Shown: positions 1-64,000 of the stretch, one piece after another
Numbering within the stretch: position 1 is the stretch's first letter
How the letters are laid out: each line of letters starts with the position of its first letter
Notes under the pieces: generated by a model
Seen by the model: only the letters and a program-made list of their open reading frames with translations
Database searches by the model: none
What the model was told of the DNA's origin: nothing
DNA from: Steroidobacter agaridevorans
GTDB taxonomy: Bacteria > Pseudomonadota > Gammaproteobacteria > Steroidobacterales > Steroidobacteraceae
Reading direction: 5' to 3'
Assembly: GCF_009932555.1 (NCBI RefSeq)
Contig: NZ_BLJO01000003.1
Span: forward strand, 558,001-622,000
Length of the DNA stretch: 64,000 nt
Translations under genes and position numbers: made by a program

Positions 1-471
1 TTTCCTCTGGTCGCCGAGCACTATCGCGTCGATATGAATCGCAAGATTTTCGCGGGTCACTCGTACGGCGGATTGCTCGGCGCGCACATCCTGTTGACCG
101 AGCCGACCATGTTCGAGCGGTACATTCTCAGCAGTCCGTCGTTGTGGTATGACGATAGAGTCATGCTGGCGCGCGAGCGAGCTTACGCCGCAGTTCACAC
201 CGACATGCGCGCCGATGTTTTCTTGTCGATCGGTTCGTTCGAAACAGTCAGCCCGTCTTCAGCGAACAAGCGCTATCATCGCAATAACGACATGGTCCGG
301 GACCTGCGCAAGTTCGAAGCGCAATTGCGCTCGCGCCGTTATCCCAGCCTGCGCATCGAGTCGAACGTCATTGACGACGAAGACCACCTCACCGTCTATC
401 CCTCCGCGATCACCCGCGGGCTGATGTGGGCGCTGCCGGCTCAGCCGCCGTTGAGCGTGCCGATGCAATGA
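1..471 (+). CDS. Alpha/beta-hydrolase esterase, C-terminal part (5' end outside window)
   Basis: The reading frame is open from the first base, so the gene begins before the window. The visible 156 residues carry the nucleophile elbow GHSYGG (about residues 18-23), followed by a YILSSPSLWYD segment and a late EDHLTVYP segment that should hold the catalytic histidine. This arrangement is typical of the IroE/BesA-like putative esterase family, which hydrolyses siderophore or acyl esters. The substrate cannot be told from this fragment. It ends just before a decayed region, so nothing in the neighbourhood supports a specific role. Confidence 0.8.
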   Translation, partial: FPLVAEHYRVDMNRKIFAGHSYGGLLGAHILLTEPTMFERYILSSPSLWYDDRVMLARERAYAAVHTDMRADVFLSIGSFETVSPSSANKRYHRNNDMVRDLRKFEAQLRSRRYPSLRIESNVIDDEDHLTVYPSAITRGLMWALPAQPPLSVPMQ

Positions 472-557
472 ACTGCGGTCGCAGGGCCCGCCGACCGCCG
501 CGTGAGATTACGATCCTGAAAGTCTTGCGCCGATTCCGGGAAGAATCGCTCGGATAA

Positions 558-1010
558 CCTGACAATCTCTCCGAAGCCAAAGGGAGCCCGAGCGCGGCGG
601 AGATCGATGCGAAGTGGACGTTCGCCGGGTACTGGGATCCCGAGCGAGGAGCACCCTTCGTTCAATCCGTGAAGAGCGGTGCTGGCGGCATCCATCTCAC
701 GTTCAACGAATTGGTGACGGTCAAGGGCAAGCCTCGCCTGAGGCTCGCGAATGGCGCGTTCGCGGACTATCTCCACGGGAGCGGCACGAACACGCTGCGT
801 TTCGCGCCCCGCGCGGGAGCGCAGAGCATGTTGGATTTCACCACCGGCACAATTATCGCCAGCGAAGCGATTGCTCGTGCCGAACAGCAACTGAGCGGTT
901 GCCGGGACGATGAGGCCATAGTTCTTTCGCCAGTGGCTGTGGCCCGACCGTCGACGGCAATTACAGCCGCTCACCGCGAAGGGCGTCGGGCACTAGATCG
1001 GGATGCCGCC
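558..1010 (+). pseudogene. Fragment with an Ig-like (SwmB-type) module from a surface or polysaccharide enzyme
   Basis: An open frame without a convincing start runs from just after an in-frame stop at 555-557. It contains the pattern I-L-F-N-E-x-V-V-x-G-x-P-L-L followed by YLHGSGTNTLRF, resembling the repeat found in bacterial adhesins and carbohydrate-active enzymes (SwmB-like/Ig-like domains). Past roughly 960 the translation becomes arginine-rich and low quality and runs antisense into the next gene. No catalytic domain is visible. I read it as the 3' remnant of a larger secreted protein; homology to a specific family is not certain. Confidence 0.35.
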
Positions 1011-1482
1011 GATAGACGGGCCTTAAAAAGCTCTCGCCGACTTCGGCGACTACGTTTCCAATAGCCCTCTTGAACCTCTCGTGTTCGTCTGCAGGCTCGA
1101 CGGTTTCCGACTTCTTCATTAGCTGAAATAGTCTTCCCTGGAAGTCCTCGCAAAGCGCGAGCAGTTCTTTGGCGAGTCCTGGGTCGCTGAACAGATTGGT
1201 CGGTAATTCCGTGCTGGTTCGCCGTGATGCCGGACTATCGGCGGGCCCTTCGTCGAGAACCTGGAGCTGCAATGTATCTCCAGCCGCCAAGGGAATCTCG
1301 GGCCAGTCCAGAAAGACTGTCTCAGTAGGGCGGTTCGTGTCGTATCCGACGACGCGAAGCACACGCTTCACTTGGTGCTCTTTTGGGCGATTCGCCAAGT
1401 TCAGGTGAGCATTCAGATAGCCGGCCCCACTGACTCCGGCGACGTGCTTTGCCACACCATTCAGCGCCACTGCGATTCGCAT
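961..1482 (-). CDS. Hypothetical protein, 173 aa
   Basis: The protein has balanced composition and a normal start (ATG at 1482), supporting a real gene. The N-terminal half is beta-rich (MRIAVALNG..., VVGYDTNRPTETVFLDWPEIPL); the C-terminal half is helical and charged (LAKELLALCEDFQGRLFQLMKK). No signal peptide, membrane segment or known motif was recognised. It stands alone on the minus strand between the esterase fragment and a divergent TPR gene, so context gives no function. Confidence 0.6.
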   Translation of the reverse strand: MRIAVALNGVAKHVAGVSGAGYLNAHLNLANRPKEHQVKRVLRVVGYDTNRPTETVFLDWPEIPLAAGDTLQLQVLDEGPADSPASRRTSTELPTNLFSDPGLAKELLALCEDFQGRLFQLMKKSETVEPADEHERFKRAIGNVVAEVGESFLRPVYRRHPDLVPDALRGERL

Positions 1483-1773
1483 TCCATTCTCCTGAAATCG
1501 GCCCAGGCTCAGTCGCTATGTTAGCTGACTGATCGGCGCTCCGCCCTAATCAGCCAACGCATGCGGAGCAGAGCACCCAAACGCCTTGACGGCAAGCAGG
1601 ACGCAAGCGATCTTGTGCTCGACCTTACAATTCACTCCAGCATGGCCATGCGTTGTTGCTCATGCAGCCTCAAGGGAAAAGACGAATGAGGATCTCAGAG
1701 CCTGCTGCTCTGGCCGGGCGAACCGTGTCCGGGCCGCATCTGTGCTTCGTCGGCCCGTCACGTGAGTGAGGCC

Positions 1774-2157
1774 ATGAGCGATCAAAGATTGGATGCGGTC
1801 CGTCAAGCCAGGCGGCTCATCGAAGAAGCGTACAAACTAACGCATCTCTGGGAGCGGAACTATTCACGCGCACGCTCACTCGTCGAGGATCAGCTGGCCG
1901 GGAACGCCGATGATATTCTGTTGCTAACTTGCCTGGGCGCCATCCTGGCGGACCAGCGGCATCACCTCGAAGCTGTGCGGGCGCTGAAAAGAGCGGTGGC
2001 GAACGGTAGCACCGACCGCAATACATACTTCAACATGGGGGTTGCTGTCTTCGAATGGAGAACCCCCGAAGAAGCGAGGGGCTGGTTCGAGCGGGCGAAT
2101 GCATTGCAGGCCGACCCGGAAAGCTGGGAAGCGTACTTCGATCCCCAAGGGCAATAG
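1774..2157 (+). CDS. Small TPR-like protein
   Basis: About 127 residues, helical throughout. The pattern NTYFNMGVAVFEWRTPEEARGWFERANALQADPE is a tetratricopeptide repeat (G8, A20, F24, A27, P32-type positions), and the segment LLLTCLGAILADQRHHLEAVRALKRAVANG is a second one. TPR proteins act as protein-protein interaction scaffolds. No signal peptide is seen. An in-frame GTG at 1762 is an alternative start; ATG 1774 was chosen. The next gene, also a TPR protein, follows within 100 bases. Confidence 0.6.
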   Translation: MSDQRLDAVRQARRLIEEAYKLTHLWERNYSRARSLVEDQLAGNADDILLLTCLGAILADQRHHLEAVRALKRAVANGSTDRNTYFNMGVAVFEWRTPEEARGWFERANALQADPESWEAYFDPQGQ

Positions 2158-2253
2158 TACTGCTGCTCGGCTGGCGATAGGAAAGCAGACTATCCGGAGT
2201 CGCGGCGGAGGCCGCGGTCGCTACCGATAATGTCCACACGAGGTGCACAAGGG

Positions 2254-3123
2254 ATGTTTCGCACAGCACTGGCAATCCTTTCGACAATCGCGGCGACCGG
2301 CGCCATGTCCGCAGTGGATCTGTCGGCTCTTTGGGACTTCAGTGATCCCGCCCTCAGTGAACGCCGCTTTCGTGACGCTTTGAAATCCGCTGAGGGCGAC
2401 GATCGGCTCATCATTCAGACGCAGATTGCTCGAACTCACATGCTGAGGAAGGATTTCGCAGGGGCGAGGAATATGTTGCAGGCCATCTCAGCCGACATCA
2501 CAGAGGCCGGCGCCGAAGCGAAAGCAAGATACTGGCTCGAGCTGGGGCGCAGCCATGCATCACATCGGCACGATCCAGCAGCCCAGACGCCCGAATCCAG
2601 GCGCGTCGCCCGGAGTGCGTTTTCTACAGCACTCGATATCTCCAGGGAAGCGAAGTTGGATGGACTGGCTGTCGATGCTCTACACATGTTCGTATTTGTC
2701 GATACTGCGCCCGAGGATCAGCTGAAGTGGAATCAAGAGGCGCTGGCGGTTATAGCTGCGTCCGAGCAACCGGAAGCCAAACGATGGGAGGCTTCGATCA
2801 GCAGCAATACCGGAGAAGCGCTATATGACCTCCGTAGGTACGATGAGGCGCTGAAGTACTTCCGCAGGGCATTGTTCCTGCGCGAGCAGAGCGATGATTC
2901 GCGCGGTGCCCGGGATGCCTATTGGCACATCGCCCGCGTCCTTCGTGTCCAAGAACACACCGACGATGCCTTGGCAATCCAGTTGCGACTGGAACGAGAA
3001 AGTGCGGACGCGCAGGAGCCGAGACATTACATCTACGAAGAATTGCAACTGCTATATCAGGCGAAGGGGGATGCGAACCGCGCCCGACAGTACGAGCAGC
3101 GGGCGAAGACACTTCGGCGTTGA
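2254..3123 (+). CDS. Exported TPR-repeat protein
   Basis: Starting at ATG 2254 gives a clean N-terminal signal sequence (MFRTALAILSTIAATGAMSA); an in-frame ATG at 2230 would add eight residues before it. The mature part is helical with several TPR units, clearest at RWEASISSNTGEALYDLRRYDEALKYFRRALFLREQ and DAYWHIARVLRVQEHTDDALAIQLRLERE. It is probably periplasmic or membrane-attached and works as a scaffold. It follows another small TPR gene in the same direction; the partner is unknown. Confidence 0.7.
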   Translation: MFRTALAILSTIAATGAMSAVDLSALWDFSDPALSERRFRDALKSAEGDDRLIIQTQIARTHMLRKDFAGARNMLQAISADITEAGAEAKARYWLELGRSHASHRHDPAAQTPESRRVARSAFSTALDISREAKLDGLAVDALHMFVFVDTAPEDQLKWNQEALAVIAASEQPEAKRWEASISSNTGEALYDLRRYDEALKYFRRALFLREQSDDSRGARDAYWHIARVLRVQEHTDDALAIQLRLERESADAQEPRHYIYEELQLLYQAKGDANRARQYEQRAKTLRR

Positions 3124-3277
3124 TTCAGGTGCCTGTGAGCGGCTCGGCTGTTAGAAACCGTCAACGCGTATCGACAATAACTTTAAGCTTGAAATTGATC
3201 GTCGAAGGTTCCATGCTATTCCCGACCTCGGAGGCTCGCCGTGAGTCCGAGGGTGTCGAGGAGAGAACTGGAACCTC

Positions 3278-5596
3278 ATGCGAATCGTATGTATCGGGGG
3301 TGGTCCGGCGGGGCTTTACTTCGCGCTGCTGATGAAGCGCAGGCACCCTGCACACCGCATTACGGTGGTCGAACGTAATCGCCCCTTCGATACCTTCGGT
3401 TGGGGAGTGGTGTTCTCGGATGCCACCATGCAATCGATGCGCAAGTGGGATCCGCCGACTGCGTCGCTGATCGAGGATGCCTTCAACCATTGGGACGATA
3501 TCGAGCTGGTGTTCAAAGGGCGGAAGCTGCGCACCAGCGGACACGGATTCGTGGGTATCGGGCGCAAGCAGATGCTCAACATCCTGCAGGAGCGCTGTGT
3601 GGAGGTCGGGGTCGAGCTGGTGTTCGAACGCGAGGTCAACAGCGATGAGGAGTTTCCCGACGCCGACCTCATCATCACCGCCGATGGCGTGAACTCCAAG
3701 ATCCGGAACAAATACGCGGCCGTCTTCAAGCCCGATCTGCAGGTTCGGCCGAATCGTTTCATCTGGCTCGGCACTCATAAAACCTACGATGCTTTCACGT
3801 TCGACTTCCGTCGCACCGAGCACGGGTGGTTCCAGGCGCATATCTATCGCTTCGACGACCAGACGTCGACCTTCATCGTCGAAACCACCGATGCGGCCTT
3901 CAAGGCGCACGGGCTGGACAAGATGGATCAGGACCAGTCGATTGCCTTCTGTGAGCGCATCTTCGCGGAGACGCTCGACGGTCATCGATTGATGACCAAT
4001 GCCCGGCACCTGCGCGGCTCGGCATGGTTGAATTTCAACCGCCTCGTGTGTGAGCGCTGGAGTCATTACAACGGTAAAAGCCACGTCGTGCTGATGGGCG
4101 ACAGCGCCCACACCGCGCACTTCGCGATCGGCTCGGGGACGAAACTCGCCATCGACGATGCGATCGAGTTGACCAATCAGTTCGAGATCGCGGGTCATGA
4201 CGCGAACAAGATCCCGGCCGTGCTCGATGCTTACGAGCAGATTCGGCGGGTCGACGTAGCGCGCATTCAAAACGCGGCGCGCAATGCGATGGAGTGGTTC
4301 GAGGTGGTCGGCCATCGCTATGCCGATCAGCTGGAGCCGGAACAGTTCATGTACTCCATGCTGACTCGGTCGCAACGAATCAGCCATGAGAATCTGCGAC
4401 TGCGAGACAAAGTGTGGTTGGAGAGCTTTGAGCGCTGGTTTGCGGCCCGTGCCGGCGTCGAGCTTGCACCGCAGGGTGTCGTTCCGCCGCCGATGTTTAC
4501 TCCTTACAAGGTGCGCGGCCTCACGCTGCACAATCGCATCGTCGTATCGCCGATGGCAATGTACTCGGCCGAGAATGGCGTTCCCAACGACTTTCATCTG
4601 GTTCATTTGGGCGCGCGTGCGATGGGTGGTGCTGCGCTCGTTTTTCCGGAGATGACCTGTGTATCTCCCGACGCGCGGATTACGCCCGGCTGTCTCGGCT
4701 TGTGGAATGAAACGCAGGCGGACGCCTTTCGACGCATCGTCGACTATGTGCATCGGCAGACGCCGGCGAAGATCGGCATGCAGCTTGGGCACGCGGGACG
4801 CAAAGGCGCGACCAAGGTTGCCTGGGAGGGCATCGATCAACCGTTAGAGCAGGGTGAGTGGCCGCTGATCTCTGCGTCTGCTCTGCCGTATTTGCGCTAC
4901 TCGGCTGTGCCGCGTTCAATGGACCGCGAAGACATGAATCAGGTTGTCGCTGATTTCGTCGCGGCGACCCGGCGTGCAGCCGAGGTGGGTTTCGACATTC
5001 TCGAGCTGCACGCGGCTCATGGTTATCTGTTATCCAGCTTTTTATCGCCCTTGACGAATTTGAGAGACGATGAGTACGGCGGCACTCACGAAAATCGCGC
5101 GCGGTTTCCGCTCGAGGTGTTTCAGGCGGTGCGCGCAGCGTGGCCCCACGATCGGCCGATCTCTGTGCGCCTTTCGACGCATGACTGGTTCGACGGGGGT
5201 AATACGCCGGAAGACGCAGCGGTGTTCGCCAGAATGTTCAAGGAAGCGGGCGCGGATCTGATCGATTGCTCGTCTGGCCAGGTGGTGAAGGAAGAAAAGC
5301 CGGTCTACGGTCGACTCTTCCAAACCCCGTTCGCCGACAAGATACGCAACGAGATCGGTGTCGCGACCATCGCGGTCGGGGCGATCTCGGAAGCCGATCA
5401 TGCAAATTCCATCATCGCCGCCGGGCGAGCAGACCTGTGCGCCGTGGCCCGGCCGCATTTGGCCGACCCGTTCTTTGTGATGCATGAAGCCGCAAAGATC
5501 GGTTACCCGGCTCAAGCCTGGCCCAAGCAATACCACTCCGCTCGCGCGCAGTATGAGAACAATCTGGCGCGCGCGGCGCTGACCAAGACCGGATGA
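3278..5596 (+). CDS. Fused aryl-CoA monooxygenase/reductase (2-aminobenzoyl-CoA or salicylyl-CoA type)
   Basis: A 772-residue two-domain flavoenzyme. Residues 1-390 are an FAD aromatic hydroxylase: dinucleotide fold [10 protein letters not shown] near the start and the FAD motif [14 protein letters not shown] around 270. Residues 405-770 are an Old Yellow Enzyme-like FMN domain ([56 protein letters not shown]). This fusion and length are characteristic of 2-aminobenzoyl-CoA monooxygenase/reductase and salicylyl-CoA 5-hydroxylase. It hydroxylates, and may reduce, an aromatic CoA thioester in the cytoplasm. The flanking beta-oxidation-like genes and RidA favour the aminobenzoyl substrate, where an imine intermediate is expected; the exact substrate is inferred. 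Confidence 0.88.
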
Positions 5597-5612
5597 TTTG
5601 AGAGGCGGTCGA

Positions 5613-6110
5613 TCAGACCGGGTTTTCGTCGATCGAATGGCGCACGGTGGCGAGCAGCTTCATCAGCTGCTCCATCTGCGTATCGGTGACGCCGGCGAAC
5701 ATTTTGTCGACCCACTCTTCGTGCTTGCGAGCCATGCGTTGGAACGTCTCGCGGCCCTTGCGGGTGAGGCGCACGGTAGCGATGCGCTTGTCTTCCGATT
5801 CGGCAGTGCGGATCACGAGTAGTTCTTCGATCAGGCGATTGACGATGCCGGTGATATTCCCGTTCGACACCAGCAGCGCTGCAGACAGCTGGCTCATGGT
5901 GAGCCCGTCGGGCTCTCGCTCGAGCGCCGCGAGCACGTCGAAGCGCGGCAGCGTGGTCTCGAATTCTTCCTCCAGCCGCGCCCGGACACGCCGTTCGATG
6001 ATCATCGAGCAGCTCAGCAAGCGTAGCCACAGGCGCAGCGAGGCCTTGCTGTGAGGAGCGCCGCCAAGTTTCTCGGCGAAGGCGCGGGGCGCCGCGGTGG
6101 GAGTCGTCAT
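5613..6110 (-). CDS. MarR-family transcriptional regulator
   Basis: A winged-helix MarR protein of 165 residues: LPRFDVLAALEREPDGLTMSQLSAALLVSNGNITGIVNRLIEELLVIR forms the helix-turn-helix and EDKRIATVRLTRKG the wing. ATG 6110 is preferred over the upstream extension to 6197, which adds low-quality sequence. It lies convergent to the monooxygenase and divergent from the SDR-ECH-ACAD-RidA operon. This position is typical of a local repressor that senses an aromatic acid or its CoA thioester. The likely target is the promoter region at about 6232-6261; binding is inferred. Confidence 0.85.
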   Translation of the reverse strand: MTTPTAAPRAFAEKLGGAPHSKASLRLWLRLLSCSMIIERRVRARLEEEFETTLPRFDVLAALEREPDGLTMSQLSAALLVSNGNITGIVNRLIEELLVIRTAESEDKRIATVRLTRKGRETFQRMARKHEEWVDKMFAGVTDTQMEQLMKLLATVRHSIDENPV

Positions 6111-6231
6111 GGATAGATTGCGGCCGCTCGGGGCAGCTCTCCGGAATGGGAATTCAAGGACTGTTCGCATGCTAAAAGAGTTGCGCTGTAGCGGCAACGC
6201 CTTCGTGCCAGGGCAGGCTTCGAGTCGAAAG

Positions 6232-6261
6232 TTGACACTTAAAATATTTCGCTCGTACTAT
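6232..6261 (+). promoter_or_regulatory. Probable sigma70 promoter of the aryl-CoA operon
   Basis: A perfect -35 hexamer TTGACA at 6232-6237 and TACTAT at 6256-6261 (4 of 6 matches to TATAAT) are separated by 18 bases, ending 30 bases before the SDR start. It sits between the divergent MarR gene and the operon, so a MarR operator probably overlaps it. No clear dyad was found by eye. Confidence 0.45.
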
Positions 6262-6290
6262 GGCCGAGTCGAGCTGCGGATAGGTGCCGT

Positions 6291-7073
6291 TTGAGCGCAA
6301 ACGAACAACTTTTATCGGGAAGGCACGCACTCGTCACAGGCGCGAGCCGGGGCATCGGTATTGCCATCGCGCAGCGGCTGCTGGCTGAAGGCGCACGCGT
6401 TACGCTGCTCGGGCGCCAGCTTGCGAGTGTCGCTGCGGCCGCCGGCAAACTCAGCACGGATATCTGTTACGCAGTGGCTGCCGATGTCGGCAACGCCGAT
6501 CAGATGCGTGCGGCCCTCCAGGATGCAAGCAGTCGCTTCGGTCCGGTCGACATCCTCGTAAACAACGCCGGGCAAGCCGCGAGCGCCCCGTTGCACAAGA
6601 TGGACGATGCGCTGTGGAGCGCCATGCTGGCCGTGAATCTCACAGGTACGTACAGCGGCATGCGTCTGGTGCTGCCCTCGATGCTGGAACGAAACTTCGG
6701 TCGCATCGTGAATATCGCGAGCACCGCGGGGTTGAAAGGTTATCCCTATGTCTCCGCGTATAGCGCGGCCAAGCACGGCGTGATCGGCCTTACTCGCTCC
6801 GTCGCGCTCGAGGTCGCAAGCCGAAACATTACCGTGAATGCGGTCTGTCCCGGGTACACGGATACTGACATCGTCCGTGAGACCGTCAGCAACATTCAGG
6901 CGAAGACCGGCCGCTCGGAAGGCGAAGCGATGGCAGTGCTGGTCGCCAACAATCCACAGCGTCGCTTGATCCGGTGCGAGGAAGTGGCGAATGCGGTTGC
7001 GTGGCTTTGCTTGCCGGGCAGCGAGAGCGTCACTGGCCAGAGCATTGCCGTGGCCGGCGGCGAGATCATGTAA
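6291..7073 (+). CDS. Short-chain dehydrogenase/reductase of the aryl-CoA operon
   Basis: A 260-residue classical [11 protein letters not shown] cofactor motif at the N-terminus, NNAG, and the catalytic S...YSAAK arrangement ([20 protein letters not shown]), ending with the usual substrate-loop and GGEIM tail. The start is a TTG at 6291; no better ATG is available without losing the nucleotide-binding strand. In clusters of this type the SDR acts as a 3-hydroxyacyl-CoA-type dehydrogenase on the ring-derived CoA intermediate. The enoyl-CoA hydratase follows 46 bases downstream in the same operon. Confidence 0.85.
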
Positions 7074-7119
7074 TCGATCATCGATGACAGCCGCGGTACG
7101 CGGCTGATCGCGAGGACCC

Positions 7120-7944
7120 ATGTCGTTCACACAGGTCGATCTGTCCGGATACAAGGCCAAGCATTTCCTGTGGCGGGTGGAGGAGGGCGTCGGCTACGTC
7201 ACGCTCAATATTCCAGATCGGAAGAACCCGCTCACCTTCGACTCATACGCAGAGCTGCGCGACCTGTTTCGCAATCTGGTGTATGACAAGGACATCCGCG
7301 CCATCGTGATCGATGGTGCCGGCGACAACTTCTGCTCTGGCGGCGACGTGCACGACATCATCGGTCCGTTGACGCGCATGACGATGCCCGAGTTGCTGAC
7401 GTTCACACGCATGACGGGCGATTTGGTGAAGGCGATTCGCGGCTGTCCTCAAGTTGTTATTTCGGCCGTGGACGGCATCTGTGCCGGCGCCGGCGCAATC
7501 ATCGCCATGGTGTCGGACATGCGCATCGGCACGCTGCGTGCGAAGGCGGCATTTCTGTTCACACGCGTCGGCCTGGCCGGGTGTGACATGGGCGCATGCG
7601 CCATCCTGCCTCGATTGATTGGCCAGGGCCGCGCGGCGGAGTTGATGTTCACCGGCCGAGCGATGACGGCGGAAGAGGGCGAGCGCTGGGGGTTCTTCAA
7701 TCAGCTCGTCGCCGCCGAACAACTGCTGCCGGAATCAACACGCCTGGCGCGTACTCTGGCGACGGGTCCCATGTTCGCGCACAGCATGACGAAGAACATG
7801 CTCAATCAAGAATGGACCATGAGCATTGAACAGGCGCTGGAGGCTGAAGCGCAGGCGCAGGCCATCTGCATGCAGACCGAAGATTTTCGCCGCGCCTTCG
7901 AAGCTTTCTCGGCCAAGCGCAAGCCGGAGTTCGTCGGCAAATGA
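7120..7944 (+). CDS. Enoyl-CoA hydratase/isomerase family protein
   Basis: A crotonase-fold protein of 274 residues. The oxyanion-hole regions are visible as [20 protein letters not shown] (about 62-81) and [21 protein letters not shown] (about 113-133). It hydrates or cleaves an unsaturated CoA thioester. It is cotranscribed with the SDR upstream and overlaps the acyl-CoA dehydrogenase by four bases (ATGA at 7941-7944). Context places it in lower degradation of a dearomatised aryl-CoA; the precise intermediate is unknown. Confidence 0.87.
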
Positions 7945-9137
7945 GCGTGCGATTCGATCTGAGCGAACGGCTCACCTGGCCGTTTTTCGGGCATGAGCAC
8001 CGGACGCTTGCCGATTTGGTGACGACGTGGAGCTCCGATCATTTAGTCGACGCGGCGCACGGCGAGTCGCGCGACGAAGTTGACGCACAGGCTCGCAAGC
8101 TCGTCGCCGCGCTCGGCAAAGCCGGCATCACGCGTTACTGCGTTCGAGCGGAGCATGGTGGCGTGCTGAAGGACTTCGATTCGCGTGCCATTTGTTTGAT
8201 TCGCGAATCGCTGGCGTATCACGACGGCCTCGCCGATTTCGCGTTCGCCATGCAAGGGCTGGGCAGTGGCTCGCTGTCCCTTGCCGGCGACTTGAGCTTG
8301 CAGCAGCAGTATCTGCCGCGGGTCGCGAGCGGCACGGCGATCTCGGCTTTCGCGTTGTCGGAGCCGGATGCCGGTTCAGATGTCGCCGCCATGCAAACGT
8401 CGGCGCGCCTCGACGGCGACCACTACGTGCTGAACGGCACGAAAACGTGGATCTCGAATGGCGGCATCGCCGATTTCTATTGTGTGTTCGCTCGGACGAC
8501 GGCAGGGCAGAAGCGAGCCGATGGCACCGTGGGGGCGCAGGGCATCACTGCATTTCTGGTCGAGCCGGACGATCCGGGGTTCAGCGTCGAGCAGCGCATC
8601 GATGTGATCGCGCCTCATCCGCTGGGCACATTGCGCTTCCATGAATGCCGCGTTCCAGTGACACGGCGCATCGGCGCCGAAGGCGACGGTTTCAAGATCG
8701 CGATGCGCACATTGGATATCTTTCGCGCCTCCGTGGCGGCGGCGGCCTTGGGGTTCGCGCGTCGCGCATTGGACGAAGCAGTGGCGTATTCGCGGCAGCG
8801 ACAGATGTTCGGCAAGACGCTGGCTGACTTTCAACTGACTCAGGCAGCCATCGCCGAGATGGCTACGGCGATCGACGCCGCCGCGCTGCTGACATATCGG
8901 GCGGCGTGGCAGCGGGACACCGGCCAGCCTGTGACCAAGAGCGCAGCCATGGCAAAGATGACGGCCACCGAGAGTGCGCAATCAGTCATCGATCGCGCCG
9001 TTCAGATGTTCGGCGGGCGCGGTGTCGTGCATGGCGCCGTCGTCGAACGTTTGTATCGGGACATTCGTGCCTTGCGCATCTACGAAGGTGCGACGGAGGT
9101 ACAGAAGCTGATCATCGCCCGCGAGGTTTTGAAATGA
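7941..9137 (+). CDS. Acyl-CoA dehydrogenase
   Basis: A 398-residue FAD acyl-CoA dehydrogenase. Family signatures are [38 protein letters not shown], and the C-terminal [41 protein letters not shown], which includes the catalytic-base region. It oxidises an acyl-CoA and passes electrons to ETF. It overlaps both neighbours by four bases (ATGA at 7941-7944 and 9134-9137), so translation is probably coupled along the operon. Confidence 0.9.
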
Positions 9138-9535
9138 CCATTCAAGTGCTGCAGCCCGCCGGCTGGCCGCGTCCGAAGGGCTATGCCAACGGCATGGTGG
9201 CCGAGGGCCGCCAGGTGTTCGTGGCGGGACAGATCGGGTGGGATGAGCAGCAGCAGTTTCCTGCAACGCTTGCCGAGCAGGTGCGCCAGACATTGACGAA
9301 CATCGTCGCGGTATTGAACGAGGCCGACGCGCGGCCGGAGCATCTCGTGCGTCTGACCTGGTATGTCACTAGCCGGGACGAGTACTACGCGGAGCTGGCG
9401 CAGATCGGACAGGCGTATCGCGAAGTGCTCGGTCGTCACTTTCCGGTGATGGCCGTCGTGCAAGTCGTGGCGCTGATGGAAGCGCAGGCGAAAGTGGAGA
9501 TCGAGGCCACGGCCGTCGTTCCTTACGTTCGCTGA
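9134..9535 (+). CDS. RidA-family (YjgF/YER057c) imine deaminase-like protein
   Basis: A 133-residue RidA-fold protein starting at ATG 9134 inside the stop of the acyl-CoA dehydrogenase. It contains [38 protein letters not shown] and the end motif [17 protein letters not shown], both typical of the family. RidA proteins hydrolyse reactive enamines/imines. In this operon such a step fits release of ammonia from an amino-substituted CoA intermediate, the main reason for preferring 2-aminobenzoate over salicylate as pathway substrate. It is the last intact gene of the operon. Confidence 0.85.
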
Positions 9536-9652
9536 CCGCGCGGAGCGGTTATGTCGATGTGGAGGCCGCCGGAACGAAGTAGGGCTGGTGACATCTGCGG
9601 CGCGACGGCTTTGCAATCAATTGCCCTTGCTGCCACTCGGTCTCTCTCGGAA

Positions 9653-9845
9653 CTACGAAAGAATCTTGGTGTAGTACGGCATCAACTCGAGTCGCTGCTG
9701 GCGAGATTCATGGATGCCCAATGCGTAGTAGCCCACCTGATGGTAATACGTCACTCGTGCTCGCACGTGCGCTTCCTTGCCGCGGCAGCCCAGGTCACGA
9801 AATATCTGTTCGATGAAGCCAATGCGCTTGAGGTCGACTTCGCGC
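9653..9845 (-). pseudogene. 3' fragment of a TetR-family regulator gene
   Basis: On the minus strand the frame closing with TAG at 9655-9653 reads REVDLKRIGFIEQIFRDLG, then RGKEAHVRARVTYYHQVGYYALGI and MPYYTKILS. This is the usual C-terminal ligand-domain ending of TetR regulators. Upstream of about 9845 the frame runs into unrelated DNA, so the DNA-binding half is gone. The break coincides with the start of a TonB receptor fragment on the other strand. The plus-strand frame 9551-9853 over this region is an antisense shadow. Confidence 0.6.
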
Positions 9846-10194
9846 AGGCATGATCACCGGTGGCAATGGCAGCTATACACATTGGCGCTCAGACGCGACG
9901 GTACGCGTCGGCAGCGAGCGTTGGACTGGGACCTGGGGTGTCCAATACGTCGGTAAGGCCGACGACATCAATACGGACACTGGCCCCGGCAGTAAGGTGA
10001 GCGGTGTATTCTATCACAACGCACAGTTCCAATATCGCGTGACTGCGGCAATCGATGTGGCCATAGGCGTCGACAACCTCTTCGATAAGGATGCGCCGTA
10101 CGTGGCCAGCTGGACCGATGCCAATACCGATACGATGACTTACGACTTGCTGGGCCGGCGTTGGTATCTACGGGCCAGCTGGAATCTGCAATAA
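9846..10194 (+). pseudogene. 3' fragment of a TonB-dependent receptor gene
   Basis: About 115 residues with the alternating beta-strand pattern of a receptor barrel end: YTHWRSDATVRVGSERWTGTWGVQYVGKADD, then VTAAIDVAIGVDNLFDKDAPYV (the conserved N-LFD near the C-terminus) and a terminal aromatic strand RRWYLRASWNLQ. No start codon, signal peptide or plug domain precedes it; the frame begins at the junction with the TetR fragment. The two PepSY genes that follow were probably once expressed with this receptor, a common pairing in siderophore uptake loci. Confidence 0.75.
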
Positions 10195-10253
10195 CCATCG
10201 CATGGGCGGCGGTGGACCCGCCGCCCAACTCACACACAGCATCCTGGAGTCCC

Positions 10254-10973
10254 ATGCGGCCTGCACTGCTATCACGCACGCTTCACAAATGGCTCGGCTT
10301 GATCGTCGGAATACAACTTGTTTTCTGGACGATCAGCGGCTTCTATATGGTCGTGGTCGATCTCGATTTCATTCATGGCGATCCGCTGGTTCGCAATGTG
10401 CGTGTGCCGCTGCAGAGGGAGATGTCCAAGATCCCATTCGGTGCGGTTGCACAGCGATATGAAGGCGTCACGGATGTGTCGTTGCGTGCGTTGCCTTCTT
10501 TTCCGGCGCCCGTCTATGAGATCACGACGAAATCGGGGAAGGCGCTCATCGATGCGTCGACAGGTCGCCAACTCTCTCCGCTTCCGGAGGAAGTCGTCGC
10601 CGATCTCGCGCGACAGTACTACGCCGGTGATGGCCAGCTTGCAGCTATCAGGCTGATCGAGTCGGGCGCACCTCTGGAGATTCAGTCTCGGCCATTGCCG
10701 CTCTGGCGTGTGGACTTCGACGATTGGCTGGAAACCAGCCTCTATGTTCATCCCGATACGGGCGTGTTGGTCACCAGACGGCACCGGTTCTGGCGCTGGT
10801 TCGATTTCCTGTGGATGTTCCACATCATGGACTTCGACACGCGAACCGACATGAACAACGGTTTGCTGCGTGCTACGACGGTGGCTGGACTGGTGACGGT
10901 ATTTAGCGGCTGCTGGTTGCTCTATTTCAGCTTCCGGCGCAAGACGCCTGCGCGGCGTACTAACCAGGAATGA
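10254..10973 (+). CDS. PepSY-associated membrane protein, first copy
   Basis: The 239-residue protein starts at ATG 10254. It has the family opening LHKWLGLIVGIQLVFWTISGFYMVV (first membrane helix), a periplasmic PepSY-like domain (YEITTKSGKALIDASTGRQLSPLPEEVVADLARQYYAG), and a final helix near 215-235. Such proteins accompany TonB receptors for iron chelates or haem and may reduce or handle the imported complex. The adjacent receptor is only a fragment, so this pair may be orphaned. The stop overlaps an in-frame start of the next gene. Confidence 0.8.
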   Translation: MRPALLSRTLHKWLGLIVGIQLVFWTISGFYMVVVDLDFIHGDPLVRNVRVPLQREMSKIPFGAVAQRYEGVTDVSLRALPSFPAPVYEITTKSGKALIDASTGRQLSPLPEEVVADLARQYYAGDGQLAAIRLIESGAPLEIQSRPLPLWRVDFDDWLETSLYVHPDTGVLVTRRHRFWRWFDFLWMFHIMDFDTRTDMNNGLLRATTVAGLVTVFSGCWLLYFSFRRKTPARRTNQE

Positions 10974-10978
10974 TGCTC

Positions 10979-11731
10979 ATGCGATTTCTTCGCAAGTTAC
11001 ACAAATGGCTTGGCCTCATTGTTGGCTTGCAGGTGCTGCTCTGGACGATCAGCGGCTTGATCTTCGCGTGGCTGGACCATCATGAGGTCTCGGCAGAGCA
11101 CAGCGTGCGGACGCCCGATCCTGCGGTGTTGACTCCGTCTATTTCACTCGTGGAAGCCGAGAGCTGGAGTTCAGAACTTGCCTCCGGTGAGATCCTCGAG
11201 ATTCGGCTCACCTCATTGCTCGATCATTGGGTCTGGCGCATCGAGACGCGTAGCGGGATTACGCTCCGAAGTGCTATCAGCGGGGAGCCGCTTCGATTGA
11301 CAGAAGATCTTGTGAGCGAGCTCGCTCAGCGGCAGTACGTTGGCAGCGGGCGCCTGGCTTCTGTCGCGTTCCATCCCGCATCAACAATGGAGACCCGAGG
11401 CTCGGGGGCGACCTGGGCGGCCCGCTTCGACGACGGGCGAGGCACGACGCTCTATTACTCCGCCGACGACGGACGTTTGGTCGAGGCGCGCAACGACACC
11501 TGGCGACTGTTTGATTTCTTCTGGATGCTGCATACGATGGACTATGCCGGACGGGACAACTTCAACAATCCACTCGTGATCACGGTGGGCTTCGCGACGT
11601 TGTGGCTAGCGCTGTCCGGTGCACTGCTGCTGCTCCGAAGTTTTCGACGCCAGGATTTTGCTTTTCTTCTGGGGTGGCGTCGGACTACCGCGTTCAACTC
11701 ACGCAGCGAAGCCGGCAACTCCCTTGACTGA
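10979..11731 (+). CDS. PepSY-associated membrane protein, second copy
   Basis: This is a paralogue of the gene before it: the same opening (LRKLHKWLGLIVGLQVLLWTISGLIFAWLDHHEV), a PepSY-like domain and closing WRLFDFFWMLHTMDYAGRDNFNNPLVI plus a last membrane helix. ATG 10979 was chosen because an AGGA lies about 10 bases upstream; ATGs at 10970 and 10973 are possible and would overlap the previous stop. The two probably work together in the inner membrane. Transcription should end at the strong hairpin 5 bases after the stop. Confidence 0.8.
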   Translation: MRFLRKLHKWLGLIVGLQVLLWTISGLIFAWLDHHEVSAEHSVRTPDPAVLTPSISLVEAESWSSELASGEILEIRLTSLLDHWVWRIETRSGITLRSAISGEPLRLTEDLVSELAQRQYVGSGRLASVAFHPASTMETRGSGATWAARFDDGRGTTLYYSADDGRLVEARNDTWRLFDFFWMLHTMDYAGRDNFNNPLVITVGFATLWLALSGALLLLRSFRRQDFAFLLGWRRTTAFNSRSEAGNSLD

Positions 11732-11735
11732 CAAG

Positions 11736-11765
11736 CACGATAAGGCCCATCCGGGCCTTATCGTG
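11736..11765. terminator. Bidirectional terminator hairpin
   Basis: A perfect 13-base inverted repeat (CACGATAAGGCCC / GGGCCTTATCGTG) with a 4-base loop lies between the convergent PepSY gene (stop 11731) and the copZ-like gene (stop 11776). No long T tract follows on either strand, but its position and stability fit a shared terminator. Confidence 0.75.
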
Positions 11766-11775
11766 TTCGCCGGAA

Positions 11776-11970
11776 TCAGATCAGGGTCGCGGGATAGCCG
11801 TCGTCCCTGAGGGCTTTCTCGATCTGCTGCTGACTCGCCGTCGTGGTGACGGTAATCCTGCGCGAAGCTGTGTTGGCCTCGATCTTGGCGGCAGGATCGA
11901 CCTTTGCGATTGCCTCGTTGACGTGGCGAACGCACGAGCCGCAGGTCATGTCTTGGATGTGGAATTGCAT
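11776..11970 (-). CDS. CopZ-like heavy-metal-binding chaperone
   Basis: A 64-residue single HMA domain: MTCGSC (residues 8-13) provides the CxxC copper ligands, and the ferredoxin-like fold is completed by ANTASRRITVTTTASQQQIEKALRDDGYPATLI. It should carry Cu(I) in the cytoplasm and hand it to the P-type ATPase encoded divergently. A CueR-type promoter lies upstream (12007-12037, minus strand). Confidence 0.88.
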   Translation of the reverse strand: MQFHIQDMTCGSCVRHVNEAIAKVDPAAKIEANTASRRITVTTTASQQQIEKALRDDGYPATLI

Positions 11971-12006
11971 GTGACTCTCCTTCGGAGTTCGGGATACGTG
12001 CTACGG

Positions 12007-12037
12007 AGCATGAAGGTTGCCACTGTGGGAAGGTCAA
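12007..12037 (-). promoter_or_regulatory. CueR-type copper-responsive promoter for the copZ-like gene
   Basis: On the minus strand TTGACC (12037-12032) and CATGCT (12012-12007) are separated by 19 bases, the overlong spacing used by MerR/CueR activators. The spacer holds the imperfect dyad ACCTTCCCACAGTGGCAAC. This matches the layout of the E. coli copA promoter. No cueR gene is present in the window. Confidence 0.65.
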
Positions 12038-12053
12038 GAGCGCCCCTCGACTG

Positions 12054-12084
12054 TTGACCTTGCCACCATGGGAAGCCCCATAAC
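12054..12084 (+). promoter_or_regulatory. CueR-type copper-responsive promoter for copA
   Basis: TTGACC (12054-12059) and CATAAC (12079-12084) are separated by exactly 19 bases, with the dyad ACCTTGCCACCATGGGAAGC overlapping the -35. It is 37 bases upstream of the copA start and mirrors the minus-strand promoter 16 bases away, so the two divergent genes appear to be switched on by separate operators. Confidence 0.7.
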
Positions 12085-12120
12085 ACCTCGGTCGGTTCAC
12101 GAAGATCGAGGAAGCGAGAG

Positions 12121-14409
12121 ATGTCAGCGGCGGGAGATTTGTCAGCACCGATGGCTTCGACCATCAGCTTGCTTATCGAGGGCATGACTTGCGCGTCGTG
12201 CGTCGGGCGCGTCGAACGCGCTCTGAAGGCGGTGCGTGGGGTCGCCGCGGCGAGCGTCAATCTTGCGACCGAGCGCGCCACGGTACGTGGTACCGCAGAT
12301 CAGGCGGCGCTCGTCGCTGCCGTCGCCGGCGCAGGCTATAAAACAAGGCCACTTCAGCCGAGCGCGAGCTCCGATGAGATTTCGGGAGAGCGCAAGCAGA
12401 AGGAGCAACGCCGGCTGAAACGCGATCTGATTCTCGCGACACTGCTCGCGGTGCCGGTCTTCCTCTTGGAGATGGGGTCACATCTCATACCGGCCGTCCA
12501 CACGCTGATTGCCCGTACCATCGGCATGCAGACGAACTGGTACATCCAGTTCGCGCTGACAACGCTCATCCTCGTGGGTCCGGGATTGCGCTTCTACCGC
12601 AAGGGCATCCCGGCGCTCGCGCGTTTCGCGCCCGACATGAACTCGCTGGTTGCAATGGGAACCATGGCCGCCTACGCGTATTCGCTGGTCGCCACCTTTG
12701 CCCCGGAGTTGTTACCGCCTGGCACTGTGAGTGTTTATTACGAGGCGGCGGCCATCATCGTCGCATTGGTCCTGCTTGGCCGCTATCTGGAAACTCGCGC
12801 CAAGGGGCGCACGTCAGAGGCAATCAAGCGTCTCGTAGGACTACAAGCGAAGACTGCGTGGGTCCGTCGTGCCGGCGGGTCGGTCGAAGTGCCGCTTGCT
12901 GAGGTTGTCGCCGACGACATCGTCGACGTGCGGCCGGGCGAGCGCGTTCCCGTCGATGGAATAGTCACCGAAGGCGAAAGCTTCGTCGATGAGTCGATGC
13001 TCACGGGTGAGCCGGTCCCGGTTCTCAAAGCGGCAGGCGCAACGTTGGTCGGCGGCACCGTAAACCAGCGAGGGGCGCTGGTCTTCCGCGCGACGGCTGT
13101 GGGCGAGGGGACGATGCTGTCGCAGATCATCCGCCTGGTTGAGCAGGCTCAGGCCGCCAAGCTACCGATCCAGGCGCTCGTCGATAAGGTAACGATGTGG
13201 TTTGTCCCCGCCGTGATGGCAGTAGCCGCTTTCACGTTCGCCGCCTGGTTGTTGCTCGGTCCCTCGCCGGCACTCACGTTCGCTCTGGTGAACGCGGTGG
13301 CGGTGCTCATCATTGCGTGTCCGTGCGCCATGGGGCTCGCCACGCCAACCTCGATCATGGTTGGGACCGGCCGCGGCGCAGAGCTGGGAATTCTGTTTCG
13401 CAAAGGTGAGGCTCTTCAGCTTCTGAAGGACGCCAAGGTCATCGCGCTCGACAAGACTGGCACGCTGACTGAAGGTCGGCCTGCGCTTCCTGATCTGCAA
13501 GTGTTGCTCGGCTTCGACCGCGATCGTGTGCTCGGCCAGATCGCGGCGGTGGAGGAAAGGTCGGAGCATCCGATCGGTCGTGCCATCGTCGATGCGGCTA
13601 GAGCCGAAGGTACTGCGTTACCAGTGGTGAGCAGCTTCGAATCGGTCACAGGGTTCGGCGTGACGGCCAAAGCGGATGGCGAGACTGTGCAGATTGGTGC
13701 CGATCGCTACATGCGTGAATTGGGGTACGACGTCGGCGTGTTTGCGAAGACGGTCGAAAATCTCGCTGCCGAAGGCAAGTCGCCGGTCTATGCCGCGATA
13801 GGCGGAAGGCTCGCGGCCATCGTTGCTGTGTCCGATCAGATCAAAGAGACAACGCCCGCCGCCATCGCCGCGCTTCACGCACTCGGCCTCAAAGTCGCGA
13901 TGATCACCGGCGACAACTCGCGTACCGCCGATGCAATCGCTCGTAGGCTGGGTATTGATGAGGTAATCGCCGAGGTGCTTCCCGACGGAAAAGTCGAAGC
14001 CGTTCGCAGGTTCAAGAAGGAACACGGCCAACTGGTCTTCGTCGGCGATGGCATCAACGATGCGCCGGCGCTAGCCGAGGCGGATGTCGGCATCGCAGTC
14101 GGTACCGGTACCGACGTCGCCATCGAGGCTGCTGACGTGGTGCTGATGTCGGGTCATCTGAACACCGTGGCCACTGCTATCGCACTCTCGCGCGCGACTA
14201 TACGTAACATTCATCAGAACTTGTTCTGGGCGTTTGCGTACAACGTGGCACTGATTCCGATCGCCGCGGGCGCCCTGTGGCCATTCTGGGGAATACTGCT
14301 TTCGCCGATATTCGCAGCAGGTGCTATGGCGGTGTCGAGCAGCTTCGTGTTGGGTAACTCATTGCGGTTGCGCGGCTTTCGGCAACGACCACCGCTGCGG
14401 CGCCCATGA
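12121..14409 (+). CDS. copA: Cu(I)-exporting P1B-type ATPase
   Basis: A 762-residue heavy-metal ATPase with one N-terminal HMA domain (GMTCASC, about 21-27), the actuator TGE (LTGEPVP), transmembrane CPC metal site ([13 protein letters not shown]), phosphorylation loop [11 protein letters not shown] motif (SEHPIG), and TGDN / VGDGINDAP hinge motifs. CPC with MTCASC indicates Cu(I)/Ag(I) export. A start at Met11 would also keep the HMA domain. Divergent expression with the copZ-like chaperone under CueR-type promoters supports a copper-tolerance role. Confidence 0.92.
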
Positions 14410-14561
14410 TGATGGAACAGGGACCGAGGCCGCCGAGCCAGCGCTAACCTTCCCTGGGGAAAGCACCGCGAAACTAAGGGCTTCCGGCTTGACGCGATGA
14501 TCGGCAGTGCTTACCGGTCCAATCCTGGCTAAACTCCGGCACCCCAGATTTCCGCTTGCCA

Positions 14562-14624
14562 ATGAAAGACTTAGATCGCAGGGTCAGCGTGGCGCCGATG
14601 ATGGATTGGATCTACAAAGAATAA
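14562..14624 (+). pseudogene. dusA: 5' fragment of dusA, interrupted by a genomic island
   Basis: ATG 14562 opens a 20-codon frame reading MKDLDRRVSVAPMMDW before ending in IYKE and TAA. RRVSVAPMMDW is the conserved N-terminus of tRNA-dihydrouridine synthase A, where the next residues should be TDRHCR. The coding sequence breaks exactly there. The 5' end of dusA is a known integration site for islands and prophages with a dedicated integrase family. No other dusA part is found in the window. Confidence 0.75.
14597..14612 (+). other. Putative left attachment site (attL)
   Basis: GATGATGGATTGGATC in the dusA fragment matches the right-end copy in 14 of 16 positions; flanking bases upstream are also similar because both encode VSVAPMMD. 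The copies are not identical, unlike a fresh integration. Confidence 0.55.
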
Positions 14625-14666
14625 AGTCGCAGCACGGTCAGCGACTTACAGCGACCGAAAAAAGCT

Positions 14667-14684
14667 TGTCGCCTTTTTGTCGCC
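14667..14684 (+). repeat. Left copy of an 18-base island-end repeat
   Basis: TGTCGCCTTTTTGTCGCC occurs here and at 27969-27986, next to the integrase gene, in the same orientation. Each copy contains two TGTCGCC units. The spacing and location at both ends suggest integrase arm-binding sites. Confidence 0.6.
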
Positions 14685-14762
14685 ACGCTGAATTTTCCTG
14701 GAGCGCGCGATGGCTTTCTCGGTGAGTAACGCCAAAAAGGGAGCCTAGAGGGAGTTTGTACA

Positions 14763-14990
14763 TCACCCGCTTGACCGCTTCCGCGCCTTTGCTTTGATCT
14801 TCTTGATGTCAAGCTCGTCCACCTCGCCGCTGTGCTCGCCCTCGATCAATGCTTGGCGCAACGCCGCGACTTTTCGCTCATGTTCCTCAAGCGGCCGGAG
14901 ACTGGTCGGCATGACTTCGCTGGCCGAGCAGGGGCGCTCGCGCTCCCGCGAGATCCCATCCGGCAGGTTTGCTTCTAAGCCGGCGCTCAT
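14763..14990 (-). CDS. ParD-like antitoxin, degenerate N-terminus, no toxin partner
   Basis: A 75-residue protein. The segment SASEVMPTSLRPLEEHERKVAALRQALIEGEHSG matches the second half of ParD antitoxins, in which this helix wraps the toxin. The first 25 residues do not resemble the normal ribbon-helix-helix opening, suggesting an old frameshift or replacement. It overlaps the end of the HigA-like gene by four bases. No ParE toxin frame follows, so it may be non-functional or act on a toxin elsewhere. Confidence 0.55.
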   Translation of the reverse strand: MSAGLEANLPDGISRERERPCSASEVMPTSLRPLEEHERKVAALRQALIEGEHSGEVDELDIKKIKAKARKRSSG

Positions 14991-15367
14991 GCGGCGACTA
15001 CTGACGGCCTAAGCGGCGGGATGAGCAAGTCCGCTGGAATGTGAAACCGCTCGCGTAGTTTTCTCACCATGGTCATGCTCAGTTCGCGTTTTCCGGTCAA
15101 CACCTCGCTCACGCGGCTAGCCCTTCCCAACAGCGGGATGAGGTCGGCACGCGACAGTCCGTGTTGGTCCATCAAATAGGTGAGAAGGTCGGGCAGCGAC
15201 GGCGCACGTCGCGGCCATCGAGAGCGCTCATACGCCTCGGTCAGGTACGCCTGAGCCATCATCCGGGCTTGGTCGGCCGGATCTATCGAGTTCATCAGCT
15301 TCTCGATCAGCGCCTTGGCCCGGACGTGATCAGTGTCGTTCTGGATGACGATCAGTGTGGTCTTCAT
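14987..15367 (-). CDS. HigA-like antitoxin with XRE helix-turn-helix
   Basis: A 126-residue protein with an XRE/Cro-type DNA-binding domain at the C-terminal end: LPDLLTYLMDQHGLSRADLIPLLGRASRVSEVLTGKRELSMTMVRKLRERFHIPADLLI. This is the arrangement of the COG5499 HigA group, which represses its own operon and neutralises a HigB mRNA interferase. Its start forms TAATG with the stop of an upstream frame whose last residues look like the end of HigB, but that toxin is truncated. Confidence 0.75.
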   Translation of the reverse strand: MKTTLIVIQNDTDHVRAKALIEKLMNSIDPADQARMMAQAYLTEAYERSRWPRRAPSLPDLLTYLMDQHGLSRADLIPLLGRASRVSEVLTGKRELSMTMVRKLRERFHIPADLLIPPLRPSVVAA

Positions 15368-15420
15368 TACAGGGTCTCCGCATTCACCCTATCGTAGTCC
15401 TCATGCTCGGAGGAAGCCCA
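15366..15420 (-). pseudogene. 3' remnant of a HigB-type toxin gene
   Basis: Read on the minus strand just before the HigA-like gene, the last codons give SEHEDYDRVNAETL then TAA, overlapping the antitoxin ATG as TAATG. HigB toxins end with a similar EYD-x-D/N-AET segment. Upstream of about 15420 the frame is replaced by GGGGTCAAATACAAACTTTGCC-like sequence (plus strand 15422-15443) that looks foreign, so the toxin body is missing. Confidence 0.5.
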
Positions 15421-15559
15421 AGGCAAAGTTTGTATTTGACCCCCTCGGAAGATGCTGACCAGTCGCAGCATAATTTCCACTGCATTTCCACAGCTTGTTG
15501 TCTGTCAAGGGTCGTAAGTCGCCACATAGACTCGTCTGCAGCAAGCCGAGGGGCGACGG

Positions 15560-16219
15560 ATGCGATCGCGGAACTTAGAGAGGAATTGCAAACAACCTAA
15601 GAAGCAGGAGTGGACTGCGCTACCGCCGGCGCAGTCACTCCTAGGTATCACAAAGACACCTCCGATTGAACTGAAGCCCAGCGAGAGAGAACAGTATGTC
15701 AGTGCGCGCCAGGCAGCGAAGATGCTGAATGTCAGCACTTCCCGCGTATACGCCCTTGGCAGAAGCGGGGCCATGGCAAGGTTGTTAGTACTGACTCCGT
15801 CGCTCCCCCGCGTTCAGCGCGATGAAGAGAAGCCACACCCCTGGCTTCGAGCCGAGCAGCGACGACTCGCGCAGCTGTCTGGCTGGACGCACGTTCCAAA
15901 GATCGCGGCCCGCACGCGGCGCCCCGTTAAGAAGAAAGCAGTGCCCGTGCGGCCGCAAGCGACGGTATGGCGCTTCCATCGCGACGAAGTGCTGGCCTTC
16001 AAGGAGAAGCGCGAGGCCGACCGGAAGAGGCAGCTGTCGATACGCGAACGGGTGCGCCGTTACGGCGCTTCTGCGCGACCCATTCGCCTTAGCGCGGTAC
16101 GCCGCCTACGTAAGCAATGGAAACGCCGAGGGGCCTGCAAATCGCGCAAGTTGATGCAAACGACCGAATTCACCTCGGTCTCGGCGCTGCTGAATTGGGC
16201 GGTGCCATCGTCACTATAA
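15560..16219 (+). CDS. Excisionase-like DNA-binding protein (hypothetical)
   Basis: 219 residues, very basic. The segment QYVSARQAAKMLNVSTSRVYALGRSGAMAR (about 45-74) is a MerR/excisionase-type helix-turn-helix, and VWRFHRDEVLAFKEKREADRKR fits the short beta turn plus helix that follows in such proteins. The stretch between them is longer than usual and rich in proline and arginine. It is the first plus-strand island gene and leads into two more genes in the same direction. It may control island excision or gene expression; the start codon is uncertain. Confidence 0.5.
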   Translation: MRSRNLERNCKQPKKQEWTALPPAQSLLGITKTPPIELKPSEREQYVSARQAAKMLNVSTSRVYALGRSGAMARLLVLTPSLPRVQRDEEKPHPWLRAEQRRLAQLSGWTHVPKIAARTRRPVKKKAVPVRPQATVWRFHRDEVLAFKEKREADRKRQLSIRERVRRYGASARPIRLSAVRRLRKQWKRRGACKSRKLMQTTEFTSVSALLNWAVPSSL

Positions 16220-16229
16220 GGAACCGAAA

Positions 16230-16511
16230 ATGGCTAATAAGCTGGACGGTGTTTACGACCGCCTGATTGCGATGATGGATAACGTCCACTCCGGAGCCAT
16301 CACCTGCGACCAAGCCGACCGAATCGCAAACGGCGCAGAAAAGATCGCGAAGCTACTCGTTGTCGAAAGCCAAATGATCGACATGGCTTGGTCTAACGAG
16401 AGAGAGGCGACACCGAGCCAACTTGCAGGTTCTGTGATCGAATCGGATTCGGACAGCTCTACTGCATCGAAGTGCCTGCCCACCCACACCAAGCTCTTGA
16501 GGGGAAAGTGA
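16230..16511 (+). CDS. Small hypothetical island protein
   Basis: 93 residues with a helical first half (LDGVYDRLIAMMDNVHSGAITCDQADRIANGAEKIAKLLVVESQMIDMAW) and a polar tail. The helical part resembles short phage or island proteins of unknown role. It starts 10 bases after the excisionase-like gene, and its stop overlaps the start of the HNH-like gene by one base (TGATG), implying a three-gene operon. Confidence 0.55.
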   Translation: MANKLDGVYDRLIAMMDNVHSGAITCDQADRIANGAEKIAKLLVVESQMIDMAWSNEREATPSQLAGSVIESDSDSSTASKCLPTHTKLLRGK

Positions 16512-17677
16512 TGGTCGCGCAGCATATCAAGCGCGCCGAGGCGATGCGGATGCTCCGAGTCGGCAGCACGAAGGTGCATCAGCTCATCAACACAAAGCAG
16601 ATTCGCGCAAAGCTGGTGGCAAAAGCGGGCAAGGGCCGCTATTGGGCGATGAACCGTGCGGATGTGATGCGTCTTAAGGAACGCGGCTTTCTCGTGCGCA
16701 AACCTGCGCGCCAAAAAATGCGCATTGCATGGGAACGCGCGCACGGTGTGATACCTAACGGGTTCACCGTGTTCGCCATCGATGGCAATAGAACAAACAT
16801 CTCACTGGACAACCTAGCGTGCAAGCCGCTGGCGTCGACAGTGCGCCGTGCTGAGGCCAAAACGCTGCGCAAGCCACGCGCAAAAAAGCCCCGCAATACC
16901 TGGACGGCGGCGATGACGGAGATACTTCGTAGAGACTTCCCGACGAAGCGCAGCAAGGATATCGCGCGGGACTTGGGCGTCGCTCTCGCCACCATCACTC
17001 GCCAGGCTCGTATTCACAAATTTCGCAAGGATCACGTTGCGATCAAGGCGCGCAACTCGCTGAACGCACTGCCGATCGGGACCGAGCGCGTCCATGACAC
17101 GCGCTCGAACATTGTTCTTATCAAAGTCGCAACCGTAGGTAAGTTCCATGGTGAGCAATGGCGCCCGAAACAAGCCGTGGTGTGGGAGCAGGCCAACAGC
17201 CGGAAGCTCCCCAAGAATGCGCGAGTCATCTTCAAAGACGGCAACAAACGTAATTTCGATCCGAGCAATCTACATGCGTTCATGTCCCGTGAAGAGCACG
17301 GCGCGGCAATGTTCGCGACGTTCCACGGGTCACCGAAGCCGGTCCAGCAAGTAATAAAGCTCGTAAACAAAGCAAAGCTCGTCATACGGGGCAAGCGCGA
17401 CGAGTTCATTTTGAACCCAACGAAACCAGCTGCGCCCACCGCGCGCGTTGGGAAGCGCGGTGGCTACATCTGCAAGCGGTGGACGCCGGAAATGGACGAG
17501 ATCCTCGCTCGCGACTATCCCTCCGGATCATTAGAGACATTGCAACATGCGTTGAATATGCCTCTCAACTCGATCCGCCAGCGGGCGCGCCGCAAAGGGC
17601 TGCGCCGGTCGTTGGAGGCCATGCAAGCAATGGTCGCCGAAGTGCGAGCGAAGGCTGCCGCTGGCGCCTATGCATAG
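16511..17677 (+). CDS. Island protein with excisionase-like HTH and two degenerate HNH-like modules
   Basis: 388 residues from ATG 16511. Residues 5-55 look like a DNA-binding excisionase domain (IKRAEAMRMLRVGSTKVHQLINTKQIRA...YWAMNRADVMRLKERG). Two segments follow the H-N-H layout: RIAWERAHGVIPNGFTVFAIDGNRTNISLDNLA and AVVWEQANSRKLPKNARVIFKDGNKRNFDPSNL. Both lack the first histidine expected before the VWE-like strand. Helix-turn-helix-like pairs (TEILRRDFPTKRSKDIARDLGVALATITRQARIH and a similar one near 340) occur twice. I infer a DNA-binding protein derived from an HNH endonuclease; nuclease activity is doubtful. Confidence 0.6.
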   Translation: MVAQHIKRAEAMRMLRVGSTKVHQLINTKQIRAKLVAKAGKGRYWAMNRADVMRLKERGFLVRKPARQKMRIAWERAHGVIPNGFTVFAIDGNRTNISLDNLACKPLASTVRRAEAKTLRKPRAKKPRNTWTAAMTEILRRDFPTKRSKDIARDLGVALATITRQARIHKFRKDHVAIKARNSLNALPIGTERVHDTRSNIVLIKVATVGKFHGEQWRPKQAVVWEQANSRKLPKNARVIFKDGNKRNFDPSNLHAFMSREEHGAAMFATFHGSPKPVQQVIKLVNKAKLVIRGKRDEFILNPTKPAAPTARVGKRGGYICKRWTPEMDEILARDYPSGSLETLQHALNMPLNSIRQRARRKGLRRSLEAMQAMVAEVRAKAAAGAYA

Positions 17678-17826
17678 GCTCAAGAATCTCTTCCAGGGTC
17701 GGCTGCGGTCGGTCCCTCATGGTCGGGGTGACGTAAGTTCTCGTATTCTGCCCATTTCTATCGATGCGCGGCTCAGATAGTTGCCTTACCGCGCCTGTGC
17801 GAGTGCTCCGACGTGGCGCCTCGTAT

Positions 17827-19512
17827 TCACATCTTTGAAGAAGCTGGGTTCAACTGTATCTCATATACCTTTTCAATTCGCTCGCGATGGAATTCGTCCT
17901 CATCTGCGAGTCCCCGAAGTGCTTGCTCCAGTGGACTAGCTGCGTTTCGGTGAAACTCGTTATCCATCTTTCTGAAGTCCAGGATCGCAGTAATCTTCTC
18001 TCTTAAGTTCGATGGATTAGACAGTAGCCAATTCTTGAACTTATCTGACGTTTGATTTTGAAGAAATCGAATATGAGTGGGAGACCAGCCATCGCTAGAG
18101 ATCAGATGTTCTGCCACGGAATCGATGGAGTGCCGCGTGCTCTCATATTGTTGTTCTCTCCGGAGAATTTCCGCTGCAAGGCGTGCGTTGATAGGCTGAG
18201 TGTTCTGCTCGGAAGCCTCGGCTACGGCTTGCAAGTGCGACCCGCGGTCTGAAATGTATCGTGTGACCAGATCCTCGAAATCCCCGCCATTTCGCTTCAG
18301 GCTATCGATCCCGCCATCGAACTCGAACAGTGAAAGATGGTTGAGCTCATCGGCGAGCACGCCCCGGAGGGTCGCTACGTATGCGTTGCGGTTGAGTGCA
18401 AATGATTCCTGATAGAGACGATACGTTTCACGGAGGCGCCGACGAGCCGAGTTTACGCGAAACTCAGTCGCAAGGTCTCTTAGCAGCGCCGCGAGCGCAT
18501 CTGTGTCACACCACCCGGTTGTGATCAAATCAATCAGAACCGGATCGAAGCTGGCCGGCGAGAAATCAAGGCGCTCAGTTGCAGAGACCCATCGCCTCTC
18601 GACGTCTGTCAGTTCCCGCTCCTTTCCGGCCTCTTTGATCATTGTCAGGTATAGGGATCCATACTGCGAAGACAGAATCATGGCCGGTGGGATGGCGGCA
18701 GAAGGGTCGATTAGAGCCCAAGTAAGTACTGCGGCATGCTCTGTGACATAGCGCCGCAATTCAGTAGGGTAGTCCGTCAGCAGTTTGTCAAGCTGTCGGG
18801 TGAGCCAGGCGGCGCGCTTGTGCACACGAATGTTGTCGGCTTCGACGGCCTCGAACACAGGTCTCGCCCAGTGCCCGTATGCCGCCTCTATCGTGGAGGG
18901 GGCAAAGGCGATAGAAACATTGTCGGCAATTGTAGGTTTCAGCTTCACGTCGATATCGACAACCTTTTCCCAATAACGAGTCAATTCGTCCTGCCTTGCC
19001 TTTTCGCGATTTAGGACAAGCACGATCTTGCAGCCTTTGCTTTTGAGTTCATCAACGAATCCCATGATCATCGCAGGCGTAAGGTCGTCGTCAGCGCGTT
19101 CGATGTCATCGAGGCAAACAAGCGAGTCGCGCAGAAACCAGTAGGCGGCCTCCGTTGCAAGTCCCATCCATCCAGATCCGAGTACTTGAGCAATCTTGTT
19201 CATACCTGAGGACACCAGGTCGTAAGGAATGAGCGATGTTTTTGCTTGGTCTTTGTATCGACGCAGTATCTCGCTTCGATCCTTGCGAAGAACTATGTTG
19301 CCGGTCGCCTTTAGGCGAAGGGCGTCGATGGACGCGAGTCCGAATAGCGAGACGTAGCTGACACCGTTAAACTTGGCGGGCAGTTTCCCTTTCGTAAACT
19401 CCATCCACAGATGAGTCTTTCCGATTCCCCAGTTCCCTGAAAGCGCTAGGACGCTGAATTCGTCGTCGGCGACAAAGCGCTGAAGTGCGTGTTGGGCTTG
19501 CTCTCTGTTCAT
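17827..19512 (-). CDS. KAP-family P-loop NTPase
   Basis: 561 residues. Walker A is GNWGIGKT at residues 26-33 and Walker B SLVCLDDIERADDD near 130, followed by a sensor-like KIVLVLNREKA strand. This is the KAP P-loop layout, an NTPase family enriched in bacterial defence islands. The C-terminal 300 residues are helical with no recognised effector domain, and no membrane insert is obvious. ATG 19512 has a good GGAG upstream. It lies 312 bases downstream of the ABC-3C/nuclease operon on the same strand. It could be a separate defence gene or a further component. Confidence 0.7.
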   Translation of the reverse strand: MNREQAQHALQRFVADDEFSVLALSGNWGIGKTHLWMEFTKGKLPAKFNGVSYVSLFGLASIDALRLKATGNIVLRKDRSEILRRYKDQAKTSLIPYDLVSSGMNKIAQVLGSGWMGLATEAAYWFLRDSLVCLDDIERADDDLTPAMIMGFVDELKSKGCKIVLVLNREKARQDELTRYWEKVVDIDVKLKPTIADNVSIAFAPSTIEAAYGHWARPVFEAVEADNIRVHKRAAWLTRQLDKLLTDYPTELRRYVTEHAAVLTWALIDPSAAIPPAMILSSQYGSLYLTMIKEAGKERELTDVERRWVSATERLDFSPASFDPVLIDLITTGWCDTDALAALLRDLATEFRVNSARRRLRETYRLYQESFALNRNAYVATLRGVLADELNHLSLFEFDGGIDSLKRNGGDFEDLVTRYISDRGSHLQAVAEASEQNTQPINARLAAEILRREQQYESTRHSIDSVAEHLISSDGWSPTHIRFLQNQTSDKFKNWLLSNPSNLREKITAILDFRKMDNEFHRNAASPLEQALRGLADEDEFHRERIEKVYEIQLNPASSKM

Positions 19513-19824
19513 TTGTCACTCCACATTACATTGCTGATGTTGATGTCCGTAAAGTGGCTGACCGGAAGGAGGGGCGGCAAGCTGTCTTGTTTCGAGAGCT
19601 ACAGCTGATTTAGCGCTGTAGTTGGTGGCGGATATCGAGCGCTGAGTCATGTTTGGTTCTCGGTGATGGAATATCGGCGAACTGGCAGCGGTAGTCGCTC
19701 CCTAATCTCAGCAAGAGAAACGCCGGTTAATTAAGTCGGCAGTAGTTGCCCCGAGTCTTAAACCATTATCTTTATGCGAAACTGGACAAGCGATCTATAC
19801 ATCGCGCGTTAAGCGAATCGATAC
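19513..19824. other. Intergenic region between KAP gene and nuclease gene
   Basis: 312 bases with no supported gene. It contains a perfect 7-base inverted repeat, CTACAGC / GCTGTAG, with a 9-base loop at 19599-19621, and an AT-richer part near 19725-19800. A promoter for the KAP gene probably lies here. Whether the hairpin terminates the upstream operon or is an operator cannot be told. Confidence 0.4.
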
Positions 19825-20838
19825 CTATGCCGATAACCGACGCCGATTTCGATGCCGTCGTCGCTGCGGCCGCAGGTTTGTAGCGTGACGGTTAGCAATT
19901 TTCTTGAGTTCGTTGATGAGGTGTGGGAGCGCAGCGATGTTGCAGATTAAGAAGTGAGAGAATGGCGATGGCACGGTGTCGCCGTTCCGCATCAATGTTG
20001 AGATGACGCTCGAAGGTAAGTCAGTGATGTAGTCGCTATTTCGAATCCTCTCCTTCTCTGTATCCGCGAACCTCTTGGAAAGGTGCTCAACGGAATCGCA
20101 TTCAAGTTTGCAGTGCCTGTCAAATTCAGGGCCTGGGTCCAAGTAGTAGACCAGCATCGGCACCGGTTTGCCTAGGTCTCGGACAGAGGTCGCTTGCTCA
20201 ATCTTTCTTGTGCTTATGTTTCGATGGGCGACGAACAGATTCGCGTTAGTGACTAAGACAGCAGTAAAGAAAAACGGAGAGCGATCATCGTGTTTGGAGT
20301 GTGCGGACTCTCGTATGGATTCTACTATAAGCCTTGGAACTGCCCATTGAAGCTGAAATAGTCCATGTCTAATCTCGGCATCATATGATCTGTCTCTTTC
20401 AGTGATTTCAGTGGCTTTGTAGCAAACCGGAATCGCCCCTCCGTCCAAAGCGGAGTGGGCTGAGTCACAGAACCATGGCGAGAACTGATCGATTACCCGG
20501 ACGGTATGCCCCCAGCTTGTTGGCAGAAAGTCGTCGGTGTTTGGGTCCGGTAGGAACAGCCAGTTGGAGCTATGCCTTTGTTTGCACTCCACTAGAAGCT
20601 TGAGTTCACACATGGGGCTGCGTCTCTGTGACCTCGTAAAGTAGGTGGCACGGAGATCAACTGAGAAATCTTTTACGGCGTTTGCATCGGATCGCGAGTA
20701 TGAGAAATCGGAAGTAGTCGAAAATCCCTTTGCCACAAGAAGCTTCGCCACTTCAAATTCCAGAGGAAGGCTGGAGGATATGAGTTGGCTTTTCCACTTG
20801 CCTGACTTCATGTTTTCGGTATCGTCTGAAGTGTGCAT
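19825..20838 (-). CDS. PD-(D/E)XK-type nuclease-like protein, fourth gene of the defence operon
   Basis: 337 residues. A restriction-endonuclease-like core is visible near the N-terminus: acidic residues in LEFEVAKLLVAKGF (27-40), D61 in FSVDLRA, and E84-x-K86 in LLVECKQR, followed by helices and a strand with DRSPFFFTAVLVTNA. The tail is strongly basic (RPQRRRHRNRRR). It starts 5 bases after the stop of the DUF2326 ABC gene, so the two are almost certainly cotranscribed. The nuclease call rests on motif spacing only; its substrate could be DNA or RNA. Confidence 0.6.
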   Translation of the reverse strand: MHTSDDTENMKSGKWKSQLISSSLPLEFEVAKLLVAKGFSTTSDFSYSRSDANAVKDFSVDLRATYFTRSQRRSPMCELKLLVECKQRHSSNWLFLPDPNTDDFLPTSWGHTVRVIDQFSPWFCDSAHSALDGGAIPVCYKATEITERDRSYDAEIRHGLFQLQWAVPRLIVESIRESAHSKHDDRSPFFFTAVLVTNANLFVAHRNISTRKIEQATSVRDLGKPVPMLVYYLDPGPEFDRHCKLECDSVEHLSKRFADTEKERIRNSDYITDLPSSVISTLMRNGDTVPSPFSHFLICNIAALPHLINELKKIANRHATNLRPQRRRHRNRRRLSA

Positions 20839-20843
20839 TTTGT

Positions 20844-22565
20844 TTAACCAAATCGAATGCCGAAGAGTCCTCCATCCTCTGTGGCGTCAGTCAAGCGTGT
20901 AGGAAGCACGTAGTCGTTGAGATCGAAGCCCTCAATGGCCTCCTTGAACGCATCATCTTCGTTCATCGTCACGATGTACTGGAAGCCAAGTTCGTTGGAT
21001 ATCTCCGCGCCAAGGCGCAGCGCACTGATGACTTGACGTCCATCAACACCGTCAAACAGATGACTGTCGTGGATCAGAAAGCCCGGTCCGATCTGACGCT
21101 TGACGCACAAACGCATGAGCATCATGTCGAAGCAGAAGATCTGCATGTTCTTGATGCCCTTACTACGTTCGCCCTGCATCGGGAACTTGAACATCGGGCC
21201 GTTGGACGTTTCATCGACAGTCATACTGCCGGCTGACTCATACAGACGTTGTGAGGTTTCCTCGAACGCGACGATAGCTTCGGCTAGTCGGTCTTTCTGC
21301 TCGGCGAAGTCACGCCGCAGGCGGATCGTAAGGCGGTTGCGCTCGATCTCCAATTCGTTCTTTGTGCCTTCAAGCTGCTCGGCGGCTTCGAAGCGTTGGC
21401 GCAGCGATTCAACTTCGGACTCCAGTCGCCCAAGTTCTCCTTGTAGCTTTAGGAATTGTTCGAGTGCGCCATGGCTTCTCAGAATGCCAAGGATCTCAGC
21501 GCGCCGCTGGTCAAGCTGCGCCTTTTTCCGGTCCCGCACTTCGATACGCAGTTTCGCTGCTTCGAGTTCGCTAGATAGGTAGTCCCTTCGATTGCGGACC
21601 ACCGATTCATGAAAGCTCTTCACGTCCTCATAGCGGCGCTTCACCAAGCCGGGAAGCGCGACGCCGGCTTCTTGATAGACGGCTTGGAGGTCTTCGAGAT
21701 CAGGGGGAACTTCGGAGGCTAGCGCTCCTTCTAGATCGCGGATAGCCGAGAAGTCGATGGTGTTGGTATTGGCCAACTCGTTGATTTGTCGTGTCAGCAT
21801 GGAGCTTTCAACTTCCAGCTCTCGGTATTCCGGCAGCACCTGGAAGGTCTCGATTTCTGCAGCGAGTTTTTTGAGCCGAGCTTCTTGCAGAGTTAGCTGC
21901 GTGCGCAAGTCTGATGCCTTTCCGATGATTGAGCCGAATGCCCCAGATCCGGCCGCCTTCTTCAGTTCTTCCAGAGTCTTTTCACGATCGCGAACACCTT
22001 GCCAATCTCGCGCGATTTGCCAGTCCAATCCTAGTAGGAACATAAGCGCCATTTGCATGTCACCCGTTCCCTGCATCGCGGCCTGCTTCTCCGGCGTCAT
22101 GAAGGCGCCACTCGCCTGACGCCGCACAAAATAGGCGAACAGCGACCGGAACGAGGGCGGCTTGGTGCCGGCAGCTTCAAGGCTGCTCAATCCGAACATT
22201 TGCTCGCCGAGAAACGCACACCACTCGGTTGGTGAGAACTTGGCTTTCGCAGCTGGTGGGGCTGTTACGAAAATCTTGGCTTTGCTGTTACCACTGCGTT
22301 CAACGACGGTTCGTCTACCTTTCAAATCGAAGTCCATGCCAAAGAGATACTCGCTTAACTCCTGTGTTCGGAAAATGGACTCCGGACCGGCCTCAGCGCC
22401 TGTCAAGAAATGGATGAGTTCAACGAAGCTGGTTTTACCAGCGCGATTGCGCGTTTGCTTGCTGGACGCACCCTCGGTCTTTTGCGCCAAAAGAACATTC
22501 AGGCCTGACTTCAGATTCCTGAGATTCTTGAAACTTGGCAGCGTGCTGAAAATGTGGTGAATCAA
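20844..22565 (-). CDS. DUF2326 ABC-type ATPase of an ABC three-component system
   Basis: 573 residues. An SMC/RecN-like ABC ATPase half-site (NRAGKTSFVELIHFLTG, about 40-56) opens the protein, a long coiled coil with many E/K/R/L heptads fills roughly 190-440, and the C-terminal half-site ends with PGFLIHDSHLFDGVDGRQ, the Walker B region typical of DUF2326. Such ATPases are the core of ABC three-component (ABC-3C) conflict systems. It uses a TTG start overlapping the stop of the middle component (TTGA at 22565-22562). It probably senses foreign nucleic acid or protein and licenses the effectors. Confidence 0.82.
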   Translation of the reverse strand: MIHHIFSTLPSFKNLRNLKSGLNVLLAQKTEGASSKQTRNRAGKTSFVELIHFLTGAEAGPESIFRTQELSEYLFGMDFDLKGRRTVVERSGNSKAKIFVTAPPAAKAKFSPTEWCAFLGEQMFGLSSLEAAGTKPPSFRSLFAYFVRRQASGAFMTPEKQAAMQGTGDMQMALMFLLGLDWQIARDWQGVRDREKTLEELKKAAGSGAFGSIIGKASDLRTQLTLQEARLKKLAAEIETFQVLPEYRELEVESSMLTRQINELANTNTIDFSAIRDLEGALASEVPPDLEDLQAVYQEAGVALPGLVKRRYEDVKSFHESVVRNRRDYLSSELEAAKLRIEVRDRKKAQLDQRRAEILGILRSHGALEQFLKLQGELGRLESEVESLRQRFEAAEQLEGTKNELEIERNRLTIRLRRDFAEQKDRLAEAIVAFEETSQRLYESAGSMTVDETSNGPMFKFPMQGERSKGIKNMQIFCFDMMLMRLCVKRQIGPGFLIHDSHLFDGVDGRQVISALRLGAEISNELGFQYIVTMNEDDAFKEAIEGFDLNDYVLPTRLTDATEDGGLFGIRFG

Positions 22566-22813
22566 GCTGTCCTCCGCGCCACCAAACCGTTGTTGAGTTC
22601 AATGGTTCCAAGAGAATACAGAAGATCAAGTGCGAGCAAAAACCAGTCGTAGGTGATTCGCCGAGGCGTCGTGGCGGCCGGGCGGTCGTCAAGCTTGTTC
22701 AGTTCCTCCCATAGTGCTGACACGGTTTTGGGGCGGCCGAGAAAGGTCAATATATGGGCCCCGACTGTGAGCAGAGCGCGGTCCTGTGGAAGATGCTTTG
22801 ATGGCAGGATCAT
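22562..22813 (-). CDS. ABC three-component system middle component
   Basis: 83 residues from ATG 22813. The opening ILPSKHLPQDRALLTVGAHIL and the end DWFLLALDLLYSLGTIELNNGLVAR match the small winged-helix-like middle component (MC6-type) that links ATPase and effector in ABC-3C operons. It overlaps the effector gene by ATGA (22810-22813) and the ATPase gene by TTGA, so the three are translationally coupled. An in-frame start at 22852 would put 13 unrelated residues in front. Confidence 0.78.
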   Translation of the reverse strand: MILPSKHLPQDRALLTVGAHILTFLGRPKTVSALWEELNKLDDRPAATTPRRITYDWFLLALDLLYSLGTIELNNGLVARRTA

Positions 22814-23730
22814 GCTCGTTCCACCGCCTGAGCATCTTCGAATATTTCGCACTTGTCGAACAGGTACGCCATGACAGCCAGGACCGCCGCCTTGTGCGTA
22901 GGTGTAGTATTCGCCATTCCTCCTGCCCAGACTTCGAGTCGGCCGAAAATCTCGTCGGGATGAATTCTAGGTGTCGAGTCCCTCAGCAATGTATATTTGT
23001 TCTTGAACGCTACAGCGATTTGCTCGCCGTAGGTGGGGTTCTTCCAGCTGTTGAAGAACTGTGCGACAAGCGGCGATTTCTGCATGCCGATCTTCAAGAA
23101 ATCAGCAACCGCCTGCGACAGAAGGTTTGCCTCGATCTTCCCGCGTGAAACGTCCTTCACGACACTCGTCGCAGGTGGGGGCGTGATGCGGATGTGAGTC
23201 AGAACGGCCTCCAAGTCGCTGTAACCCAGATTGACGTTTGCTTCCATCGTCAATGAGGGGCCGAACCAAGATTCAAGATCGGACAAACTCAACTGGCGGA
23301 ATTTCGCCAGCATCTCCTCATATCCGCAGTGGCTGATTTTAATCGTCGGGTTATTTTTCCTGAGTTTGGCGAGCGCTTCGATGATGTGCGGTCCCAAGCG
23401 ACCATCGGGCGCGTTGTGGACGAAGGTCCATTCATCAACGTATTCCTCCCAGTACTCTTTGCCGCCCTCAAAATCCTCGTTGATCTTCTTGGTGGCTTCG
23501 GCAGCACTCAGTTCATTGGGGGCGTAACTCTGGAACAGGATCCGCGCGGAAGATAAGTATCCATCGTTCTTCCGATCCCCAACATTGCCCCAGGGACGGC
23601 AAGCCATGAAATCGTTGGGGTGGGCCTTCGACATCAGCTTTTCGAACAGGCGTTGAAAACCGTCCCCCTTGGATTCCAAGAAAGCGATGCGGAAATCTTT
23701 CTCGTAATTGAGCTGCTGTATTCGATCCAT
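22810..23730 (-). CDS. ABC three-component system effector/C-terminal-domain protein
   Basis: 306 residues, first gene of the operon. The N-terminal 70 residues show a nuclease-fold-like pattern seen in ABC-3C effectors: FQRLFEKLMSKAHPNDFMACRPWGNVGDRKNDGYL...LFQSYAP, where GD-x-KNDG supplies the acidic metal ligand and FQ-x-YAP takes the usual ExK strand position. The last 80 residues (NPTYGEQIAVAFKNKYTLL to YLFDKCEIFE) form the conserved domain that docks the middle component. The family is recognised; catalytic activity is inferred. Confidence 0.78.
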   Translation of the reverse strand: MDRIQQLNYEKDFRIAFLESKGDGFQRLFEKLMSKAHPNDFMACRPWGNVGDRKNDGYLSSARILFQSYAPNELSAAEATKKINEDFEGGKEYWEEYVDEWTFVHNAPDGRLGPHIIEALAKLRKNNPTIKISHCGYEEMLAKFRQLSLSDLESWFGPSLTMEANVNLGYSDLEAVLTHIRITPPPATSVVKDVSRGKIEANLLSQAVADFLKIGMQKSPLVAQFFNSWKNPTYGEQIAVAFKNKYTLLRDSTPRIHPDEIFGRLEVWAGGMANTTPTHKAAVLAVMAYLFDKCEIFEDAQAVERA

Positions 23731-24528
23731 GAGTTCAATGTCGCTACTGGCTGTTGTTAGAGTTCTCTGAGCATGACCTCATGACACTTTGATATCCGAA
23801 TCGGGAATGCGCACGAATCGACGTCGAATGGAAGCACGTTATCAGTTGCGATGTCGGAGAGCAGCATCCGGATGGCATTCGAATCTGCGACTTATACAGG
23901 CACGAGTGGCATTGGTATTCGACACGGACTCGGTAAATTGTAGCGTATATTCTGGCCCACTTGCGGCATGGATTCATGCGTTCTTACACCAACGATCAGC
24001 CATGCGGACCATGCTGCTGGCGGGCACGCGGGCTGCGTCCGTCCTCATGATCGTGCGGCTTTGGCCCTGGGCGCTCCACTCGACGTGCCTGCGCGCTTCA
24101 CATGTCCAGAAGGTACGTTGCGGAGCGAATGCAGGCCACAGTGGCACGCCGCCGCCTCAGAGCCGGACTTACAGAACACTCCTCATCAGGTTCAAAGTCT
24201 CCAGCACTGCAGGCGGCCTATGTCGACATCAACGGGTCTCTCTCTGCGGCGGACTGCGGGGCGTCCGTTTGGAGTGGCGAACAAGCGTCAGATCTCAGGC
24301 CACCGAGCAGAGATGCCATCCGTGATGGTGGTGCAGGCTGGCGATCATGCCGGGGTCTGAACCAGCTGCTCTCGCCTTCAGCGTGACTACGCGCTAGCAC
24401 TGCTGAGCACTGGTGTCGAGCGGCGAGCGAGAGTGCGCCGCCTATGCGAAGAATGGCTTGCGCTCCGCGCGGAGGAGGGGCTATATTCGCTTCATCTTCG
24501 AGTTTCGGAGATGAGAGATGTCTATCTA
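23731..24528. other. Gene-poor region upstream of the ABC-3C operon
   Basis: About 800 bases. Open frames exist on both strands but have biased, shadow-like compositions, no credible start sites and no recognisable domain. The promoter of the minus-strand defence operon should lie in the first 100 bases. The right end contains a pair of similar short dyads (24487-24553). Confidence 0.5.
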
Positions 24529-24552
24529 TTATCTTCGTTTTTCGGAGATCGA
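24492..24552. repeat. Pair of related imperfect dyads
   Basis: Two short sequences of the form ATCTTCG-(5 bases)-CGGAGAT occur about 40 bases apart; the second overlaps the 3' end and stop of the winged-helix gene. Each folds as an imperfect inverted repeat (one mismatch in the arms). They may be operator copies or a small duplicated hairpin. Confidence 0.35.
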
Positions 24553-24882
24553 CTTTCTGCCATCGGCGAGGTCGTTTAATTTACCGATCACGTCCTCGCC
24601 CGTCGGCGTTACTTGCAGGTCGACTGCGCGGGCGTTCTCATGATTGTCCGCGCGAACGATCAATTTCGCGGCGGTCAGCGCCGCGATGGCTCGCTCCAAC
24701 TGTCCCTCATTGAGACTGAGATCCAGAAGGGCTTTGCTGTAAGGGATCCGTCCGTCCGGCTGCCCAGCGATGTAAAACAGGAGTTTCGCGCTGTGGCGTG
24801 GCCAGCCGGTCTCGTCTACCGCCTGCAGAAACCTCGACAGATAAAGGCGCATGTCGGCGTCGTCTGTGGCACGCCTGCGCAT
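24529..24882 (-). CDS. Small winged-helix-like protein (hypothetical)
   Basis: Up to 117 residues, with a likely alternative start at the internal Met11. The pattern AKLLFYIAGQPDGRIPYSKALLDLSLNEGQLERAIAALTAAKLIVRADN followed by VDLQVTPTGEDVIGKL resembles a MarR-like winged helix: recognition helix plus wing plus TPxGxxV. It is probably a DNA-binding regulator encoded by the island. No neighbour on the same strand is near enough to form an operon. Confidence 0.55.
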   Translation of the reverse strand: MRRRATDDADMRLYLSRFLQAVDETGWPRHSAKLLFYIAGQPDGRIPYSKALLDLSLNEGQLERAIAALTAAKLIVRADNHENARAVDLQVTPTGEDVIGKLNDLADGRKSISEKRR

Positions 24883-25071
24883 CGACTCGGGAGTTTACTG
24901 ACTGAGAAGAAGCGAGTCGAGCCGCATCCGGCAGCAGCTCCGGGAGTGGGGCAGGCGGTCGGGGTATGCAGCTGTAGCTTCGGCCGAGCGGCTCTGTGCG
25001 GGCGGGTGATCGGTGATACAGGCGTCATCGAACGGCTGTGTGCCTCGCCGCTCCACAGGAGGTAACAGCTT

Positions 25072-25374
25072 ATGGAGCGGAGGCAATCCTATGAACCGCT
25101 TCCCAGCGGACACTCTCTCGAAGAATTGATCGAAGCCGAGCGCGCCAACCTCAACCAGGTCTGCGGGATGGCCAGATGCCTGTACGACGTCTTGCTTTAT
25201 GCCGATGACGACGACGCGACAATGCATGCCGACGTAGCCAAGTTGATCGCGCGGTTGATCGAGGAGTCCGTGGACCAGCTCGAGAAGATCATGAAGCGCT
25301 TCAAGTCGGGCGAGTGCGGCCCGGCGCCAAACCAAGCATCGGATGGCGCTGATACCGGTGGTCCGGTGTCATAA
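25072..25374 (+). CDS. Hypothetical island protein, 100 aa
   Basis: A strong ribosome-binding site (AGGAGG, 9-10 bases upstream) supports ATG 25072. The protein is helical (LEELIEAERANLNQVCGMARCLYDVLLYADDDDATMHADVAKLIARLIEESVDQLEKIMKRF), with an unstructured polar tail. No family was recognised. It starts an apparent operon with the XRE regulator 14 bases downstream. Confidence 0.65.
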   Translation: MERRQSYEPLPSGHSLEELIEAERANLNQVCGMARCLYDVLLYADDDDATMHADVAKLIARLIEESVDQLEKIMKRFKSGECGPAPNQASDGADTGGPVS

Positions 25375-25388
25375 CGCAGTGTGCAAAA

Positions 25389-25793
25389 GTGAGCGGCGCG
25401 CAAGCCACATCGTCTGGGTCGCAGATCAAGAAAGACAGCCGGGTTTATTTCGCTGTGTTCGGGAAGCGTATCGCGCAGTTACGAAAGGCACGAGGCATGA
25501 CGCAAGCCGAATTCGCCCGGGCGCTCGGGGTATCTCAGCAGGCGGTGTTTGCCTATGAACTGGGAGACAGGCGGGTCTCAGCTCTCGTCCTGGAGCGGGT
25601 CGCAAGGTTGTTCGGGCTGTCGATGGATCAGCTATTCGGCTTCGCCGCTGTGCGGACCAGGAAAGGGCGGCTCTCTCCAAGAGCGATGCGCAACGCAGAG
25701 CGGCTGCAAGCCCTCTCGAAAACGCAGCAACGCTTTGTCGTTCGGATCATCGACGTGCTGGAGGTAGTCAACGGAGCGGGCAGGGGTTACTGA
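25389..25793 (+). CDS. XRE-family transcriptional regulator
   Basis: 134 residues from GTG 25389. Residues 24-82 are a Cro/CI-type helix-turn-helix: GKRIAQLRKARGMTQAEFARALGVSQQAVFAYELGDRRVSALVLERVARLFGLSMDQLFG. The C-terminal helix may mediate dimerisation. It is likely an island-encoded repressor for the mobilisation or small hypothetical genes around it. It is followed by a T-rich stretch but no strong hairpin. Confidence 0.82.
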   Translation: MSGAQATSSGSQIKKDSRVYFAVFGKRIAQLRKARGMTQAEFARALGVSQQAVFAYELGDRRVSALVLERVARLFGLSMDQLFGFAAVRTRKGRLSPRAMRNAERLQALSKTQQRFVVRIIDVLEVVNGAGRGY

Positions 25794-25830
25794 CAGCGCG
25801 CCGACGGGGCTTTTTTAAACAAAGGCGATA

Positions 25831-25880
25831 GAAAGGCAGGATAGCCTTTCGGTTGCTCATGGGCCACATTCGTGGCCATG
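25831..25880. other. Two adjacent inverted repeats at the MobC start; candidate oriT or operator
   Basis: GAAAGGC-(6)-GCCTTTC occupies 25831-25850. A second dyad, CATGG(G)CCAC-(4)-GTGGCCATG, spans 25858-25880 and includes the GTG and ATG starts of the MobC-like gene. Inverted repeats directly beside a MobC gene are typical of relaxase recognition regions; they could also be the MobC autoregulatory operator. Confidence 0.4.
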
Positions 25881-26411
25881 AAGAACACGCGCATCCTTCG
25901 TACACGTGTGCCCGAGACGACTCACAAAGTCGTTGAAGCGATTGCGCGTCAGCAGCAGCTCACGGAGTCGGCCTGGCTCAGGCGTTTGATAGAGACGACT
26001 CTTCAGTCGTCTGGTGCGATTCCCCAGTGCGTCGAGGGCAAGGATGAGGAACCTCGGCAGGCGAGGCTGATGATTCGATTGCTTCCCGACGATCGGGCAT
26101 TGCTGAGCGCCCGAGCCGGCGCACGCGGAATACCCGCCGCGACGTATGTTTCGGTGGTAATGAGAAGCCACCTCCGTGGCGTAATCCCACTGCTCAGGGA
26201 TGAGCGGGCATTGCTCAACCAGGCCATCGGTGAGCTATCGGCCATCGGTCGCAATCTCAACCAGATCGCCCGACATGCGAACGAAGGAGGCCCCGTGCTA
26301 GGACCGAGCCGTGCGGATCTCCGCGCGCTGTTGCGAGCATGCGAGGCATTAAGAGATCACGTCCGACAGCTGGTCGACGCCAATCTGCGCAGTTGGGAGG
26401 GGCACCAGTAA
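25878..26411 (+). CDS. MobC-like mobilisation (relaxosome accessory) protein
   Basis: About 177 residues; ATG 25878 chosen, GTG 25872 possible. The N-terminal part (TRILRTRVPETTHKVVEAIARQQQLTESAWLRRLIE) is a ribbon-helix-helix-like DNA-binding fold. The C-terminal segment LLNQAIGELSAIGRNLNQIARHANEG is the MobC/BmgB signature. MobC proteins help a relaxase open oriT DNA. No relaxase is encoded in the island, so mobilisation would need one from elsewhere. Confidence 0.72.
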   Translation: MKNTRILRTRVPETTHKVVEAIARQQQLTESAWLRRLIETTLQSSGAIPQCVEGKDEEPRQARLMIRLLPDDRALLSARAGARGIPAATYVSVVMRSHLRGVIPLLRDERALLNQAIGELSAIGRNLNQIARHANEGGPVLGPSRADLRALLRACEALRDHVRQLVDANLRSWEGHQ

Positions 26412-26597
26412 ATTGGATTGGTTACCGCGACAATCTGCGACTCGGTGCGACAGCACGCAACTGAACGTTGCAGACGATTGCTCGTTGACCGGCGAACTGG
26501 CGGTTGTTTTTCATCAGAGACGCTAAATTCGCCGCTTGCTTATCCGTTCCGATATTCGCATCGTCAATGCACGACCGAAGGATTCGGGGATGTTCCG

Positions 26598-26828
26598 ATG
26601 AGCAACACATACTTTGGGCTTCTTGCCGAGTTCGGCGAGGCGAATATTCCTCTCGACAAGGTCGCACCGAAGTACTTCGGACTTAGCTATCAAGAGGCGC
26701 GCCGCCGAGCACCGTCCAAGCTACTTCCGTGCAGAGCCTTTCGGCTGGGCGGGCAGAAGTCACCGTGGCTGATTAGCGCTGTGGACCTTGCTGAACTGAT
26801 TGATCGTCAGCGGCAGAAGGCCGGTTAG
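26598..26828 (+). CDS. PrtN-like (pyocin activator family) regulator
   Basis: 76 residues from ATG 26598. NTYFGLLAEFGEANIPLDKVAPKYFGLSYQEARRRAP and the end SAVDLAELIDRQRQKAG match the small PrtN family, first known as a pyocin gene activator and often found next to integrases, where it may act as an excisionase-type factor. Its stop overlaps the convergent integrase stop. Upstream in-frame extension to 26418 has no coding character. Confidence 0.75.
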   Translation: MSNTYFGLLAEFGEANIPLDKVAPKYFGLSYQEARRRAPSKLLPCRAFRLGGQKSPWLISAVDLAELIDRQRQKAG

Positions 26829-27937
26829 GCCGCACATGGGTTCGTTCCTGGCACGTCTTCGGTCAGGTGATCGGCATTAGAGGCGGGCTGTGGAATCTCG
26901 CGCACCTTCTCGGGCCGGAGATTGGTGTATCGCTTGAGCTCATTCCATGACTCGTGAAGAGTGAATTGGGCGACTTCATGGATTTGGTAGCCGCGCTCGA
27001 ACAGGCGACTAGTCGCCTCGTGGCGCAGGTCGTGGAAACGCAAATCCTTGATGCCAAGGACGTGGCAGGCTCGCGTAAAGGCCGCAGAAACGCTTCTGGG
27101 ATCGTAGGGGAAGATGTATTCGCTATTCTTGGGTTGGCGCACAACAATCGCCCAGGCTTCGGCTGTGAGCTTGAATCGACGATGGTTGCCTTCCTTGTGT
27201 CTCGGATGTTTGGCGTCGCGCACAAGCCCCGTGCGTCCGCGCTGGTCATTGTCGGCCCACTCGATGCGGCAGATTTCCGATTCTCGCCGGGCAGAGTGAA
27301 TCGCGAACCAGATGATATCTCTCATGGGAACCCGTGCACGCCCGTCTCGGCGGCTGAAGTAGTCGTCGAGCTTTACCAACTCTTGTGGCGTCGGCCGGCG
27401 TTCACGACGCCGACTCTTGCCAATCAGCCGCAGTTCGCGGCATGCGGTCCGCGCGTCATCGACGACTTCAGGGTGAACAGGCAATCCTTTGACGCTCTTT
27501 GCGGCTCGGAGCACCACGCCGATCCACGTGAGATCGTTTGAGATCGTCATCGGACCGGCACCTTTCGCCCGACGCGAGCGGACGTGATCGACGAGCGTTG
27601 CGGATTCCAGAAATATGGCGTCTACATCACCGATCGGGTGCTTCTCAAGAAATAGGAGTTGCGATTGCTTGCTCCGCTGCCACTTCGAGATGTGCTCAAA
27701 GCTGTCTATGTACCACCGGATCAGCTTGCTCAACTTGGTCGAAGGCTGCTGCGCGCGGGCGAGGGCGGTGGGGTTCTCCAGGGCGACCTCGCGATGCTTG
27801 GCCCAGCGTTCGGCAGCCGTTCGGTGCGTGAAGGTTTTGGCTTCTTGGTGAAGCATCTTCCCGCTGCGTCTGATCCGGACAATTGCCGTATAGCGCACAG
27901 AGCCGTCGGCCTGCTTTCTCAACTTGATATAGGGCAT
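26825..27937 (-). CDS. Tyrosine integrase of the island
   Basis: 370 residues from ATG 27937; 27961 is an alternative start. The catalytic domain shows the first arginine (SARRESEICRIEW), HDLRHEATSRLFERG with the H-x-x-R, a late HESW, and the tyrosine nucleophile in LKRYTNL. The N-terminal part has a DNA arm-binding domain (IKLRKQADGSVRYTAIVRIRRSGK). It should recombine the dusA att sites, whose right copy lies 180 bases upstream of this gene. The 18-base arm-like repeat is directly before its start. Confidence 0.88.
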   Translation of the reverse strand: MPYIKLRKQADGSVRYTAIVRIRRSGKMLHQEAKTFTHRTAAERWAKHREVALENPTALARAQQPSTKLSKLIRWYIDSFEHISKWQRSKQSQLLFLEKHPIGDVDAIFLESATLVDHVRSRRAKGAGPMTISNDLTWIGVVLRAAKSVKGLPVHPEVVDDARTACRELRLIGKSRRRERRPTPQELVKLDDYFSRRDGRARVPMRDIIWFAIHSARRESEICRIEWADNDQRGRTGLVRDAKHPRHKEGNHRRFKLTAEAWAIVVRQPKNSEYIFPYDPRSVSAAFTRACHVLGIKDLRFHDLRHEATSRLFERGYQIHEVAQFTLHESWNELKRYTNLRPEKVREIPQPASNADHLTEDVPGTNPCAA

Positions 27938-27968
27938 GGTAGGCTTACCTCGGGGCGACAAGCGTTTA

Positions 27969-27986
27969 TGTCGCCTTTTTGTCGCC
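27969..27986 (+). repeat. Right copy of the 18-base island-end repeat
   Basis: TGTCGCCTTTTTGTCGCC, identical to 14667-14684 and in the same orientation. A further GGCGACA lies just before it (27955-27961), giving three TGTCGCC-type units near the integrase start. Confidence 0.6.
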
Positions 27987-28117
27987 CCGGCAACTCAAAT
28001 ACTCCCCCGAATCCGCAGAAAATCCGCACTAACGCCGCGAATGGAAACCACTGGAAAAATAGGCATTTCGAACGAGATTTCCAGCCTCTCAAGGGCTCGG
28101 AAGGTGAGTGTAGCTCC

Positions 28118-28133
28118 AATGATGGATGGGATC
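28118..28133 (+). other. Putative right attachment site (attR)
   Basis: AATGATGGATGGGATC lies in a frame that reads RKVSVAPMMD, the dusA N-terminal peptide, as expected for the island-borne replacement 5' end. The frame then diverges (GIGSSR, stop) instead of continuing into dusA. Confidence 0.55.
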
Positions 28134-29269
28134 GGTAGTTCGCGTTAGTTGAGTAGAAACATTCGCTTACGACGTCGAAGAAAGCGGCGGGGACAATTTG
28201 GGGACAACGCGAAAGGCCAACAGAAAACAAAAAAATTCGCATCACACATCAACACTGTACCCCAGACTTTTTCGCGACACCATGCGACGAGATGCGACCG
28301 GTCGCGACGCTCCGGGCTGCGAAGCGGGCTCTCCCTTCCGGAGTTGCATCGAGGGAACATCAAAGCGGGGGATCAGCCGAAGAAGACGAAGGCTCGTGTA
28401 TCGATCTCGGTTTTCTGTATCGCGGAGTGCATCTGGTAAAGATCAGTATTTGCGGCGGTCATCCCGACGCGATCGTATCAGGGCCGCCTCCGGAACCAGA
28501 ACGCACTTGGCGCGTCGTCGTCGAGAAGGCTGACTGGAAGGCAAAAGCTCGAACATGACGCGCCTCGTCCTGAGTGCGCATCCAGGAAGGATGTTCCTTT
28601 TCAATAGCCGATGGATCAACTCGGTCGGACCTACAAGAGGCAGAGCGGCGACGACTTCTCGCTCCGCTTCGTGTAGCCCAGCGTGCACCGATCCATCCAG
28701 ACGGCTCCGGTGGGCATCCATACCACCAACACCTTCAATTCGTCGACCAACTCGCCGTGCGACGGCTCAGAGGTGTGACCTCGCCGTTGCTGTCGGTCGC
28801 GGCGCCGAATGAGCGGGCGTGGATCACTTGCAGGCATCACTGCCCTTATCTGCCGCCAGGCTCGAGTAGTCGTTCCCAAAGCAATACCAACTGCGCAATC
28901 AGCGGCAAGCCTACCAGCAGCAATACCGGGAATGTGACGCCGAGCCCACAGGCGAGATAGATCGACGGATCGGCGGTGGGAAGCGAAACTCGCACGAGAG
29001 GAGGCGCGTTGATGAAGGAGGCTGAACCGCAACAGCCCCTATCACGAAGATGCCGCCAGAAGAAAATCCGGCGAGTGTCGCAACCAACGTGCCGAGGAAT
29101 CCGCCCACCGCCGGGCATCGGGAGCGCAAAGCATATCGCACGCGCGGCCGTTACTCGCGAGCACTTGCTCGCTGACGCTGTCCTGAGGCCCCTTGCAAAC
29201 CGTAGCTCCGACCGGAGATGTAACGGTCCGGCGACGCGCGCAATGAATGAACGGAAAGCCCGACTCCAA
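28134..29269. other. Gene-poor stretch between island and alginate locus
   Basis: About 1.1 kb with no convincing intact gene. On the minus strand at roughly 28858-29150 there may be remains of a membrane protein in two frames (ACGLGVTFPVLLLVGLPLIAQLVLLWERLLEPG and FLGTLVATLAGFSSGGIFVIGAVAV), suggesting a frameshifted pseudogene. A GGGGACAATTTGGGGACAAC sequence at 28190-28209 resembles material often found near integrase genes. Nothing here continues dusA. Confidence 0.4.
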
Positions 29270-30022
29270 TCAGCCGCTTGATGACTGCAGGTACCGTTCG
29301 CGGCTTCGAGTTGCTTGGTGGCGAAGCTTCCTGAGCGCTTGCTCTTCAGTTACGTCGATCATTGAACCGAGCAGTCGCCTGAAATGGTTTTGCATCGCGC
29401 CGCGCGCCTTGTCCGGATTCCGGTTCTTCAATGCCTCGAGAATCTCAGCATGTTCGGTGCCGCGATCCCTGGCATCTTCCTCAGCGCAAATAGCTGCATG
29501 GACCTGGCGGATCTCGGGAATTTGAGTCCTCAGCTTCCACAGAGTTTCGATGACATAGCGAACCGCGGCGTTACCCGAGGCGGTGGCAATAGTCAGGTGG
29601 AACTCTCGATCGGCAAGCTGTGAATCTTCTTCGTCGGACGGATTCTTGCTGGACATGCGCTGGACCAACTCCTCCAGTCGCGCCAGGGTTTCCTCATCGA
29701 TGTGACGCGCCGCTAACGCGGCCGCTTCGGACTCGAACAACAAGCGGGCTTCGGTCAGCTCGAAGGGGCTGACTTGTGGAAGCGATGATTCTTCGCGCGC
29801 GGTTGTGCTGAGTACCCGGACACCGGAGCCTGACTTGATGCTGAGGTGACCAAGCGCCTGAAGTGCGATCTCCGCCTCCCTCACTGCAACACGACTTACA
29901 TCGAATTTCTCTGCGAGCTCTCGCTCGCCCGGCAGTTTGCTGCCGGGCGGGAATGCTCCGCTGGTGATCAGCTGCATGATCTGATTCGCAACCGAATGAT
30001 AGATCCGTTTGTCGTGAGCCAT
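29270..30022 (-). CDS. GntR/FadR-family regulator of the alginate operon
   Basis: 250 residues. An N-terminal GntR winged helix (IMQLITSGAFPPGSKLPGERELAEKFDVSRVAVREAEIALQALGHLSIKSGSGVRV) is followed by an FCD ligand domain with the metal-binding pattern (DREFHLTIATASGN, then HAEILEALKNRNPDKARGAMQNHFRR). It is divergent from the alginate operon 240 bases away, with a perfect TGGT...ACCA dyad between. FadR-type regulators of uronate genes bind uronate-derived acids; the ligand here is probably KDG, DEH or KDPG. Confidence 0.86.
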   Translation of the reverse strand: MAHDKRIYHSVANQIMQLITSGAFPPGSKLPGERELAEKFDVSRVAVREAEIALQALGHLSIKSGSGVRVLSTTAREESSLPQVSPFELTEARLLFESEAAALAARHIDEETLARLEELVQRMSSKNPSDEEDSQLADREFHLTIATASGNAAVRYVIETLWKLRTQIPEIRQVHAAICAEEDARDRGTEHAEILEALKNRNPDKARGAMQNHFRRLLGSMIDVTEEQALRKLRHQATRSRERYLQSSSG

Positions 30023-30142
30023 GTCGCGTCCGGTTCAGTAAGAATCGCCGAGCCTCTGGTATAGCAGAATAGTTGACAGGAATCCTCTGGATTTCAAGCA
30101 TTTCTCGTGAGTCAGCGGCTCTGCGAGAGAATCCTTGTTGAA

Positions 30143-30159
30143 AAGTGGTCCTACCACTT
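30143..30159. promoter_or_regulatory. GntR/FadR-type operator
   Basis: AAGTGGTCCTACCACTT is a perfect 7-base inverted repeat around a 3-base centre and contains the TGGT-N3-ACCA core bound by FadR-subfamily regulators. It lies between the divergent GntR gene and the TonB receptor; a possible -35 TTGACA (30185-30190) preceded by a half-site AGTGGT follows, so repression of the operon is likely. Confidence 0.65.
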
Positions 30160-30263
30160 GTAGATACCAAATTGAAGAAAGTGGTTGACATCAGGTGCAT
30201 ATCTGGCTCACCTTCCCGGTTACAACGCACTCATAAGACCGTTCATTCCAAGGGGGAACGACC

Positions 30264-33242
30264 GTGATCATCGACCGGGGTACTGCGAAGCTGGCGTTAT
30301 TTGCGTCTGGATTGACTGTGACAGTGGCCTGCTTCGGGCAGGGTCAGGAAGGCAACACGGCCTTGGAGGAAGTGGTCGTCACCGGCATCCGAAGTTCGCT
30401 TGCGACTGCGCTCGAGGAAAAGCAGGCGGCGGACAACCTGATCGAAGTGATCATGGCCGAAGACATCGGAAAACTGCCGGATCAGAATCTGGCGGAAGTT
30501 CTGGAGAACGTCACTGGCGTTCAGATTACCCGTGCCGCCGGCGTCGGAACCGGCGTGCAGATCCGAGGCACGAACGCAAACCGCATTGAGATAAATGGGG
30601 TCTCCACGGTGGGCTCCGGTGCAGGGCGCAGCGGTATCAACTTCGACGATGTTTCCTCGGCGATCATCTCCGCGGTGGAAGTGGTCAAAGCACCGGAAGC
30701 GAAGACGATCGAAGGGTCGGTGGGTGGGACGATCAACCTGAAGACCATACGTCCGCTCGAGCTGCGCGAGACATTGGGGTCGATCCGTGTCCAGGGGGAG
30801 AAGAGCGACCTTGCGGCCGACAGCGATCCGACACCGAGGGCTTCAGGCGCGTGGGGCGACAACTGGTCCACAGGCATCGGGCAAATCGGAGCTGTGATCA
30901 GTGGCAGTTACGCAGAATCGAATGTAACCGCATTCCGTCCTCGCGCGGATCGCGATGTGTTGTCATCGACGACGCAGAACGTCAATTCCACCGCCGCAGG
31001 TGACAACGTACCGTTCGATTTTCTGGCGGTCCAATTCCTGAACCAGGACTACGACAACTTCCGATACAAGACGAAAAACCTCGCGGGTTCGCTCGAATGG
31101 GCGCCGAACGACGAATTGAAGTTTGCCTTCGATGCGGTCATCAACCGGCAGGAGCGCAGGCAGGAGGGGTACCGGGTGCAGCTGTCGGGCGTGAACAGCG
31201 TGATTGGCACCGGATCGTACACCGGGTTTGAAACGATCGATTTCGGAACACTCGACAGCGAAATCGGCCGGCAGAATATCGGCACCATTCAGGCGGTCAA
31301 CCGCGGCATTCTTTATCCGCAGCAAACCGGCAACCTGGATCCGAACATGCGCACCTCGACCGACACGGCGTCCCGCGTGACGGACAGCGATGTCTTGCGG
31401 TTGGGCGGCGAGTGGGAGCGTGACAGATATTCAGTGACCGTCGAACTCTCCTCCGCATCCTCGGATTCGGACTTCCCCGGGATCACATCTACTCTGAACT
31501 TCATCAATCCGAATTCGGCAAGGGGGTCCAGAATCGACAATGGAGTGCCGGTCCAATTCGATCTAACGGGCGGTGCGCTGGCATTCGGGATTGCGCAAGG
31601 ACTGCCGACGACGCCAACGGTCGAGATGCTGCTGGATCCCGCGAACTATGTCCTGGCGCAATTCGATCAAACGGCGAGCAAGACCGAGAACAGTGAAGAC
31701 GCGTTTCGGACAGATTTTTCTTACCGCCTGGAACGTGCCGGCATTACCTCGATCGGCCTCGGCTATCGTTACAACGAGAGCTCGAGTCTCAGCGATGTCC
31801 GAAGCTCAAACTTTTCCATCGGATCCCTGGCGGACTCGCCGACGGGCGACATGTTCTCCGGTGTGCTCACCGCCGGCCCCGACAATTACAACGACGGCGA
31901 TGGTCGATCGCTTTATGTGGCCGATTTTTTGCAACTCAATCCAGCGATGGCATTCAGCGATATTCAAGGCATGGTGAATGGCCTGAATGCAGCCATTGCC
32001 GCCAACAACGCGGCCAATGGCAGGAACCAAGCGCTTATCGGCACGCCAACGTCCACCGCGGCCTCGTACTTCGACATTTCTGAGAAGACGCATGCGATGT
32101 ATGCGCAAGCGAATTTCAGCGTTGGGATCTTCCGAGGCAACCTCGGGCTTCGCTACCTGCAGACCGACATCAAGTCCCTGGGAAATTCAATCACCACCGT
32201 GGGCGGTGCGCCGGTGGTGACGCCGAGAACAGAGACGGGTGACTACGATTTCCTGCTGCCGCGACTCAACCTGGTCGCGAACGTACGAGACGACCTGATC
32301 ATCCGTACTGGCTGGGGAAAAGACATCCGTCGCCCTGATTTCAACGACCTGTCAACCTCGGTGGCATTCTCCAGCAGCGAAAACGCAGCCGTCGCGGTAG
32401 GCAATCCGGCGTTGCAACCCGAAGAGGTGACCTCGTTCGATCTGTCCGCCGAATGGTATTTCTCGCCCTCCAGCGTCGTGAGTCTGGGTGTCTTCCACAA
32501 GCGTCGCGACAATTTGTTCGTTACTCGAACGATTGATTCGCCAGTGGACGGGAATGGATATCGCGACCTCACGGCGCCTTGCGAGGCCGGCGGTATCTAC
32601 AACCCGATCGCGGTCCGCAATACCTACGCGCCTCCCTCGGAAGTCGGCAGACTCGGCATGTGTGTGCCGGCTGCGACGATCGTCAACGGTGCTGGCAGCA
32701 CGACGCAGGAGGGCGTTGAATTCGCCTTCCAGTACGATCTCTCGGGCTTCGAAGACAAGCTGGGCTGGGCGTCCGGGTTTGGTTTCATCACTAATTACAC
32801 GCATCAGGAATTTTCCGGCGGCGATACCTTCCAGTATCCATCGAGTCGTGCTGATCAAATCTTTACTTCGCTTGGATTCCCTGACGCCAGTCAACGCGCC
32901 ACGCTTCCCGACCTCTCCGAGGATGCCTACAACATCACGTTGTACTACGAAAAGTATGGCATCTCCTCCCGAGTGCGCTACACGTGGCGGTCGGATTACC
33001 GGACCACGGACTACGCGAGCTCTGGTGCCGCACTGTTTGGTTTCGATCATGTTCAGGCTGCTCGATCGCAGGTCAATGCCAGCATCAATTACGCAGTAAA
33101 TGATCATTTCGACGTCGGACTGGAAGCCATCAACCTGACGAAGGAAGACGCGCCTACCTATTGCGTCAATGATGGTGCGCTGCTGTGCTTCCAGGGAATT
33201 ACTGATCGTCGAATCACCATTGGTGCCAGCTACCGGTATTAG
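30264..33242 (+). CDS. TonB-dependent receptor of the alginate operon
   Basis: 992 residues from GTG 30264. A signal sequence is followed by the plug domain (EVVVTGIRSSLATALEEK...; AEDIGKLPDQNLAEVLENVTGVQITR; VQIRGTNANRIEINGV), then a 22-strand barrel ending in a terminal aromatic residue (IGASYRY). The opening TGIRSSLA/IGKLPDQN is characteristic of the large Caulobacter-type receptors for oligosaccharides. As the first gene of the alginate operon it should import alginate oligomers across the outer membrane. Confidence 0.9.
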   Translation: MIIDRGTAKLALFASGLTVTVACFGQGQEGNTALEEVVVTGIRSSLATALEEKQAADNLIEVIMAEDIGKLPDQNLAEVLENVTGVQITRAAGVGTGVQIRGTNANRIEINGVSTVGSGAGRSGINFDDVSSAIISAVEVVKAPEAKTIEGSVGGTINLKTIRPLELRETLGSIRVQGEKSDLAADSDPTPRASGAWGDNWSTGIGQIGAVISGSYAESNVTAFRPRADRDVLSSTTQNVNSTAAGDNVPFDFLAVQFLNQDYDNFRYKTKNLAGSLEWAPNDELKFAFDAVINRQERRQEGYRVQLSGVNSVIGTGSYTGFETIDFGTLDSEIGRQNIGTIQAVNRGILYPQQTGNLDPNMRTSTDTASRVTDSDVLRLGGEWERDRYSVTVELSSASSDSDFPGITSTLNFINPNSARGSRIDNGVPVQFDLTGGALAFGIAQGLPTTPTVEMLLDPANYVLAQFDQTASKTENSEDAFRTDFSYRLERAGITSIGLGYRYNESSSLSDVRSSNFSIGSLADSPTGDMFSGVLTAGPDNYNDGDGRSLYVADFLQLNPAMAFSDIQGMVNGLNAAIAANNAANGRNQALIGTPTSTAASYFDISEKTHAMYAQANFSVGIFRGNLGLRYLQTDIKSLGNSITTVGGAPVVTPRTETGDYDFLLPRLNLVANVRDDLIIRTGWGKDIRRPDFNDLSTSVAFSSSENAAVAVGNPALQPEEVTSFDLSAEWYFSPSSVVSLGVFHKRRDNLFVTRTIDSPVDGNGYRDLTAPCEAGGIYNPIAVRNTYAPPSEVGRLGMCVPAATIVNGAGSTTQEGVEFAFQYDLSGFEDKLGWASGFGFITNYTHQEFSGGDTFQYPSSRADQIFTSLGFPDASQRATLPDLSEDAYNITLYYEKYGISSRVRYTWRSDYRTTDYASSGAALFGFDHVQAARSQVNASINYAVNDHFDVGLEAINLTKEDAPTYCVNDGALLCFQGITDRRITIGASYRY

Positions 33243-33316
33243 GTCGTGACATCGATGGTGTCCGCTCGGGCTCCCGGCTCGATGCCGGGGTCTCGCTCCA
33301 CGACACTATCCAAGTT

Positions 33317-33350
33317 CCAGGCGACAACTTGACGTGGTGCCGTCGCCTGG
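33317..33350 (+). terminator. Intercistronic hairpin after the TonB receptor gene
   Basis: CCAGGCGAC (33317-33325) and GTCGCCTGG (33342-33350) form a perfect 9-base stem with a 16-base loop, between receptor and PL6 lyase. No T tract follows, so it more likely stabilises or partly terminates the message than ends it fully. Confidence 0.4.
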
Positions 33351-33411
33351 GAATTTGCGTTGGTCGCGAGCAGCACCGCTCGAATAGAACCGAACAGGGT
33401 GTAAAGCAAAG

Positions 33412-35691
33412 ATGCTCCGAATGGCTCGCATGCCGATTCTGTTGTTCCTGGTCGCTGGAGCGCTTTGCGTGCCCGCAGGTGCCGCCGAGGCGGGCGCTAC
33501 CATCCTGGTTCACGATCAGGAGGAGTACTCCAGAGCGACGGCCGATCTGAAGCCGGGCGACAGGGTGATCCTGGCCAACGGGGAATGGCGTGATTTCGAG
33601 ATGGTGTTTGCAGGACGCGGAACATCTGACGATCCGATCAGCCTGACTGCCGAGACGGCGGGCCAGGTCATCATTACCGGACAGTCCAACCTGAGAGTTT
33701 CGGGTTCGAACATTGTCGTGAGCGGGCTGGTGTTCAAGGATGGTTATTCGCCCACCGGCGAGGTGATCTCCTTCCGGACTTCGAAGACGGACCTGGCGAC
33801 CGACTCACGGGTGACTCAGGTCGTGATCGATCGTTTCAACCAACCCGACCGGCTGCAAACCGACTACTGGGTGGCGCTGAGCGGCAAGCGCAACCGCTTC
33901 GATCACAGCAGCCTGATCGGCAAGACCAACGCCGGAGTCACGCTCGCGGTGCTTCTCGATGAGGAGGGCAGTCGAGAAAATGGGCATAGGATCGATCACA
34001 ACTACTTCGGCCCGCGTCCAGTACTCGGATCGAATGGCGGCGAGACCATTCGCGTCGGCACCAGCGCCTATTCGATGTACGACTCCAAGAGCGTGATCGA
34101 GAACAACGTGTTCGATCGCTGCGATGGCGAGGTGGAAATCATCTCGATCAAATCGGGCGCAAACATCGTGCGTGGCAATCTCTTCCTCGAGTCTCGCGGT
34201 TCACTGACTTTGCGCCATGGCGACGGAAACCTCGTTGATCGCAACGTATTCCTCGGGAAGGGGGTGGAGCATACCGGCGGAATCCGCGTGATCAATCGGA
34301 ACCAGACAGTGCGGGGCAATTACCTGGAGGGAGTTGCAGGCGATGGATTCGCTAGCGCCCTGGCCATCATGAATGGTGTCCCGAACTCTCCCATCCACCG
34401 CTACGTGCAGGTACAGAACGCCCTGATCGAAAACAATACGATCGTCGACAGTGCGCGAATGAGCCTGGGTACGGGTGCGGATGCGGAACGCTCGGCAGCG
34501 CCGGTTGGCAGCAAGCTCAGGAATAATCTTTTCCTGTTCGACGGGCTCGGCAGTCGCATCCTGATTGAGTCGAGCATCTCCGGCATCGCGTTCTCTGGAA
34601 ACAGAATCGTTGCGCATCCGCCGCTTGCCGACATGCAGGGTGTGACCGAGCAGTCGGTGGCCACCACGAGGGCGAATAACGGCCTGTTGTATGCCGTTGA
34701 CCCCGCACTGGCCGACGTAGGCGCGCCCCGGAATCTCAAGCTGGCGTCAATCGATGACGTCGGTGCTCCCTGGTACCCCAAACCCAAGCGTGCCAGCACC
34801 TTCGGCGGTGGCTCGTCGATACAGGTGCCGCTCGGAGAAAACACCCTCGGCGAAGCGATCGGCCGCGCGAAAGAGGGCGACCGACTGCTGCTCGCGGAGG
34901 GCAGCTATCGGGTCGATCGGACTTTGGTGGTGAACAAATCGATTTCCATTGAAGGGGCGAGTGCGGCTCGCCGCAGCGTCATCCGTTTCAGTCGTCCATC
35001 GCTGTTCGAAATGGGCGTCGGTGGAAATCTTCGCCTGGTGCAGGTCGAGATCGACGGCAGTGAAGCGCCGGACGCCGTGGGCAATGCGGTGATTCGCACG
35101 TCCACTAAACCAATGCCCGCAGGCTTCGAGATCGAGCTCGACAAAGTCGACGTACGTGGACTGAGTGTCAACAAGGCATTCGACGTCATCACTCTCGGTA
35201 AGGGCTCGCTGGCGGATCGGATCACCATTGCGAACAGCCGCTTCCGTGACATCACGGGCGCGGTGGTCGCGGCCGACGCCGAGACGGACGACCTGGGGAG
35301 ATACAACGCAGACTACGTCACCATCAGGAAGTCGGAGTTCACGAACGTCGGGAATGCCATCGTCTCCCTGTATCGAGGCGGTACGGACGAGAGCACGTTC
35401 GGTCCGCACCTGCTATTCGAGGATAACCGGGTCGTTCGCTGTGGTCATGCCGAGCGGCGTGGTGAAGCGGCGACGCTCGCGCTGCACGGCGTGCAGCATG
35501 CGTTGATCGAGCGGTCCGTATTTGAAGGATCCGCACCGTTGCGTGTTGTGCAGACCACGGGCAATCCGGCGACCCTCATCTCTGGCAACACTTTCAAGAA
35601 CACACCACGTCCGATCCTGACGGAAAGCATCGCCAAAGGTCCGGTGCGGGTCACGATGCAACAAAACACATTCGATGGGAGCGGTCCGTGA
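33412..35691 (+). CDS. PL6 alginate lyase, two-domain type
   Basis: 759 residues with a signal peptide (PILLFLVAGALCVPAGAAEA) and two parallel beta-helix domains. The catalytic pair expected in PL6 is visible as K247 (ISIKSG) and R268 (LTLRHG); their 21-residue spacing equals that of the characterised lyase AlyGC, which has the same two-domain length. PL6 enzymes cut alginate, often poly-G, to unsaturated products. The second domain starts near 460 (GGGSSIQVPLGENTLGEAIGRAKEGD). The stop overlaps the PL17 start (GTGA). Confidence 0.9.
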   Translation: MLRMARMPILLFLVAGALCVPAGAAEAGATILVHDQEEYSRATADLKPGDRVILANGEWRDFEMVFAGRGTSDDPISLTAETAGQVIITGQSNLRVSGSNIVVSGLVFKDGYSPTGEVISFRTSKTDLATDSRVTQVVIDRFNQPDRLQTDYWVALSGKRNRFDHSSLIGKTNAGVTLAVLLDEEGSRENGHRIDHNYFGPRPVLGSNGGETIRVGTSAYSMYDSKSVIENNVFDRCDGEVEIISIKSGANIVRGNLFLESRGSLTLRHGDGNLVDRNVFLGKGVEHTGGIRVINRNQTVRGNYLEGVAGDGFASALAIMNGVPNSPIHRYVQVQNALIENNTIVDSARMSLGTGADAERSAAPVGSKLRNNLFLFDGLGSRILIESSISGIAFSGNRIVAHPPLADMQGVTEQSVATTRANNGLLYAVDPALADVGAPRNLKLASIDDVGAPWYPKPKRASTFGGGSSIQVPLGENTLGEAIGRAKEGDRLLLAEGSYRVDRTLVVNKSISIEGASAARRSVIRFSRPSLFEMGVGGNLRLVQVEIDGSEAPDAVGNAVIRTSTKPMPAGFEIELDKVDVRGLSVNKAFDVITLGKGSLADRITIANSRFRDITGAVVAADAETDDLGRYNADYVTIRKSEFTNVGNAIVSLYRGGTDESTFGPHLLFEDNRVVRCGHAERRGEAATLALHGVQHALIERSVFEGSAPLRVVQTTGNPATLISGNTFKNTPRPILTESIAKGPVRVTMQQNTFDGSGP

Positions 35692-37916
35692 AACGATTCG
35701 CGTGGCGCACGATCCTGGCGTGCGTGATCGCTGCGGTAGCCGCCGCTCTCTCTCTCGCTGCAACAGCGAGTGCGGAACTCAGCGCGGGCGCAGGCCTGAG
35801 CGAGCCCGCGGCGCCTCTGTTTGCCGCCGAGGTCGCGCGATCGAAGGCCTTCGTCGCCGACATGATGCGCGAAGGTATCAATGTTCCCGTGCCGAAGGAT
35901 CCTGGCGGGGGGTACACCCACGAACAGCACAAGCGCAACTATCGTGCGATCTACGAAGCAGGTCGCCTGTACAAACTGACTGGCGAGCAGGCTTACGCGG
36001 ATTTCGTCCGTAACTTGCTACTGGCCTATGCGGATCTCTATCCCCGGCTGGGACCGCATCCAGCGCGCTCGAACCAGCAGTATGGGCGGTTGTTCTGGCA
36101 GAACCTGAATGATGCCGTGTGGCTGGTGCATGCCATCCAGGGCTACGCGGAAATTCGTGCGGAACTCAAGGACGCTGAGCGGCGGCGGATCGATGAGGAT
36201 CTGTTTCGCAGCGCTGCGCGCTTCTTGTCCGAAGAGTCGGTGGCCACGTTCGACCGGATCCACAATCACGCCACCTGGTCCACGGCCGGCGTCGGCATGA
36301 CCGGCTACGTGCTTGGCGATGAAAACCTCGTGCAGCGTGCGCTGCTCGGATCGAAGCTCGATGGTCGGTCGGGGTTCCTGCGCCAGATGGACCAGCTTTT
36401 CTCCCCGGACGGGTATTACACGGAGGGACCTTATTATCAGCGTTATGCGCTTCTGCCATTCCTTTTGTTTGCAGATGCCATCGAACGCAATGAGCCGGAT
36501 AGAAAAATATTCGAACGGCGCGACGGGATCCTGCTGAAGGCTCTGTACACCACCATACAGCTGACGTACGCCGGCCACTTCTTCGCCTTCAACGATGCGA
36601 TCAAGGACAAGTCCCTGAACACGGAGGAGCTCTATCAGGGCGTGGCGATCGGCTACACACAAACGCGCGACCCTGCACTGCTGTCGATTGCACAATGGCA
36701 GAGGCGCGTCGCGCTGTCGGATGCCGGAAGGCTCGTCGCCCTCGATGTGGCTCGCGGCTTGAGCAGGGACTTTCCGTTCCGATCGTTGCTGCTTGGAGAT
36801 GGTCCGGAAGGCAAGGACGGCGCTGTCGTAGTGCTACGTAGAGGTGACTCGGAGCGAGGCCAAGCGCTTGTGGCGAAAAACACGTCACAGGGAATGGGTC
36901 ACGGTCACTTCGACAAGCTCAGCTGGCAATACTTCGACAACGCAGCGGAGATCCTCACGGACTACGGTGCCGCACGTTTCCTGAATATCGAGGCTAAGGA
37001 TGGCGGGCGTTACCTGCCCGAGAACGAATCCTGGGCCAAGCAGACCGTTGCACACAATACTTTGGTAGTCGATGGCGTCAGCCATTTCAACGCAGATGCG
37101 CATGTGGCAGACGAGCACGCGCCTCGGCAACTGGCGTATGGCGACTCCTCCGATCTCTCTTTCAGCGTTGCGCAGATGGATAACGCATATGCAGGCGTGA
37201 CCTTCACGCGAGTGCTGGCGATGGTCACGATCGAGGGCCTGGATGCGCCTGTCGTCGCTGACCTCGTGCGGACCCATTCGTCTCGATCGCATCGCTACGA
37301 GCTGCCATTGCACTATCAGGGTCACCTGATGCGCGTCGGACCGAATTCGAAGTCCTACTCCGCCAATCGTCCTGTGCTCGGCAGCGACAACGGCTACCAG
37401 CACATCTGGGTGGATGCGGAAGGGGCGCCGACCGCAGCGGATGCCTTCCTGACATGGCAACTGGGTGAGCGCTTCTACACGTGGCGCTGGGTTCCGCAGC
37501 CGGGATCACAGCTGATTCTCGGCGAGAGCGGCGCTAACGATCCCTCATTCAATCTTCGCCGGCAGCCGATGCTGATCCATCGACTCATCGAGTCCAGCGA
37601 CACAGTCTTTGCTGGAATTCTCGAGACTCACGGCAACTACGATCCAGAGCTCGAACAGGCCAGCGCTAGCGACAGCCAGATTCGGACTCTGTCGCTGGAA
37701 AGTCGAAATGATGCAGACATCCTGATCATAGAGACGTTGGCCGGCCGCCGCGTCGCTGCTGCCATGGCGCACGACCCGGACGCGAACCGCACCCATGAGG
37801 TCATCGTTGGCGACGAGAACATCCGGTGGACCGGGGCAGTGGGGCGCGTCGTGCTACGGCCAGCGAATCGTTCAAGGGCTGAGGAATCGGCGAACATGAG
37901 GCAAGCAACAGAATGA
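35688..37916 (+). CDS. PL17 exolytic oligoalginate lyase
   Basis: 742 residues with a signal peptide, an N-terminal alpha-toroid and a C-terminal heparinase II/III-like beta-sandwich (GHGHFDKLSWQYFDNAAEILTDYG). The catalytic residues of the family can be placed: N193-H194 in HNHATW and Y250 in YYQRYA; the H-to-Y spacing of 56 equals that of Alg17c. It degrades alginate oligomers to unsaturated monouronate, which opens to DEH. GTG start overlaps the PL6 stop and its own stop overlaps kdgF (ATGA), so all are coupled. Confidence 0.91.
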   Translation: MKRFAWRTILACVIAAVAAALSLAATASAELSAGAGLSEPAAPLFAAEVARSKAFVADMMREGINVPVPKDPGGGYTHEQHKRNYRAIYEAGRLYKLTGEQAYADFVRNLLLAYADLYPRLGPHPARSNQQYGRLFWQNLNDAVWLVHAIQGYAEIRAELKDAERRRIDEDLFRSAARFLSEESVATFDRIHNHATWSTAGVGMTGYVLGDENLVQRALLGSKLDGRSGFLRQMDQLFSPDGYYTEGPYYQRYALLPFLLFADAIERNEPDRKIFERRDGILLKALYTTIQLTYAGHFFAFNDAIKDKSLNTEELYQGVAIGYTQTRDPALLSIAQWQRRVALSDAGRLVALDVARGLSRDFPFRSLLLGDGPEGKDGAVVVLRRGDSERGQALVAKNTSQGMGHGHFDKLSWQYFDNAAEILTDYGAARFLNIEAKDGGRYLPENESWAKQTVAHNTLVVDGVSHFNADAHVADEHAPRQLAYGDSSDLSFSVAQMDNAYAGVTFTRVLAMVTIEGLDAPVVADLVRTHSSRSHRYELPLHYQGHLMRVGPNSKSYSANRPVLGSDNGYQHIWVDAEGAPTAADAFLTWQLGERFYTWRWVPQPGSQLILGESGANDPSFNLRRQPMLIHRLIESSDTVFAGILETHGNYDPELEQASASDSQIRTLSLESRNDADILIIETLAGRRVAAAMAHDPDANRTHEVIVGDENIRWTGAVGRVVLRPANRSRAEESANMRQATE

Positions 37917-38269
37917 CGAGCGCAACAGCAAGCCAGCACTTCGTAGTTGGCGCTCAGACGGACCGCGTCGCGGTGGATGCCGGAGTCGAGCGACAGATGC
38001 TGGGCTACTGTCCGGAGCTGATGCTTTGCCGCGTGTGGTTTCAGCTGGGCGCGGTCGGAAGCTTGCACGCACACCCGCACAGCCAGGTGACGTATGTGGA
38101 GTCGGGTCGATTCCAGTTCCAGGTCGGAAATGACGTGGTGGAAGTCGGCGCCGGCGATTGTGTCTACATCCCCTCGGACACCCAGCATGGGGCCAAGTGC
38201 GTCGAAGCAGGCGTGCTGATCGACTGCTTCAGCCCGCTGCGGGCGGATTTCCTTTCCGCCTCCTCGTGA
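37913..38269 (+). CDS. kdgF: KdgF-type cupin, unsaturated uronate ring-opening enzyme
   Basis: 118-residue single cupin. The metal ligands are visible as H-A-H-P-H-S-Q (about 49-55) and the later DTQHGAK histidine, matching the His-His-Gln-His set of KdgF. KdgF speeds linearisation of 4,5-unsaturated monouronates into DEH/DKI. It lies between the PL17 lyase and the transporter, overlapping both (ATGA 37913-37916; GTGA 38266-38269), which fits processing of the PL17 product. Confidence 0.85.
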   Translation: MTSATASQHFVVGAQTDRVAVDAGVERQMLGYCPELMLCRVWFQLGAVGSLHAHPHSQVTYVESGRFQFQVGNDVVEVGAGDCVYIPSDTQHGAKCVEAGVLIDCFSPLRADFLSASS

Positions 38270-39561
38270 GCAGTGGTGACAACTTGAAGATCAGAGGACT
38301 TCGCTGGTTCATCGTATCGCTGGTGGCGCTTGCGACAGTGATCAACTACATCGATCGGAACGCGCTTGCGATCATGTGGCCGGAGATCTCCAAGGATATC
38401 GGCGCAAGCAAAGACGACTACGCCAACCTGGTCGTGGTTTTCACGATGTTCTATGCGCTTGGGCAATCTGCCTTCGGCAAGATCTTTGATGTGATCGGCA
38501 CGCGCATGGGGTTCGTGGCGTCGATCATCATCTGGTCAGCATCGATTGCCTTGCACGCCACGGCACGCAGCATCGGTGCGTTCGCGCTCCTTCGCTCGAC
38601 GCTGGCATTTTCGGAGGCCGGCAACTGGCCAGGCGCCGTCAAGGCCAACGCCGAGTGGTTCCCGCCCCGGGAGCGGGCATTCGCACAGGGGATCTTCAAC
38701 TCCGGCGCATCGCTCGGCGCGATCGTCTCATTGCCACTCATTGCGTGGCTCTTCACCCTGTTCGGCTGGAAGGCGACATTTGCGGCGGTCGGCGTGCTTG
38801 GCGCGCTCTGGATCATTCCCTGGTTGGTGATCTACAAGGCCGGACCGGCGATTCACCCCTGGCTAACGAATAAGGAACGAATTCACATTCTTGGCGCCGG
38901 TACGGAAATCGAGAGCGCTGTGCCCGTCGGGCAACTTTACGCGCCAACCATGAAACAACTTCTCTCACACAAGGAGAGCTGGGCAATCATTCTCAGCCGT
39001 TTGTTCCTGGATCCGATCTGGTGGCTCTTCGTGTCGTGGCTGCCGATCTATCTTTCGGAGAGCTTCGGATTCGACGTCCAGCAGATCGGCGCGTTCGGCT
39101 GGGTGCCATATGTCGGGGCCATGCTGGGCGCCCTGAGCGGTGGCTGGTTTGCCGGCATCCTCATTCGATCCGGGTGTTCGGTGGGCTTTGCGCGCAAGGC
39201 GATGGTGATATTCGGCGGACTGCTGATGCTGCCGGCCTTGCTCCTGACCGGCAGGGCATCGGACCCGCTGACAGCCGTGTTGCTCATCGCTGTGATTCTG
39301 TTTGGGTTCCAAGTCGCGATCGGCAACATCCAGACGCTGCCCAGCGACTACTTCCACGGAAGCTCCGTGGGTCTGATGGCCGGGATGAGCGGCACGGCGG
39401 CCGTCCTCAGTGTGTTGGTGGTGACGAAGCTGGTACCGGTCATGACCAGCGTTTCGTTTGCGCCGGTGTTCGTCATGAGCTCGCTGTTCGTCCCTTTATC
39501 CATTGCTTCGCTGATTTTTCTCGGCGGCAGGGTAGAGAAGGTCACCAGCAAGTCGGAATGA
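38266..39561 (+). CDS. MFS transporter (ACS/hexuronate type), probable DEH importer
   Basis: 431 residues from GTG 38266, which overlaps the kdgF stop. Twelve membrane helices are predicted; the opening FIVSLVALATVINYIDRNALAIMWPEISKDIG with the YIDR motif is typical of the anion:cation symporter group that carries hexuronates and galactonate. The upstream in-frame extension belongs to the overlap with kdgF. In this operon the substrate is probably the linear unsaturated uronate product or another uronate. Confidence 0.85.
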   Translation: MSSGDNLKIRGLRWFIVSLVALATVINYIDRNALAIMWPEISKDIGASKDDYANLVVVFTMFYALGQSAFGKIFDVIGTRMGFVASIIIWSASIALHATARSIGAFALLRSTLAFSEAGNWPGAVKANAEWFPPRERAFAQGIFNSGASLGAIVSLPLIAWLFTLFGWKATFAAVGVLGALWIIPWLVIYKAGPAIHPWLTNKERIHILGAGTEIESAVPVGQLYAPTMKQLLSHKESWAIILSRLFLDPIWWLFVSWLPIYLSESFGFDVQQIGAFGWVPYVGAMLGALSGGWFAGILIRSGCSVGFARKAMVIFGGLLMLPALLLTGRASDPLTAVLLIAVILFGFQVAIGNIQTLPSDYFHGSSVGLMAGMSGTAAVLSVLVVTKLVPVMTSVSFAPVFVMSSLFVPLSIASLIFLGGRVEKVTSKSE

Positions 39562-39589
39562 AAGTTTGTCGTGATGCAGAAGGTGAAGC

Positions 39590-40345
39590 ATGAAGAAGCT
39601 TGAAGGCAAGATCGCAATCGTAACGGGCGGCAGCCGCGACATCGGGCGCGCGGTCTCGGAGCGGCTCGCGGAAGAAGGCGCCAGAGTGGTCGTCAACTAC
39701 TGCAACAATAAGACGGACGGCGAGGCAACGCTGGCGGCGATCATGGCGGCGGGAGGGAGTGCGATCCTGGTCAAGGCGGATCTCACCGTCGTGGCCGATG
39801 TCGAGCGCCTGGTGGCGGAGTCCCGTAAGGCCTTCGGCGAACAGATCGATATCCTAGTGAACGTCACGGGCGGCATGATTGCGCGCAAGACGCTCGCCGA
39901 AATGGATCTCGACTTCTTCAATCAAGTGATGGCCCTGAACACGACGTCGACTTTCCTGGCGACGAAAGCGGTCGTGCCTTACATGCCGGCGGGGAGTGCG
40001 ATTGTCAATCTAGCGTCGCAGGCCGGACGCGATGGCGGTGGCCCGGGTGCTGCTGCCTATTCGACCTCAAAGGGCGCGGTCATGTCCTTTACAAGGGCGA
40101 TGGCCAAGGAACTCGGGCCTAGGGGCATTCGGGTGAACTCCTTGTGTCCAGGGATGATCGCCACGTCCTTCCATGACCGATTCACCAAGGACGCGGTGCG
40201 TGAGAATGTCGCCGCATCCACGCCGCTGCGCCGTCAGGGAGCGGCTCTGGAAGTGGCCGCTGCCGCGGCCTATCTGGTATCCGAAGATGCCAGTTTTCTG
40301 ACTGGCACCAACCTCGATGTGAACGGCGGTCTGTACTTCTCGTAG
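39590..40345 (+). CDS. SDR-type DEH reductase
   Basis: 251-residue classical SDR: TGGSRDIG cofactor motif (about 12-19), VNVTGG, and the active-site run IVNLASQAGRDGGGPGAAAYSTSKGAV with Ser, Tyr and Lys. The C-terminus (TGTNLDVNGGLYFS) is that of the 3-oxoacyl-ACP reductase-like group to which NAD(P)H-dependent DEH reductases belong. It should reduce DEH to 2-keto-3-deoxygluconate. A decayed paralogue lies downstream at 41314-41995. The gene starts 28 bases after the transporter. Confidence 0.85.
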   Translation: MKKLEGKIAIVTGGSRDIGRAVSERLAEEGARVVVNYCNNKTDGEATLAAIMAAGGSAILVKADLTVVADVERLVAESRKAFGEQIDILVNVTGGMIARKTLAEMDLDFFNQVMALNTTSTFLATKAVVPYMPAGSAIVNLASQAGRDGGGPGAAAYSTSKGAVMSFTRAMAKELGPRGIRVNSLCPGMIATSFHDRFTKDAVRENVAASTPLRRQGAALEVAAAAAYLVSEDASFLTGTNLDVNGGLYFS

Positions 40346-40376
40346 GAAACGAACGCTGGCGATCGGGACGCCTGGA

Positions 40377-41324
40377 ATGACCATTTTTGTCTTCGGCGAA
40401 GCGATGCTGGAGTATCACAGCCGTGGCGCTTCCGCTGGACTGCGCTATGGTGGGGATACCCTCAATACCGCGATCCATCTTGCGCGAATGGGCTGCCGGG
40501 TGGCGTATGTCACCGCGGTGGGAACCGATCCGATCAGCGATGCGCTGGTTGCAGGTTGGGCGTCGGAAGGCATCGACACGAGCTTCGTGTTGCGTCATCC
40601 GATGCGTAGTCCGGGGATCTACGCCATTCACCTCGATCAGAATGGCGAGCGCAGTTTCCTCACCTGGCGGGATCAAAGCGCTGCACGCGAGATGTTCGCG
40701 CTTCCAGCCATGCAGGCGGCGCTAGACGAGGCACGCAATGCTGAATTGCTGTACTTCAGTCTGATATCGCTCGCGATACTTCCGCAGGAAGGACGCGAAC
40801 GATTGCTGGAGCTGGCGGCCGGCGTGCGTGCGCAGGGAGATCAGGTCGCCTACGACAGCAATTTCCGTCGCAATCTGTGGCCGGACCTCGAGCAGGCCCG
40901 TGCGGTGTCCGAATCCGCCATGGGCACTGCCACGATCGGGCTGCCGACGGACGTCGACGAGCGACAGTTATATGTGTCGGCCTTGACCGAGCGGGAAATC
41001 GCATCGCGCTGGATCGCGCTAGGCTGCCAGGAAGTAGTGGTCAAGGTCGGCGAGCGAGGCTGTCTGTTGGTCGATGCGCACTCCGGTGGAGAGGTGATGC
41101 CGCCGTCTTCGGTCGTGCAAGTCGTCGACACCAGTGGGGCGGGCGACGCCTTCAATGCAGGATATCTGGGCGCGCGCCTTCGCCTCGCGCAAGGCAAGGC
41201 GGCGGCGGTGGAACGTGGTCAACAGCTGGCGCGATGGGTGATTGCCAGAATGGGTGCCCTACCAGCGATCGACGCTGAGGCGCCGTATGCGATTGAATCT
41301 GCGAGACCGACGCATGCGCATTAA
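40377..41324 (+). CDS. kdgK: 2-keto-3-deoxygluconate kinase
   Basis: 315-residue PfkB/ribokinase-family sugar kinase: opening GEAMLEYHSRGASAGLRYGGDTLNTAIHLARMG and the phosphate-binding DTSGAGDAFNAGYLGARL with the catalytic aspartate. The sequence fits KDG kinases (ATP + KDG to KDPG). Last intact gene of the alginate operon; KDPG aldolase is not in the window. The 3' end overlaps the start of the decayed SDR copy. Confidence 0.87.
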   Translation: MTIFVFGEAMLEYHSRGASAGLRYGGDTLNTAIHLARMGCRVAYVTAVGTDPISDALVAGWASEGIDTSFVLRHPMRSPGIYAIHLDQNGERSFLTWRDQSAAREMFALPAMQAALDEARNAELLYFSLISLAILPQEGRERLLELAAGVRAQGDQVAYDSNFRRNLWPDLEQARAVSESAMGTATIGLPTDVDERQLYVSALTEREIASRWIALGCQEVVVKVGERGCLLVDAHSGGEVMPPSSVVQVVDTSGAGDAFNAGYLGARLRLAQGKAAAVERGQQLARWVIARMGALPAIDAEAPYAIESARPTHAH

Positions 41325-41995
41325 AGACAAGGTGGCAATCGTATCAACTAAGCGAATGATGTGGCGAGTGCGGAGCAGGCATTGCAAACGATAGAGATCG
41401 CCGTCGGCACGGCGATCCTCGGTCGCGCCGATGTGACCCATCAAGAAGACGTTGATCGATCATTGCAGCTGCCCATCGCGCCTATGGTCAGGATATCCAC
41501 CTGCTAGTAAACGTTGCACGCGGGCTGGTCGAGCGCCGAACTCTTGCGCAGATCGATGAAGCATTCTTCGATCGGGTCATGTCCCTCAATCTGAAATCGA
41601 CCTTCCTGATGACGCGAGCTGCCGTGCCTTACATGCCGCGCGGGTCGGCGATCGTGAATCTTTCCTCCCAGGCTGGGCGAGATGGCGGAGGCGCGGGTGC
41701 ATCCATTTATGCAACAGCCAAAGGTGCCGTTTCTACATTTACTCGAGTCATGGCGAAAGAGCTCGGGCTCCGCGGTACCTGCGTGAATGCGGTCTGTCCC
41801 GGCATGATCAGTACGAGCTTCCATGACATGTTCTCCAAGCCCGAAGTGCGCACGACTGTGGCCGGGGCCACCCCGCTGCGGCGCGAGGGCAAAGCCAGCG
41901 AGGTGGCAGAAGTCGTTGCATGCCTGGCATCGACAGACGGATCGTTCCTCAAAGCCGTCAATCTGGATGTCAACGGAGGACTGCTGTTCTCGTAG
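41314..41995 (+). pseudogene. Decayed second copy of the DEH reductase gene
   Basis: The 5' start MRIKDKVAIVST is present at 41314 inside the kdgK 3' end, then reading is lost. From about 41480 the frame resumes (AYGQDIHLLVNVARGLVERRTLAQ...) and continues intact to a normal SDR end (LKAVNLDVNGGLLFS), closely parallel to the gene at 39590. About 75 bases and the nucleotide-binding part are missing relative to that copy. ATG 41579 would give only the C-terminal 138 residues. Confidence 0.75.
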
Positions 41996-42172
41996 AAAGG
42001 ACTCCATTTGCGGTTCATTTGTTTGAATAACGCGGTCACCAACAGTGGTTCGACGATAGGCGCGTCTGATCGGCGTTGGCGCCTCGACGCCGCGAAAGTG
42101 GGAACAGGGCGAGCACGCTGACTTTGCAACGATGCATCTTGGCTCGGACCTGGGGCGCGCCATACGAGCGCG

Positions 42173-42460
42173 GTGCATCGGCCGCTGATGGTTGCCTCAC
42201 GGCAGTTCAATCCGATCCAGCAATTCCTGATTGCTTTCGATGGCAGCGAGACGACGCGCAGGGGCGTCGAAAAATTCACAGCGCCATTCGATCTGGTAAC
42301 GCGACGCAGTGATAGGACACTACGTCACCGCAAATCCATCGATCTGCTCGTGATGGGAGCCTATGGCCATTCCCGTATCCGGCAGCTGATTGTTGGAAGC
42401 ACGGCGACCGACGTGTTTGATCCCCATCTTGCTGTTGCGCTGATCACAGTGCGTCCGTGC
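42173..42460 (+). pseudogene. Decayed universal stress protein (UspA-like) gene
   Basis: The reading frame contains QQFLIAFDGSETTRRGVEKF, the usual start of a Usp domain, and IDLLVMGAYGHSRIRQLIVGSTATDV...VALITVR, its conserved ATP-binding end. The 60-70 residues normally between these are reduced to about 20, and no good start exists. The frame then runs antisense into the LamG-like gene. Confidence 0.65.
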
Positions 42461-42487
42461 GAAGCAACTCGAGCGTCTCAGTCTCGA

Positions 42488-43195
42488 TCATCGTCGCGAG
42501 TCGAATGTCTCAGGTCGAAGCGAGTCCACGATCCGAGTTGGGCTCGCCAGGGCCTCTGACGTGAAACGAACTTCGGCGATGCATCCTTTGTACCAGGATC
42601 GCTCGTTCAACCGCACACCCAGGGAGATGCGACCGTCCTTCATGGGATGAAATGGTACGGGCCCGTCCATTTCCTTGGCACCATTCACGTAGTGCGCCAT
42701 GGTCCGTCCATCGAACGACAGCGCCACCCAGTGCCAGCGATCCGCCGCATGCAGCTTGGCACGATCGAGAAGCACCCGATTATCTTCGCTCGAAGCGTAC
42801 ATGAAGGTATCGAGTGCCCATTGTCGCTCGCGAGTCAGTCTCGTCTCCAGCAGCAGGCGGCTGGCACGTTCATCCTCGATATGCAGGAAGCGTTGTTCCT
42901 CGTCTCCCGTTCCATCCGGTTTGATCAACACCTCGATGGTGAACTGCGCCTGACCAGCGAGCGGATTCGTTGTGACGATGACTCCGTCGGACCGGCCATC
43001 GAAGCAGAGCGCGTGGCGACCATCCACGATCTGCGCGCGAGGCGCGCCGAGTACTCGAGCGTGATGGTCAGCGATGCGTGGGAATTCTGCGAAAGTCCAG
43101 GTAACCAGCTCCGCCCGAACGGCAGAGCTTGCGCAGCCCAGTAGCAGCGCCGCCGCCACCTTGATCATGAATAGGAATCTTCGCTGTCGGGTCAT
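42488..43195 (-). CDS. Exported LamG/concanavalin-like domain protein
   Basis: 235 residues from ATG 43195, which has GAGGA upstream; 43225 is a weaker alternative. A signal sequence (FLFMIKVAAALLLGCASSAVRA) precedes a jelly-roll LamG-like domain: CFDGRSDGVIVTTNPLAGQAQFTIEVLIKPD, WHWVALSFDGRTMAHYVNG and the closing GCIAEVRFTSEALA. These domains bind carbohydrate or form part of glycan-processing enzymes. It lies on the opposite strand to the pectin locus, isolated between pseudogenes; its ligand is unknown. Confidence 0.75.
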   Translation of the reverse strand: MTRQRRFLFMIKVAAALLLGCASSAVRAELVTWTFAEFPRIADHHARVLGAPRAQIVDGRHALCFDGRSDGVIVTTNPLAGQAQFTIEVLIKPDGTGDEEQRFLHIEDERASRLLLETRLTRERQWALDTFMYASSEDNRVLLDRAKLHAADRWHWVALSFDGRTMAHYVNGAKEMDGPVPFHPMKDGRISLGVRLNERSWYKGCIAEVRFTSEALASPTRIVDSLRPETFDSRR

Positions 43196-43310
43196 GGGCA
43201 TCCTCTGTAAGCATTCCGCAGGCAACCTTCATTGGCCAGTAAATGGCCAGCTTCCGGTCCAGCGTCGAACCTAACGCGGCGGCAGCAGATCGAGAGAGCC
43301 AATGCACCTG

Positions 43311-43355
43311 AAAGATTAGTATCCTAGAAGCTTTCGGCAGATATCGAGAAGATTC
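43311..43355 (+). promoter_or_regulatory. Upstream regulatory block, copy 1
   Basis: AAAGATTAGTATCCT and ATCGAGAAGATTC match the block at 47768-47812 upstream of the TonB receptor with the same spacing. Here it precedes the receptor remnant and the GH140-like gene, suggesting a shared regulator or promoter. Confidence 0.45.
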
Positions 43356-43451
43356 ACTGGCGTGAGCGGACTACCGTCATGGCGACGAGAGACCGTCGGG
43401 CCCGCTGCGTGCAGCCCTGCGAGACTCGATACAAACGTTGGGGGATTTCAG

Positions 43452-43496
43452 GTGCAGCGTCATCCTGCTGTTTCACGTGCCATTCGCACGCATTGA
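43452..43496 (+). pseudogene. 5' remnant of a TonB-dependent receptor gene
   Basis: GTG 43452 opens MQRHPAVSRAIRTH and then a stop. This parallels MQQRNRVVTRAICTT at the start of the receptor at 47918, and the preceding bases (GATACAA...TTGGGGGATT) are alike too. The rest of the receptor gene is absent; the GH140-like gene begins 135 bases later. Confidence 0.55.
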
Positions 43497-43630
43497 CCGT
43501 TCCGGTCCTCACAAGCCGCCATCGAAGCGAATCCCTCGATGCGTCATCGACGTTGCGTTTCTTATCACGCAGCGTTCATGGCGCTTGGCTGCCGGCGGCC
43601 TTTACGAATCACATAAGTATTGAACTGACC

Positions 43631-45106
43631 ATGAAAACAATTTTTCTGATTGTCCTGCTGTGCGCCTCGTTGCTGGGTCAGCCGGGCAGAGCGGAGGCGC
43701 CCTGGCAGCAGCATGGCAAGCTCGAGGTGTCCTCAAATGGCCACGCCATACAACATGCGGATGGCACCGCGCTGCTTTGGATCGGCGATACCGCGTGGGG
43801 AATGTTTCAACAGCTCACTCGCGAAGAGATCGATCAATACCTTGATCACCGTCAACGACTGGGATTCACGGTCATCCAGTCGGTAGCGTTCTGGTATCCG
43901 CACGGCGGCGGGATGCGGAGCGGACCTCACAACGCGGCCAATGCCTACGGTCATCGTCCCTTCAGCGGCGGCGAGGATTCTCCCAACACGGCCGAGCCGC
44001 TGGTGGTCGAGGGGGGCAGCCCCGACGCGCCCAATGACTACTGGGATCACGCGGACTATGTGATTCGCGCGATCAAGCAGCGGAACATGTATCTGGCGCT
44101 GTTGCCCTGTTGGGGACGAGCCTACGTCACTCCGCAGTTTGGTGGCGCTCATCAGGAATTCACGGAGTCAGAGGCGAAGTCCTATGGCGAGTTCCTCGGC
44201 AAGCGCTATCAACGGGAGCCGCACATCGTCTGGGTGCTCGGCGGCGATGCCAAGGCGCAGTATCAGGGCTACGGCAGCGATGGGTACGCGGAGTACGACA
44301 AGCGCGCCGTGTTCAGGGCGATGGCAGAGGGAATCGCGCACGGTGTGACCGGGCAGCGGCTCTCATGGAACCGGGCGCATCCGGCCTGGAAGCAGGTTTT
44401 CATGACCTATCACCCGGATGGCGACTTTCTAGACAATTCTTCCAAATGGTTCCACGAGGATGCCTGGCTGAGCGCCAACGGCGTGGAAGTGTGGAGCGAG
44501 GTGGAGCAGGTCTACCCGACGATGCTGCGCGACTACGAATTGCAGCGGCCGATCAAGCCGAGCCTGTTCCTCGAGGGGTCCTACGAATTCGGCTCTTATC
44601 GTCGCGAGTGCGGTTGGGTCACACCGCTCAAAACGCGCCGCCAGATCTACCATACCTTCTTTGCCGGCGGCGCCGGGCACACGTACGGGGCGGGGCCGAT
44701 CTGGGCTATGCGCGGCAACGGCGGCGACTACAACTGCGGCTACACCTGGCAACAGTCGCTCGATTTTCCAGGCGCCGCCCAGTTCGCCGGAGTGGCGAAG
44801 AAATTTCTGCTGGAGCACGGCTGGCCGCAGTGGATTCCAGAAGGGCGCATGGTCGCCGGCGCCGGGCAAGGTGAAAGCCTGAAGGCGGCCGTTACGGCTG
44901 CCTCTGGCCAGCTGGCGCTGGTTTATTTTTCCAATAACTCGCACGCGAAGATAACGAACACGCTGGGCAAAGCTGCGGTGGCGCGATGGTTCGATCCGCG
45001 CGACGGCGCAGAGCAGCCGGCAGGGCGATTCGAGCCGAATGAGGCCCGCGGCATGTTTCCTCCCGAGAGATGGGAAGACGCCGTGCTGATCCTGCGAGCC
45101 GAGTGA
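43631..45106 (+). CDS. DUF4038/GH140-like glycoside hydrolase (apiosidase-like)
   Basis: 491 residues from ATG 43631, with a signal peptide (MKTIFLIVLLCASLLGQPGRAEA). The body is a DUF4038 TIM barrel (GTALLWIGDTAWGMFQQLTREEIDQYLDHRQRLGFTVIQS; HIVWVLGGDAKAQY; SLFLEGSYEFG), followed by the small C-terminal beta domain (ALVYFSNNSHAKITNTLG). DUF4038 is the catalytic domain of GH140, whose characterised member removes apiose from rhamnogalacturonan II. The D-apiose-type operon at 55-64 kb supports apiosidase activity here. Upstream in-frame sequence back to 43379 is non-coding. Confidence 0.8.
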   Translation: MKTIFLIVLLCASLLGQPGRAEAPWQQHGKLEVSSNGHAIQHADGTALLWIGDTAWGMFQQLTREEIDQYLDHRQRLGFTVIQSVAFWYPHGGGMRSGPHNAANAYGHRPFSGGEDSPNTAEPLVVEGGSPDAPNDYWDHADYVIRAIKQRNMYLALLPCWGRAYVTPQFGGAHQEFTESEAKSYGEFLGKRYQREPHIVWVLGGDAKAQYQGYGSDGYAEYDKRAVFRAMAEGIAHGVTGQRLSWNRAHPAWKQVFMTYHPDGDFLDNSSKWFHEDAWLSANGVEVWSEVEQVYPTMLRDYELQRPIKPSLFLEGSYEFGSYRRECGWVTPLKTRRQIYHTFFAGGAGHTYGAGPIWAMRGNGGDYNCGYTWQQSLDFPGAAQFAGVAKKFLLEHGWPQWIPEGRMVAGAGQGESLKAAVTAASGQLALVYFSNNSHAKITNTLGKAAVARWFDPRDGAEQPAGRFEPNEARGMFPPERWEDAVLILRAE

Positions 45107-45126
45107 CGGAAACCGAAGCGACGACA

Positions 45127-46533
45127 ATGCGATACATCCGTATCCCAACTGCATTGCTGGCTTTGCTGTTACAACCGCTGCTGGCCGCAGGTGACGAATC
45201 AGTTACATCGCGGCCATGGTATGCACAAGGCGATTTCGAGCCTATGCAGCGCGTCGAACTGGTAGTGCGCAATACACTGGACCGCGAGCGGCACAACAAT
45301 CCAGTGACCATCCGGCGCGATCAGCTCGGCATGCTGCCGGACAGCCACGAATTCGCCCTCACGCTCGTCGACCCGAGCCTGCCAGGCCGGCCCGAGCCTT
45401 CGGCGGAGCTCTTCCAGCGACAAGGCGGACACGAGACGCGCCGGGAAAGCAACGGCGCCTGGATTGCCTATCAGCTCGACGATCTCGACCAGGACGGCCT
45501 CTGGGACGAGCTGTTCTTCATGTCCGATTTCGCGGCGGGGCAGAGCAAGGTCTTCTATCTCTATCTCGGCTTCCACAACCGTGGTTGGCACGTGCACCGG
45601 ACGCATGCCGCGATCGGTTCTTATGCCCGACACACTGTACCGTTCTGGGAGTCGGAGAACATCGGCTGGAAACTGTGGTATCCGACCGATATCGACGTGT
45701 TCGGCAAGCGGCGCCCGGTGCTGATGTCGCACCGCCTGTACATGGAGAATCTCGACGGTTACGGCGTGTCCGCGACCGATGTTGCCTACGGCTCTGACAT
45801 CATGCAGGTAGGGGCGTCGTTCGGCGGCGGCGGTATCGGCGTGTTCGAAGACGCAAAGAATCCCAACGTCGTCTCGCGCCCCAGGTTTACGGCGCGCTCG
45901 CTGGGCACCGGCTTCAACGCAGGTCCACGCAGCGACACTCGCTATGCATTTACGGTGTTGGCCAATGGGCCGGTGCGCTCGATCGTCCGAGCGCGCACCT
46001 TCAATTGGGACTCGGGCGCCGGAAAGTATGAGCTGGAACAAATGTACAGCGCGTACGCGGGGCAGAGCTATGCGACGGCGCGCGTCCACTTCTCTGTGTT
46101 CAACCCTGACAATCCCGACACCGCTTTTGCCGTGGGTATGCGCAAGCATCTGAGTGAAACCAGTTTTCATAAAGCGCGCGGCATCGTCATCAGCGGCGCA
46201 CCTGAGGCGATCCGCAACCAGGACGACGACGGCTTGCGTGAGAACAGCTTGATGGTGGATTTCGTCGGTACCGCACTGGTCGTGCCTGAAAAGTTTTCGC
46301 CGGAATACGTCTTCGTGCCTACCAGCGAAGGCAACCACGTACTGCGCATCAAGCCGAACAATGAGCGCTCATTCGAGTACCTGATCGCCGCGGGATGGAG
46401 CGAGGGCACCGTGAATCGGACCGCAGCGGAGTTTCGCGACTACACGCTGCGTACCGCCGAAGAGTTCAACTCGCCGCTGGAACTCGTCGGTGCGAAGTTG
46501 GAGGCGCGTCCGGCGACTCGCGCGTCCGAATGA
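45127..46533 (+). CDS. DUF4861-domain secreted protein
   Basis: 468 residues with a signal peptide (IPTALLALLLQPLLAAGDES). The body is a beta-rich DUF4861 domain: WIAYQLDDLDQDGLWDELFFMSDFAAG near the start, then SENIGWKLWYPTDIDVFGKRRP and a long sandwich. DUF4861 proteins occur in pectin and uronide operons; activity is not established with certainty, some being thought to act on unsaturated oligosaccharides. It starts 20 bases after the GH140-like gene and precedes a pectate lyase by 20 bases, so all three are one operon. Confidence 0.78.
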   Translation: MRYIRIPTALLALLLQPLLAAGDESVTSRPWYAQGDFEPMQRVELVVRNTLDRERHNNPVTIRRDQLGMLPDSHEFALTLVDPSLPGRPEPSAELFQRQGGHETRRESNGAWIAYQLDDLDQDGLWDELFFMSDFAAGQSKVFYLYLGFHNRGWHVHRTHAAIGSYARHTVPFWESENIGWKLWYPTDIDVFGKRRPVLMSHRLYMENLDGYGVSATDVAYGSDIMQVGASFGGGGIGVFEDAKNPNVVSRPRFTARSLGTGFNAGPRSDTRYAFTVLANGPVRSIVRARTFNWDSGAGKYELEQMYSAYAGQSYATARVHFSVFNPDNPDTAFAVGMRKHLSETSFHKARGIVISGAPEAIRNQDDDGLRENSLMVDFVGTALVVPEKFSPEYVFVPTSEGNHVLRIKPNNERSFEYLIAAGWSEGTVNRTAAEFRDYTLRTAEEFNSPLELVGAKLEARPATRASE

Positions 46534-46553
46534 CTGGCGATGGGAGACCTGTG

Positions 46554-47663
46554 ATGCCCAGCCATCGGCCCGCACAACCCATCTCGGCGCGTGCGATTCG
46601 TTTCCTGGTGGCTCTGTCCGGGCTTGCGATCTTATCGGGATGCTCGGCGACTGCGCCAGTCGCCTGGAACCCCGGCGTCGCTCGGCAAGCGTCGAATTGG
46701 TATCGATCCGCGCAGGCTCGGGGGATCGCGGACAGTGTCCTGCAGTATCAGTCGGCTGAGGGTGGCTGGCCAAAGAACACCGACTTGGCGAAGGCACCGC
46801 GAACCGCCGCGGATATTCCCTCCGACGGTAAAGAGAATACTTTCGATAACGACGGCACCACATTGCCGATGGAGTTCCTGGCGCGCGTCGTGCACGCTAC
46901 GGGCGCGAGAGTCTATCGGGATGCGTTCAATCGCGGCCTGGACTACACGCTTGCCGCGCAATATCCCAATGGCGGATGGCCACAATTCTATCCGCTACGC
47001 AGCGGCTACTACTCGCACATTACATTCAACGACGACGCGATGATCCGCGTGATGAGTCTGCTGCGTGACATCGCATCCGGAAAGCCACCCTACGAGTTCG
47101 TCGACGATGTGCGCCGGGAGCGGGCGGCGCAGGCGGTTGCGCGAGGCATCGATCTCATATTGAGAACCCAGATCAAACAAAACGGGTTCCTGACCGCCTG
47201 GTGCGCACAGTATGACGAGCGGACACTCGAACCCGCCTGGGCGCGTCGTTACGAGCCGCCCTCGTTATCGGGCAGTGAGAGCGTGGGCATCCTGCGCTTT
47301 CTCATGAGCATCGAGGCGCCGACGCCGCAGATCGTCGCCGCAATCGAAGGCGGCGTGCGCTGGCTGCGGCAGTCGGCTATCGTCGGCATTCGCCTGGAAC
47401 GCTTTACGAGTGATGATGGGTTAGCAGACAAGCGCGTGATGGCGGAATCAGCGGCCGAAACTCTTTGGGCTCGCTTTTATGAACTCGGCTCCAACCGTCC
47501 GATTTTTCTGGGCCGGGACTCGGTGTTCCGTTACAACTTCGCGGAAATCGAACGCGAGCGCCGCACGGGTTATGGGTACTACGGCACCTGGCCTCGCCGG
47601 CTGCTCGACGAAGACTATCCGGCATGGAAGCGAGAGTTGCCACTTCAACCGCGGCGGTCCTGA
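46554..47663 (+). CDS. PL10 pectate lyase (lipoprotein)
   Basis: 369 residues. The signal ends in a lipobox (AILSGC), so it is probably anchored in a membrane. The catalytic domain is the PelA/Pel-15E alpha-toroid: LQYQSAEGGWPKNTDLA, TFDNDGTTLPMEFLARVV, QYPNGGWPQFYPLRSGYYSHITFNDDAMIRVM and IVGIRLERFTSDDG. PL10 cuts polygalacturonate by calcium-dependent elimination. It is the third gene of the GH140-DUF4861-PL10 operon and upstream of a TonB receptor. ATG 46554 chosen, GTG 46551 adjacent. Confidence 0.88.
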   Translation: MPSHRPAQPISARAIRFLVALSGLAILSGCSATAPVAWNPGVARQASNWYRSAQARGIADSVLQYQSAEGGWPKNTDLAKAPRTAADIPSDGKENTFDNDGTTLPMEFLARVVHATGARVYRDAFNRGLDYTLAAQYPNGGWPQFYPLRSGYYSHITFNDDAMIRVMSLLRDIASGKPPYEFVDDVRRERAAQAVARGIDLILRTQIKQNGFLTAWCAQYDERTLEPAWARRYEPPSLSGSESVGILRFLMSIEAPTPQIVAAIEGGVRWLRQSAIVGIRLERFTSDDGLADKRVMAESAAETLWARFYELGSNRPIFLGRDSVFRYNFAEIERERRTGYGYYGTWPRRLLDEDYPAWKRELPLQPRRS

Positions 47664-47767
47664 GCGGGTTCTGAGGCCGGCAACGCACGCTGCGAGCCTC
47701 TTCCATCATCGATTCGTACTGCATCCATGACGGTCCTGCGAACCGTCCGAGCTCTGGAATGGCTCCG

Positions 47768-47812
47768 AAAGATTATTATCCTGGGAATCTTTAGGTGAGA
47801 TCGAGAAGATTC
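47768..47812 (+). promoter_or_regulatory. Upstream regulatory block, copy 2
   Basis: AAAGATTATTATCCT followed by ATCGAGAAGATTC, the same arrangement as at 43311-43355. Within each copy the AAGATT units are 37 bases apart, which could be two half-sites for a regulator such as the AraC protein encoded downstream. It lies about 105 bases before the TonB receptor. Confidence 0.45.
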
Positions 47813-47917
47813 GCTGCAATCGACAGATTACCTTGAACGGGCAAAGAGCGCCGGGAGGGCTGCGCGGTCGCGTGGTCACGAGAGCGTTCGGTACAAGGAC
47901 TGTCTGGGGGATTAAAG

Positions 47918-50900
47918 ATGCAGCAGCGCAATCGTGTTGTTACGCGTGCCATCTGCACGACGTCCGGCAGGGCGTTGGCGATGGCGGGGATGTGGATGGC
48001 GGCCTACGCTCCAGCGTGGTCGCAGACGACCGCGCAGACCTCACAGCTCGAAGAGGTCATCGTGACAGGTATCCGCAGCGCGCTCGCGAGCGGAATCGAG
48101 ACCAAACGCGAGTCGTTCACGCAGGTCGACGAGATCAACGCCGAGGACATGGCGGATTTTCCGGACAGCAATCTGGCCGAGTCGCTGCAGCGTTTGCCGG
48201 GCGTATCGATCGATCGAGTCGACGGCGAGGGCCGCACCATCACCGTTCGCGGTCTCGGCGGCGATTTCGTAACCACCACTATCAACGGCATGGACGCGCT
48301 GTCCACCGCGGGCGGCGGCAATTCTGGCTCGTCTCCCAATCGCAGCCGTTCCTTCGAATTCAACTCGTTTGCGTCGGAGCTGTTCGGCAGTCTCAAGGTT
48401 CAGAAGACCGCCGCGGCGTCGACTGACGAAGGCTCGTTGGGCTCGACGGTCGCGCTCTCGACGCCCCGCGCTCTGGATTACGGGCGCTTCGCTACCGCAC
48501 TTTCCGCCTCGGGTGCGTACTACGATGCCGGCGATAAGGTATCGCCGCGCCTGGCGGCACTCATCACGGACACGTTCTTCGACAACAGGCTGGGCATCAT
48601 CGCTTCGGCGGCCTACAGCGAACGTGATTCGGTCATCGACAAGTACGATCGCAACACCGGTCAGGCCGACATCCTGTATCGAAATTCGCAGCACGCGGGG
48701 TTGACGCCGGCTACGTTCGGCTATGCGCGTCCTTCCAACGCGACCCACGCGAATCCAGCGCTCTCTTGCGCGGCAAATCCGGGGCTGCTGGGTTGCGGTT
48801 CCGACCCGGCGGCGTACGCGGCGCTGCCCCTGACGGCATTCATTCCAACCTTCCCGACGCTGAGTCACGAGGAAATCAGCTACGAACGCCTCGGGGTGAC
48901 CTTCGGCGTGCAATGGCGTCCGACCGATCGATCGTTACTGTCGCTGGACTATCTTCTGTCCTCGTACAAGAGTGAAGAAGTGCTCTATGAGCTCACGCCC
49001 ATCAGCGGCAATCGCAATGGATACAACGCCACGGCGGCAATCAATCCAGCTTCGCTGAATGCGGCGGCCCGGCGCGGCCTGTACGCGAGATGCGATCAGG
49101 TCACGGGCACGGTGGACGATCGCGATTGTGGTCAGGCGCTGTACGGAACCACGCCGGTTGCCGGCACGCAGTTCAGCTTCAATCCGCACAATCTCGAGCC
49201 CTACGACTACTACAACTCGCCTGCCTCGGTCGGCTATATCCCGAGCGCCAATGGCATCGCGAACTGGGCGCAGCTCGTCGGACGCCCCAACATGCAGGTG
49301 CGGGACGTGAACGTAGTCACGAACCGCGATGGTCGCGCGTTCGCCGACTACATTGCGCTCGACAACGTGGACTGGCGCAATGCCGCCGACGGCACGGAGA
49401 ACGAGACGACGTTCGATCAGATCTCGCTGAATTTCGAACACCGGTTCAGCGATGCGCTGAGCATGACCGCGCTGATCGGCACCTCCAAGTCGGAATATCG
49501 AAGCAACGGCATGCTGGTCGAGTTCAACAATCTGGACATGGACGGTTTCGTATTCGATGAACGCAGCGGCGGCTCCATGCCCGTCATGAATCTCGGATTC
49601 GATCCGGCGGATCCGAACAATTGGAGCCTCGTGAAAGGGTTGTCGGAAGTGCGCACGGTTCGCTGGGCCGTGGACAACGAGTTTGAAACGGCGAAACTGA
49701 ATTTCACCTGGACTTTCTCTGACACCTTCGGCGTGAACTTTGGCGGCGGGCGCAAGAAGTTCGATTATTCCGCGCTCGAGCTGCGGCGTAACTCGGGTGC
49801 TCAGCCCATGATTCCAACCGAGCGCGAGGCGGGCCGCGCTATTGGCGAGTTCGGCCGGATGGTTTCTTACGGCGAAGGCGGCATCGATGTTTCGAATGGC
49901 ACACCGACCCGCTGGTTCGCACCGAGTTTCGATGGCTTCCGTAACGCCTTCGACGTGCAATGCAACTGCATCAATCAATGGGGCGACTGGCGCCTCAACG
50001 AACGCACCGGGAGCACCAACGCCGTTTCCGAAACCGATACCAGCGGCTACGCCGAGCTGACGATGAACGCTCAGCCGGGCGGCCGGCGGTTGTTCGGAAA
50101 TTTCGGCGTGCGCTACGCGAAGACGGAAGTGGAATCCGCTGGGCTGCTCGCGAACCAAATCCTCACCGCGAACAACGAATACAACGACACGCTGCCATCG
50201 TTGAATCTTGCCTACGAGGTGCTGCCCGATACGCTGCTGCGTATCGGCGCCGCGAAAGTCATGGCCCGCCCGCGGCTCAACGACCTGCGTCCCAACGGCA
50301 ACCTGCCGACCGGTTGCAGCGGCACCAGCGCTGGCTGCAATTCAGCGCCGGCCTTTACGATGGGCAACCCGTACCTCGAGCCATTCCGCGCGACCAACTA
50401 CGATCTCGGCCTGGAGTGGTACTTCAGCAGTGAAGGCTTGCTGGCTGCTGCGTTGTTCTACAAGGACATCGAATCGTTCCCGCAGTCGGTACGCAGCGAT
50501 GGGCCGCTGTCGCAGGTGCTGCCGCCAGAGCTGCTGAGTGCGTACGTGGCGACCATCACCGATGCGCCACTGCTCGCGCACATCAATAACGGCGGCACCT
50601 TCGGCATCACTACGCAGCGCGATTCGCCCGGCGGCTTCATCCGTGGCGCGGAGTTGTCCTATCAACAGCCGTTCACGTTCCTGCCGGCGCCGTTCAACAA
50701 CTTTGGCACCATCCTCAACTACACACGCATCGAGTCGGAGCTGCAATACATAGTCAACAGCAACACCGGGCAAACGCAGACCGCACCGTATCTCAACGCG
50801 TCGCCCAACTCGTTCAACGCCACGCTCTACTATGCGACGGATCGCTGGGAAGCGCGCATTTCCGGAGCGTATCGATCCGAATATATGCAGCTCTTTCCGG

Positions 50901-51172
50901 TATCGGCGGGCACTTGCGAGATTGGACTGACCACCAGCGGCGGCGCGCCGTGCAACGCGCCGCTCATCAATGACTTCCGCGCGGTGGAGGACAATCTCTA
51001 TGTGGATGCGTCGTGGCGTTTCGATGTCGGCGACTATATGAGCCTCACCGCCGAGATACAGAACCTCACGGACGAGCATACCCAGCGCTGGGTCTACAGC
51101 GACGTGGAGATCATTCAGTTGCACCAGGGATTCGGTCGAACGTTCACGCTCGGCTTGCGTGTCAAGCTGTAG
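47918..51172 (+). CDS. TonB-dependent receptor of the pectin/apiose locus
   Basis: 1084 residues: signal peptide, plug (LEEVIVTGIRSALASGIETKRESFTQVDEINAEDMADFPDSNLAESLQRLPGVSIDRVDGEG; RTITVRGLGGDFVTTTINGMDAL) and a large barrel ending in a hydrophobic residue run (GFGRTFTLGLRVKL). ADFPDSNLAESLQRLPG is typical of the oligosaccharide receptors of Caulobacter and Xanthomonas type. Between PL10 and another lyase-like gene, it should import oligogalacturonides. An upstream paralogue remnant shows an earlier duplicate. Confidence 0.9.
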   Translation: MQQRNRVVTRAICTTSGRALAMAGMWMAAYAPAWSQTTAQTSQLEEVIVTGIRSALASGIETKRESFTQVDEINAEDMADFPDSNLAESLQRLPGVSIDRVDGEGRTITVRGLGGDFVTTTINGMDALSTAGGGNSGSSPNRSRSFEFNSFASELFGSLKVQKTAAASTDEGSLGSTVALSTPRALDYGRFATALSASGAYYDAGDKVSPRLAALITDTFFDNRLGIIASAAYSERDSVIDKYDRNTGQADILYRNSQHAGLTPATFGYARPSNATHANPALSCAANPGLLGCGSDPAAYAALPLTAFIPTFPTLSHEEISYERLGVTFGVQWRPTDRSLLSLDYLLSSYKSEEVLYELTPISGNRNGYNATAAINPASLNAAARRGLYARCDQVTGTVDDRDCGQALYGTTPVAGTQFSFNPHNLEPYDYYNSPASVGYIPSANGIANWAQLVGRPNMQVRDVNVVTNRDGRAFADYIALDNVDWRNAADGTENETTFDQISLNFEHRFSDALSMTALIGTSKSEYRSNGMLVEFNNLDMDGFVFDERSGGSMPVMNLGFDPADPNNWSLVKGLSEVRTVRWAVDNEFETAKLNFTWTFSDTFGVNFGGGRKKFDYSALELRRNSGAQPMIPTEREAGRAIGEFGRMVSYGEGGIDVSNGTPTRWFAPSFDGFRNAFDVQCNCINQWGDWRLNERTGSTNAVSETDTSGYAELTMNAQPGGRRLFGNFGVRYAKTEVESAGLLANQILTANNEYNDTLPSLNLAYEVLPDTLLRIGAAKVMARPRLNDLRPNGNLPTGCSGTSAGCNSAPAFTMGNPYLEPFRATNYDLGLEWYFSSEGLLAAALFYKDIESFPQSVRSDGPLSQVLPPELLSAYVATITDAPLLAHINNGGTFGITTQRDSPGGFIRGAELSYQQPFTFLPAPFNNFGTILNYTRIESELQYIVNSNTGQTQTAPYLNASPNSFNATLYYATDRWEARISGAYRSEYMQLFPVSAGTCEIGLTTSGGAPCNAPLINDFRAVEDNLYVDASWRFDVGDYMSLTAEIQNLTDEHTQRWVYSDVEIIQLHQGFGRTFTLGLRVKL

Positions 51173-51192
51173 TCGAGGGTGACGCCGTGACG

Positions 51193-51227
51193 GTTCCATC
51201 GAGCACGCTGGCGATGCTCGATGGAAC
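51193..51227 (+). terminator. Perfect hairpin after the TonB receptor gene
   Basis: GTTCCATCGAGCA (51193-51205) and TGCTCGATGGAAC (51215-51227) form a 13-base perfect stem with a 9-base loop, 20 bases after the receptor stop. No T tract follows; likely partial termination or message stabilisation between receptor and lyase. Confidence 0.5.
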
Positions 51228-51261
51228 GCGCCGAGTAGATCGCTTTCTTGAGCAGAGGTAC

Positions 51262-52782
51262 ATGATGTCAGTGGTATCGAATGGCAACGACAGAGTTCAT
51301 TGGTCGCTGAGTGCGCTCGGCTTGGTTTTGATGACAATAGCGCTGTTCGGGAACGCGAAAGCCTCGCAGCCGGGGCGCGAGGAGATTCTGAAGGCGATGA
51401 AGCAGGCCGCCGTTTTCATGGTGGACAAGGTGGCCGTGCACGGTGGCTACGTGTGGGTGGTCAGCGACGATCTTTCGCAGCGTTGGGGCGAGGTGCCGGC
51501 TCGGCCGTCGCAGATCTGGCTGCAAGGGGGCACCGAGCGAGTGGGGGAGGTCATGCTCGACGCCTACGAGGCCACCGGCGACCGCTACTACCTGGAGGCG
51601 GCACGCAAGGCCGCCGACGCACTGGTGTTCGGACAGCATCCGCTCGGCGGCTGGCACTACTTCATCGACTTCGATCCACGTGGCCTGCCGCAGTGGTACG
51701 AGGACGTTGCGTCCAGATTTCCGTATGGACTGGAAGAGTATCGGCACTACTACGGCAACGCGACTTTTGACGATCACGTCACATCGGACGCCGCCCAGTT
51801 CCTGCTGCGCTTCTATAGCGTGAGTCACGAGGCCGCCTATCGCGAACCGGTGGCCCGAGCGCTCCATTTCCTGTTGATCTCGCAGTATCCGAATGGTGCC
51901 TGGCCGCAGCGTTACCCGTTGCGGTATGAGTACGCCCACGATGGATTGCCCGACTACACCTCTTTCTTCACGCTCAACGACGGGGCCGCCGAGCACAATA
52001 TCAAGGTGCTGCTGCAGGCGTTCGATACCTTCGCAGATGAACGCTATTGGGAAGCCGCCCGGCGCGGCGTCGATGCGCTGATCAGCTTGCAAGGCCCCGT
52101 CGGCCAGGCATGCTGGGCCGAGCAGTATGGTCCGGACATGCGTCCCGCCACTGCGCGAACGCATGAACCCGCAGGCTATGTCGTGCGTGAAAGTCGCAGC
52201 GTCATCGACATCCTGCACGTCATGTATCTGCGAACGGGTGATCCGCGTTACCTGGCGCCAGTGCCGCGATGCCTCGATTGGTTCGACCGGATCAATCGTG
52301 AGTCGGCGTCGGAGCGCTATCCAACGCCGCGTTACTGGGAACCGGGAACCAACCGGCCGCTATATGTCGTTCGCACCGGCGAGCGCACGTCGGAAGGCTA
52401 TGGCAAATATAAATGGGTTACCGATCCCTCGCAGACCCGGTGCGAAGGTAAACCTTGCCGCTGGGGCGGCAAGCCGATCGTCGATGTGAAGGCGCTGCGT
52501 GCCGATCATGAAGCAATAGCCGCGCTTTCGCCGAAGCAGCGGGCCGAGCGTCTGGTTGCACTGGATACACACAGGCGATCGCGCCCCGATGTTGCTGAGG
52601 TGGCCGGAGTGATCGCCTCGCTGGATGCGCGCGGCGCCTGGGTCACGGACGGGATTTCTGTGCCGCGTCCTGGGATGTCGATTCAAGCCGACGTTCAAGC
52701 CGATGATCGGGTGCCGGTACGCGGCATCAGCACGGCTGTCTTTACGACACACATGACGACTTTGATCTCCGCCCTGAGGTAA
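51262..52782 (+). CDS. Secreted pectate-lyase-like protein (alpha-toroid)
   Basis: 506 residues from ATG 51262 with AGAGG upstream; the longer frame back to 51013 overlaps the receptor. A signal-like helix (LGLVLMTIALFGNAKASQPG) precedes an alpha-toroid with the same motifs as PL10: LISQYPNGAWPQRYPLRYEYAHDGLPDYTSFFTLNDGAAEHNIKVLL and WAEQYGPDMRPA. It has an extra C-terminal 100 residues. It is related to, but longer than, the PL10 enzyme at 46554. A role in galacturonan cleavage or oligomer handling is inferred; specificity is unknown. Confidence 0.78.
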   Translation: MMSVVSNGNDRVHWSLSALGLVLMTIALFGNAKASQPGREEILKAMKQAAVFMVDKVAVHGGYVWVVSDDLSQRWGEVPARPSQIWLQGGTERVGEVMLDAYEATGDRYYLEAARKAADALVFGQHPLGGWHYFIDFDPRGLPQWYEDVASRFPYGLEEYRHYYGNATFDDHVTSDAAQFLLRFYSVSHEAAYREPVARALHFLLISQYPNGAWPQRYPLRYEYAHDGLPDYTSFFTLNDGAAEHNIKVLLQAFDTFADERYWEAARRGVDALISLQGPVGQACWAEQYGPDMRPATARTHEPAGYVVRESRSVIDILHVMYLRTGDPRYLAPVPRCLDWFDRINRESASERYPTPRYWEPGTNRPLYVVRTGERTSEGYGKYKWVTDPSQTRCEGKPCRWGGKPIVDVKALRADHEAIAALSPKQRAERLVALDTHRRSRPDVAEVAGVIASLDARGAWVTDGISVPRPGMSIQADVQADDRVPVRGISTAVFTTHMTTLISALR

Positions 52783-52810
52783 GCAAGTTGGCGCAGATCG
52801 ACAGTTGACG

Positions 52811-52871
52811 GCGCAGCGACCCCGGCCCCCTGCATGTCACGGACCCCCGGCCATGCTCGGGGTCGCTGCGC
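52811..52871 (+). terminator. Long-stem hairpin between lyase-like and DUF1593 genes
   Basis: GCGCAGCGACCCCG (52811-52824) and CGGGGTCGCTGCGC (52858-52871) form a perfect 14-base stem with a 33-base loop. It lies between the lyase-like gene and the DUF1593 gene; no T tract follows the stem. Confidence 0.5.
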
Positions 52872-52919
52872 AGGTCATGGTGCAGATTTTCTACGATGGT
52901 TGATCCGACGAACATGCCT

Positions 52920-54350
52920 ATGAAGACTCGTTTGCTGACCCTCCTGCTCGCATTGTTGGCTTTCAGTGTGGACGCGCATGCTGCGCCCGGCGACAAAGTG
53001 CGATTGTTCGTGCTCACCGATATCGAGAACGAACCGGATGACGCGCAATCCATGGTGCGTTTGCTTGCCTATGCGAACAACTTCGATATCGAAGGCCTGG
53101 TTGCTACGACCTCGGTGCACTTGCCGAATCGAACCGCCGCGGCTCGTATTCGCACTATCGTCGACGCCTATGGCGAGGTACGGGATAACCTGGAGAAGCA
53201 TGAGTCAGGATGGCCGACCGCTGAGCGTTTGCGCTCTGTCATCAGTGAAGGCCTGCCGCTCCTGGGCATGCAGGCAGTGGGTGATGACAAGGACTCACAG
53301 GGCTCCGCGGCGCTCATTGCCGCCGCTGACCGCGACGACTCGCGGCCGCTGTGGGTAACCGTCTGGGGCGGTCCCAACGTGCTCGCGCAGGCGCTTCATA
53401 AAGTCCGAGCCACGCGTTCCAAACAGGCGCTGGCAAAGTTCGTCGCCAAATTGCGCGTATACACGATCTCGGATCAGGACGATTCAGGCCCGTGGATCCG
53501 CAAGAACTTTCCCACGCTGTTCTATATCGTCAGTCCTGGGCTCTCGGCGGGCGGCGCGTATCACTTCGCCACCTGGAGCGGCATCAGCGGCGATCGCGTC
53601 CATGGACGGTTTGGAGGCGCCGATTTTCCGATCGTTGACAACCCGTGGCTCGATCGGAACATCCGTAACAAAGGTCCGCTCGGCGCCCAGCATCCGCACA
53701 CCGAGTTCCTGATGGAAGGTGATACGCCGAGCTTCCTCGGCCTGCTGGACAATGGACTTAACGAACCCGAGCATCCCAACTGGGGCGGGTGGGGCGGACG
53801 TTACGAGTTGTATCAGCCGCGCAAGCAGCGCTGGCACGTCGAGCAGGAAACGCGCCCTATCTGGACCGATGCCGTCGATGAAGTATTGGGCGTGGACGGC
53901 AACTGGCACACGACCAATCACGCCACGATCTGGCGCTGGCGCCGCGACTATCAGAATGACTTCGCCGCTCGCATGGATTGGACCATCAAGGCGCCCGGCG
54001 ATGCGAACCATCCACCGATCGTGAAGCTCGATCATGCGCGCGAGCTGACGGCGAGACAAGGCGAGCGCGTCGACTTGAGCGCTGCGGGCACGAGCGATCC
54101 GGATGGCGATGCGCTGTCCTATCGCTGGTTCTTTTACCCGGAAGCCGGAACGTTCACCGTGTCTGGCCGCGATACGGGCGAGTTCGTCGAGATCACGAAC
54201 TTCGATCAGCCGCAGGCCTGGTTCACGGTGCCGACGCGGCGAGTCATGGCGCCCGGCACCGGCACGATGCATTTCATCGTTGCGGTGACCGATCACGGCA
54301 CGCCGCGCTTGACGCGATACCAGCGGGTGATCGTCGATGTCAGGAAGTAA
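52920..54350 (+). CDS. DUF1593 nucleoside-hydrolase-like secreted protein
   Basis: About 476 residues from ATG 52920 (ATG 52896 possible), with a signal peptide ([18 protein letters not shown]). It opens with [38 protein letters not shown], the DUF1593/nucleoside-hydrolase-like metal-binding start, and ends with an Ig-like domain ([40 protein letters not shown]). Such proteins (including Sde182) occur with plant-polysaccharide enzymes and were first called cellulose-binding; the reaction is not established. It is the last gene of the pectin operon. Confidence 0.82.
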
Positions 54351-54383
54351 CGGCCGTCACTGCATTGGATCTGCAGTGAGCTT

Positions 54384-55241
54384 TCAATCCGTAAGCTGGT
54401 GCTCGCGCCGATAGGCGCGAGGCGAGCAGCCACATTCAGCATCGAACGCAGCGTTGAAGCGGCTGGTCGAAGTGAACCCTGAGGCGAGCGCAATATCCAC
54501 GATCTTCGCATCCGTCGTAGCGAGCAATCGCTGTGCATGCGATACGCGATGCTGAGTGATGTAGTTCACCAGCGTGATGCCGAAGGTCTTCTTGAACAGG
54601 TTCATGGCGTAGTTGGGGTGCAATCCCACGACCTCGCCGATTTCCTCCACGCTCAGCGGCTGGGTATAGCGCTGCGCGATGAAGCAAGCCATCTGCTCCA
54701 CTTTGCTCAAGCCCGCATGGCTGACGGCGCGGTGTCCCGGGCGCGGCCTCCGACTCGTCGCGGAAGGCGTTGTGACGGCCAGACGCAACAGCCTCGCTTC
54801 GAGCTCCAGGAGCACCGCCTTGCGCAGGCTCTCGCCGGGCTCGCGAAAATCCTGCTCCCAGCGCGACAGTAATTCGATGTCCGCCGCCGCTCGCGTGTCG
54901 ATCGACTCGGCAATGACCTCGCCGTGGAGCAGCGGCTTGACCAGTTGATCCGGCAACTTGCATTGCAGGAACCAGGCAAGCGGCAGGGTGACCACGAAAT
55001 ATTCGGTGGTGTCCTCGAACGACAGGATCTGATGGGGAATCGCCGCCCAGAACACGCTCAATCTCTGTGCGGCCACCTGCACCTTGCGACCGCCGAGCAG
55101 ATAGGTGACCAAGCCACTGCGCAGCAGGTTGATCTCGATTTCATTGTGCCGGTCGGGTCGCGGCATCGGCGTGGGGCGCCACAGTTCGCACGTGAAGCCA
55201 TACGGCGCGAAGTCGGGGCGCTTCGGATCGAACGACGTCAT
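54384..55241 (-). CDS. AraC-family regulator, divergent to the apiose-type operon
   Basis: 285 residues. The N-terminal cupin-like sensor (EIEINLLRSGLVTYLLGGRKVQVAAQRLSVFWAAIPHQI) precedes a double helix-turn-helix: YTQPLSVEEIGEVVGLHPNYAMNLFKKTFGITLVNYITQHRVSHAQRLLATTDAKIVDIALASGFTSTSRFNAAFDAECGCSPRAYR. RhaS-like layout. It is divergently transcribed 105 bases from the isomerase-transketolase-kinase-ABC operon and convergent with the pectin operon, so it probably activates the sugar operon in response to the sugar. Confidence 0.85.
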   Translation of the reverse strand: MTSFDPKRPDFAPYGFTCELWRPTPMPRPDRHNEIEINLLRSGLVTYLLGGRKVQVAAQRLSVFWAAIPHQILSFEDTTEYFVVTLPLAWFLQCKLPDQLVKPLLHGEVIAESIDTRAAADIELLSRWEQDFREPGESLRKAVLLELEARLLRLAVTTPSATSRRPRPGHRAVSHAGLSKVEQMACFIAQRYTQPLSVEEIGEVVGLHPNYAMNLFKKTFGITLVNYITQHRVSHAQRLLATTDAKIVDIALASGFTSTSRFNAAFDAECGCSPRAYRREHQLTD

Positions 55242-55346
55242 GACATTACGATACAGGAAGTCTTTTATCGTTGGAAGGAAGAATGCCTCTAAAAATCAGC
55301 CTACCCTAACTCGTCATGACGCGAAGACAGCCTGCCGAGGCTGGAT

Positions 55347-56369
55347 ATGAAGGGGGAGATGATGTTCAGCACCAATAGCCCGCCACGCGCGGTGTCGTTG
55401 TCTTTTGGCGCCGGCTTGTGGATGTTCGGGCAGTTCGTCGATCGGTATGCGACGGACGCATACGGCCCCCCCGTCGGAACACTTCAGGCCATCGCTCGTG
55501 CCGGAGAAGTCGGACTGCTATCTGCGGTCGACATCAATTATCCATTCGAGCCGGGCGTCACGCCCGCGCAGGTGAAGTCCGCGCTTCAGGATGCGGGCTT
55601 GCGAGCGATCGCTGTCACGCCCGCCATCTATACGCGCAAGTTTCAGCGCGGCAGCTTCACCAATCCGGACTCGAAGCTGCGCGGCGATGCCATCGATCTA
55701 TGCAAGCGCGCCATCGATGTGGCGCAACTGCTCGAAGCCGATTACGTGAAGTTCTGGCCAGGGCAGGACGGGTATGACTATCCCTTTCAGGCGGAATATA
55801 CCCAGCTTTGGGATCTGGCCGTCGCCGGCGTGCGCTCGCTGGCAGCAAGCCACCCGCAGATGGGATTCGCAATCGAATACAAGTCCAAGGAACCGAGAAC
55901 TCACATTACTTTCAGCTCGGCGGCACGCACGCTGCTGGCGATTCAGGACATGGGCGTCGACAACGTCGGCATCGTCATGGATCTCGGTCACTCGCTGTTC
56001 GCACAGGAAACACCTGCTGAAGAACTGCAGCTGATCGCTCGGCGCGGCAAGTTGCGTAGCGTGGAAGTGAACGACAACTGGCGGCAGTGGGATGACGATC
56101 TCACTGTCGGGGCGGTGCATCTGATCGAGACCCTGGAGTTCATGCTCGCCCTGCGGAGCATCGGCTGGCAACGTCCGATCCTGCTCGACCAGTTTCCGTT
56201 CCGTGAGGATCCGGTTGTTGCCGCCCGACACAGCATCGGCATGCTCAAGTTGCTGGATGCGGCGCTCGATCGGATCGATCTCGCGCAATTGCACGAAGTG
56301 CGAACCAATCAGGATGCATTGGCTGCGCAGCGCCTGGTTTATCAAACCATTCTCGGCGATCTGCGATGA
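55347..56369 (+). CDS. Xylose-isomerase-like TIM-barrel sugar isomerase (candidate D-apiose isomerase)
   Basis: 340 residues of the AP-endonuclease/xylose-isomerase fold: AVDINYPFEPGVTPAQVKSAL, ADYVKFWPGQDGYDYPFQ, FAIEYKSKEPRTHITFSS with the metal-binding glutamate, VDNVGIVMDLGHSLFAQE and RSVEVNDNWRQWDDDL. Such enzymes interconvert aldoses and ketoses. It heads an operon with a split transketolase and FGGY kinase, the gene set of the known D-apiose route (apiose to apulose to apulose 4-phosphate). The D-apiose assignment rests on context. Another ketose precursor cannot be excluded. ATGs at 55347, 55359 and 55362 are all possible. Confidence 0.72.
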   Translation: MKGEMMFSTNSPPRAVSLSFGAGLWMFGQFVDRYATDAYGPPVGTLQAIARAGEVGLLSAVDINYPFEPGVTPAQVKSALQDAGLRAIAVTPAIYTRKFQRGSFTNPDSKLRGDAIDLCKRAIDVAQLLEADYVKFWPGQDGYDYPFQAEYTQLWDLAVAGVRSLAASHPQMGFAIEYKSKEPRTHITFSSAARTLLAIQDMGVDNVGIVMDLGHSLFAQETPAEELQLIARRGKLRSVEVNDNWRQWDDDLTVGAVHLIETLEFMLALRSIGWQRPILLDQFPFREDPVVAARHSIGMLKLLDAALDRIDLAQLHEVRTNQDALAAQRLVYQTILGDLR

Positions 56370-57223
56370 GCGCCTCACACGCGCTCGGCGTCAGCGACCG
56401 AGAGCTGATGATCAAGTCGCTCGAGTATCGCAAGGATGTGCTGCGGATCATTTCGCATGCAGGCGCGGGCCATACCGGCGGCAGCTTGTCGTCCATCGAT
56501 ATTCTCAATGTGCTCTACAACCGCGTCATGAGGATATCGCCGGCGAGGTTCGATCAGCCCGATCGCGACCGCTACATTCAGAGCAAGGGACATTGCGTCG
56601 AGGCGCTCTATGTGGTGCTGGCCGATCTAGGATTCTTTCCGCGTTCGCAGCTGACGACGCTCTGTGAGTACGGCTCGCACTTCATCGGTCACCCGACACG
56701 CAAGGTGCCGGGCGTGGAGCACAATACCGGCGCCTTGGGGCATGGGCTCGCCTTCGGCGTTGGACTCGCGCTCGGGTTGCGTCACGATGATCTGCGTAAC
56801 CGTGTGTTCGTGCTGCTCGGCGATGGTGAGCTCGCGGAGGGTTCGGTGTGGGAGGCCGCGATGGCGGCGGCGCATTATGAACTCGATCAGCTGGTCGCGA
56901 TCGTCGATCGCAACCGGTTGCAGATCACCGGACCGACCAAAGATGTGCTGAGCAGCGAGCCGCTCGAATCCAAGTTCGGCGCGTTCGGCTGGCACGTGCG
57001 TACTGTCGACGGCCACAATGTCGCTGCGCTCACCAACGCGCTCACCGTTCCGCCTCCGCAAGGCAAGCCCATGGTGCTGCTCGCCGACACCATCAAAGGC
57101 AAGGGTGTGAGCTTCATGGAAGGCGTGCTGAAGTGGCATCACGGCGTGCCGGACGTCGATGAGTATCGCCGCGCCATGGAGGAGCTGGGAGCGGCGCTGC
57201 GCCAGGTGGGAGGGCACCAGTGA
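56366..57223 (+). CDS. Split transketolase, N-terminal (ThDP-binding) subunit
   Basis: 285 residues, ATG overlapping the isomerase stop. The ThDP motif is GDGELAEGSVWEAAMAAAHYELDQLVAIVDRNRLQITG; GHTGGSLSSIDILNVLYN and GALGHGLAFGVGLALGLR are family signatures. Split transketolases include the apulose-4-phosphate transketolase pair AptA/AptB, which yields dihydroxyacetone phosphate and xylulose 5-phosphate with glyceraldehyde 3-phosphate. The kinase and isomerase next to it support such a branched-sugar substrate rather than the housekeeping pentose pathway. Confidence 0.83.
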   Translation: MSASHALGVSDRELMIKSLEYRKDVLRIISHAGAGHTGGSLSSIDILNVLYNRVMRISPARFDQPDRDRYIQSKGHCVEALYVVLADLGFFPRSQLTTLCEYGSHFIGHPTRKVPGVEHNTGALGHGLAFGVGLALGLRHDDLRNRVFVLLGDGELAEGSVWEAAMAAAHYELDQLVAIVDRNRLQITGPTKDVLSSEPLESKFGAFGWHVRTVDGHNVAALTNALTVPPPQGKPMVLLADTIKGKGVSFMEGVLKWHHGVPDVDEYRRAMEELGAALRQVGGHQ

Positions 57224-58227
57224 GCGCCCGAACGCCCTCAATGTATTCGGACGACGCACGCCAGAGGGCGGCGCGGCTCGGCTTGCGGCTCGGTCGTCCG
57301 AACCTCGAAGAGTTCGCGGCGACACTCACCGAGATCGCCGCCCGGGATCGCAACGTGATGGTCGTCACCAGCGACTCGCGCGGGTCGGGCAAGCTCGTCG
57401 GGTTCGGTCAGCGCCTGCCAAAGCAGATCGTCGAGGTCGGCATCGCCGAGCAGAATCTGGTCGGCATCGCGGCCGGACTGGCGGCCACGGGCAAGAAAGT
57501 GTTTGCGGTTTCTCCTGCCTGTTTTCTCACCGCGCGCGCGCTGGAGCAAATCAAAGCTGACGTAGCCTACTCGGATCATCCCGTCGTGCTCGTGGGTATC
57601 AGCGCTGGCGTGAGTTACGGAGCGCTCGGCTCGACACATCATTCGCTGCACGATTTCGCGGCGCTGCGCGCCATCAACAACGTCAGCATCGTGGCACCGG
57701 CAGACAACAAAGAGACCCACGCGGCGGTGTTGTACGCCTCGCAGGCCGTGCATCCGGTTTATCTGAGATTCGGCAAGGCGCCAATGTACGACGTGCATGG
57801 ACCGGAGACGGGTAACCATGTGCGATCCGCGATGGTGGTCCGCGAGGGCACCGACGTCGCATTCATTGCGATCGGCGAAGCGGTCATTCACGCGCTGCTC
57901 GCCGCTGAGGATCTGTACGATCGCGAGCGAATTTCCTGTCGAGTCGTCAGTGTACCGGCGCTGCGTCCCTTCGACCAAGGACCCGTGCTGGCAGCCGCTC
58001 GAGAATGCAAAGCCTTGATCACCGTCGAAGAGCATTCCGTGTGCGGCGGCCTGGGTGAAGCCTGCGCTTCGTTGCTGCTTGAGTCAGGAGCGCGAACTCA
58101 GTTCAAGATGGTGGCCATCCCGGATGAATACACGGTCACCGGCAGCCAGGCGGACATATTCCGGCACTACGGCATCACGATGGAAGGTCTGGCGCGAACC
58201 GCGCATCGTTTGCTCGAGTCCATCTGA
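57220..58227 (+). CDS. Split transketolase, C-terminal subunit
   Basis: 335 residues from GTG 57220, overlapping the first subunit (GTGA). It carries the Pyr-domain features VEVGIAEQNLVGIAAGLAATGKKVFAVSPACFLTARALEQIKADVAY and GSTHHSLHDFAALRAINNVSIVAPAD, then the C-terminal domain (ITVEEHSVCGGLGEACASLLLE). It completes the active site with the preceding gene. Its stop overlaps the kinase start by one base (TGATG), giving a tightly coupled metabolic core. Confidence 0.85.
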   Translation: MSARTPSMYSDDARQRAARLGLRLGRPNLEEFAATLTEIAARDRNVMVVTSDSRGSGKLVGFGQRLPKQIVEVGIAEQNLVGIAAGLAATGKKVFAVSPACFLTARALEQIKADVAYSDHPVVLVGISAGVSYGALGSTHHSLHDFAALRAINNVSIVAPADNKETHAAVLYASQAVHPVYLRFGKAPMYDVHGPETGNHVRSAMVVREGTDVAFIAIGEAVIHALLAAEDLYDRERISCRVVSVPALRPFDQGPVLAAARECKALITVEEHSVCGGLGEACASLLLESGARTQFKMVAIPDEYTVTGSQADIFRHYGITMEGLARTAHRLLESI

Positions 58228-59714
58228 TGAAGGCCGTGTTGTCCATCGATCAGAGTACTTCGGCGACCAAAGCGCTGCTGGTCGATCCATCTGGCGCGGT
58301 GCTCGCGAGAGCGGGCAGGGACCATCGGCAGCACTATCCACAACCGGGATGGGTCGAGCACGATGCAGAGGAGATCTGGGCGAACGTGCTCGCGACTGTG
58401 CGCGAGCTGCAACAGTCCGGCGCGTGCTCCGGGATCGAGATCAGCGCCATCAGCATTGCAAATCAGCGGGAGACGGTGGTGATTTTCGATCGCGTCACCG
58501 GCGCCCCCGTTCATCCGGCGATGGTATGGCAATGCCGGCGCGGTGATGAGTTATGCGCCGAGCAACTGCGCAGGGGACGCGACTCGACGGTCCGTGCACG
58601 CACTGGGTTGCGGATCGATGGCTACTTCAGCGCATCGAAGCTGCAGTGGCTGGTGCAGGAGCGCCCGGATATAGCCCGCCGACTGCAGAACGCCGAAGTG
58701 CTCATCGGTACGATGGAGACGTACCTCATCTACAGAATGACGCGAGGGCAGGTCTTCGCGACCGATCCGAGCAATGCGAGCAGGACTCTATTATTCGATA
58801 TCCACCAGCGGGCGTGGGACGAGGACCTTTGCTCTTGGTGGCAGGTACCGTCGTGCGCGCTGGCTGAGGTCCGGGATTGCGATGCTCAGTTCGGTGAGAG
58901 CACACTGGATGGTTTGTTACCGTATGCGGTGCCGATACGCGGCGTGATGGGCGATTCACAGGCGGCGATGTTTGCGCAAGGATGTTTTGAACCGGGCAGC
59001 GCCAAGGCGACGTTCGGCAGCGGCACATCGGTACTCGTGAACGTCGGCTCATCGCCGGCACGCTCGACCCGGGGCGCTGTGGCGTCGCTGGCGTGGGTGC
59101 AGGGCGGGCGGGTCACTTATGCGCTCGAAGGTATCATCAATTTCTCGGCGGCGACCATGAACTGGTTGCGTGATCAACTGGGTCTGTTCGTCACTCTGGA
59201 GGAAGCCGAGCGCCTTGCTCAGGCCGCCGGCGAGCGTAACGAGGTATATCTCGTGCCGGCGTTCGCCGGACTCGGTGCGCCATACTGGCGTGATGCGGCT
59301 CGTGCGGCGATCGTAGGGCTAAGCGCGCATAGCCATCGAGGACACATTGTCAGGGCGGCGCTGGAAGCCATTGCTTTTCAGTTGCGCGATGTGATCGAGA
59401 TGCTGCAGGCCGAAGCGGGCGTCGCCGTCAGCGAGCTGCGTTGTGATGGCGGCGCGACTCGCAGCGATCCGCTCATGCAGTTCACCGCGGACGTGCTGGG
59501 CATCGAACTGCGGCTGCCGCGTCATCCCGAGTGTTCGGCGATCGGCGCGGCCATGATGGGCATGTTGGGGATAGGATGGTACCCGTCGCCGCAGGCCATG
59601 AGAGAATTGACGAGCGAAGCTCATGCGTACCGTCGCAAGATGTCGCCGGACGAGGCCGACTGCCGTTATCGAGGCTGGCAGCGAGCCGTGCAGCAGGTGC
59701 TGGGCGTGACCTGA
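58227..59714 (+). CDS. FGGY-family sugar kinase (candidate apulose kinase)
   Basis: 495 residues of glycerol-kinase-like FGGY fold: opening SIDQSTSATKALLVDPSGAVLARA, ISIANQRETVVIFDRVTGAPVHPAMVWQCRR, FGSGTSVLVNVG, and the C-terminal LRCDGGATRSDPLMQFTADVLGIELRLP with the ATP/hinge signature. FGGY kinases phosphorylate ketoses and polyols; AplK, the apulose kinase, belongs to the glycerol-kinase-like branch. Its position after a sugar isomerase and split transketolase supports phosphorylation of apulose at C4. Other ketoses remain possible. Confidence 0.78.
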   Translation: MKAVLSIDQSTSATKALLVDPSGAVLARAGRDHRQHYPQPGWVEHDAEEIWANVLATVRELQQSGACSGIEISAISIANQRETVVIFDRVTGAPVHPAMVWQCRRGDELCAEQLRRGRDSTVRARTGLRIDGYFSASKLQWLVQERPDIARRLQNAEVLIGTMETYLIYRMTRGQVFATDPSNASRTLLFDIHQRAWDEDLCSWWQVPSCALAEVRDCDAQFGESTLDGLLPYAVPIRGVMGDSQAAMFAQGCFEPGSAKATFGSGTSVLVNVGSSPARSTRGAVASLAWVQGGRVTYALEGIINFSAATMNWLRDQLGLFVTLEEAERLAQAAGERNEVYLVPAFAGLGAPYWRDAARAAIVGLSAHSHRGHIVRAALEAIAFQLRDVIEMLQAEAGVAVSELRCDGGATRSDPLMQFTADVLGIELRLPRHPECSAIGAAMMGMLGIGWYPSPQAMRELTSEAHAYRRKMSPDEADCRYRGWQRAVQQVLGVT

Positions 59715-59748
59715 ACCGCCGGCAGACGAGTCGAAGGGGGATGAAAGA

Positions 59749-60729
59749 ATGAGAGCACTGCGTTCCGTCATCGGAGCGGTCGCTGGAATCATCTTGGCGT
59801 GCGGGCTCGTGGCCTGCTCGCGTGGTCCGGCCGAATCGACACCCGCGCCTGCTCCAGGGGCGCAGAGCCGTCAGATCGCCGTGGTGGTTTCGACGCTCAA
59901 CAATCCCTGGTTCGTGGTGCTGGCAAACACGGCGCGCGACGAAGCGCAGCGCCGGAACTACAAGGTGACAATCTTCGATTCGCAGAACGATCCAGCGAAA
60001 GAAGCTGCGCATTTCGAGAATATCGTGGCATCGCGTTACGCCGCCGTGCTGCTGAACGCCACCGATGCCGAGGGCTCCGTCGCCAACGTGATGAAGGCGC
60101 GCGTGGCGAACATTCCGGTGTTCACGATGGATCGCGAGATCAACTCACGGGCGCCCGTTTCTCAAGTACTCTCGGACAACTATGCCGGCGCGGTGGACGT
60201 GGCCATCGAGTTCGTCGAGCAACTGGGCGAGCGGGGCAGGTACGTGGAACTGCTCGGTATCGTGACCGACAACAACACCTGGAACCGTTCGAAGGGCTTT
60301 CACAGCGTCGTCGATCGCTATCCGGGCCTGGAAATGATCGCCCAGCAGAGCGCGGAGTTCGATCGCAGCAAAGCGCTCGAAGTCATGGAATCGATCCTGC
60401 AGCGGAGCACCTCCATCGACGCGGTGTTTTGCGGCAACGACGCCATGGCTCTTGGCGCCTATCAGGCGTTGTTGAGCGCGGGACTCGCCGGCAAGGTGAA
60501 GGTCTTCGGATTCGATGGCTCGGACGATGCGCTCGCGTCGATTGCCGAAGGCAAGCTCACTGCCACAGCGATGCAGTATCCGAAGACGATGGCGCGGATG
60601 GTGGCGGAATTCGCCGATCGCTATCTGCAGGGGGAGCGCAACCTGCCGGCACGGCTGCCGATCCATGTCGATCTGGTCACTCGTGGCAACATCGGGGAGT
60701 TTGGTGAACATGGCCGCCGTGGCGAGTAA
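59749..60729 (+). CDS. Ribose-type sugar ABC transporter substrate-binding lipoprotein
   Basis: 326 residues with a lipobox (GLVAC, Cys near 23) and a RbsB-like periplasmic-binding fold: QIAVVVSTLNNPWFVVLANTARDEAQRRNYKVTIFDSQNDPAKE, VFTMDREINSR, VFCGNDAMALGAYQALLSAGLAGKVKVFGFDGSDDAL and ATAMQYPKTMARM. It follows the kinase by 34 bases and heads the transporter genes. It should bind the free pentose in the periplasm, by context D-apiose or a related sugar. Confidence 0.87.
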   Translation: MRALRSVIGAVAGIILACGLVACSRGPAESTPAPAPGAQSRQIAVVVSTLNNPWFVVLANTARDEAQRRNYKVTIFDSQNDPAKEAAHFENIVASRYAAVLLNATDAEGSVANVMKARVANIPVFTMDREINSRAPVSQVLSDNYAGAVDVAIEFVEQLGERGRYVELLGIVTDNNTWNRSKGFHSVVDRYPGLEMIAQQSAEFDRSKALEVMESILQRSTSIDAVFCGNDAMALGAYQALLSAGLAGKVKVFGFDGSDDALASIAEGKLTATAMQYPKTMARMVAEFADRYLQGERNLPARLPIHVDLVTRGNIGEFGEHGRRGE

Positions 60730-61357
60730 TCGACGCCGCTGGCGCGCCGTCGCGATCTGGGGGCTGGCGCTCGGCATTTTCTGTTGGGTGCTGCCGCCGT
60801 TCCACGTTCGTACGCTGGACGCGCCGGCCGCATCCGTTGCAAGGGACTCGGGGCCCTCGCAGAGCCCGGCGCACAGTGCCCGGGAGCTTTGGAAACAAAT
60901 GCTCGGCACGCAGGAACGCGCAGTTCCGTTGTCCACGCTGCTGGCTGCCTTCGAGCGCGACCCTGGAGCGGCGGAGCAAGAATATGGCCGACGCATCGGT
61001 CATGGTGGCCCGGCATTTTTTTTCGTGACTGGCTCGGGTCGCGTGCTCGAGTCTACCCGCAAAGGGGTAGTGCTCGAAATTGCCGAACATTCCACGCGCG
61101 TGCTGCTGGTTACCGGCCCGGTTTTCGGCAACTCGCTGCGCGATTCCACATCGCTGGTCCAGATCGGGGACTTTGACTCCTTCCAGTTCAACGCCCTCAG
61201 TGCCGAGTTGAATTTGCTATCGGAGCGGGAAGTGCAGCCACGTATCGCCGCACTGAATCGGCCCGGCGAAGTGCTGAACTTTACTGGCGGTGCCCGGTTC
61301 GCGCGTCGCGGAGGTGCGCTGGAAGTGGTCGCGATCGACGTCAGTCCTTTGAAATGA
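60710..61357 (+). CDS. DUF2291-family periplasmic/membrane-anchored protein
   Basis: 215 residues from ATG 60710, overlapping the binding-protein gene by 20 bases. An N-terminal anchor (WRAVAIWGLALGIFCWVLPPFHV) precedes a DUF2291 domain, with STLLAAFERDPGAAEQEYGRRIGHGGPAFFFVTGSG and VLLVTGPVFGNSLRDSTSLVQIGDFDSFQFNALSAELN. DUF2291 proteins recur beside ribose-type ABC transporters; their role is unproven. It overlaps the ATPase gene by four bases, so it is a fixed part of this transporter operon. Confidence 0.75.
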   Translation: MAAVASNRRRWRAVAIWGLALGIFCWVLPPFHVRTLDAPAASVARDSGPSQSPAHSARELWKQMLGTQERAVPLSTLLAAFERDPGAAEQEYGRRIGHGGPAFFFVTGSGRVLESTRKGVVLEIAEHSTRVLLVTGPVFGNSLRDSTSLVQIGDFDSFQFNALSAELNLLSEREVQPRIAALNRPGEVLNFTGGARFARRGGALEVVAIDVSPLK

Positions 61358-62901
61358 CATCAACGGCCGCGACATCTCACGTGCTCGAGGCACGCAACAT
61401 CTCCAAGAGCTTTCCTGGCGTCCGCGCCCTGCAAGATGTCAGCCTGCGCTTGTCGGCCGGCAAGCTCGTCGCACTGGTCGGAGAAAACGGTGCCGGCAAA
61501 TCCACGCTGATGAGTGTGCTCGCCGGCGTACAGCCGCCGGACAGGGGCGAAATTCTGCTCGACGGCACAGTCATCAGCTTCCGTCATCCGAGTGAAGCGC
61601 GCCGCGGAGGAATCGCCACCATATTTCAGGAACTGGGCCTGAGCGCGAATCTGACCGTCGCCGAGAACATCTTCCTCGGCGAGGAAGCGACCACGCGCTG
61701 GGGCACACTCGATTACGCAGCGATGCATCGTCACACGCGCAGCCTGCTGGCGCGCATGCAGCTCGATATACCAGCAGATGCGCCGCTACACTCGCTGCGC
61801 GTCGGGCAGCAGCAGGTTGTTGAAATCGCGCGGGCGCTGTCCGCCAATGCGCGAGTGATCATCATGGATGAGCCTACCTCGGCACTGTCGCAAGGCGAGA
61901 TCGAATCGCTACTGCGCATGATCAAAGAGCTCAAGGCCGCGGGCGTCGCGATCGTCTACATCACTCACAAGTTCGAAGAGCTCGCGGACCTGGCCGACGA
62001 AGTCGCCATCATGCGAGATGGCCGGATGATCACTCAGGCATCCTACGAGTCGCTGACCCACGAGCAGATCGTCAGCCTCATGGTCGGACGCACCCCGACA
62101 GCAACGCATGCGCGACGCGTGCGACGCTCGACGAAGGAGCCGGTGCTCTGCGTAAAGCAGGCGTATCTGCCGCATCCCTCCCGGCCTGGCGACTACCTGG
62201 TGCGCAACGTCGACTTGCATCTGTGCCGCGGTGAAGTGTTGGGCATCTTCGGGCTCATGGGCGCCGGACGCACCGAACTGCTGGAGACAATCTTCGGCAT
62301 GCATGCGCGTCGCGCTCGTCTAGATCTCGCCATCGACGGGCGTGAAGCGCGCTTCGCGTCGCCGGCGGAGGCCGTCGATGCGGGGCTTGCGTTTGCTCCG
62401 GAGGATAGAAAGCGTGATGGACTGGTGTTGGACATGAGCACGCAACAGAACGCCACGCTGGCGTGTCTGGGCGCGATGAAACGTTGGGGATTGATCCATC
62501 CGGCACTCGAGACGGAATGTGCGCGTACTTTGCTCCAACGCATCCACTGGCGCGGATCATCGCTGCGGGAACCGGTGCGCAATCTCAGCGGCGGCAATCA
62601 GCAGAAGGTGATTCTGGCGAAGTGGCTCGCCACCCGTCCGAAGGTGCTGCTGTTGGATGAGCCAACGCGTGGCATCGATATCAATGCGCGCAACGAAATC
62701 TACGCGCTCATCGAGGAACTGGTGGCGGGCGGTCTGTCGATCGTCATGGTCTCCTCCGAGCTGCCGGAGATCATGGCGCTTTCCGATCGCATCATGGTGA
62801 TGTGCCAGGGCGCCAATGCCGGCGAGTTCGCCGCCGACACCGCCACCGCTGAAGCGATCATGACGGCTGCTTTACCGAACTCGACGAGGTCGCGGGCGTG
62901 A
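61354..62901 (+). CDS. Sugar ABC transporter ATPase (RbsA-type, duplicated)
   Basis: 515 residues with two ABC domains. The first has GENGAGKST and Walker B VIIMDEPTSALSQGE. The second has a degenerate P-loop (GLMGAGRTE), signature LSGGNQQKVILAKWLA and VLLLDEPTRGID. This asymmetry is normal for RbsA/XylG-type proteins. It energises uptake of the sugar captured by the upstream binding protein. It starts in the stop of the DUF2291 gene (ATGA) and overlaps the permease (GTGA). Confidence 0.92.
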   Translation: MTSTAATSHVLEARNISKSFPGVRALQDVSLRLSAGKLVALVGENGAGKSTLMSVLAGVQPPDRGEILLDGTVISFRHPSEARRGGIATIFQELGLSANLTVAENIFLGEEATTRWGTLDYAAMHRHTRSLLARMQLDIPADAPLHSLRVGQQQVVEIARALSANARVIIMDEPTSALSQGEIESLLRMIKELKAAGVAIVYITHKFEELADLADEVAIMRDGRMITQASYESLTHEQIVSLMVGRTPTATHARRVRRSTKEPVLCVKQAYLPHPSRPGDYLVRNVDLHLCRGEVLGIFGLMGAGRTELLETIFGMHARRARLDLAIDGREARFASPAEAVDAGLAFAPEDRKRDGLVLDMSTQQNATLACLGAMKRWGLIHPALETECARTLLQRIHWRGSSLREPVRNLSGGNQQKVILAKWLATRPKVLLLDEPTRGIDINARNEIYALIEELVAGGLSIVMVSSELPEIMALSDRIMVMCQGANAGEFAADTATAEAIMTAALPNSTRSRA

Positions 62902-63884
62902 ATGTGACGATTCTGAATACTCCATCGGTGGCGCGGTTGCAGTCGCTGCTCGCGCTCGCGTTAATGGTCGTCGGCCTCGGCCTGATGACTGACACCTTCC
63001 TTACGTCCGATAACGGTTGGAATATTCTGCGGCAGATCTCGGTGAATCTGTGCCTGTCGGTAGGCATGACACTGATCATCATCAGCGGCGGCATCGACCT
63101 GTCTGTCGGCGCCGTGCTGGCGCTCTCCGGGGCGGTGGCGGCGGGCTTGCTCAAGCAAGGCATTGCGTTGCCTTTTCTTGGCGTGCACCTCGATTTCACA
63201 ATCACCGGCGCCATCGTGTCGGCTATTGCCGTTGGTGCCGCAGCGGGCGCGTGCAATGGCTTAGCGATCACGCGCCTGCAGCTGCCACCCTTCGTCGCTA
63301 CGCTTGCGATGCTCAGTATCGCGCGCGGCCTCACGTTGCTGTGGACCGGAGGATTTCCTATCACTGGACTCGGGCCATCGTTCGGCTTCATCGGCACAGG
63401 CGCATGGCTCGGCATCCCCATGCCGGTTTGGGAAGTACTGGTGATCGTCATGCTCGCTGCGCTCGTTTGCAAGCGCACAGCTTTCGGCCGGCATCTCTAT
63501 GCCGTCGGCGGCAGCGAGCGAGCCGCGCTTCTCGCGGGGGTACGCGTCGAGCGAGTCAAGCTGATCGTGTACGTCGTCGGCGGCGTGCTGAGCGGAGTTG
63601 CCGGCCTCCTCGTGACGGCGCGTCTCGATTCCGCGCAGCCCAATGCGGGTCTGGGTTACGAGCTCGACTCCATCGCCGCCGTGGTGATTGGCGGCACGTC
63701 GCTATCCGGCGGCCGAGGCTCCATCGTGGGAACGGTCATTGGTTGTCTCATCATCGGTGTGCTCAACAACGGCCTGTTTCTGCTCGACGTGTCTCCTTTC
63801 TGGCAGCAGGTCATCAAGGGTCTGGTGATCATCGTCGCGGTCGCACTCGACAGGTTCGGCGCACCGAAGGGCCGGGCTGGCTGA
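62898..63884 (+). CDS. Sugar ABC transporter permease (RbsC-type)
   Basis: 328 residues from GTG 62898, overlapping the ATPase stop. Hydrophobic segments number eight to ten, including LMVVGLGLMTDTF, GIDLSVGAVLALSGAVAAGLL and the RbsC signature GGTSLSGGRGSIVGTVIGCLIIGVLNNGLFLLDVSPFWQQVIKGLVIIVAVALD. It forms the membrane channel of the transporter. It is the last gene of the operon; the remaining 116 bases contain no gene. Confidence 0.9.
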   Translation: MNVTILNTPSVARLQSLLALALMVVGLGLMTDTFLTSDNGWNILRQISVNLCLSVGMTLIIISGGIDLSVGAVLALSGAVAAGLLKQGIALPFLGVHLDFTITGAIVSAIAVGAAAGACNGLAITRLQLPPFVATLAMLSIARGLTLLWTGGFPITGLGPSFGFIGTGAWLGIPMPVWEVLVIVMLAALVCKRTAFGRHLYAVGGSERAALLAGVRVERVKLIVYVVGGVLSGVAGLLVTARLDSAQPNAGLGYELDSIAAVVIGGTSLSGGRGSIVGTVIGCLIIGVLNNGLFLLDVSPFWQQVIKGLVIIVAVALDRFGAPKGRAG

Positions 63885-64000
63885 TCCTTCGCGCCGGGAG
63901 CCTGTCGGAATAGATCCAGGCCACCGGCTTAGCATTCAAGACATCATCGATAGAAAACAGGTGGAAGCGGGCTTCGAGCGGCGGTAAATCATCGGCTCGG

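Follow-up and report, generated by a model that had tools for sequence, protein, structure and literature searches.

A probable D-apiose utilisation locus linked to pectin-degradation genes, and a candidate second family of D-apiose isomerases

The 64,000-nucleotide stretch of DNA analysed here (the window) probably carries a D-apiose utilisation locus, in which a tightly coupled sugar operon (55.3–63.9 kb), encoding an isomerase, a split transketolase, an FGGY kinase and a ribose-type ABC system with a DUF2291 protein, lies near an apiosidase/pectin block (43.6–52.8 kb) that encodes a GH140-like protein, a DUF4861 protein, a PL10 lyase, a TonB receptor and a PL10-like protein. A Sde182 nucleoside-hydrolase-like gene and a divergent AraC regulator lie between them. 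In profile searches all named genes proved to be open frames matching their own families, which bears out the gene content that an earlier note on this DNA had described at 43–54 and 55–64 kb; the Sde182, AraC and DUF2291 genes are additional to those it named. The same note had proposed a D-apiose operon linked to the pectin genes. The core of that proposal is supported, because both testable enzymes, the isomerase and the transketolase, group with ApsI and AptA, respectively, while the binding protein stands apart from those of apiose clusters. The family placement of these two enzymes, the gene order and the exchange of the isomerase were read from sequence, and every reaction and substrate given below is predicted.

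The operon genes are all on the plus strand. The ApsI-type isomerase, the proposed D-apiose isomerase (55347..56369; PF01261; 368 bits to PDB 3ktc), is followed by the AptA-type (tkA, 56366..57223) and AptB-type (tkB, 57220..58227; 39% identical to E. coli SE15 AptB) transketolase subunits, the FGGY kinase, a proposed D-apulose kinase (58227..59714), the ribose-type periplasmic binding protein (59749..60729; PF13407; 320 bits to the TM0958 structure 2fn8), the DUF2291 lipoprotein of the ABC system (about 60713..61357, start approximate; PF10054, 92 bits), and the ABC sugar ATPase (61354..62901) and permease (62898..63884), both with family profile matches, the latter 39% identical to the E. 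coli apiose-cluster permease. Neighbouring genes overlap by 1–4 bases from the isomerase through the kinase and by 4 bases from DUF2291 through the permease, with a spacing of 34 bases between kinase and binding protein. The AraC/MelR-type regulator (54384..55241, minus strand; PF12833) is divergent from the operon and scored 198 bits with the MelR model, below its cut-off of 253.

The window isomerase fell, as the earlier note had anticipated, with ApsI-type sequences: a tree separated it and nine of these from 12 sister-clade rows with support of 100/100, the window being the deepest branch on the ApsI side, in an analysis where the tool warned of long branches meeting and the sister clade was named before all its gene contexts were checked. 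At 28 diagnostic columns, fixed differently in ApsI and the sister clade and chosen without the window sequence, the window isomerase carried the ApsI letter at 20, the sister letter at 1 and neither at 7. Ribokinase-like genes were present near the isomerase in all eight sister-clade loci examined (8 of the 12 rows, relatives 33–38% identical to the window isomerase) as compared with none of seven ApsI-side loci. The window protein was 52% identical to the isomerase of two apiose clusters, L141 and L142, of the Pectobacterium type represented by the 3ktc sequence, which we take to be the published ApsI of P. atrosepticum. The L141 and L142 isomerases were 100% and 99% identical, respectively, to the aligned part of 3ktc, which ties that sequence to apiose-type clusters, and the AptA/AptB proteins of these clusters were 71–79% identical to those of E. 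coli SE15. Growth on D-apiose is described for E. coli strains with the cluster and for P. carotovorum WPP14 with apsI (PMC13001218). Isomerases on Pantoea plasmids were 52–54% identical to the window isomerase and 86% to 3ktc; no transketolase pair was found near the ApsI-like gene in the three Pantoea-type loci read (L112, L116 and L143), so that the presence of an ApsI-like gene does not by itself prove an apiose pathway.

The transketolase placement proposed in the earlier note also held. The tkA product was 48% identical to E. coli SE15 AptA as compared with 31% to TktA, and a branch with 99/98 support parted 37 other split transketolases from 57 apiose-type or unsure rows, the window among the latter; the labels drew on a prior tree (L013, L037 and L049 unsure, the second transketolase of L047 other), and L051, with a broken gene, had no row. 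Relatives of tkA at 35–47% identity were present in six other genomes near home. Elsewhere, Enterococcus gilvus has a tkA relative within a dihydroxyacetone-kinase cluster, and Erwinia E602 a tkA-tkB pair with neither isomerase nor kinase in the stretch read.

The FGGY kinase shared 39.5% identity with E. coli GlpK and 33% with AplK. It reached 543 bits with the broader subfamily NF000756, over the cut-off of 498, and 546 bits with the GlpK equivalog TIGR01311, under the cut-off of 590. In a tree whose backbone was poorly resolved, it was sister to Limisphaera and fell outside both the AplK clade and that of housekeeping GlpK. Its identification as the glycerol kinase GlpK was rejected on the TIGR01311 score and on this position; a separate GlpK is encoded elsewhere in the genome. 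When 274 genomes of the class were searched with E. coli AplK, 47 had FGGY kinases (37–43% identity), none of them plainly AplK.

In the pectin block, all genes of which are on the plus strand, the first encodes a GH140-like exported hydrolase, a candidate apiosidase (43631..45106). The earlier note's comparison with the apiosidase stood in part: the protein scored 250 bits with PF13204 (Apiosidase; cut-off 26.5), and its D206 and E315 align with an Asp and a Glu of BT1012, presumably the catalytic residues, giving an apiosidase-like catalytic domain with both putative catalytic acids present, but it is only distantly related to the solved GH140 enzymes (144 bits to 8t9w, 'Apiosidase'; 126 bits to 3kzs/5msy). 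It is followed by the DUF4861 protein (about 45127..46533, start set by eye at a signal-peptide-like Met; PF16153, 144 bits), the PL10 pectate lyase (46518..47663), the TonB-dependent receptor (47918..51172; PF00593 and PF07715) and a second, divergent PL10-like protein (51265..52782; 47 bits to the PDB pectate lyase 1r76); the Pec_lyase domain PF09492 matched the two lyase-type proteins with 341 bits and, weakly, 89 bits, respectively. The exported Sde182/DUF1593 nucleoside-hydrolase-like protein (52896..54350, plus strand) scored 373 bits with PF07632 and 283 bits with PDB 2yhg. Its homologues occur in apiose-type loci and, in Croceibacterium, next to ApsI, and such proteins may supply the apiose route. 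The family is described as having no activity on nucleosides, and furanose binding has been proposed for it (PMC8910321). An alginate-type locus lies directly upstream of the 43–54 kb block, and beyond the far side of the operon is a second block with TonB, Sde182, GH78 and DUF5060-PF13204 genes.

The operon body is, by sequence comparison, of a kind found in Verrucomicrobiota and Bacteroidota, with ApsI in the slot that there holds a FucI-family isomerase. Among the loci of the best 80 of at least 582 relatives of tkA (ten loci shorter than 10 kb), 42 encoded a FucI-family isomerase and none ApsI, and an FGGY kinase was present in 38, every one of these with the FucI-family isomerase. In the same best 80, Sde182 above 40 bits occurred in 13 of the 42 FucI loci and in none of the remaining 38, and GH140-like proteins in 8 as compared with 1 above 150 bits and in 11 as compared with 1 above 40 bits, by Sde182, GH140 and FucI profiles built partly from the loci counted; the sole non-FucI locus with a GH140-like protein above 150 bits was L049, a 4.2-kb contig and, with L013 and L037, one of the non-FucI loci below 10 kb. 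The Sodalis cluster is nearly a copy of the enterobacterial apiose cluster (78, 73, 72 and 72% identity to E. coli AptA, AptB, kinase and regulator, respectively; binding protein 83% identical to that of L141), but with a FucI-family isomerase. Since FucI replaces ApsI in otherwise similar operons, Sodalis included, the FucI-family proteins are probably a second family of D-apiose isomerases, unrelated to ApsI; the slot is filled by FucI in most operons of this kind and by ApsI here, which implies that both families would do the same job. We advance only tentatively, as a possibility short of an even chance, the joint proposal that the FucI proteins of AptAB/GlpK-like operons (in Bacteroidota, Verrucomicrobiota, Bacillota, Spirochaetota and Sodalis) are apiose isomerases, that the linked Sde182/DUF1593 proteins are exported apiofuranosidases and that many operons annotated for ribose or glycerol are apiose operons; within it, the Thermotoga ribose operon would probably be one as well. 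Carter et al. (2018) reportedly treat D-apiose pathways and may already describe a FucI-type isomerase; our search for literature joining apiose with fucose isomerase found none. The isomerase exchange offers a direct and cheap functional test for a widespread FucI-family group and, were the proposal true, D-apiose use would become predictable in Bacteroidota and others with such operons, and the Sde182 family would gain a concrete candidate substrate, apiose.

We regard it as improbable that the operon is instead for D-ribose or some other common pentose, with ribose imported by the ABC system and the transketolase feeding the pentose phosphate pathway. The binding protein speaks for ribose: it was 55% identical to the ribose-binding TM0958, its nearest relative, and 36% to 5ibq, kept all ten listed TM0958 pocket residues, and joined TM0958, apart from the clade formed by 5ibq and the E. 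coli, L141, L142 and L114 proteins. The Thermotoga ribose operon, which bears a transketolase, is induced by ribose and xylose (PMC3750489). Against this, profile searches of the operon found no ribokinase, ribose needs no isomerase of the ApsI kind, and the isomerase and transketolase are of the ApsI and AptA types; nor is apiose mentioned among the ligands tested for TM0958 in the portion of the published account available. The E. coli apiose-cluster binding protein itself lacks several TM0958 pocket residues, and an apiose-cluster-type binding protein is a feature of the known examples, not part of the pathway definition.

The operon may serve apiose while the 43–54 kb block, a galacturonan locus in its own right, only happens to adjoin it, which we hold to be unlikely, if still a serious alternative. 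Gaps separate the blocks, and no upstream motif common to both was found when 16-base words of the 105-base AraC/isomerase gap were set against seven further upstream gaps (8 shuffles each, real matches no better); with an alginate-type locus just upstream, polysaccharide loci may simply cluster here. Countering this, the gene that separates them, Sde182, is associated with operons of this type in other loci, and PF13204 genes are found repeatedly next to apiose-type modules; annotated pectinases and apiose genes are joined in Croceibacterium and Streptomyces as well, and the operon is flanked on its other side by the second TonB/Sde182/GH78/DUF5060-PF13204 block. It is a little less likely again that the FucI-family modules have another substrate, such as D-arabinose or a sulfosugar, the window then being an isolated mixture. 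Sulfoquinovose isomerase was the sole NCBIfam match when four FucI-family proteins were scanned, at 101–119 bits far under the cut-off of 700, and the T. maritima ribose operon includes two predicted D-arabinose enzymes besides its transketolase (PMC3750489). Three FucI loci point the other way: the Sodalis isomerase is part of a cluster that closely copies the enterobacterial apiose one, L036 has a GH140 protein with 457 bits to 3kzs/5msy, and the L043 binding protein is 71% identical to 5ibq and groups with apiose-cluster ones.

In the D-apiose reading that we favour, the PL10 lyases would cut galacturonan, the GH140-like enzyme, and perhaps also the Sde182 protein, would free D-apiose from apiose-bearing pectin, the TonB receptor would take up fragments and the ABC system would import the sugar. 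ApsI would then convert D-apiose to D-apulose and the FGGY kinase D-apulose to apulose 4-phosphate, from which AptAB would transfer a two-carbon unit to glyceraldehyde 3-phosphate, yielding xylulose 5-phosphate and dihydroxyacetone phosphate. Control of the locus probably lies with the AraC protein. If this reading is right, apiose removal from pectin and apiose catabolism, usually studied apart, are united in one locus.

The linkage is rare among close relatives: at an E value of 1e-30, the isomerase and the GH140-like gene turned up in none of 59 other genomes of the genus, family and order, and no phage isomerase relative was detected at 1e-10. Isomerase relatives occurred in one of 273 other genomes of the class (34% identity) and in 10 of 295 genomes in the order of G252, three of which reached 52–54%. 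Our literature searches found nothing covering apiose, isomerase, pectin, rhamnogalacturonan and ABC transporter together and, for apiose, transketolase and pectin, apparently only PMC13001218 on bacterial catabolism, judged by title. The claim that the joint cluster had no parallel is weakened, because similar loci lie on Croceibacterium and Streptomyces plasmids. About 35 kb of the Croceibacterium sp. TMG7-5b_MA50 plasmid holds ApsI, Sde182, a transketolase pair, an FGGY kinase, TonB receptors and annotated pectinases, but, unlike the window, with 23 kb between ApsI and transketolase and, over the stretch read, no annotation of ribose-type ABC genes. A joint pectin-apiose locus is also present on a Streptomyces plasmid, and the order isomerase-tkA-tkB-FGGY kinase with ApsI recurs in Streptomyces NBC_00184 and Rhizobium SL42. 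The module of the window has counterparts across phyla, and the linkage is therefore more than chance.

The T. maritima ribose operon (RbsR regulon), compared by sequence for TM0958 only, resembles the window in joining a ribose-type ABC system and a transketolase, and differs in its ribokinase and LacI-family regulator (PMC3750489). With the Pectobacterium ApsI/AplK/AptAB pathway the window shares the isomerase family, and with the Pectobacterium and E. coli apiose systems the split transketolase, FGGY kinase, binding protein, DUF2291, ATPase and permease; the E. coli cluster has two SDR genes in place of apsI. In contrast to both systems, the window has an AraC regulator where they have a 'sugar-binding transcriptional regulator', a kinase and a binding protein that do not join the clades of the known examples, and linked Sde182, GH140-like and PL10 genes. 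Among the loci compared, the closest was that of Limisphaera (L023; AraC 51%, Sde182 73%, tkB 68%, kinase 57%, binding protein 62%, ATPase 57% and permease 73% identity), while tkA was nearest in L010, which is Runella, and L011 (66–67%); these Verrucomicrobiota and Bacteroidota modules carry a FucI-family isomerase, whereas that of the window is of the ApsI type.

The gene content described in the earlier note was confirmed. A GH140-like hydrolase, a DUF4861 protein, a PL10 lyase, a TonB receptor and another PL10-like protein (a weaker match) occupy 43.6–52.8 kb of the window (C3:558001–622000, C3 being contig NZ_BLJO01000003.1 of the 8.0 Mb host genome), followed immediately by an Sde182/DUF1593 nucleoside-hydrolase-like protein. 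A divergent AraC-type regulator separates the Sde182 gene from an operon encoding, in order, an isomerase, two transketolase halves (tkA and tkB), an FGGY kinase, a ribose-type binding protein, DUF2291, an ATPase and a permease. Since the genes overlap by 1–4 bases from isomerase through kinase, and by 4 bases from DUF2291 through permease, the isomerase was considered part of the operon transcript. Among 60 genomes of the genus, family and order, only the host's own carried the isomerase or the GH140-like gene (E 1e-30 for both), and a tkA relative (E 1e-40) was present in seven, own included, which makes the locus look acquired. Directly upstream of the pectin block lies an alginate-type locus (30264–41324) with a TonB receptor, a Chondroitinase-B/PL6-type protein (PF14592), a Hepar_II_III_C and Alginate_lyase protein, an MFS transporter, an SDR and a PfkB sugar kinase. 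The SDR at 39590–40345 is partly duplicated at positions 41459–41995, where the N-terminal part is lacking and residues 74–251 match with 62% identity.

Among solved structures, the window isomerase best matched 3ktc (368 bits; runner-up, 62 bits), labelled only 'xylose isomerase' in the database, which we take to be the enzyme of Pectobacterium atrosepticum that has since been named ApsI, the D-apiose isomerase. Independent support for this identity came from two genomes of one genus (L141 and L142), whose isomerases match 3ktc over its aligned part at 100% and 99% identity and belong to clusters resembling that of E. coli SE15 (AptA 79%, AptB 71–72%, regulator 69–70%), with an AplK relative (44–45%) and binding protein, DUF2291, ATPase and permease genes. 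PMC13001218 names the SE15 genes aplK, aptA and aptB, describes a cluster with apsI in P. carotovorum WPP14 and two oxidoreductase genes in its place in Escherichia, and reports growth on D-apiose for both. The window isomerase shares 52% identity with that of L141 and, in the comparison with ApsI that the earlier note proposed, grouped as the deepest branch with nine ApsI-type sequences (branch supports 100/100, in a tree flagged for possible attraction of long branches). Loci of the sister clade (33–38% identity to the window isomerase) carried a ribokinase-like gene in 8/8 cases examined, versus 0/7 on the ApsI side; in the sister-clade loci (L117, L118, L144–L149) it mostly stands beside ABC sugar-transport genes. 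The acidic and histidine positions E177, D212, H215 and D243, which we assume to be the metal ligands of the fold, are conserved in the window isomerase. Isomerases 86% identical to 3ktc also occur at L112 10013–11005, L116 9013–10005 and L143 9753–10754 (two on Pantoea plasmids), and no transketolase pair was found near them.

Window tkA shares 48% identity with E. coli AptA versus 31% with TktA, and tkB 39% with AptB versus 25% with TktA. The expected likeness to AptA was borne out in a tree of 94 sequences, where a 99/98 branch set 37 other split transketolases apart from an apiose-type side of 43 FucI-locus, seven ApsI-locus (window included), three SDR-pair and four unsure rows; the window fell between Limisphaera (98/87) and Bacteroidota rows (97/90). 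A second tree (87 sequences, unsplit outgroup) united the window, five known or ApsI-linked, 41 FucI-module and three short-contig rows in a 98/98 group, with one FucI-locus row outside, the second transketolase of L047. This Clostridium paraputrificum locus (5983–15049) carries FucI, GH140-like and AptAB genes plus a second transketolase pair, which falls among the other split transketolases. The window kinase scored 546 bits against the GlpK model (equivalog cut-off, 590), and the host has a separate GlpK (50% identity to that of E. coli). In the kinase tree it was sister to the Limisphaera kinase, outside both the AplK (100/99) and GlpK (100/100) clades. A Klebsiella aerogenes kinase (L166 5769–7290), 82–84% identical to E. 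coli AplK, is annotated as two pieces, 'Uncharacterised pentose kinase TM0952', tying this Thermotoga gene name to the AplK family.

Genome contigs were scanned with window tkA, and the best 80 of 582 relatives were kept as loci. Within these 80, a FucI-family isomerase was present in 42 and an FGGY kinase in 38, all among those 42; the remaining 38 had neither, and ApsI was found in none of the 80. The module in this set most like the window's was that of Limisphaera (L023; permease 73%, Sde182 73%, tkB 68%, binding protein 62%, tkA 61%, kinase 57%, ATPase 57%, AraC 51%, DUF2291 34%), whose isomerase gene is FucI-family, while the window has ApsI. This similarity indicates that the window operon is, judged by sequence, an L023-type FucI module with ApsI filling the isomerase slot. 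Sodalis praecaptivus presents the reverse case, with AptA (78%), AptB (73%), kinase (72%) and regulator (72%) like those of E. coli and a binding protein 83% identical to that of L141, but a FucI-family isomerase (54% identity to Runella's). A single 100/100 group of the transketolase tree brought together Sodalis, E. coli, Klebsiella, Erwinia and L141/L142, among which the first step takes three forms. Most simply read, this exchange in matching operons would make FucI-family proteins, ApsI and the SDR pair alternative routes from D-apiose to D-apulose. FucI loci have two more ties to apiose: the PF13204 proteins that they contain, that of L036 scoring 457 bits to 3kzs/5msy (presumably the apiosidase BT1012), and the L043 binding protein, 71% identical to 5ibq, which we take to be an apiose complex, and within the apiose-cluster clade. 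Counting against FucI as an apiose isomerase, the sole model matched by four scanned FucI-family proteins was sulfoquinovose isomerase, far under its cut-off.

The chief point against a simple apiose reading is the ribose-like transporter evidence. The window binding protein shares 55% identity with T. maritima TM0958 and 36% with 5ibq, and contains all ten TM0958 pocket residues tabulated in PMC2630998, so that its predicted pocket leans towards ribose. Five of these ten positions differ in the E. coli apiose-cluster protein; L141, L142, L114 and 5ibq all carry Phe in place of Trp15 and Trp in place of Phe172. A close relative of the window protein (508 bits) adjoins the ApsI operon of Rhizobium SL42. 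We consider that the apiose reading of the window locus is probably right.

Sde182 homologs occurred in 13 of the 42 FucI loci versus none of the 38 others (best 80 of 582 tkA relatives). In Runella (L010, L014), Adhaeribacter (L022) and Muricauda (L029) it is flanked by tkB and the binding-protein gene, and in Croceibacterium it comes after ApsI. In places it is free-standing, outside apiose-type loci: five plasmid records with a relative were found, and no annotated apiose genes lay near it in the Spirosoma locus or the one Croceicoccus locus read. For S. degradans Sde_0182, PMC8910321 describes a retained calcium site and no activity on nucleosides, and proposes furanose binding. The Asp motif (D42, D48, D49) is conserved in the window protein. 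Because apiose in pectin is in the furanose form, a reasonable guess is that this protein is a candidate apiofuranosidase.

Past the right end of the window (L009 109–15615, contig C3), an Ig-domain protein is followed by a second block at a distance of 3–16 kb. This block encodes another TonB receptor and another Sde182 protein, together with an MFS transporter, GH78 rhamnosidase, DUF5060-PF13204 protein and sulfatase. Similarly, L036 has GH78 and DUF5060-PF13204 proteins near its FucI module, and Monoglobus has a DUF5060-PF13204 protein. This gene content would be consistent with RG-II, or another pectin that bears both rhamnose and apiose, as the putative substrate.

The idea that such a joint cluster of pectin and apiose genes has no parallel was weakened. 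Within about 35 kb, Croceibacterium sp. TMG7-5b_MA50 encodes first a TonB receptor and a GH65-type hydrolase with ApsI and Sde182, next proteins annotated as pectate lyase (matched by no Pfam model), GH28, pectinesterases and GH95, and last a transketolase pair and an FGGY kinase. In Streptomyces NBC_00184, annotated pectinesterase, GH28 and beta-L-arabinofuranosidase genes adjoin ApsI-tkA-tkB-FGGY. The pathway is already known, and the variant is the hybrid operon, with its implication for FucI-family isomerases.
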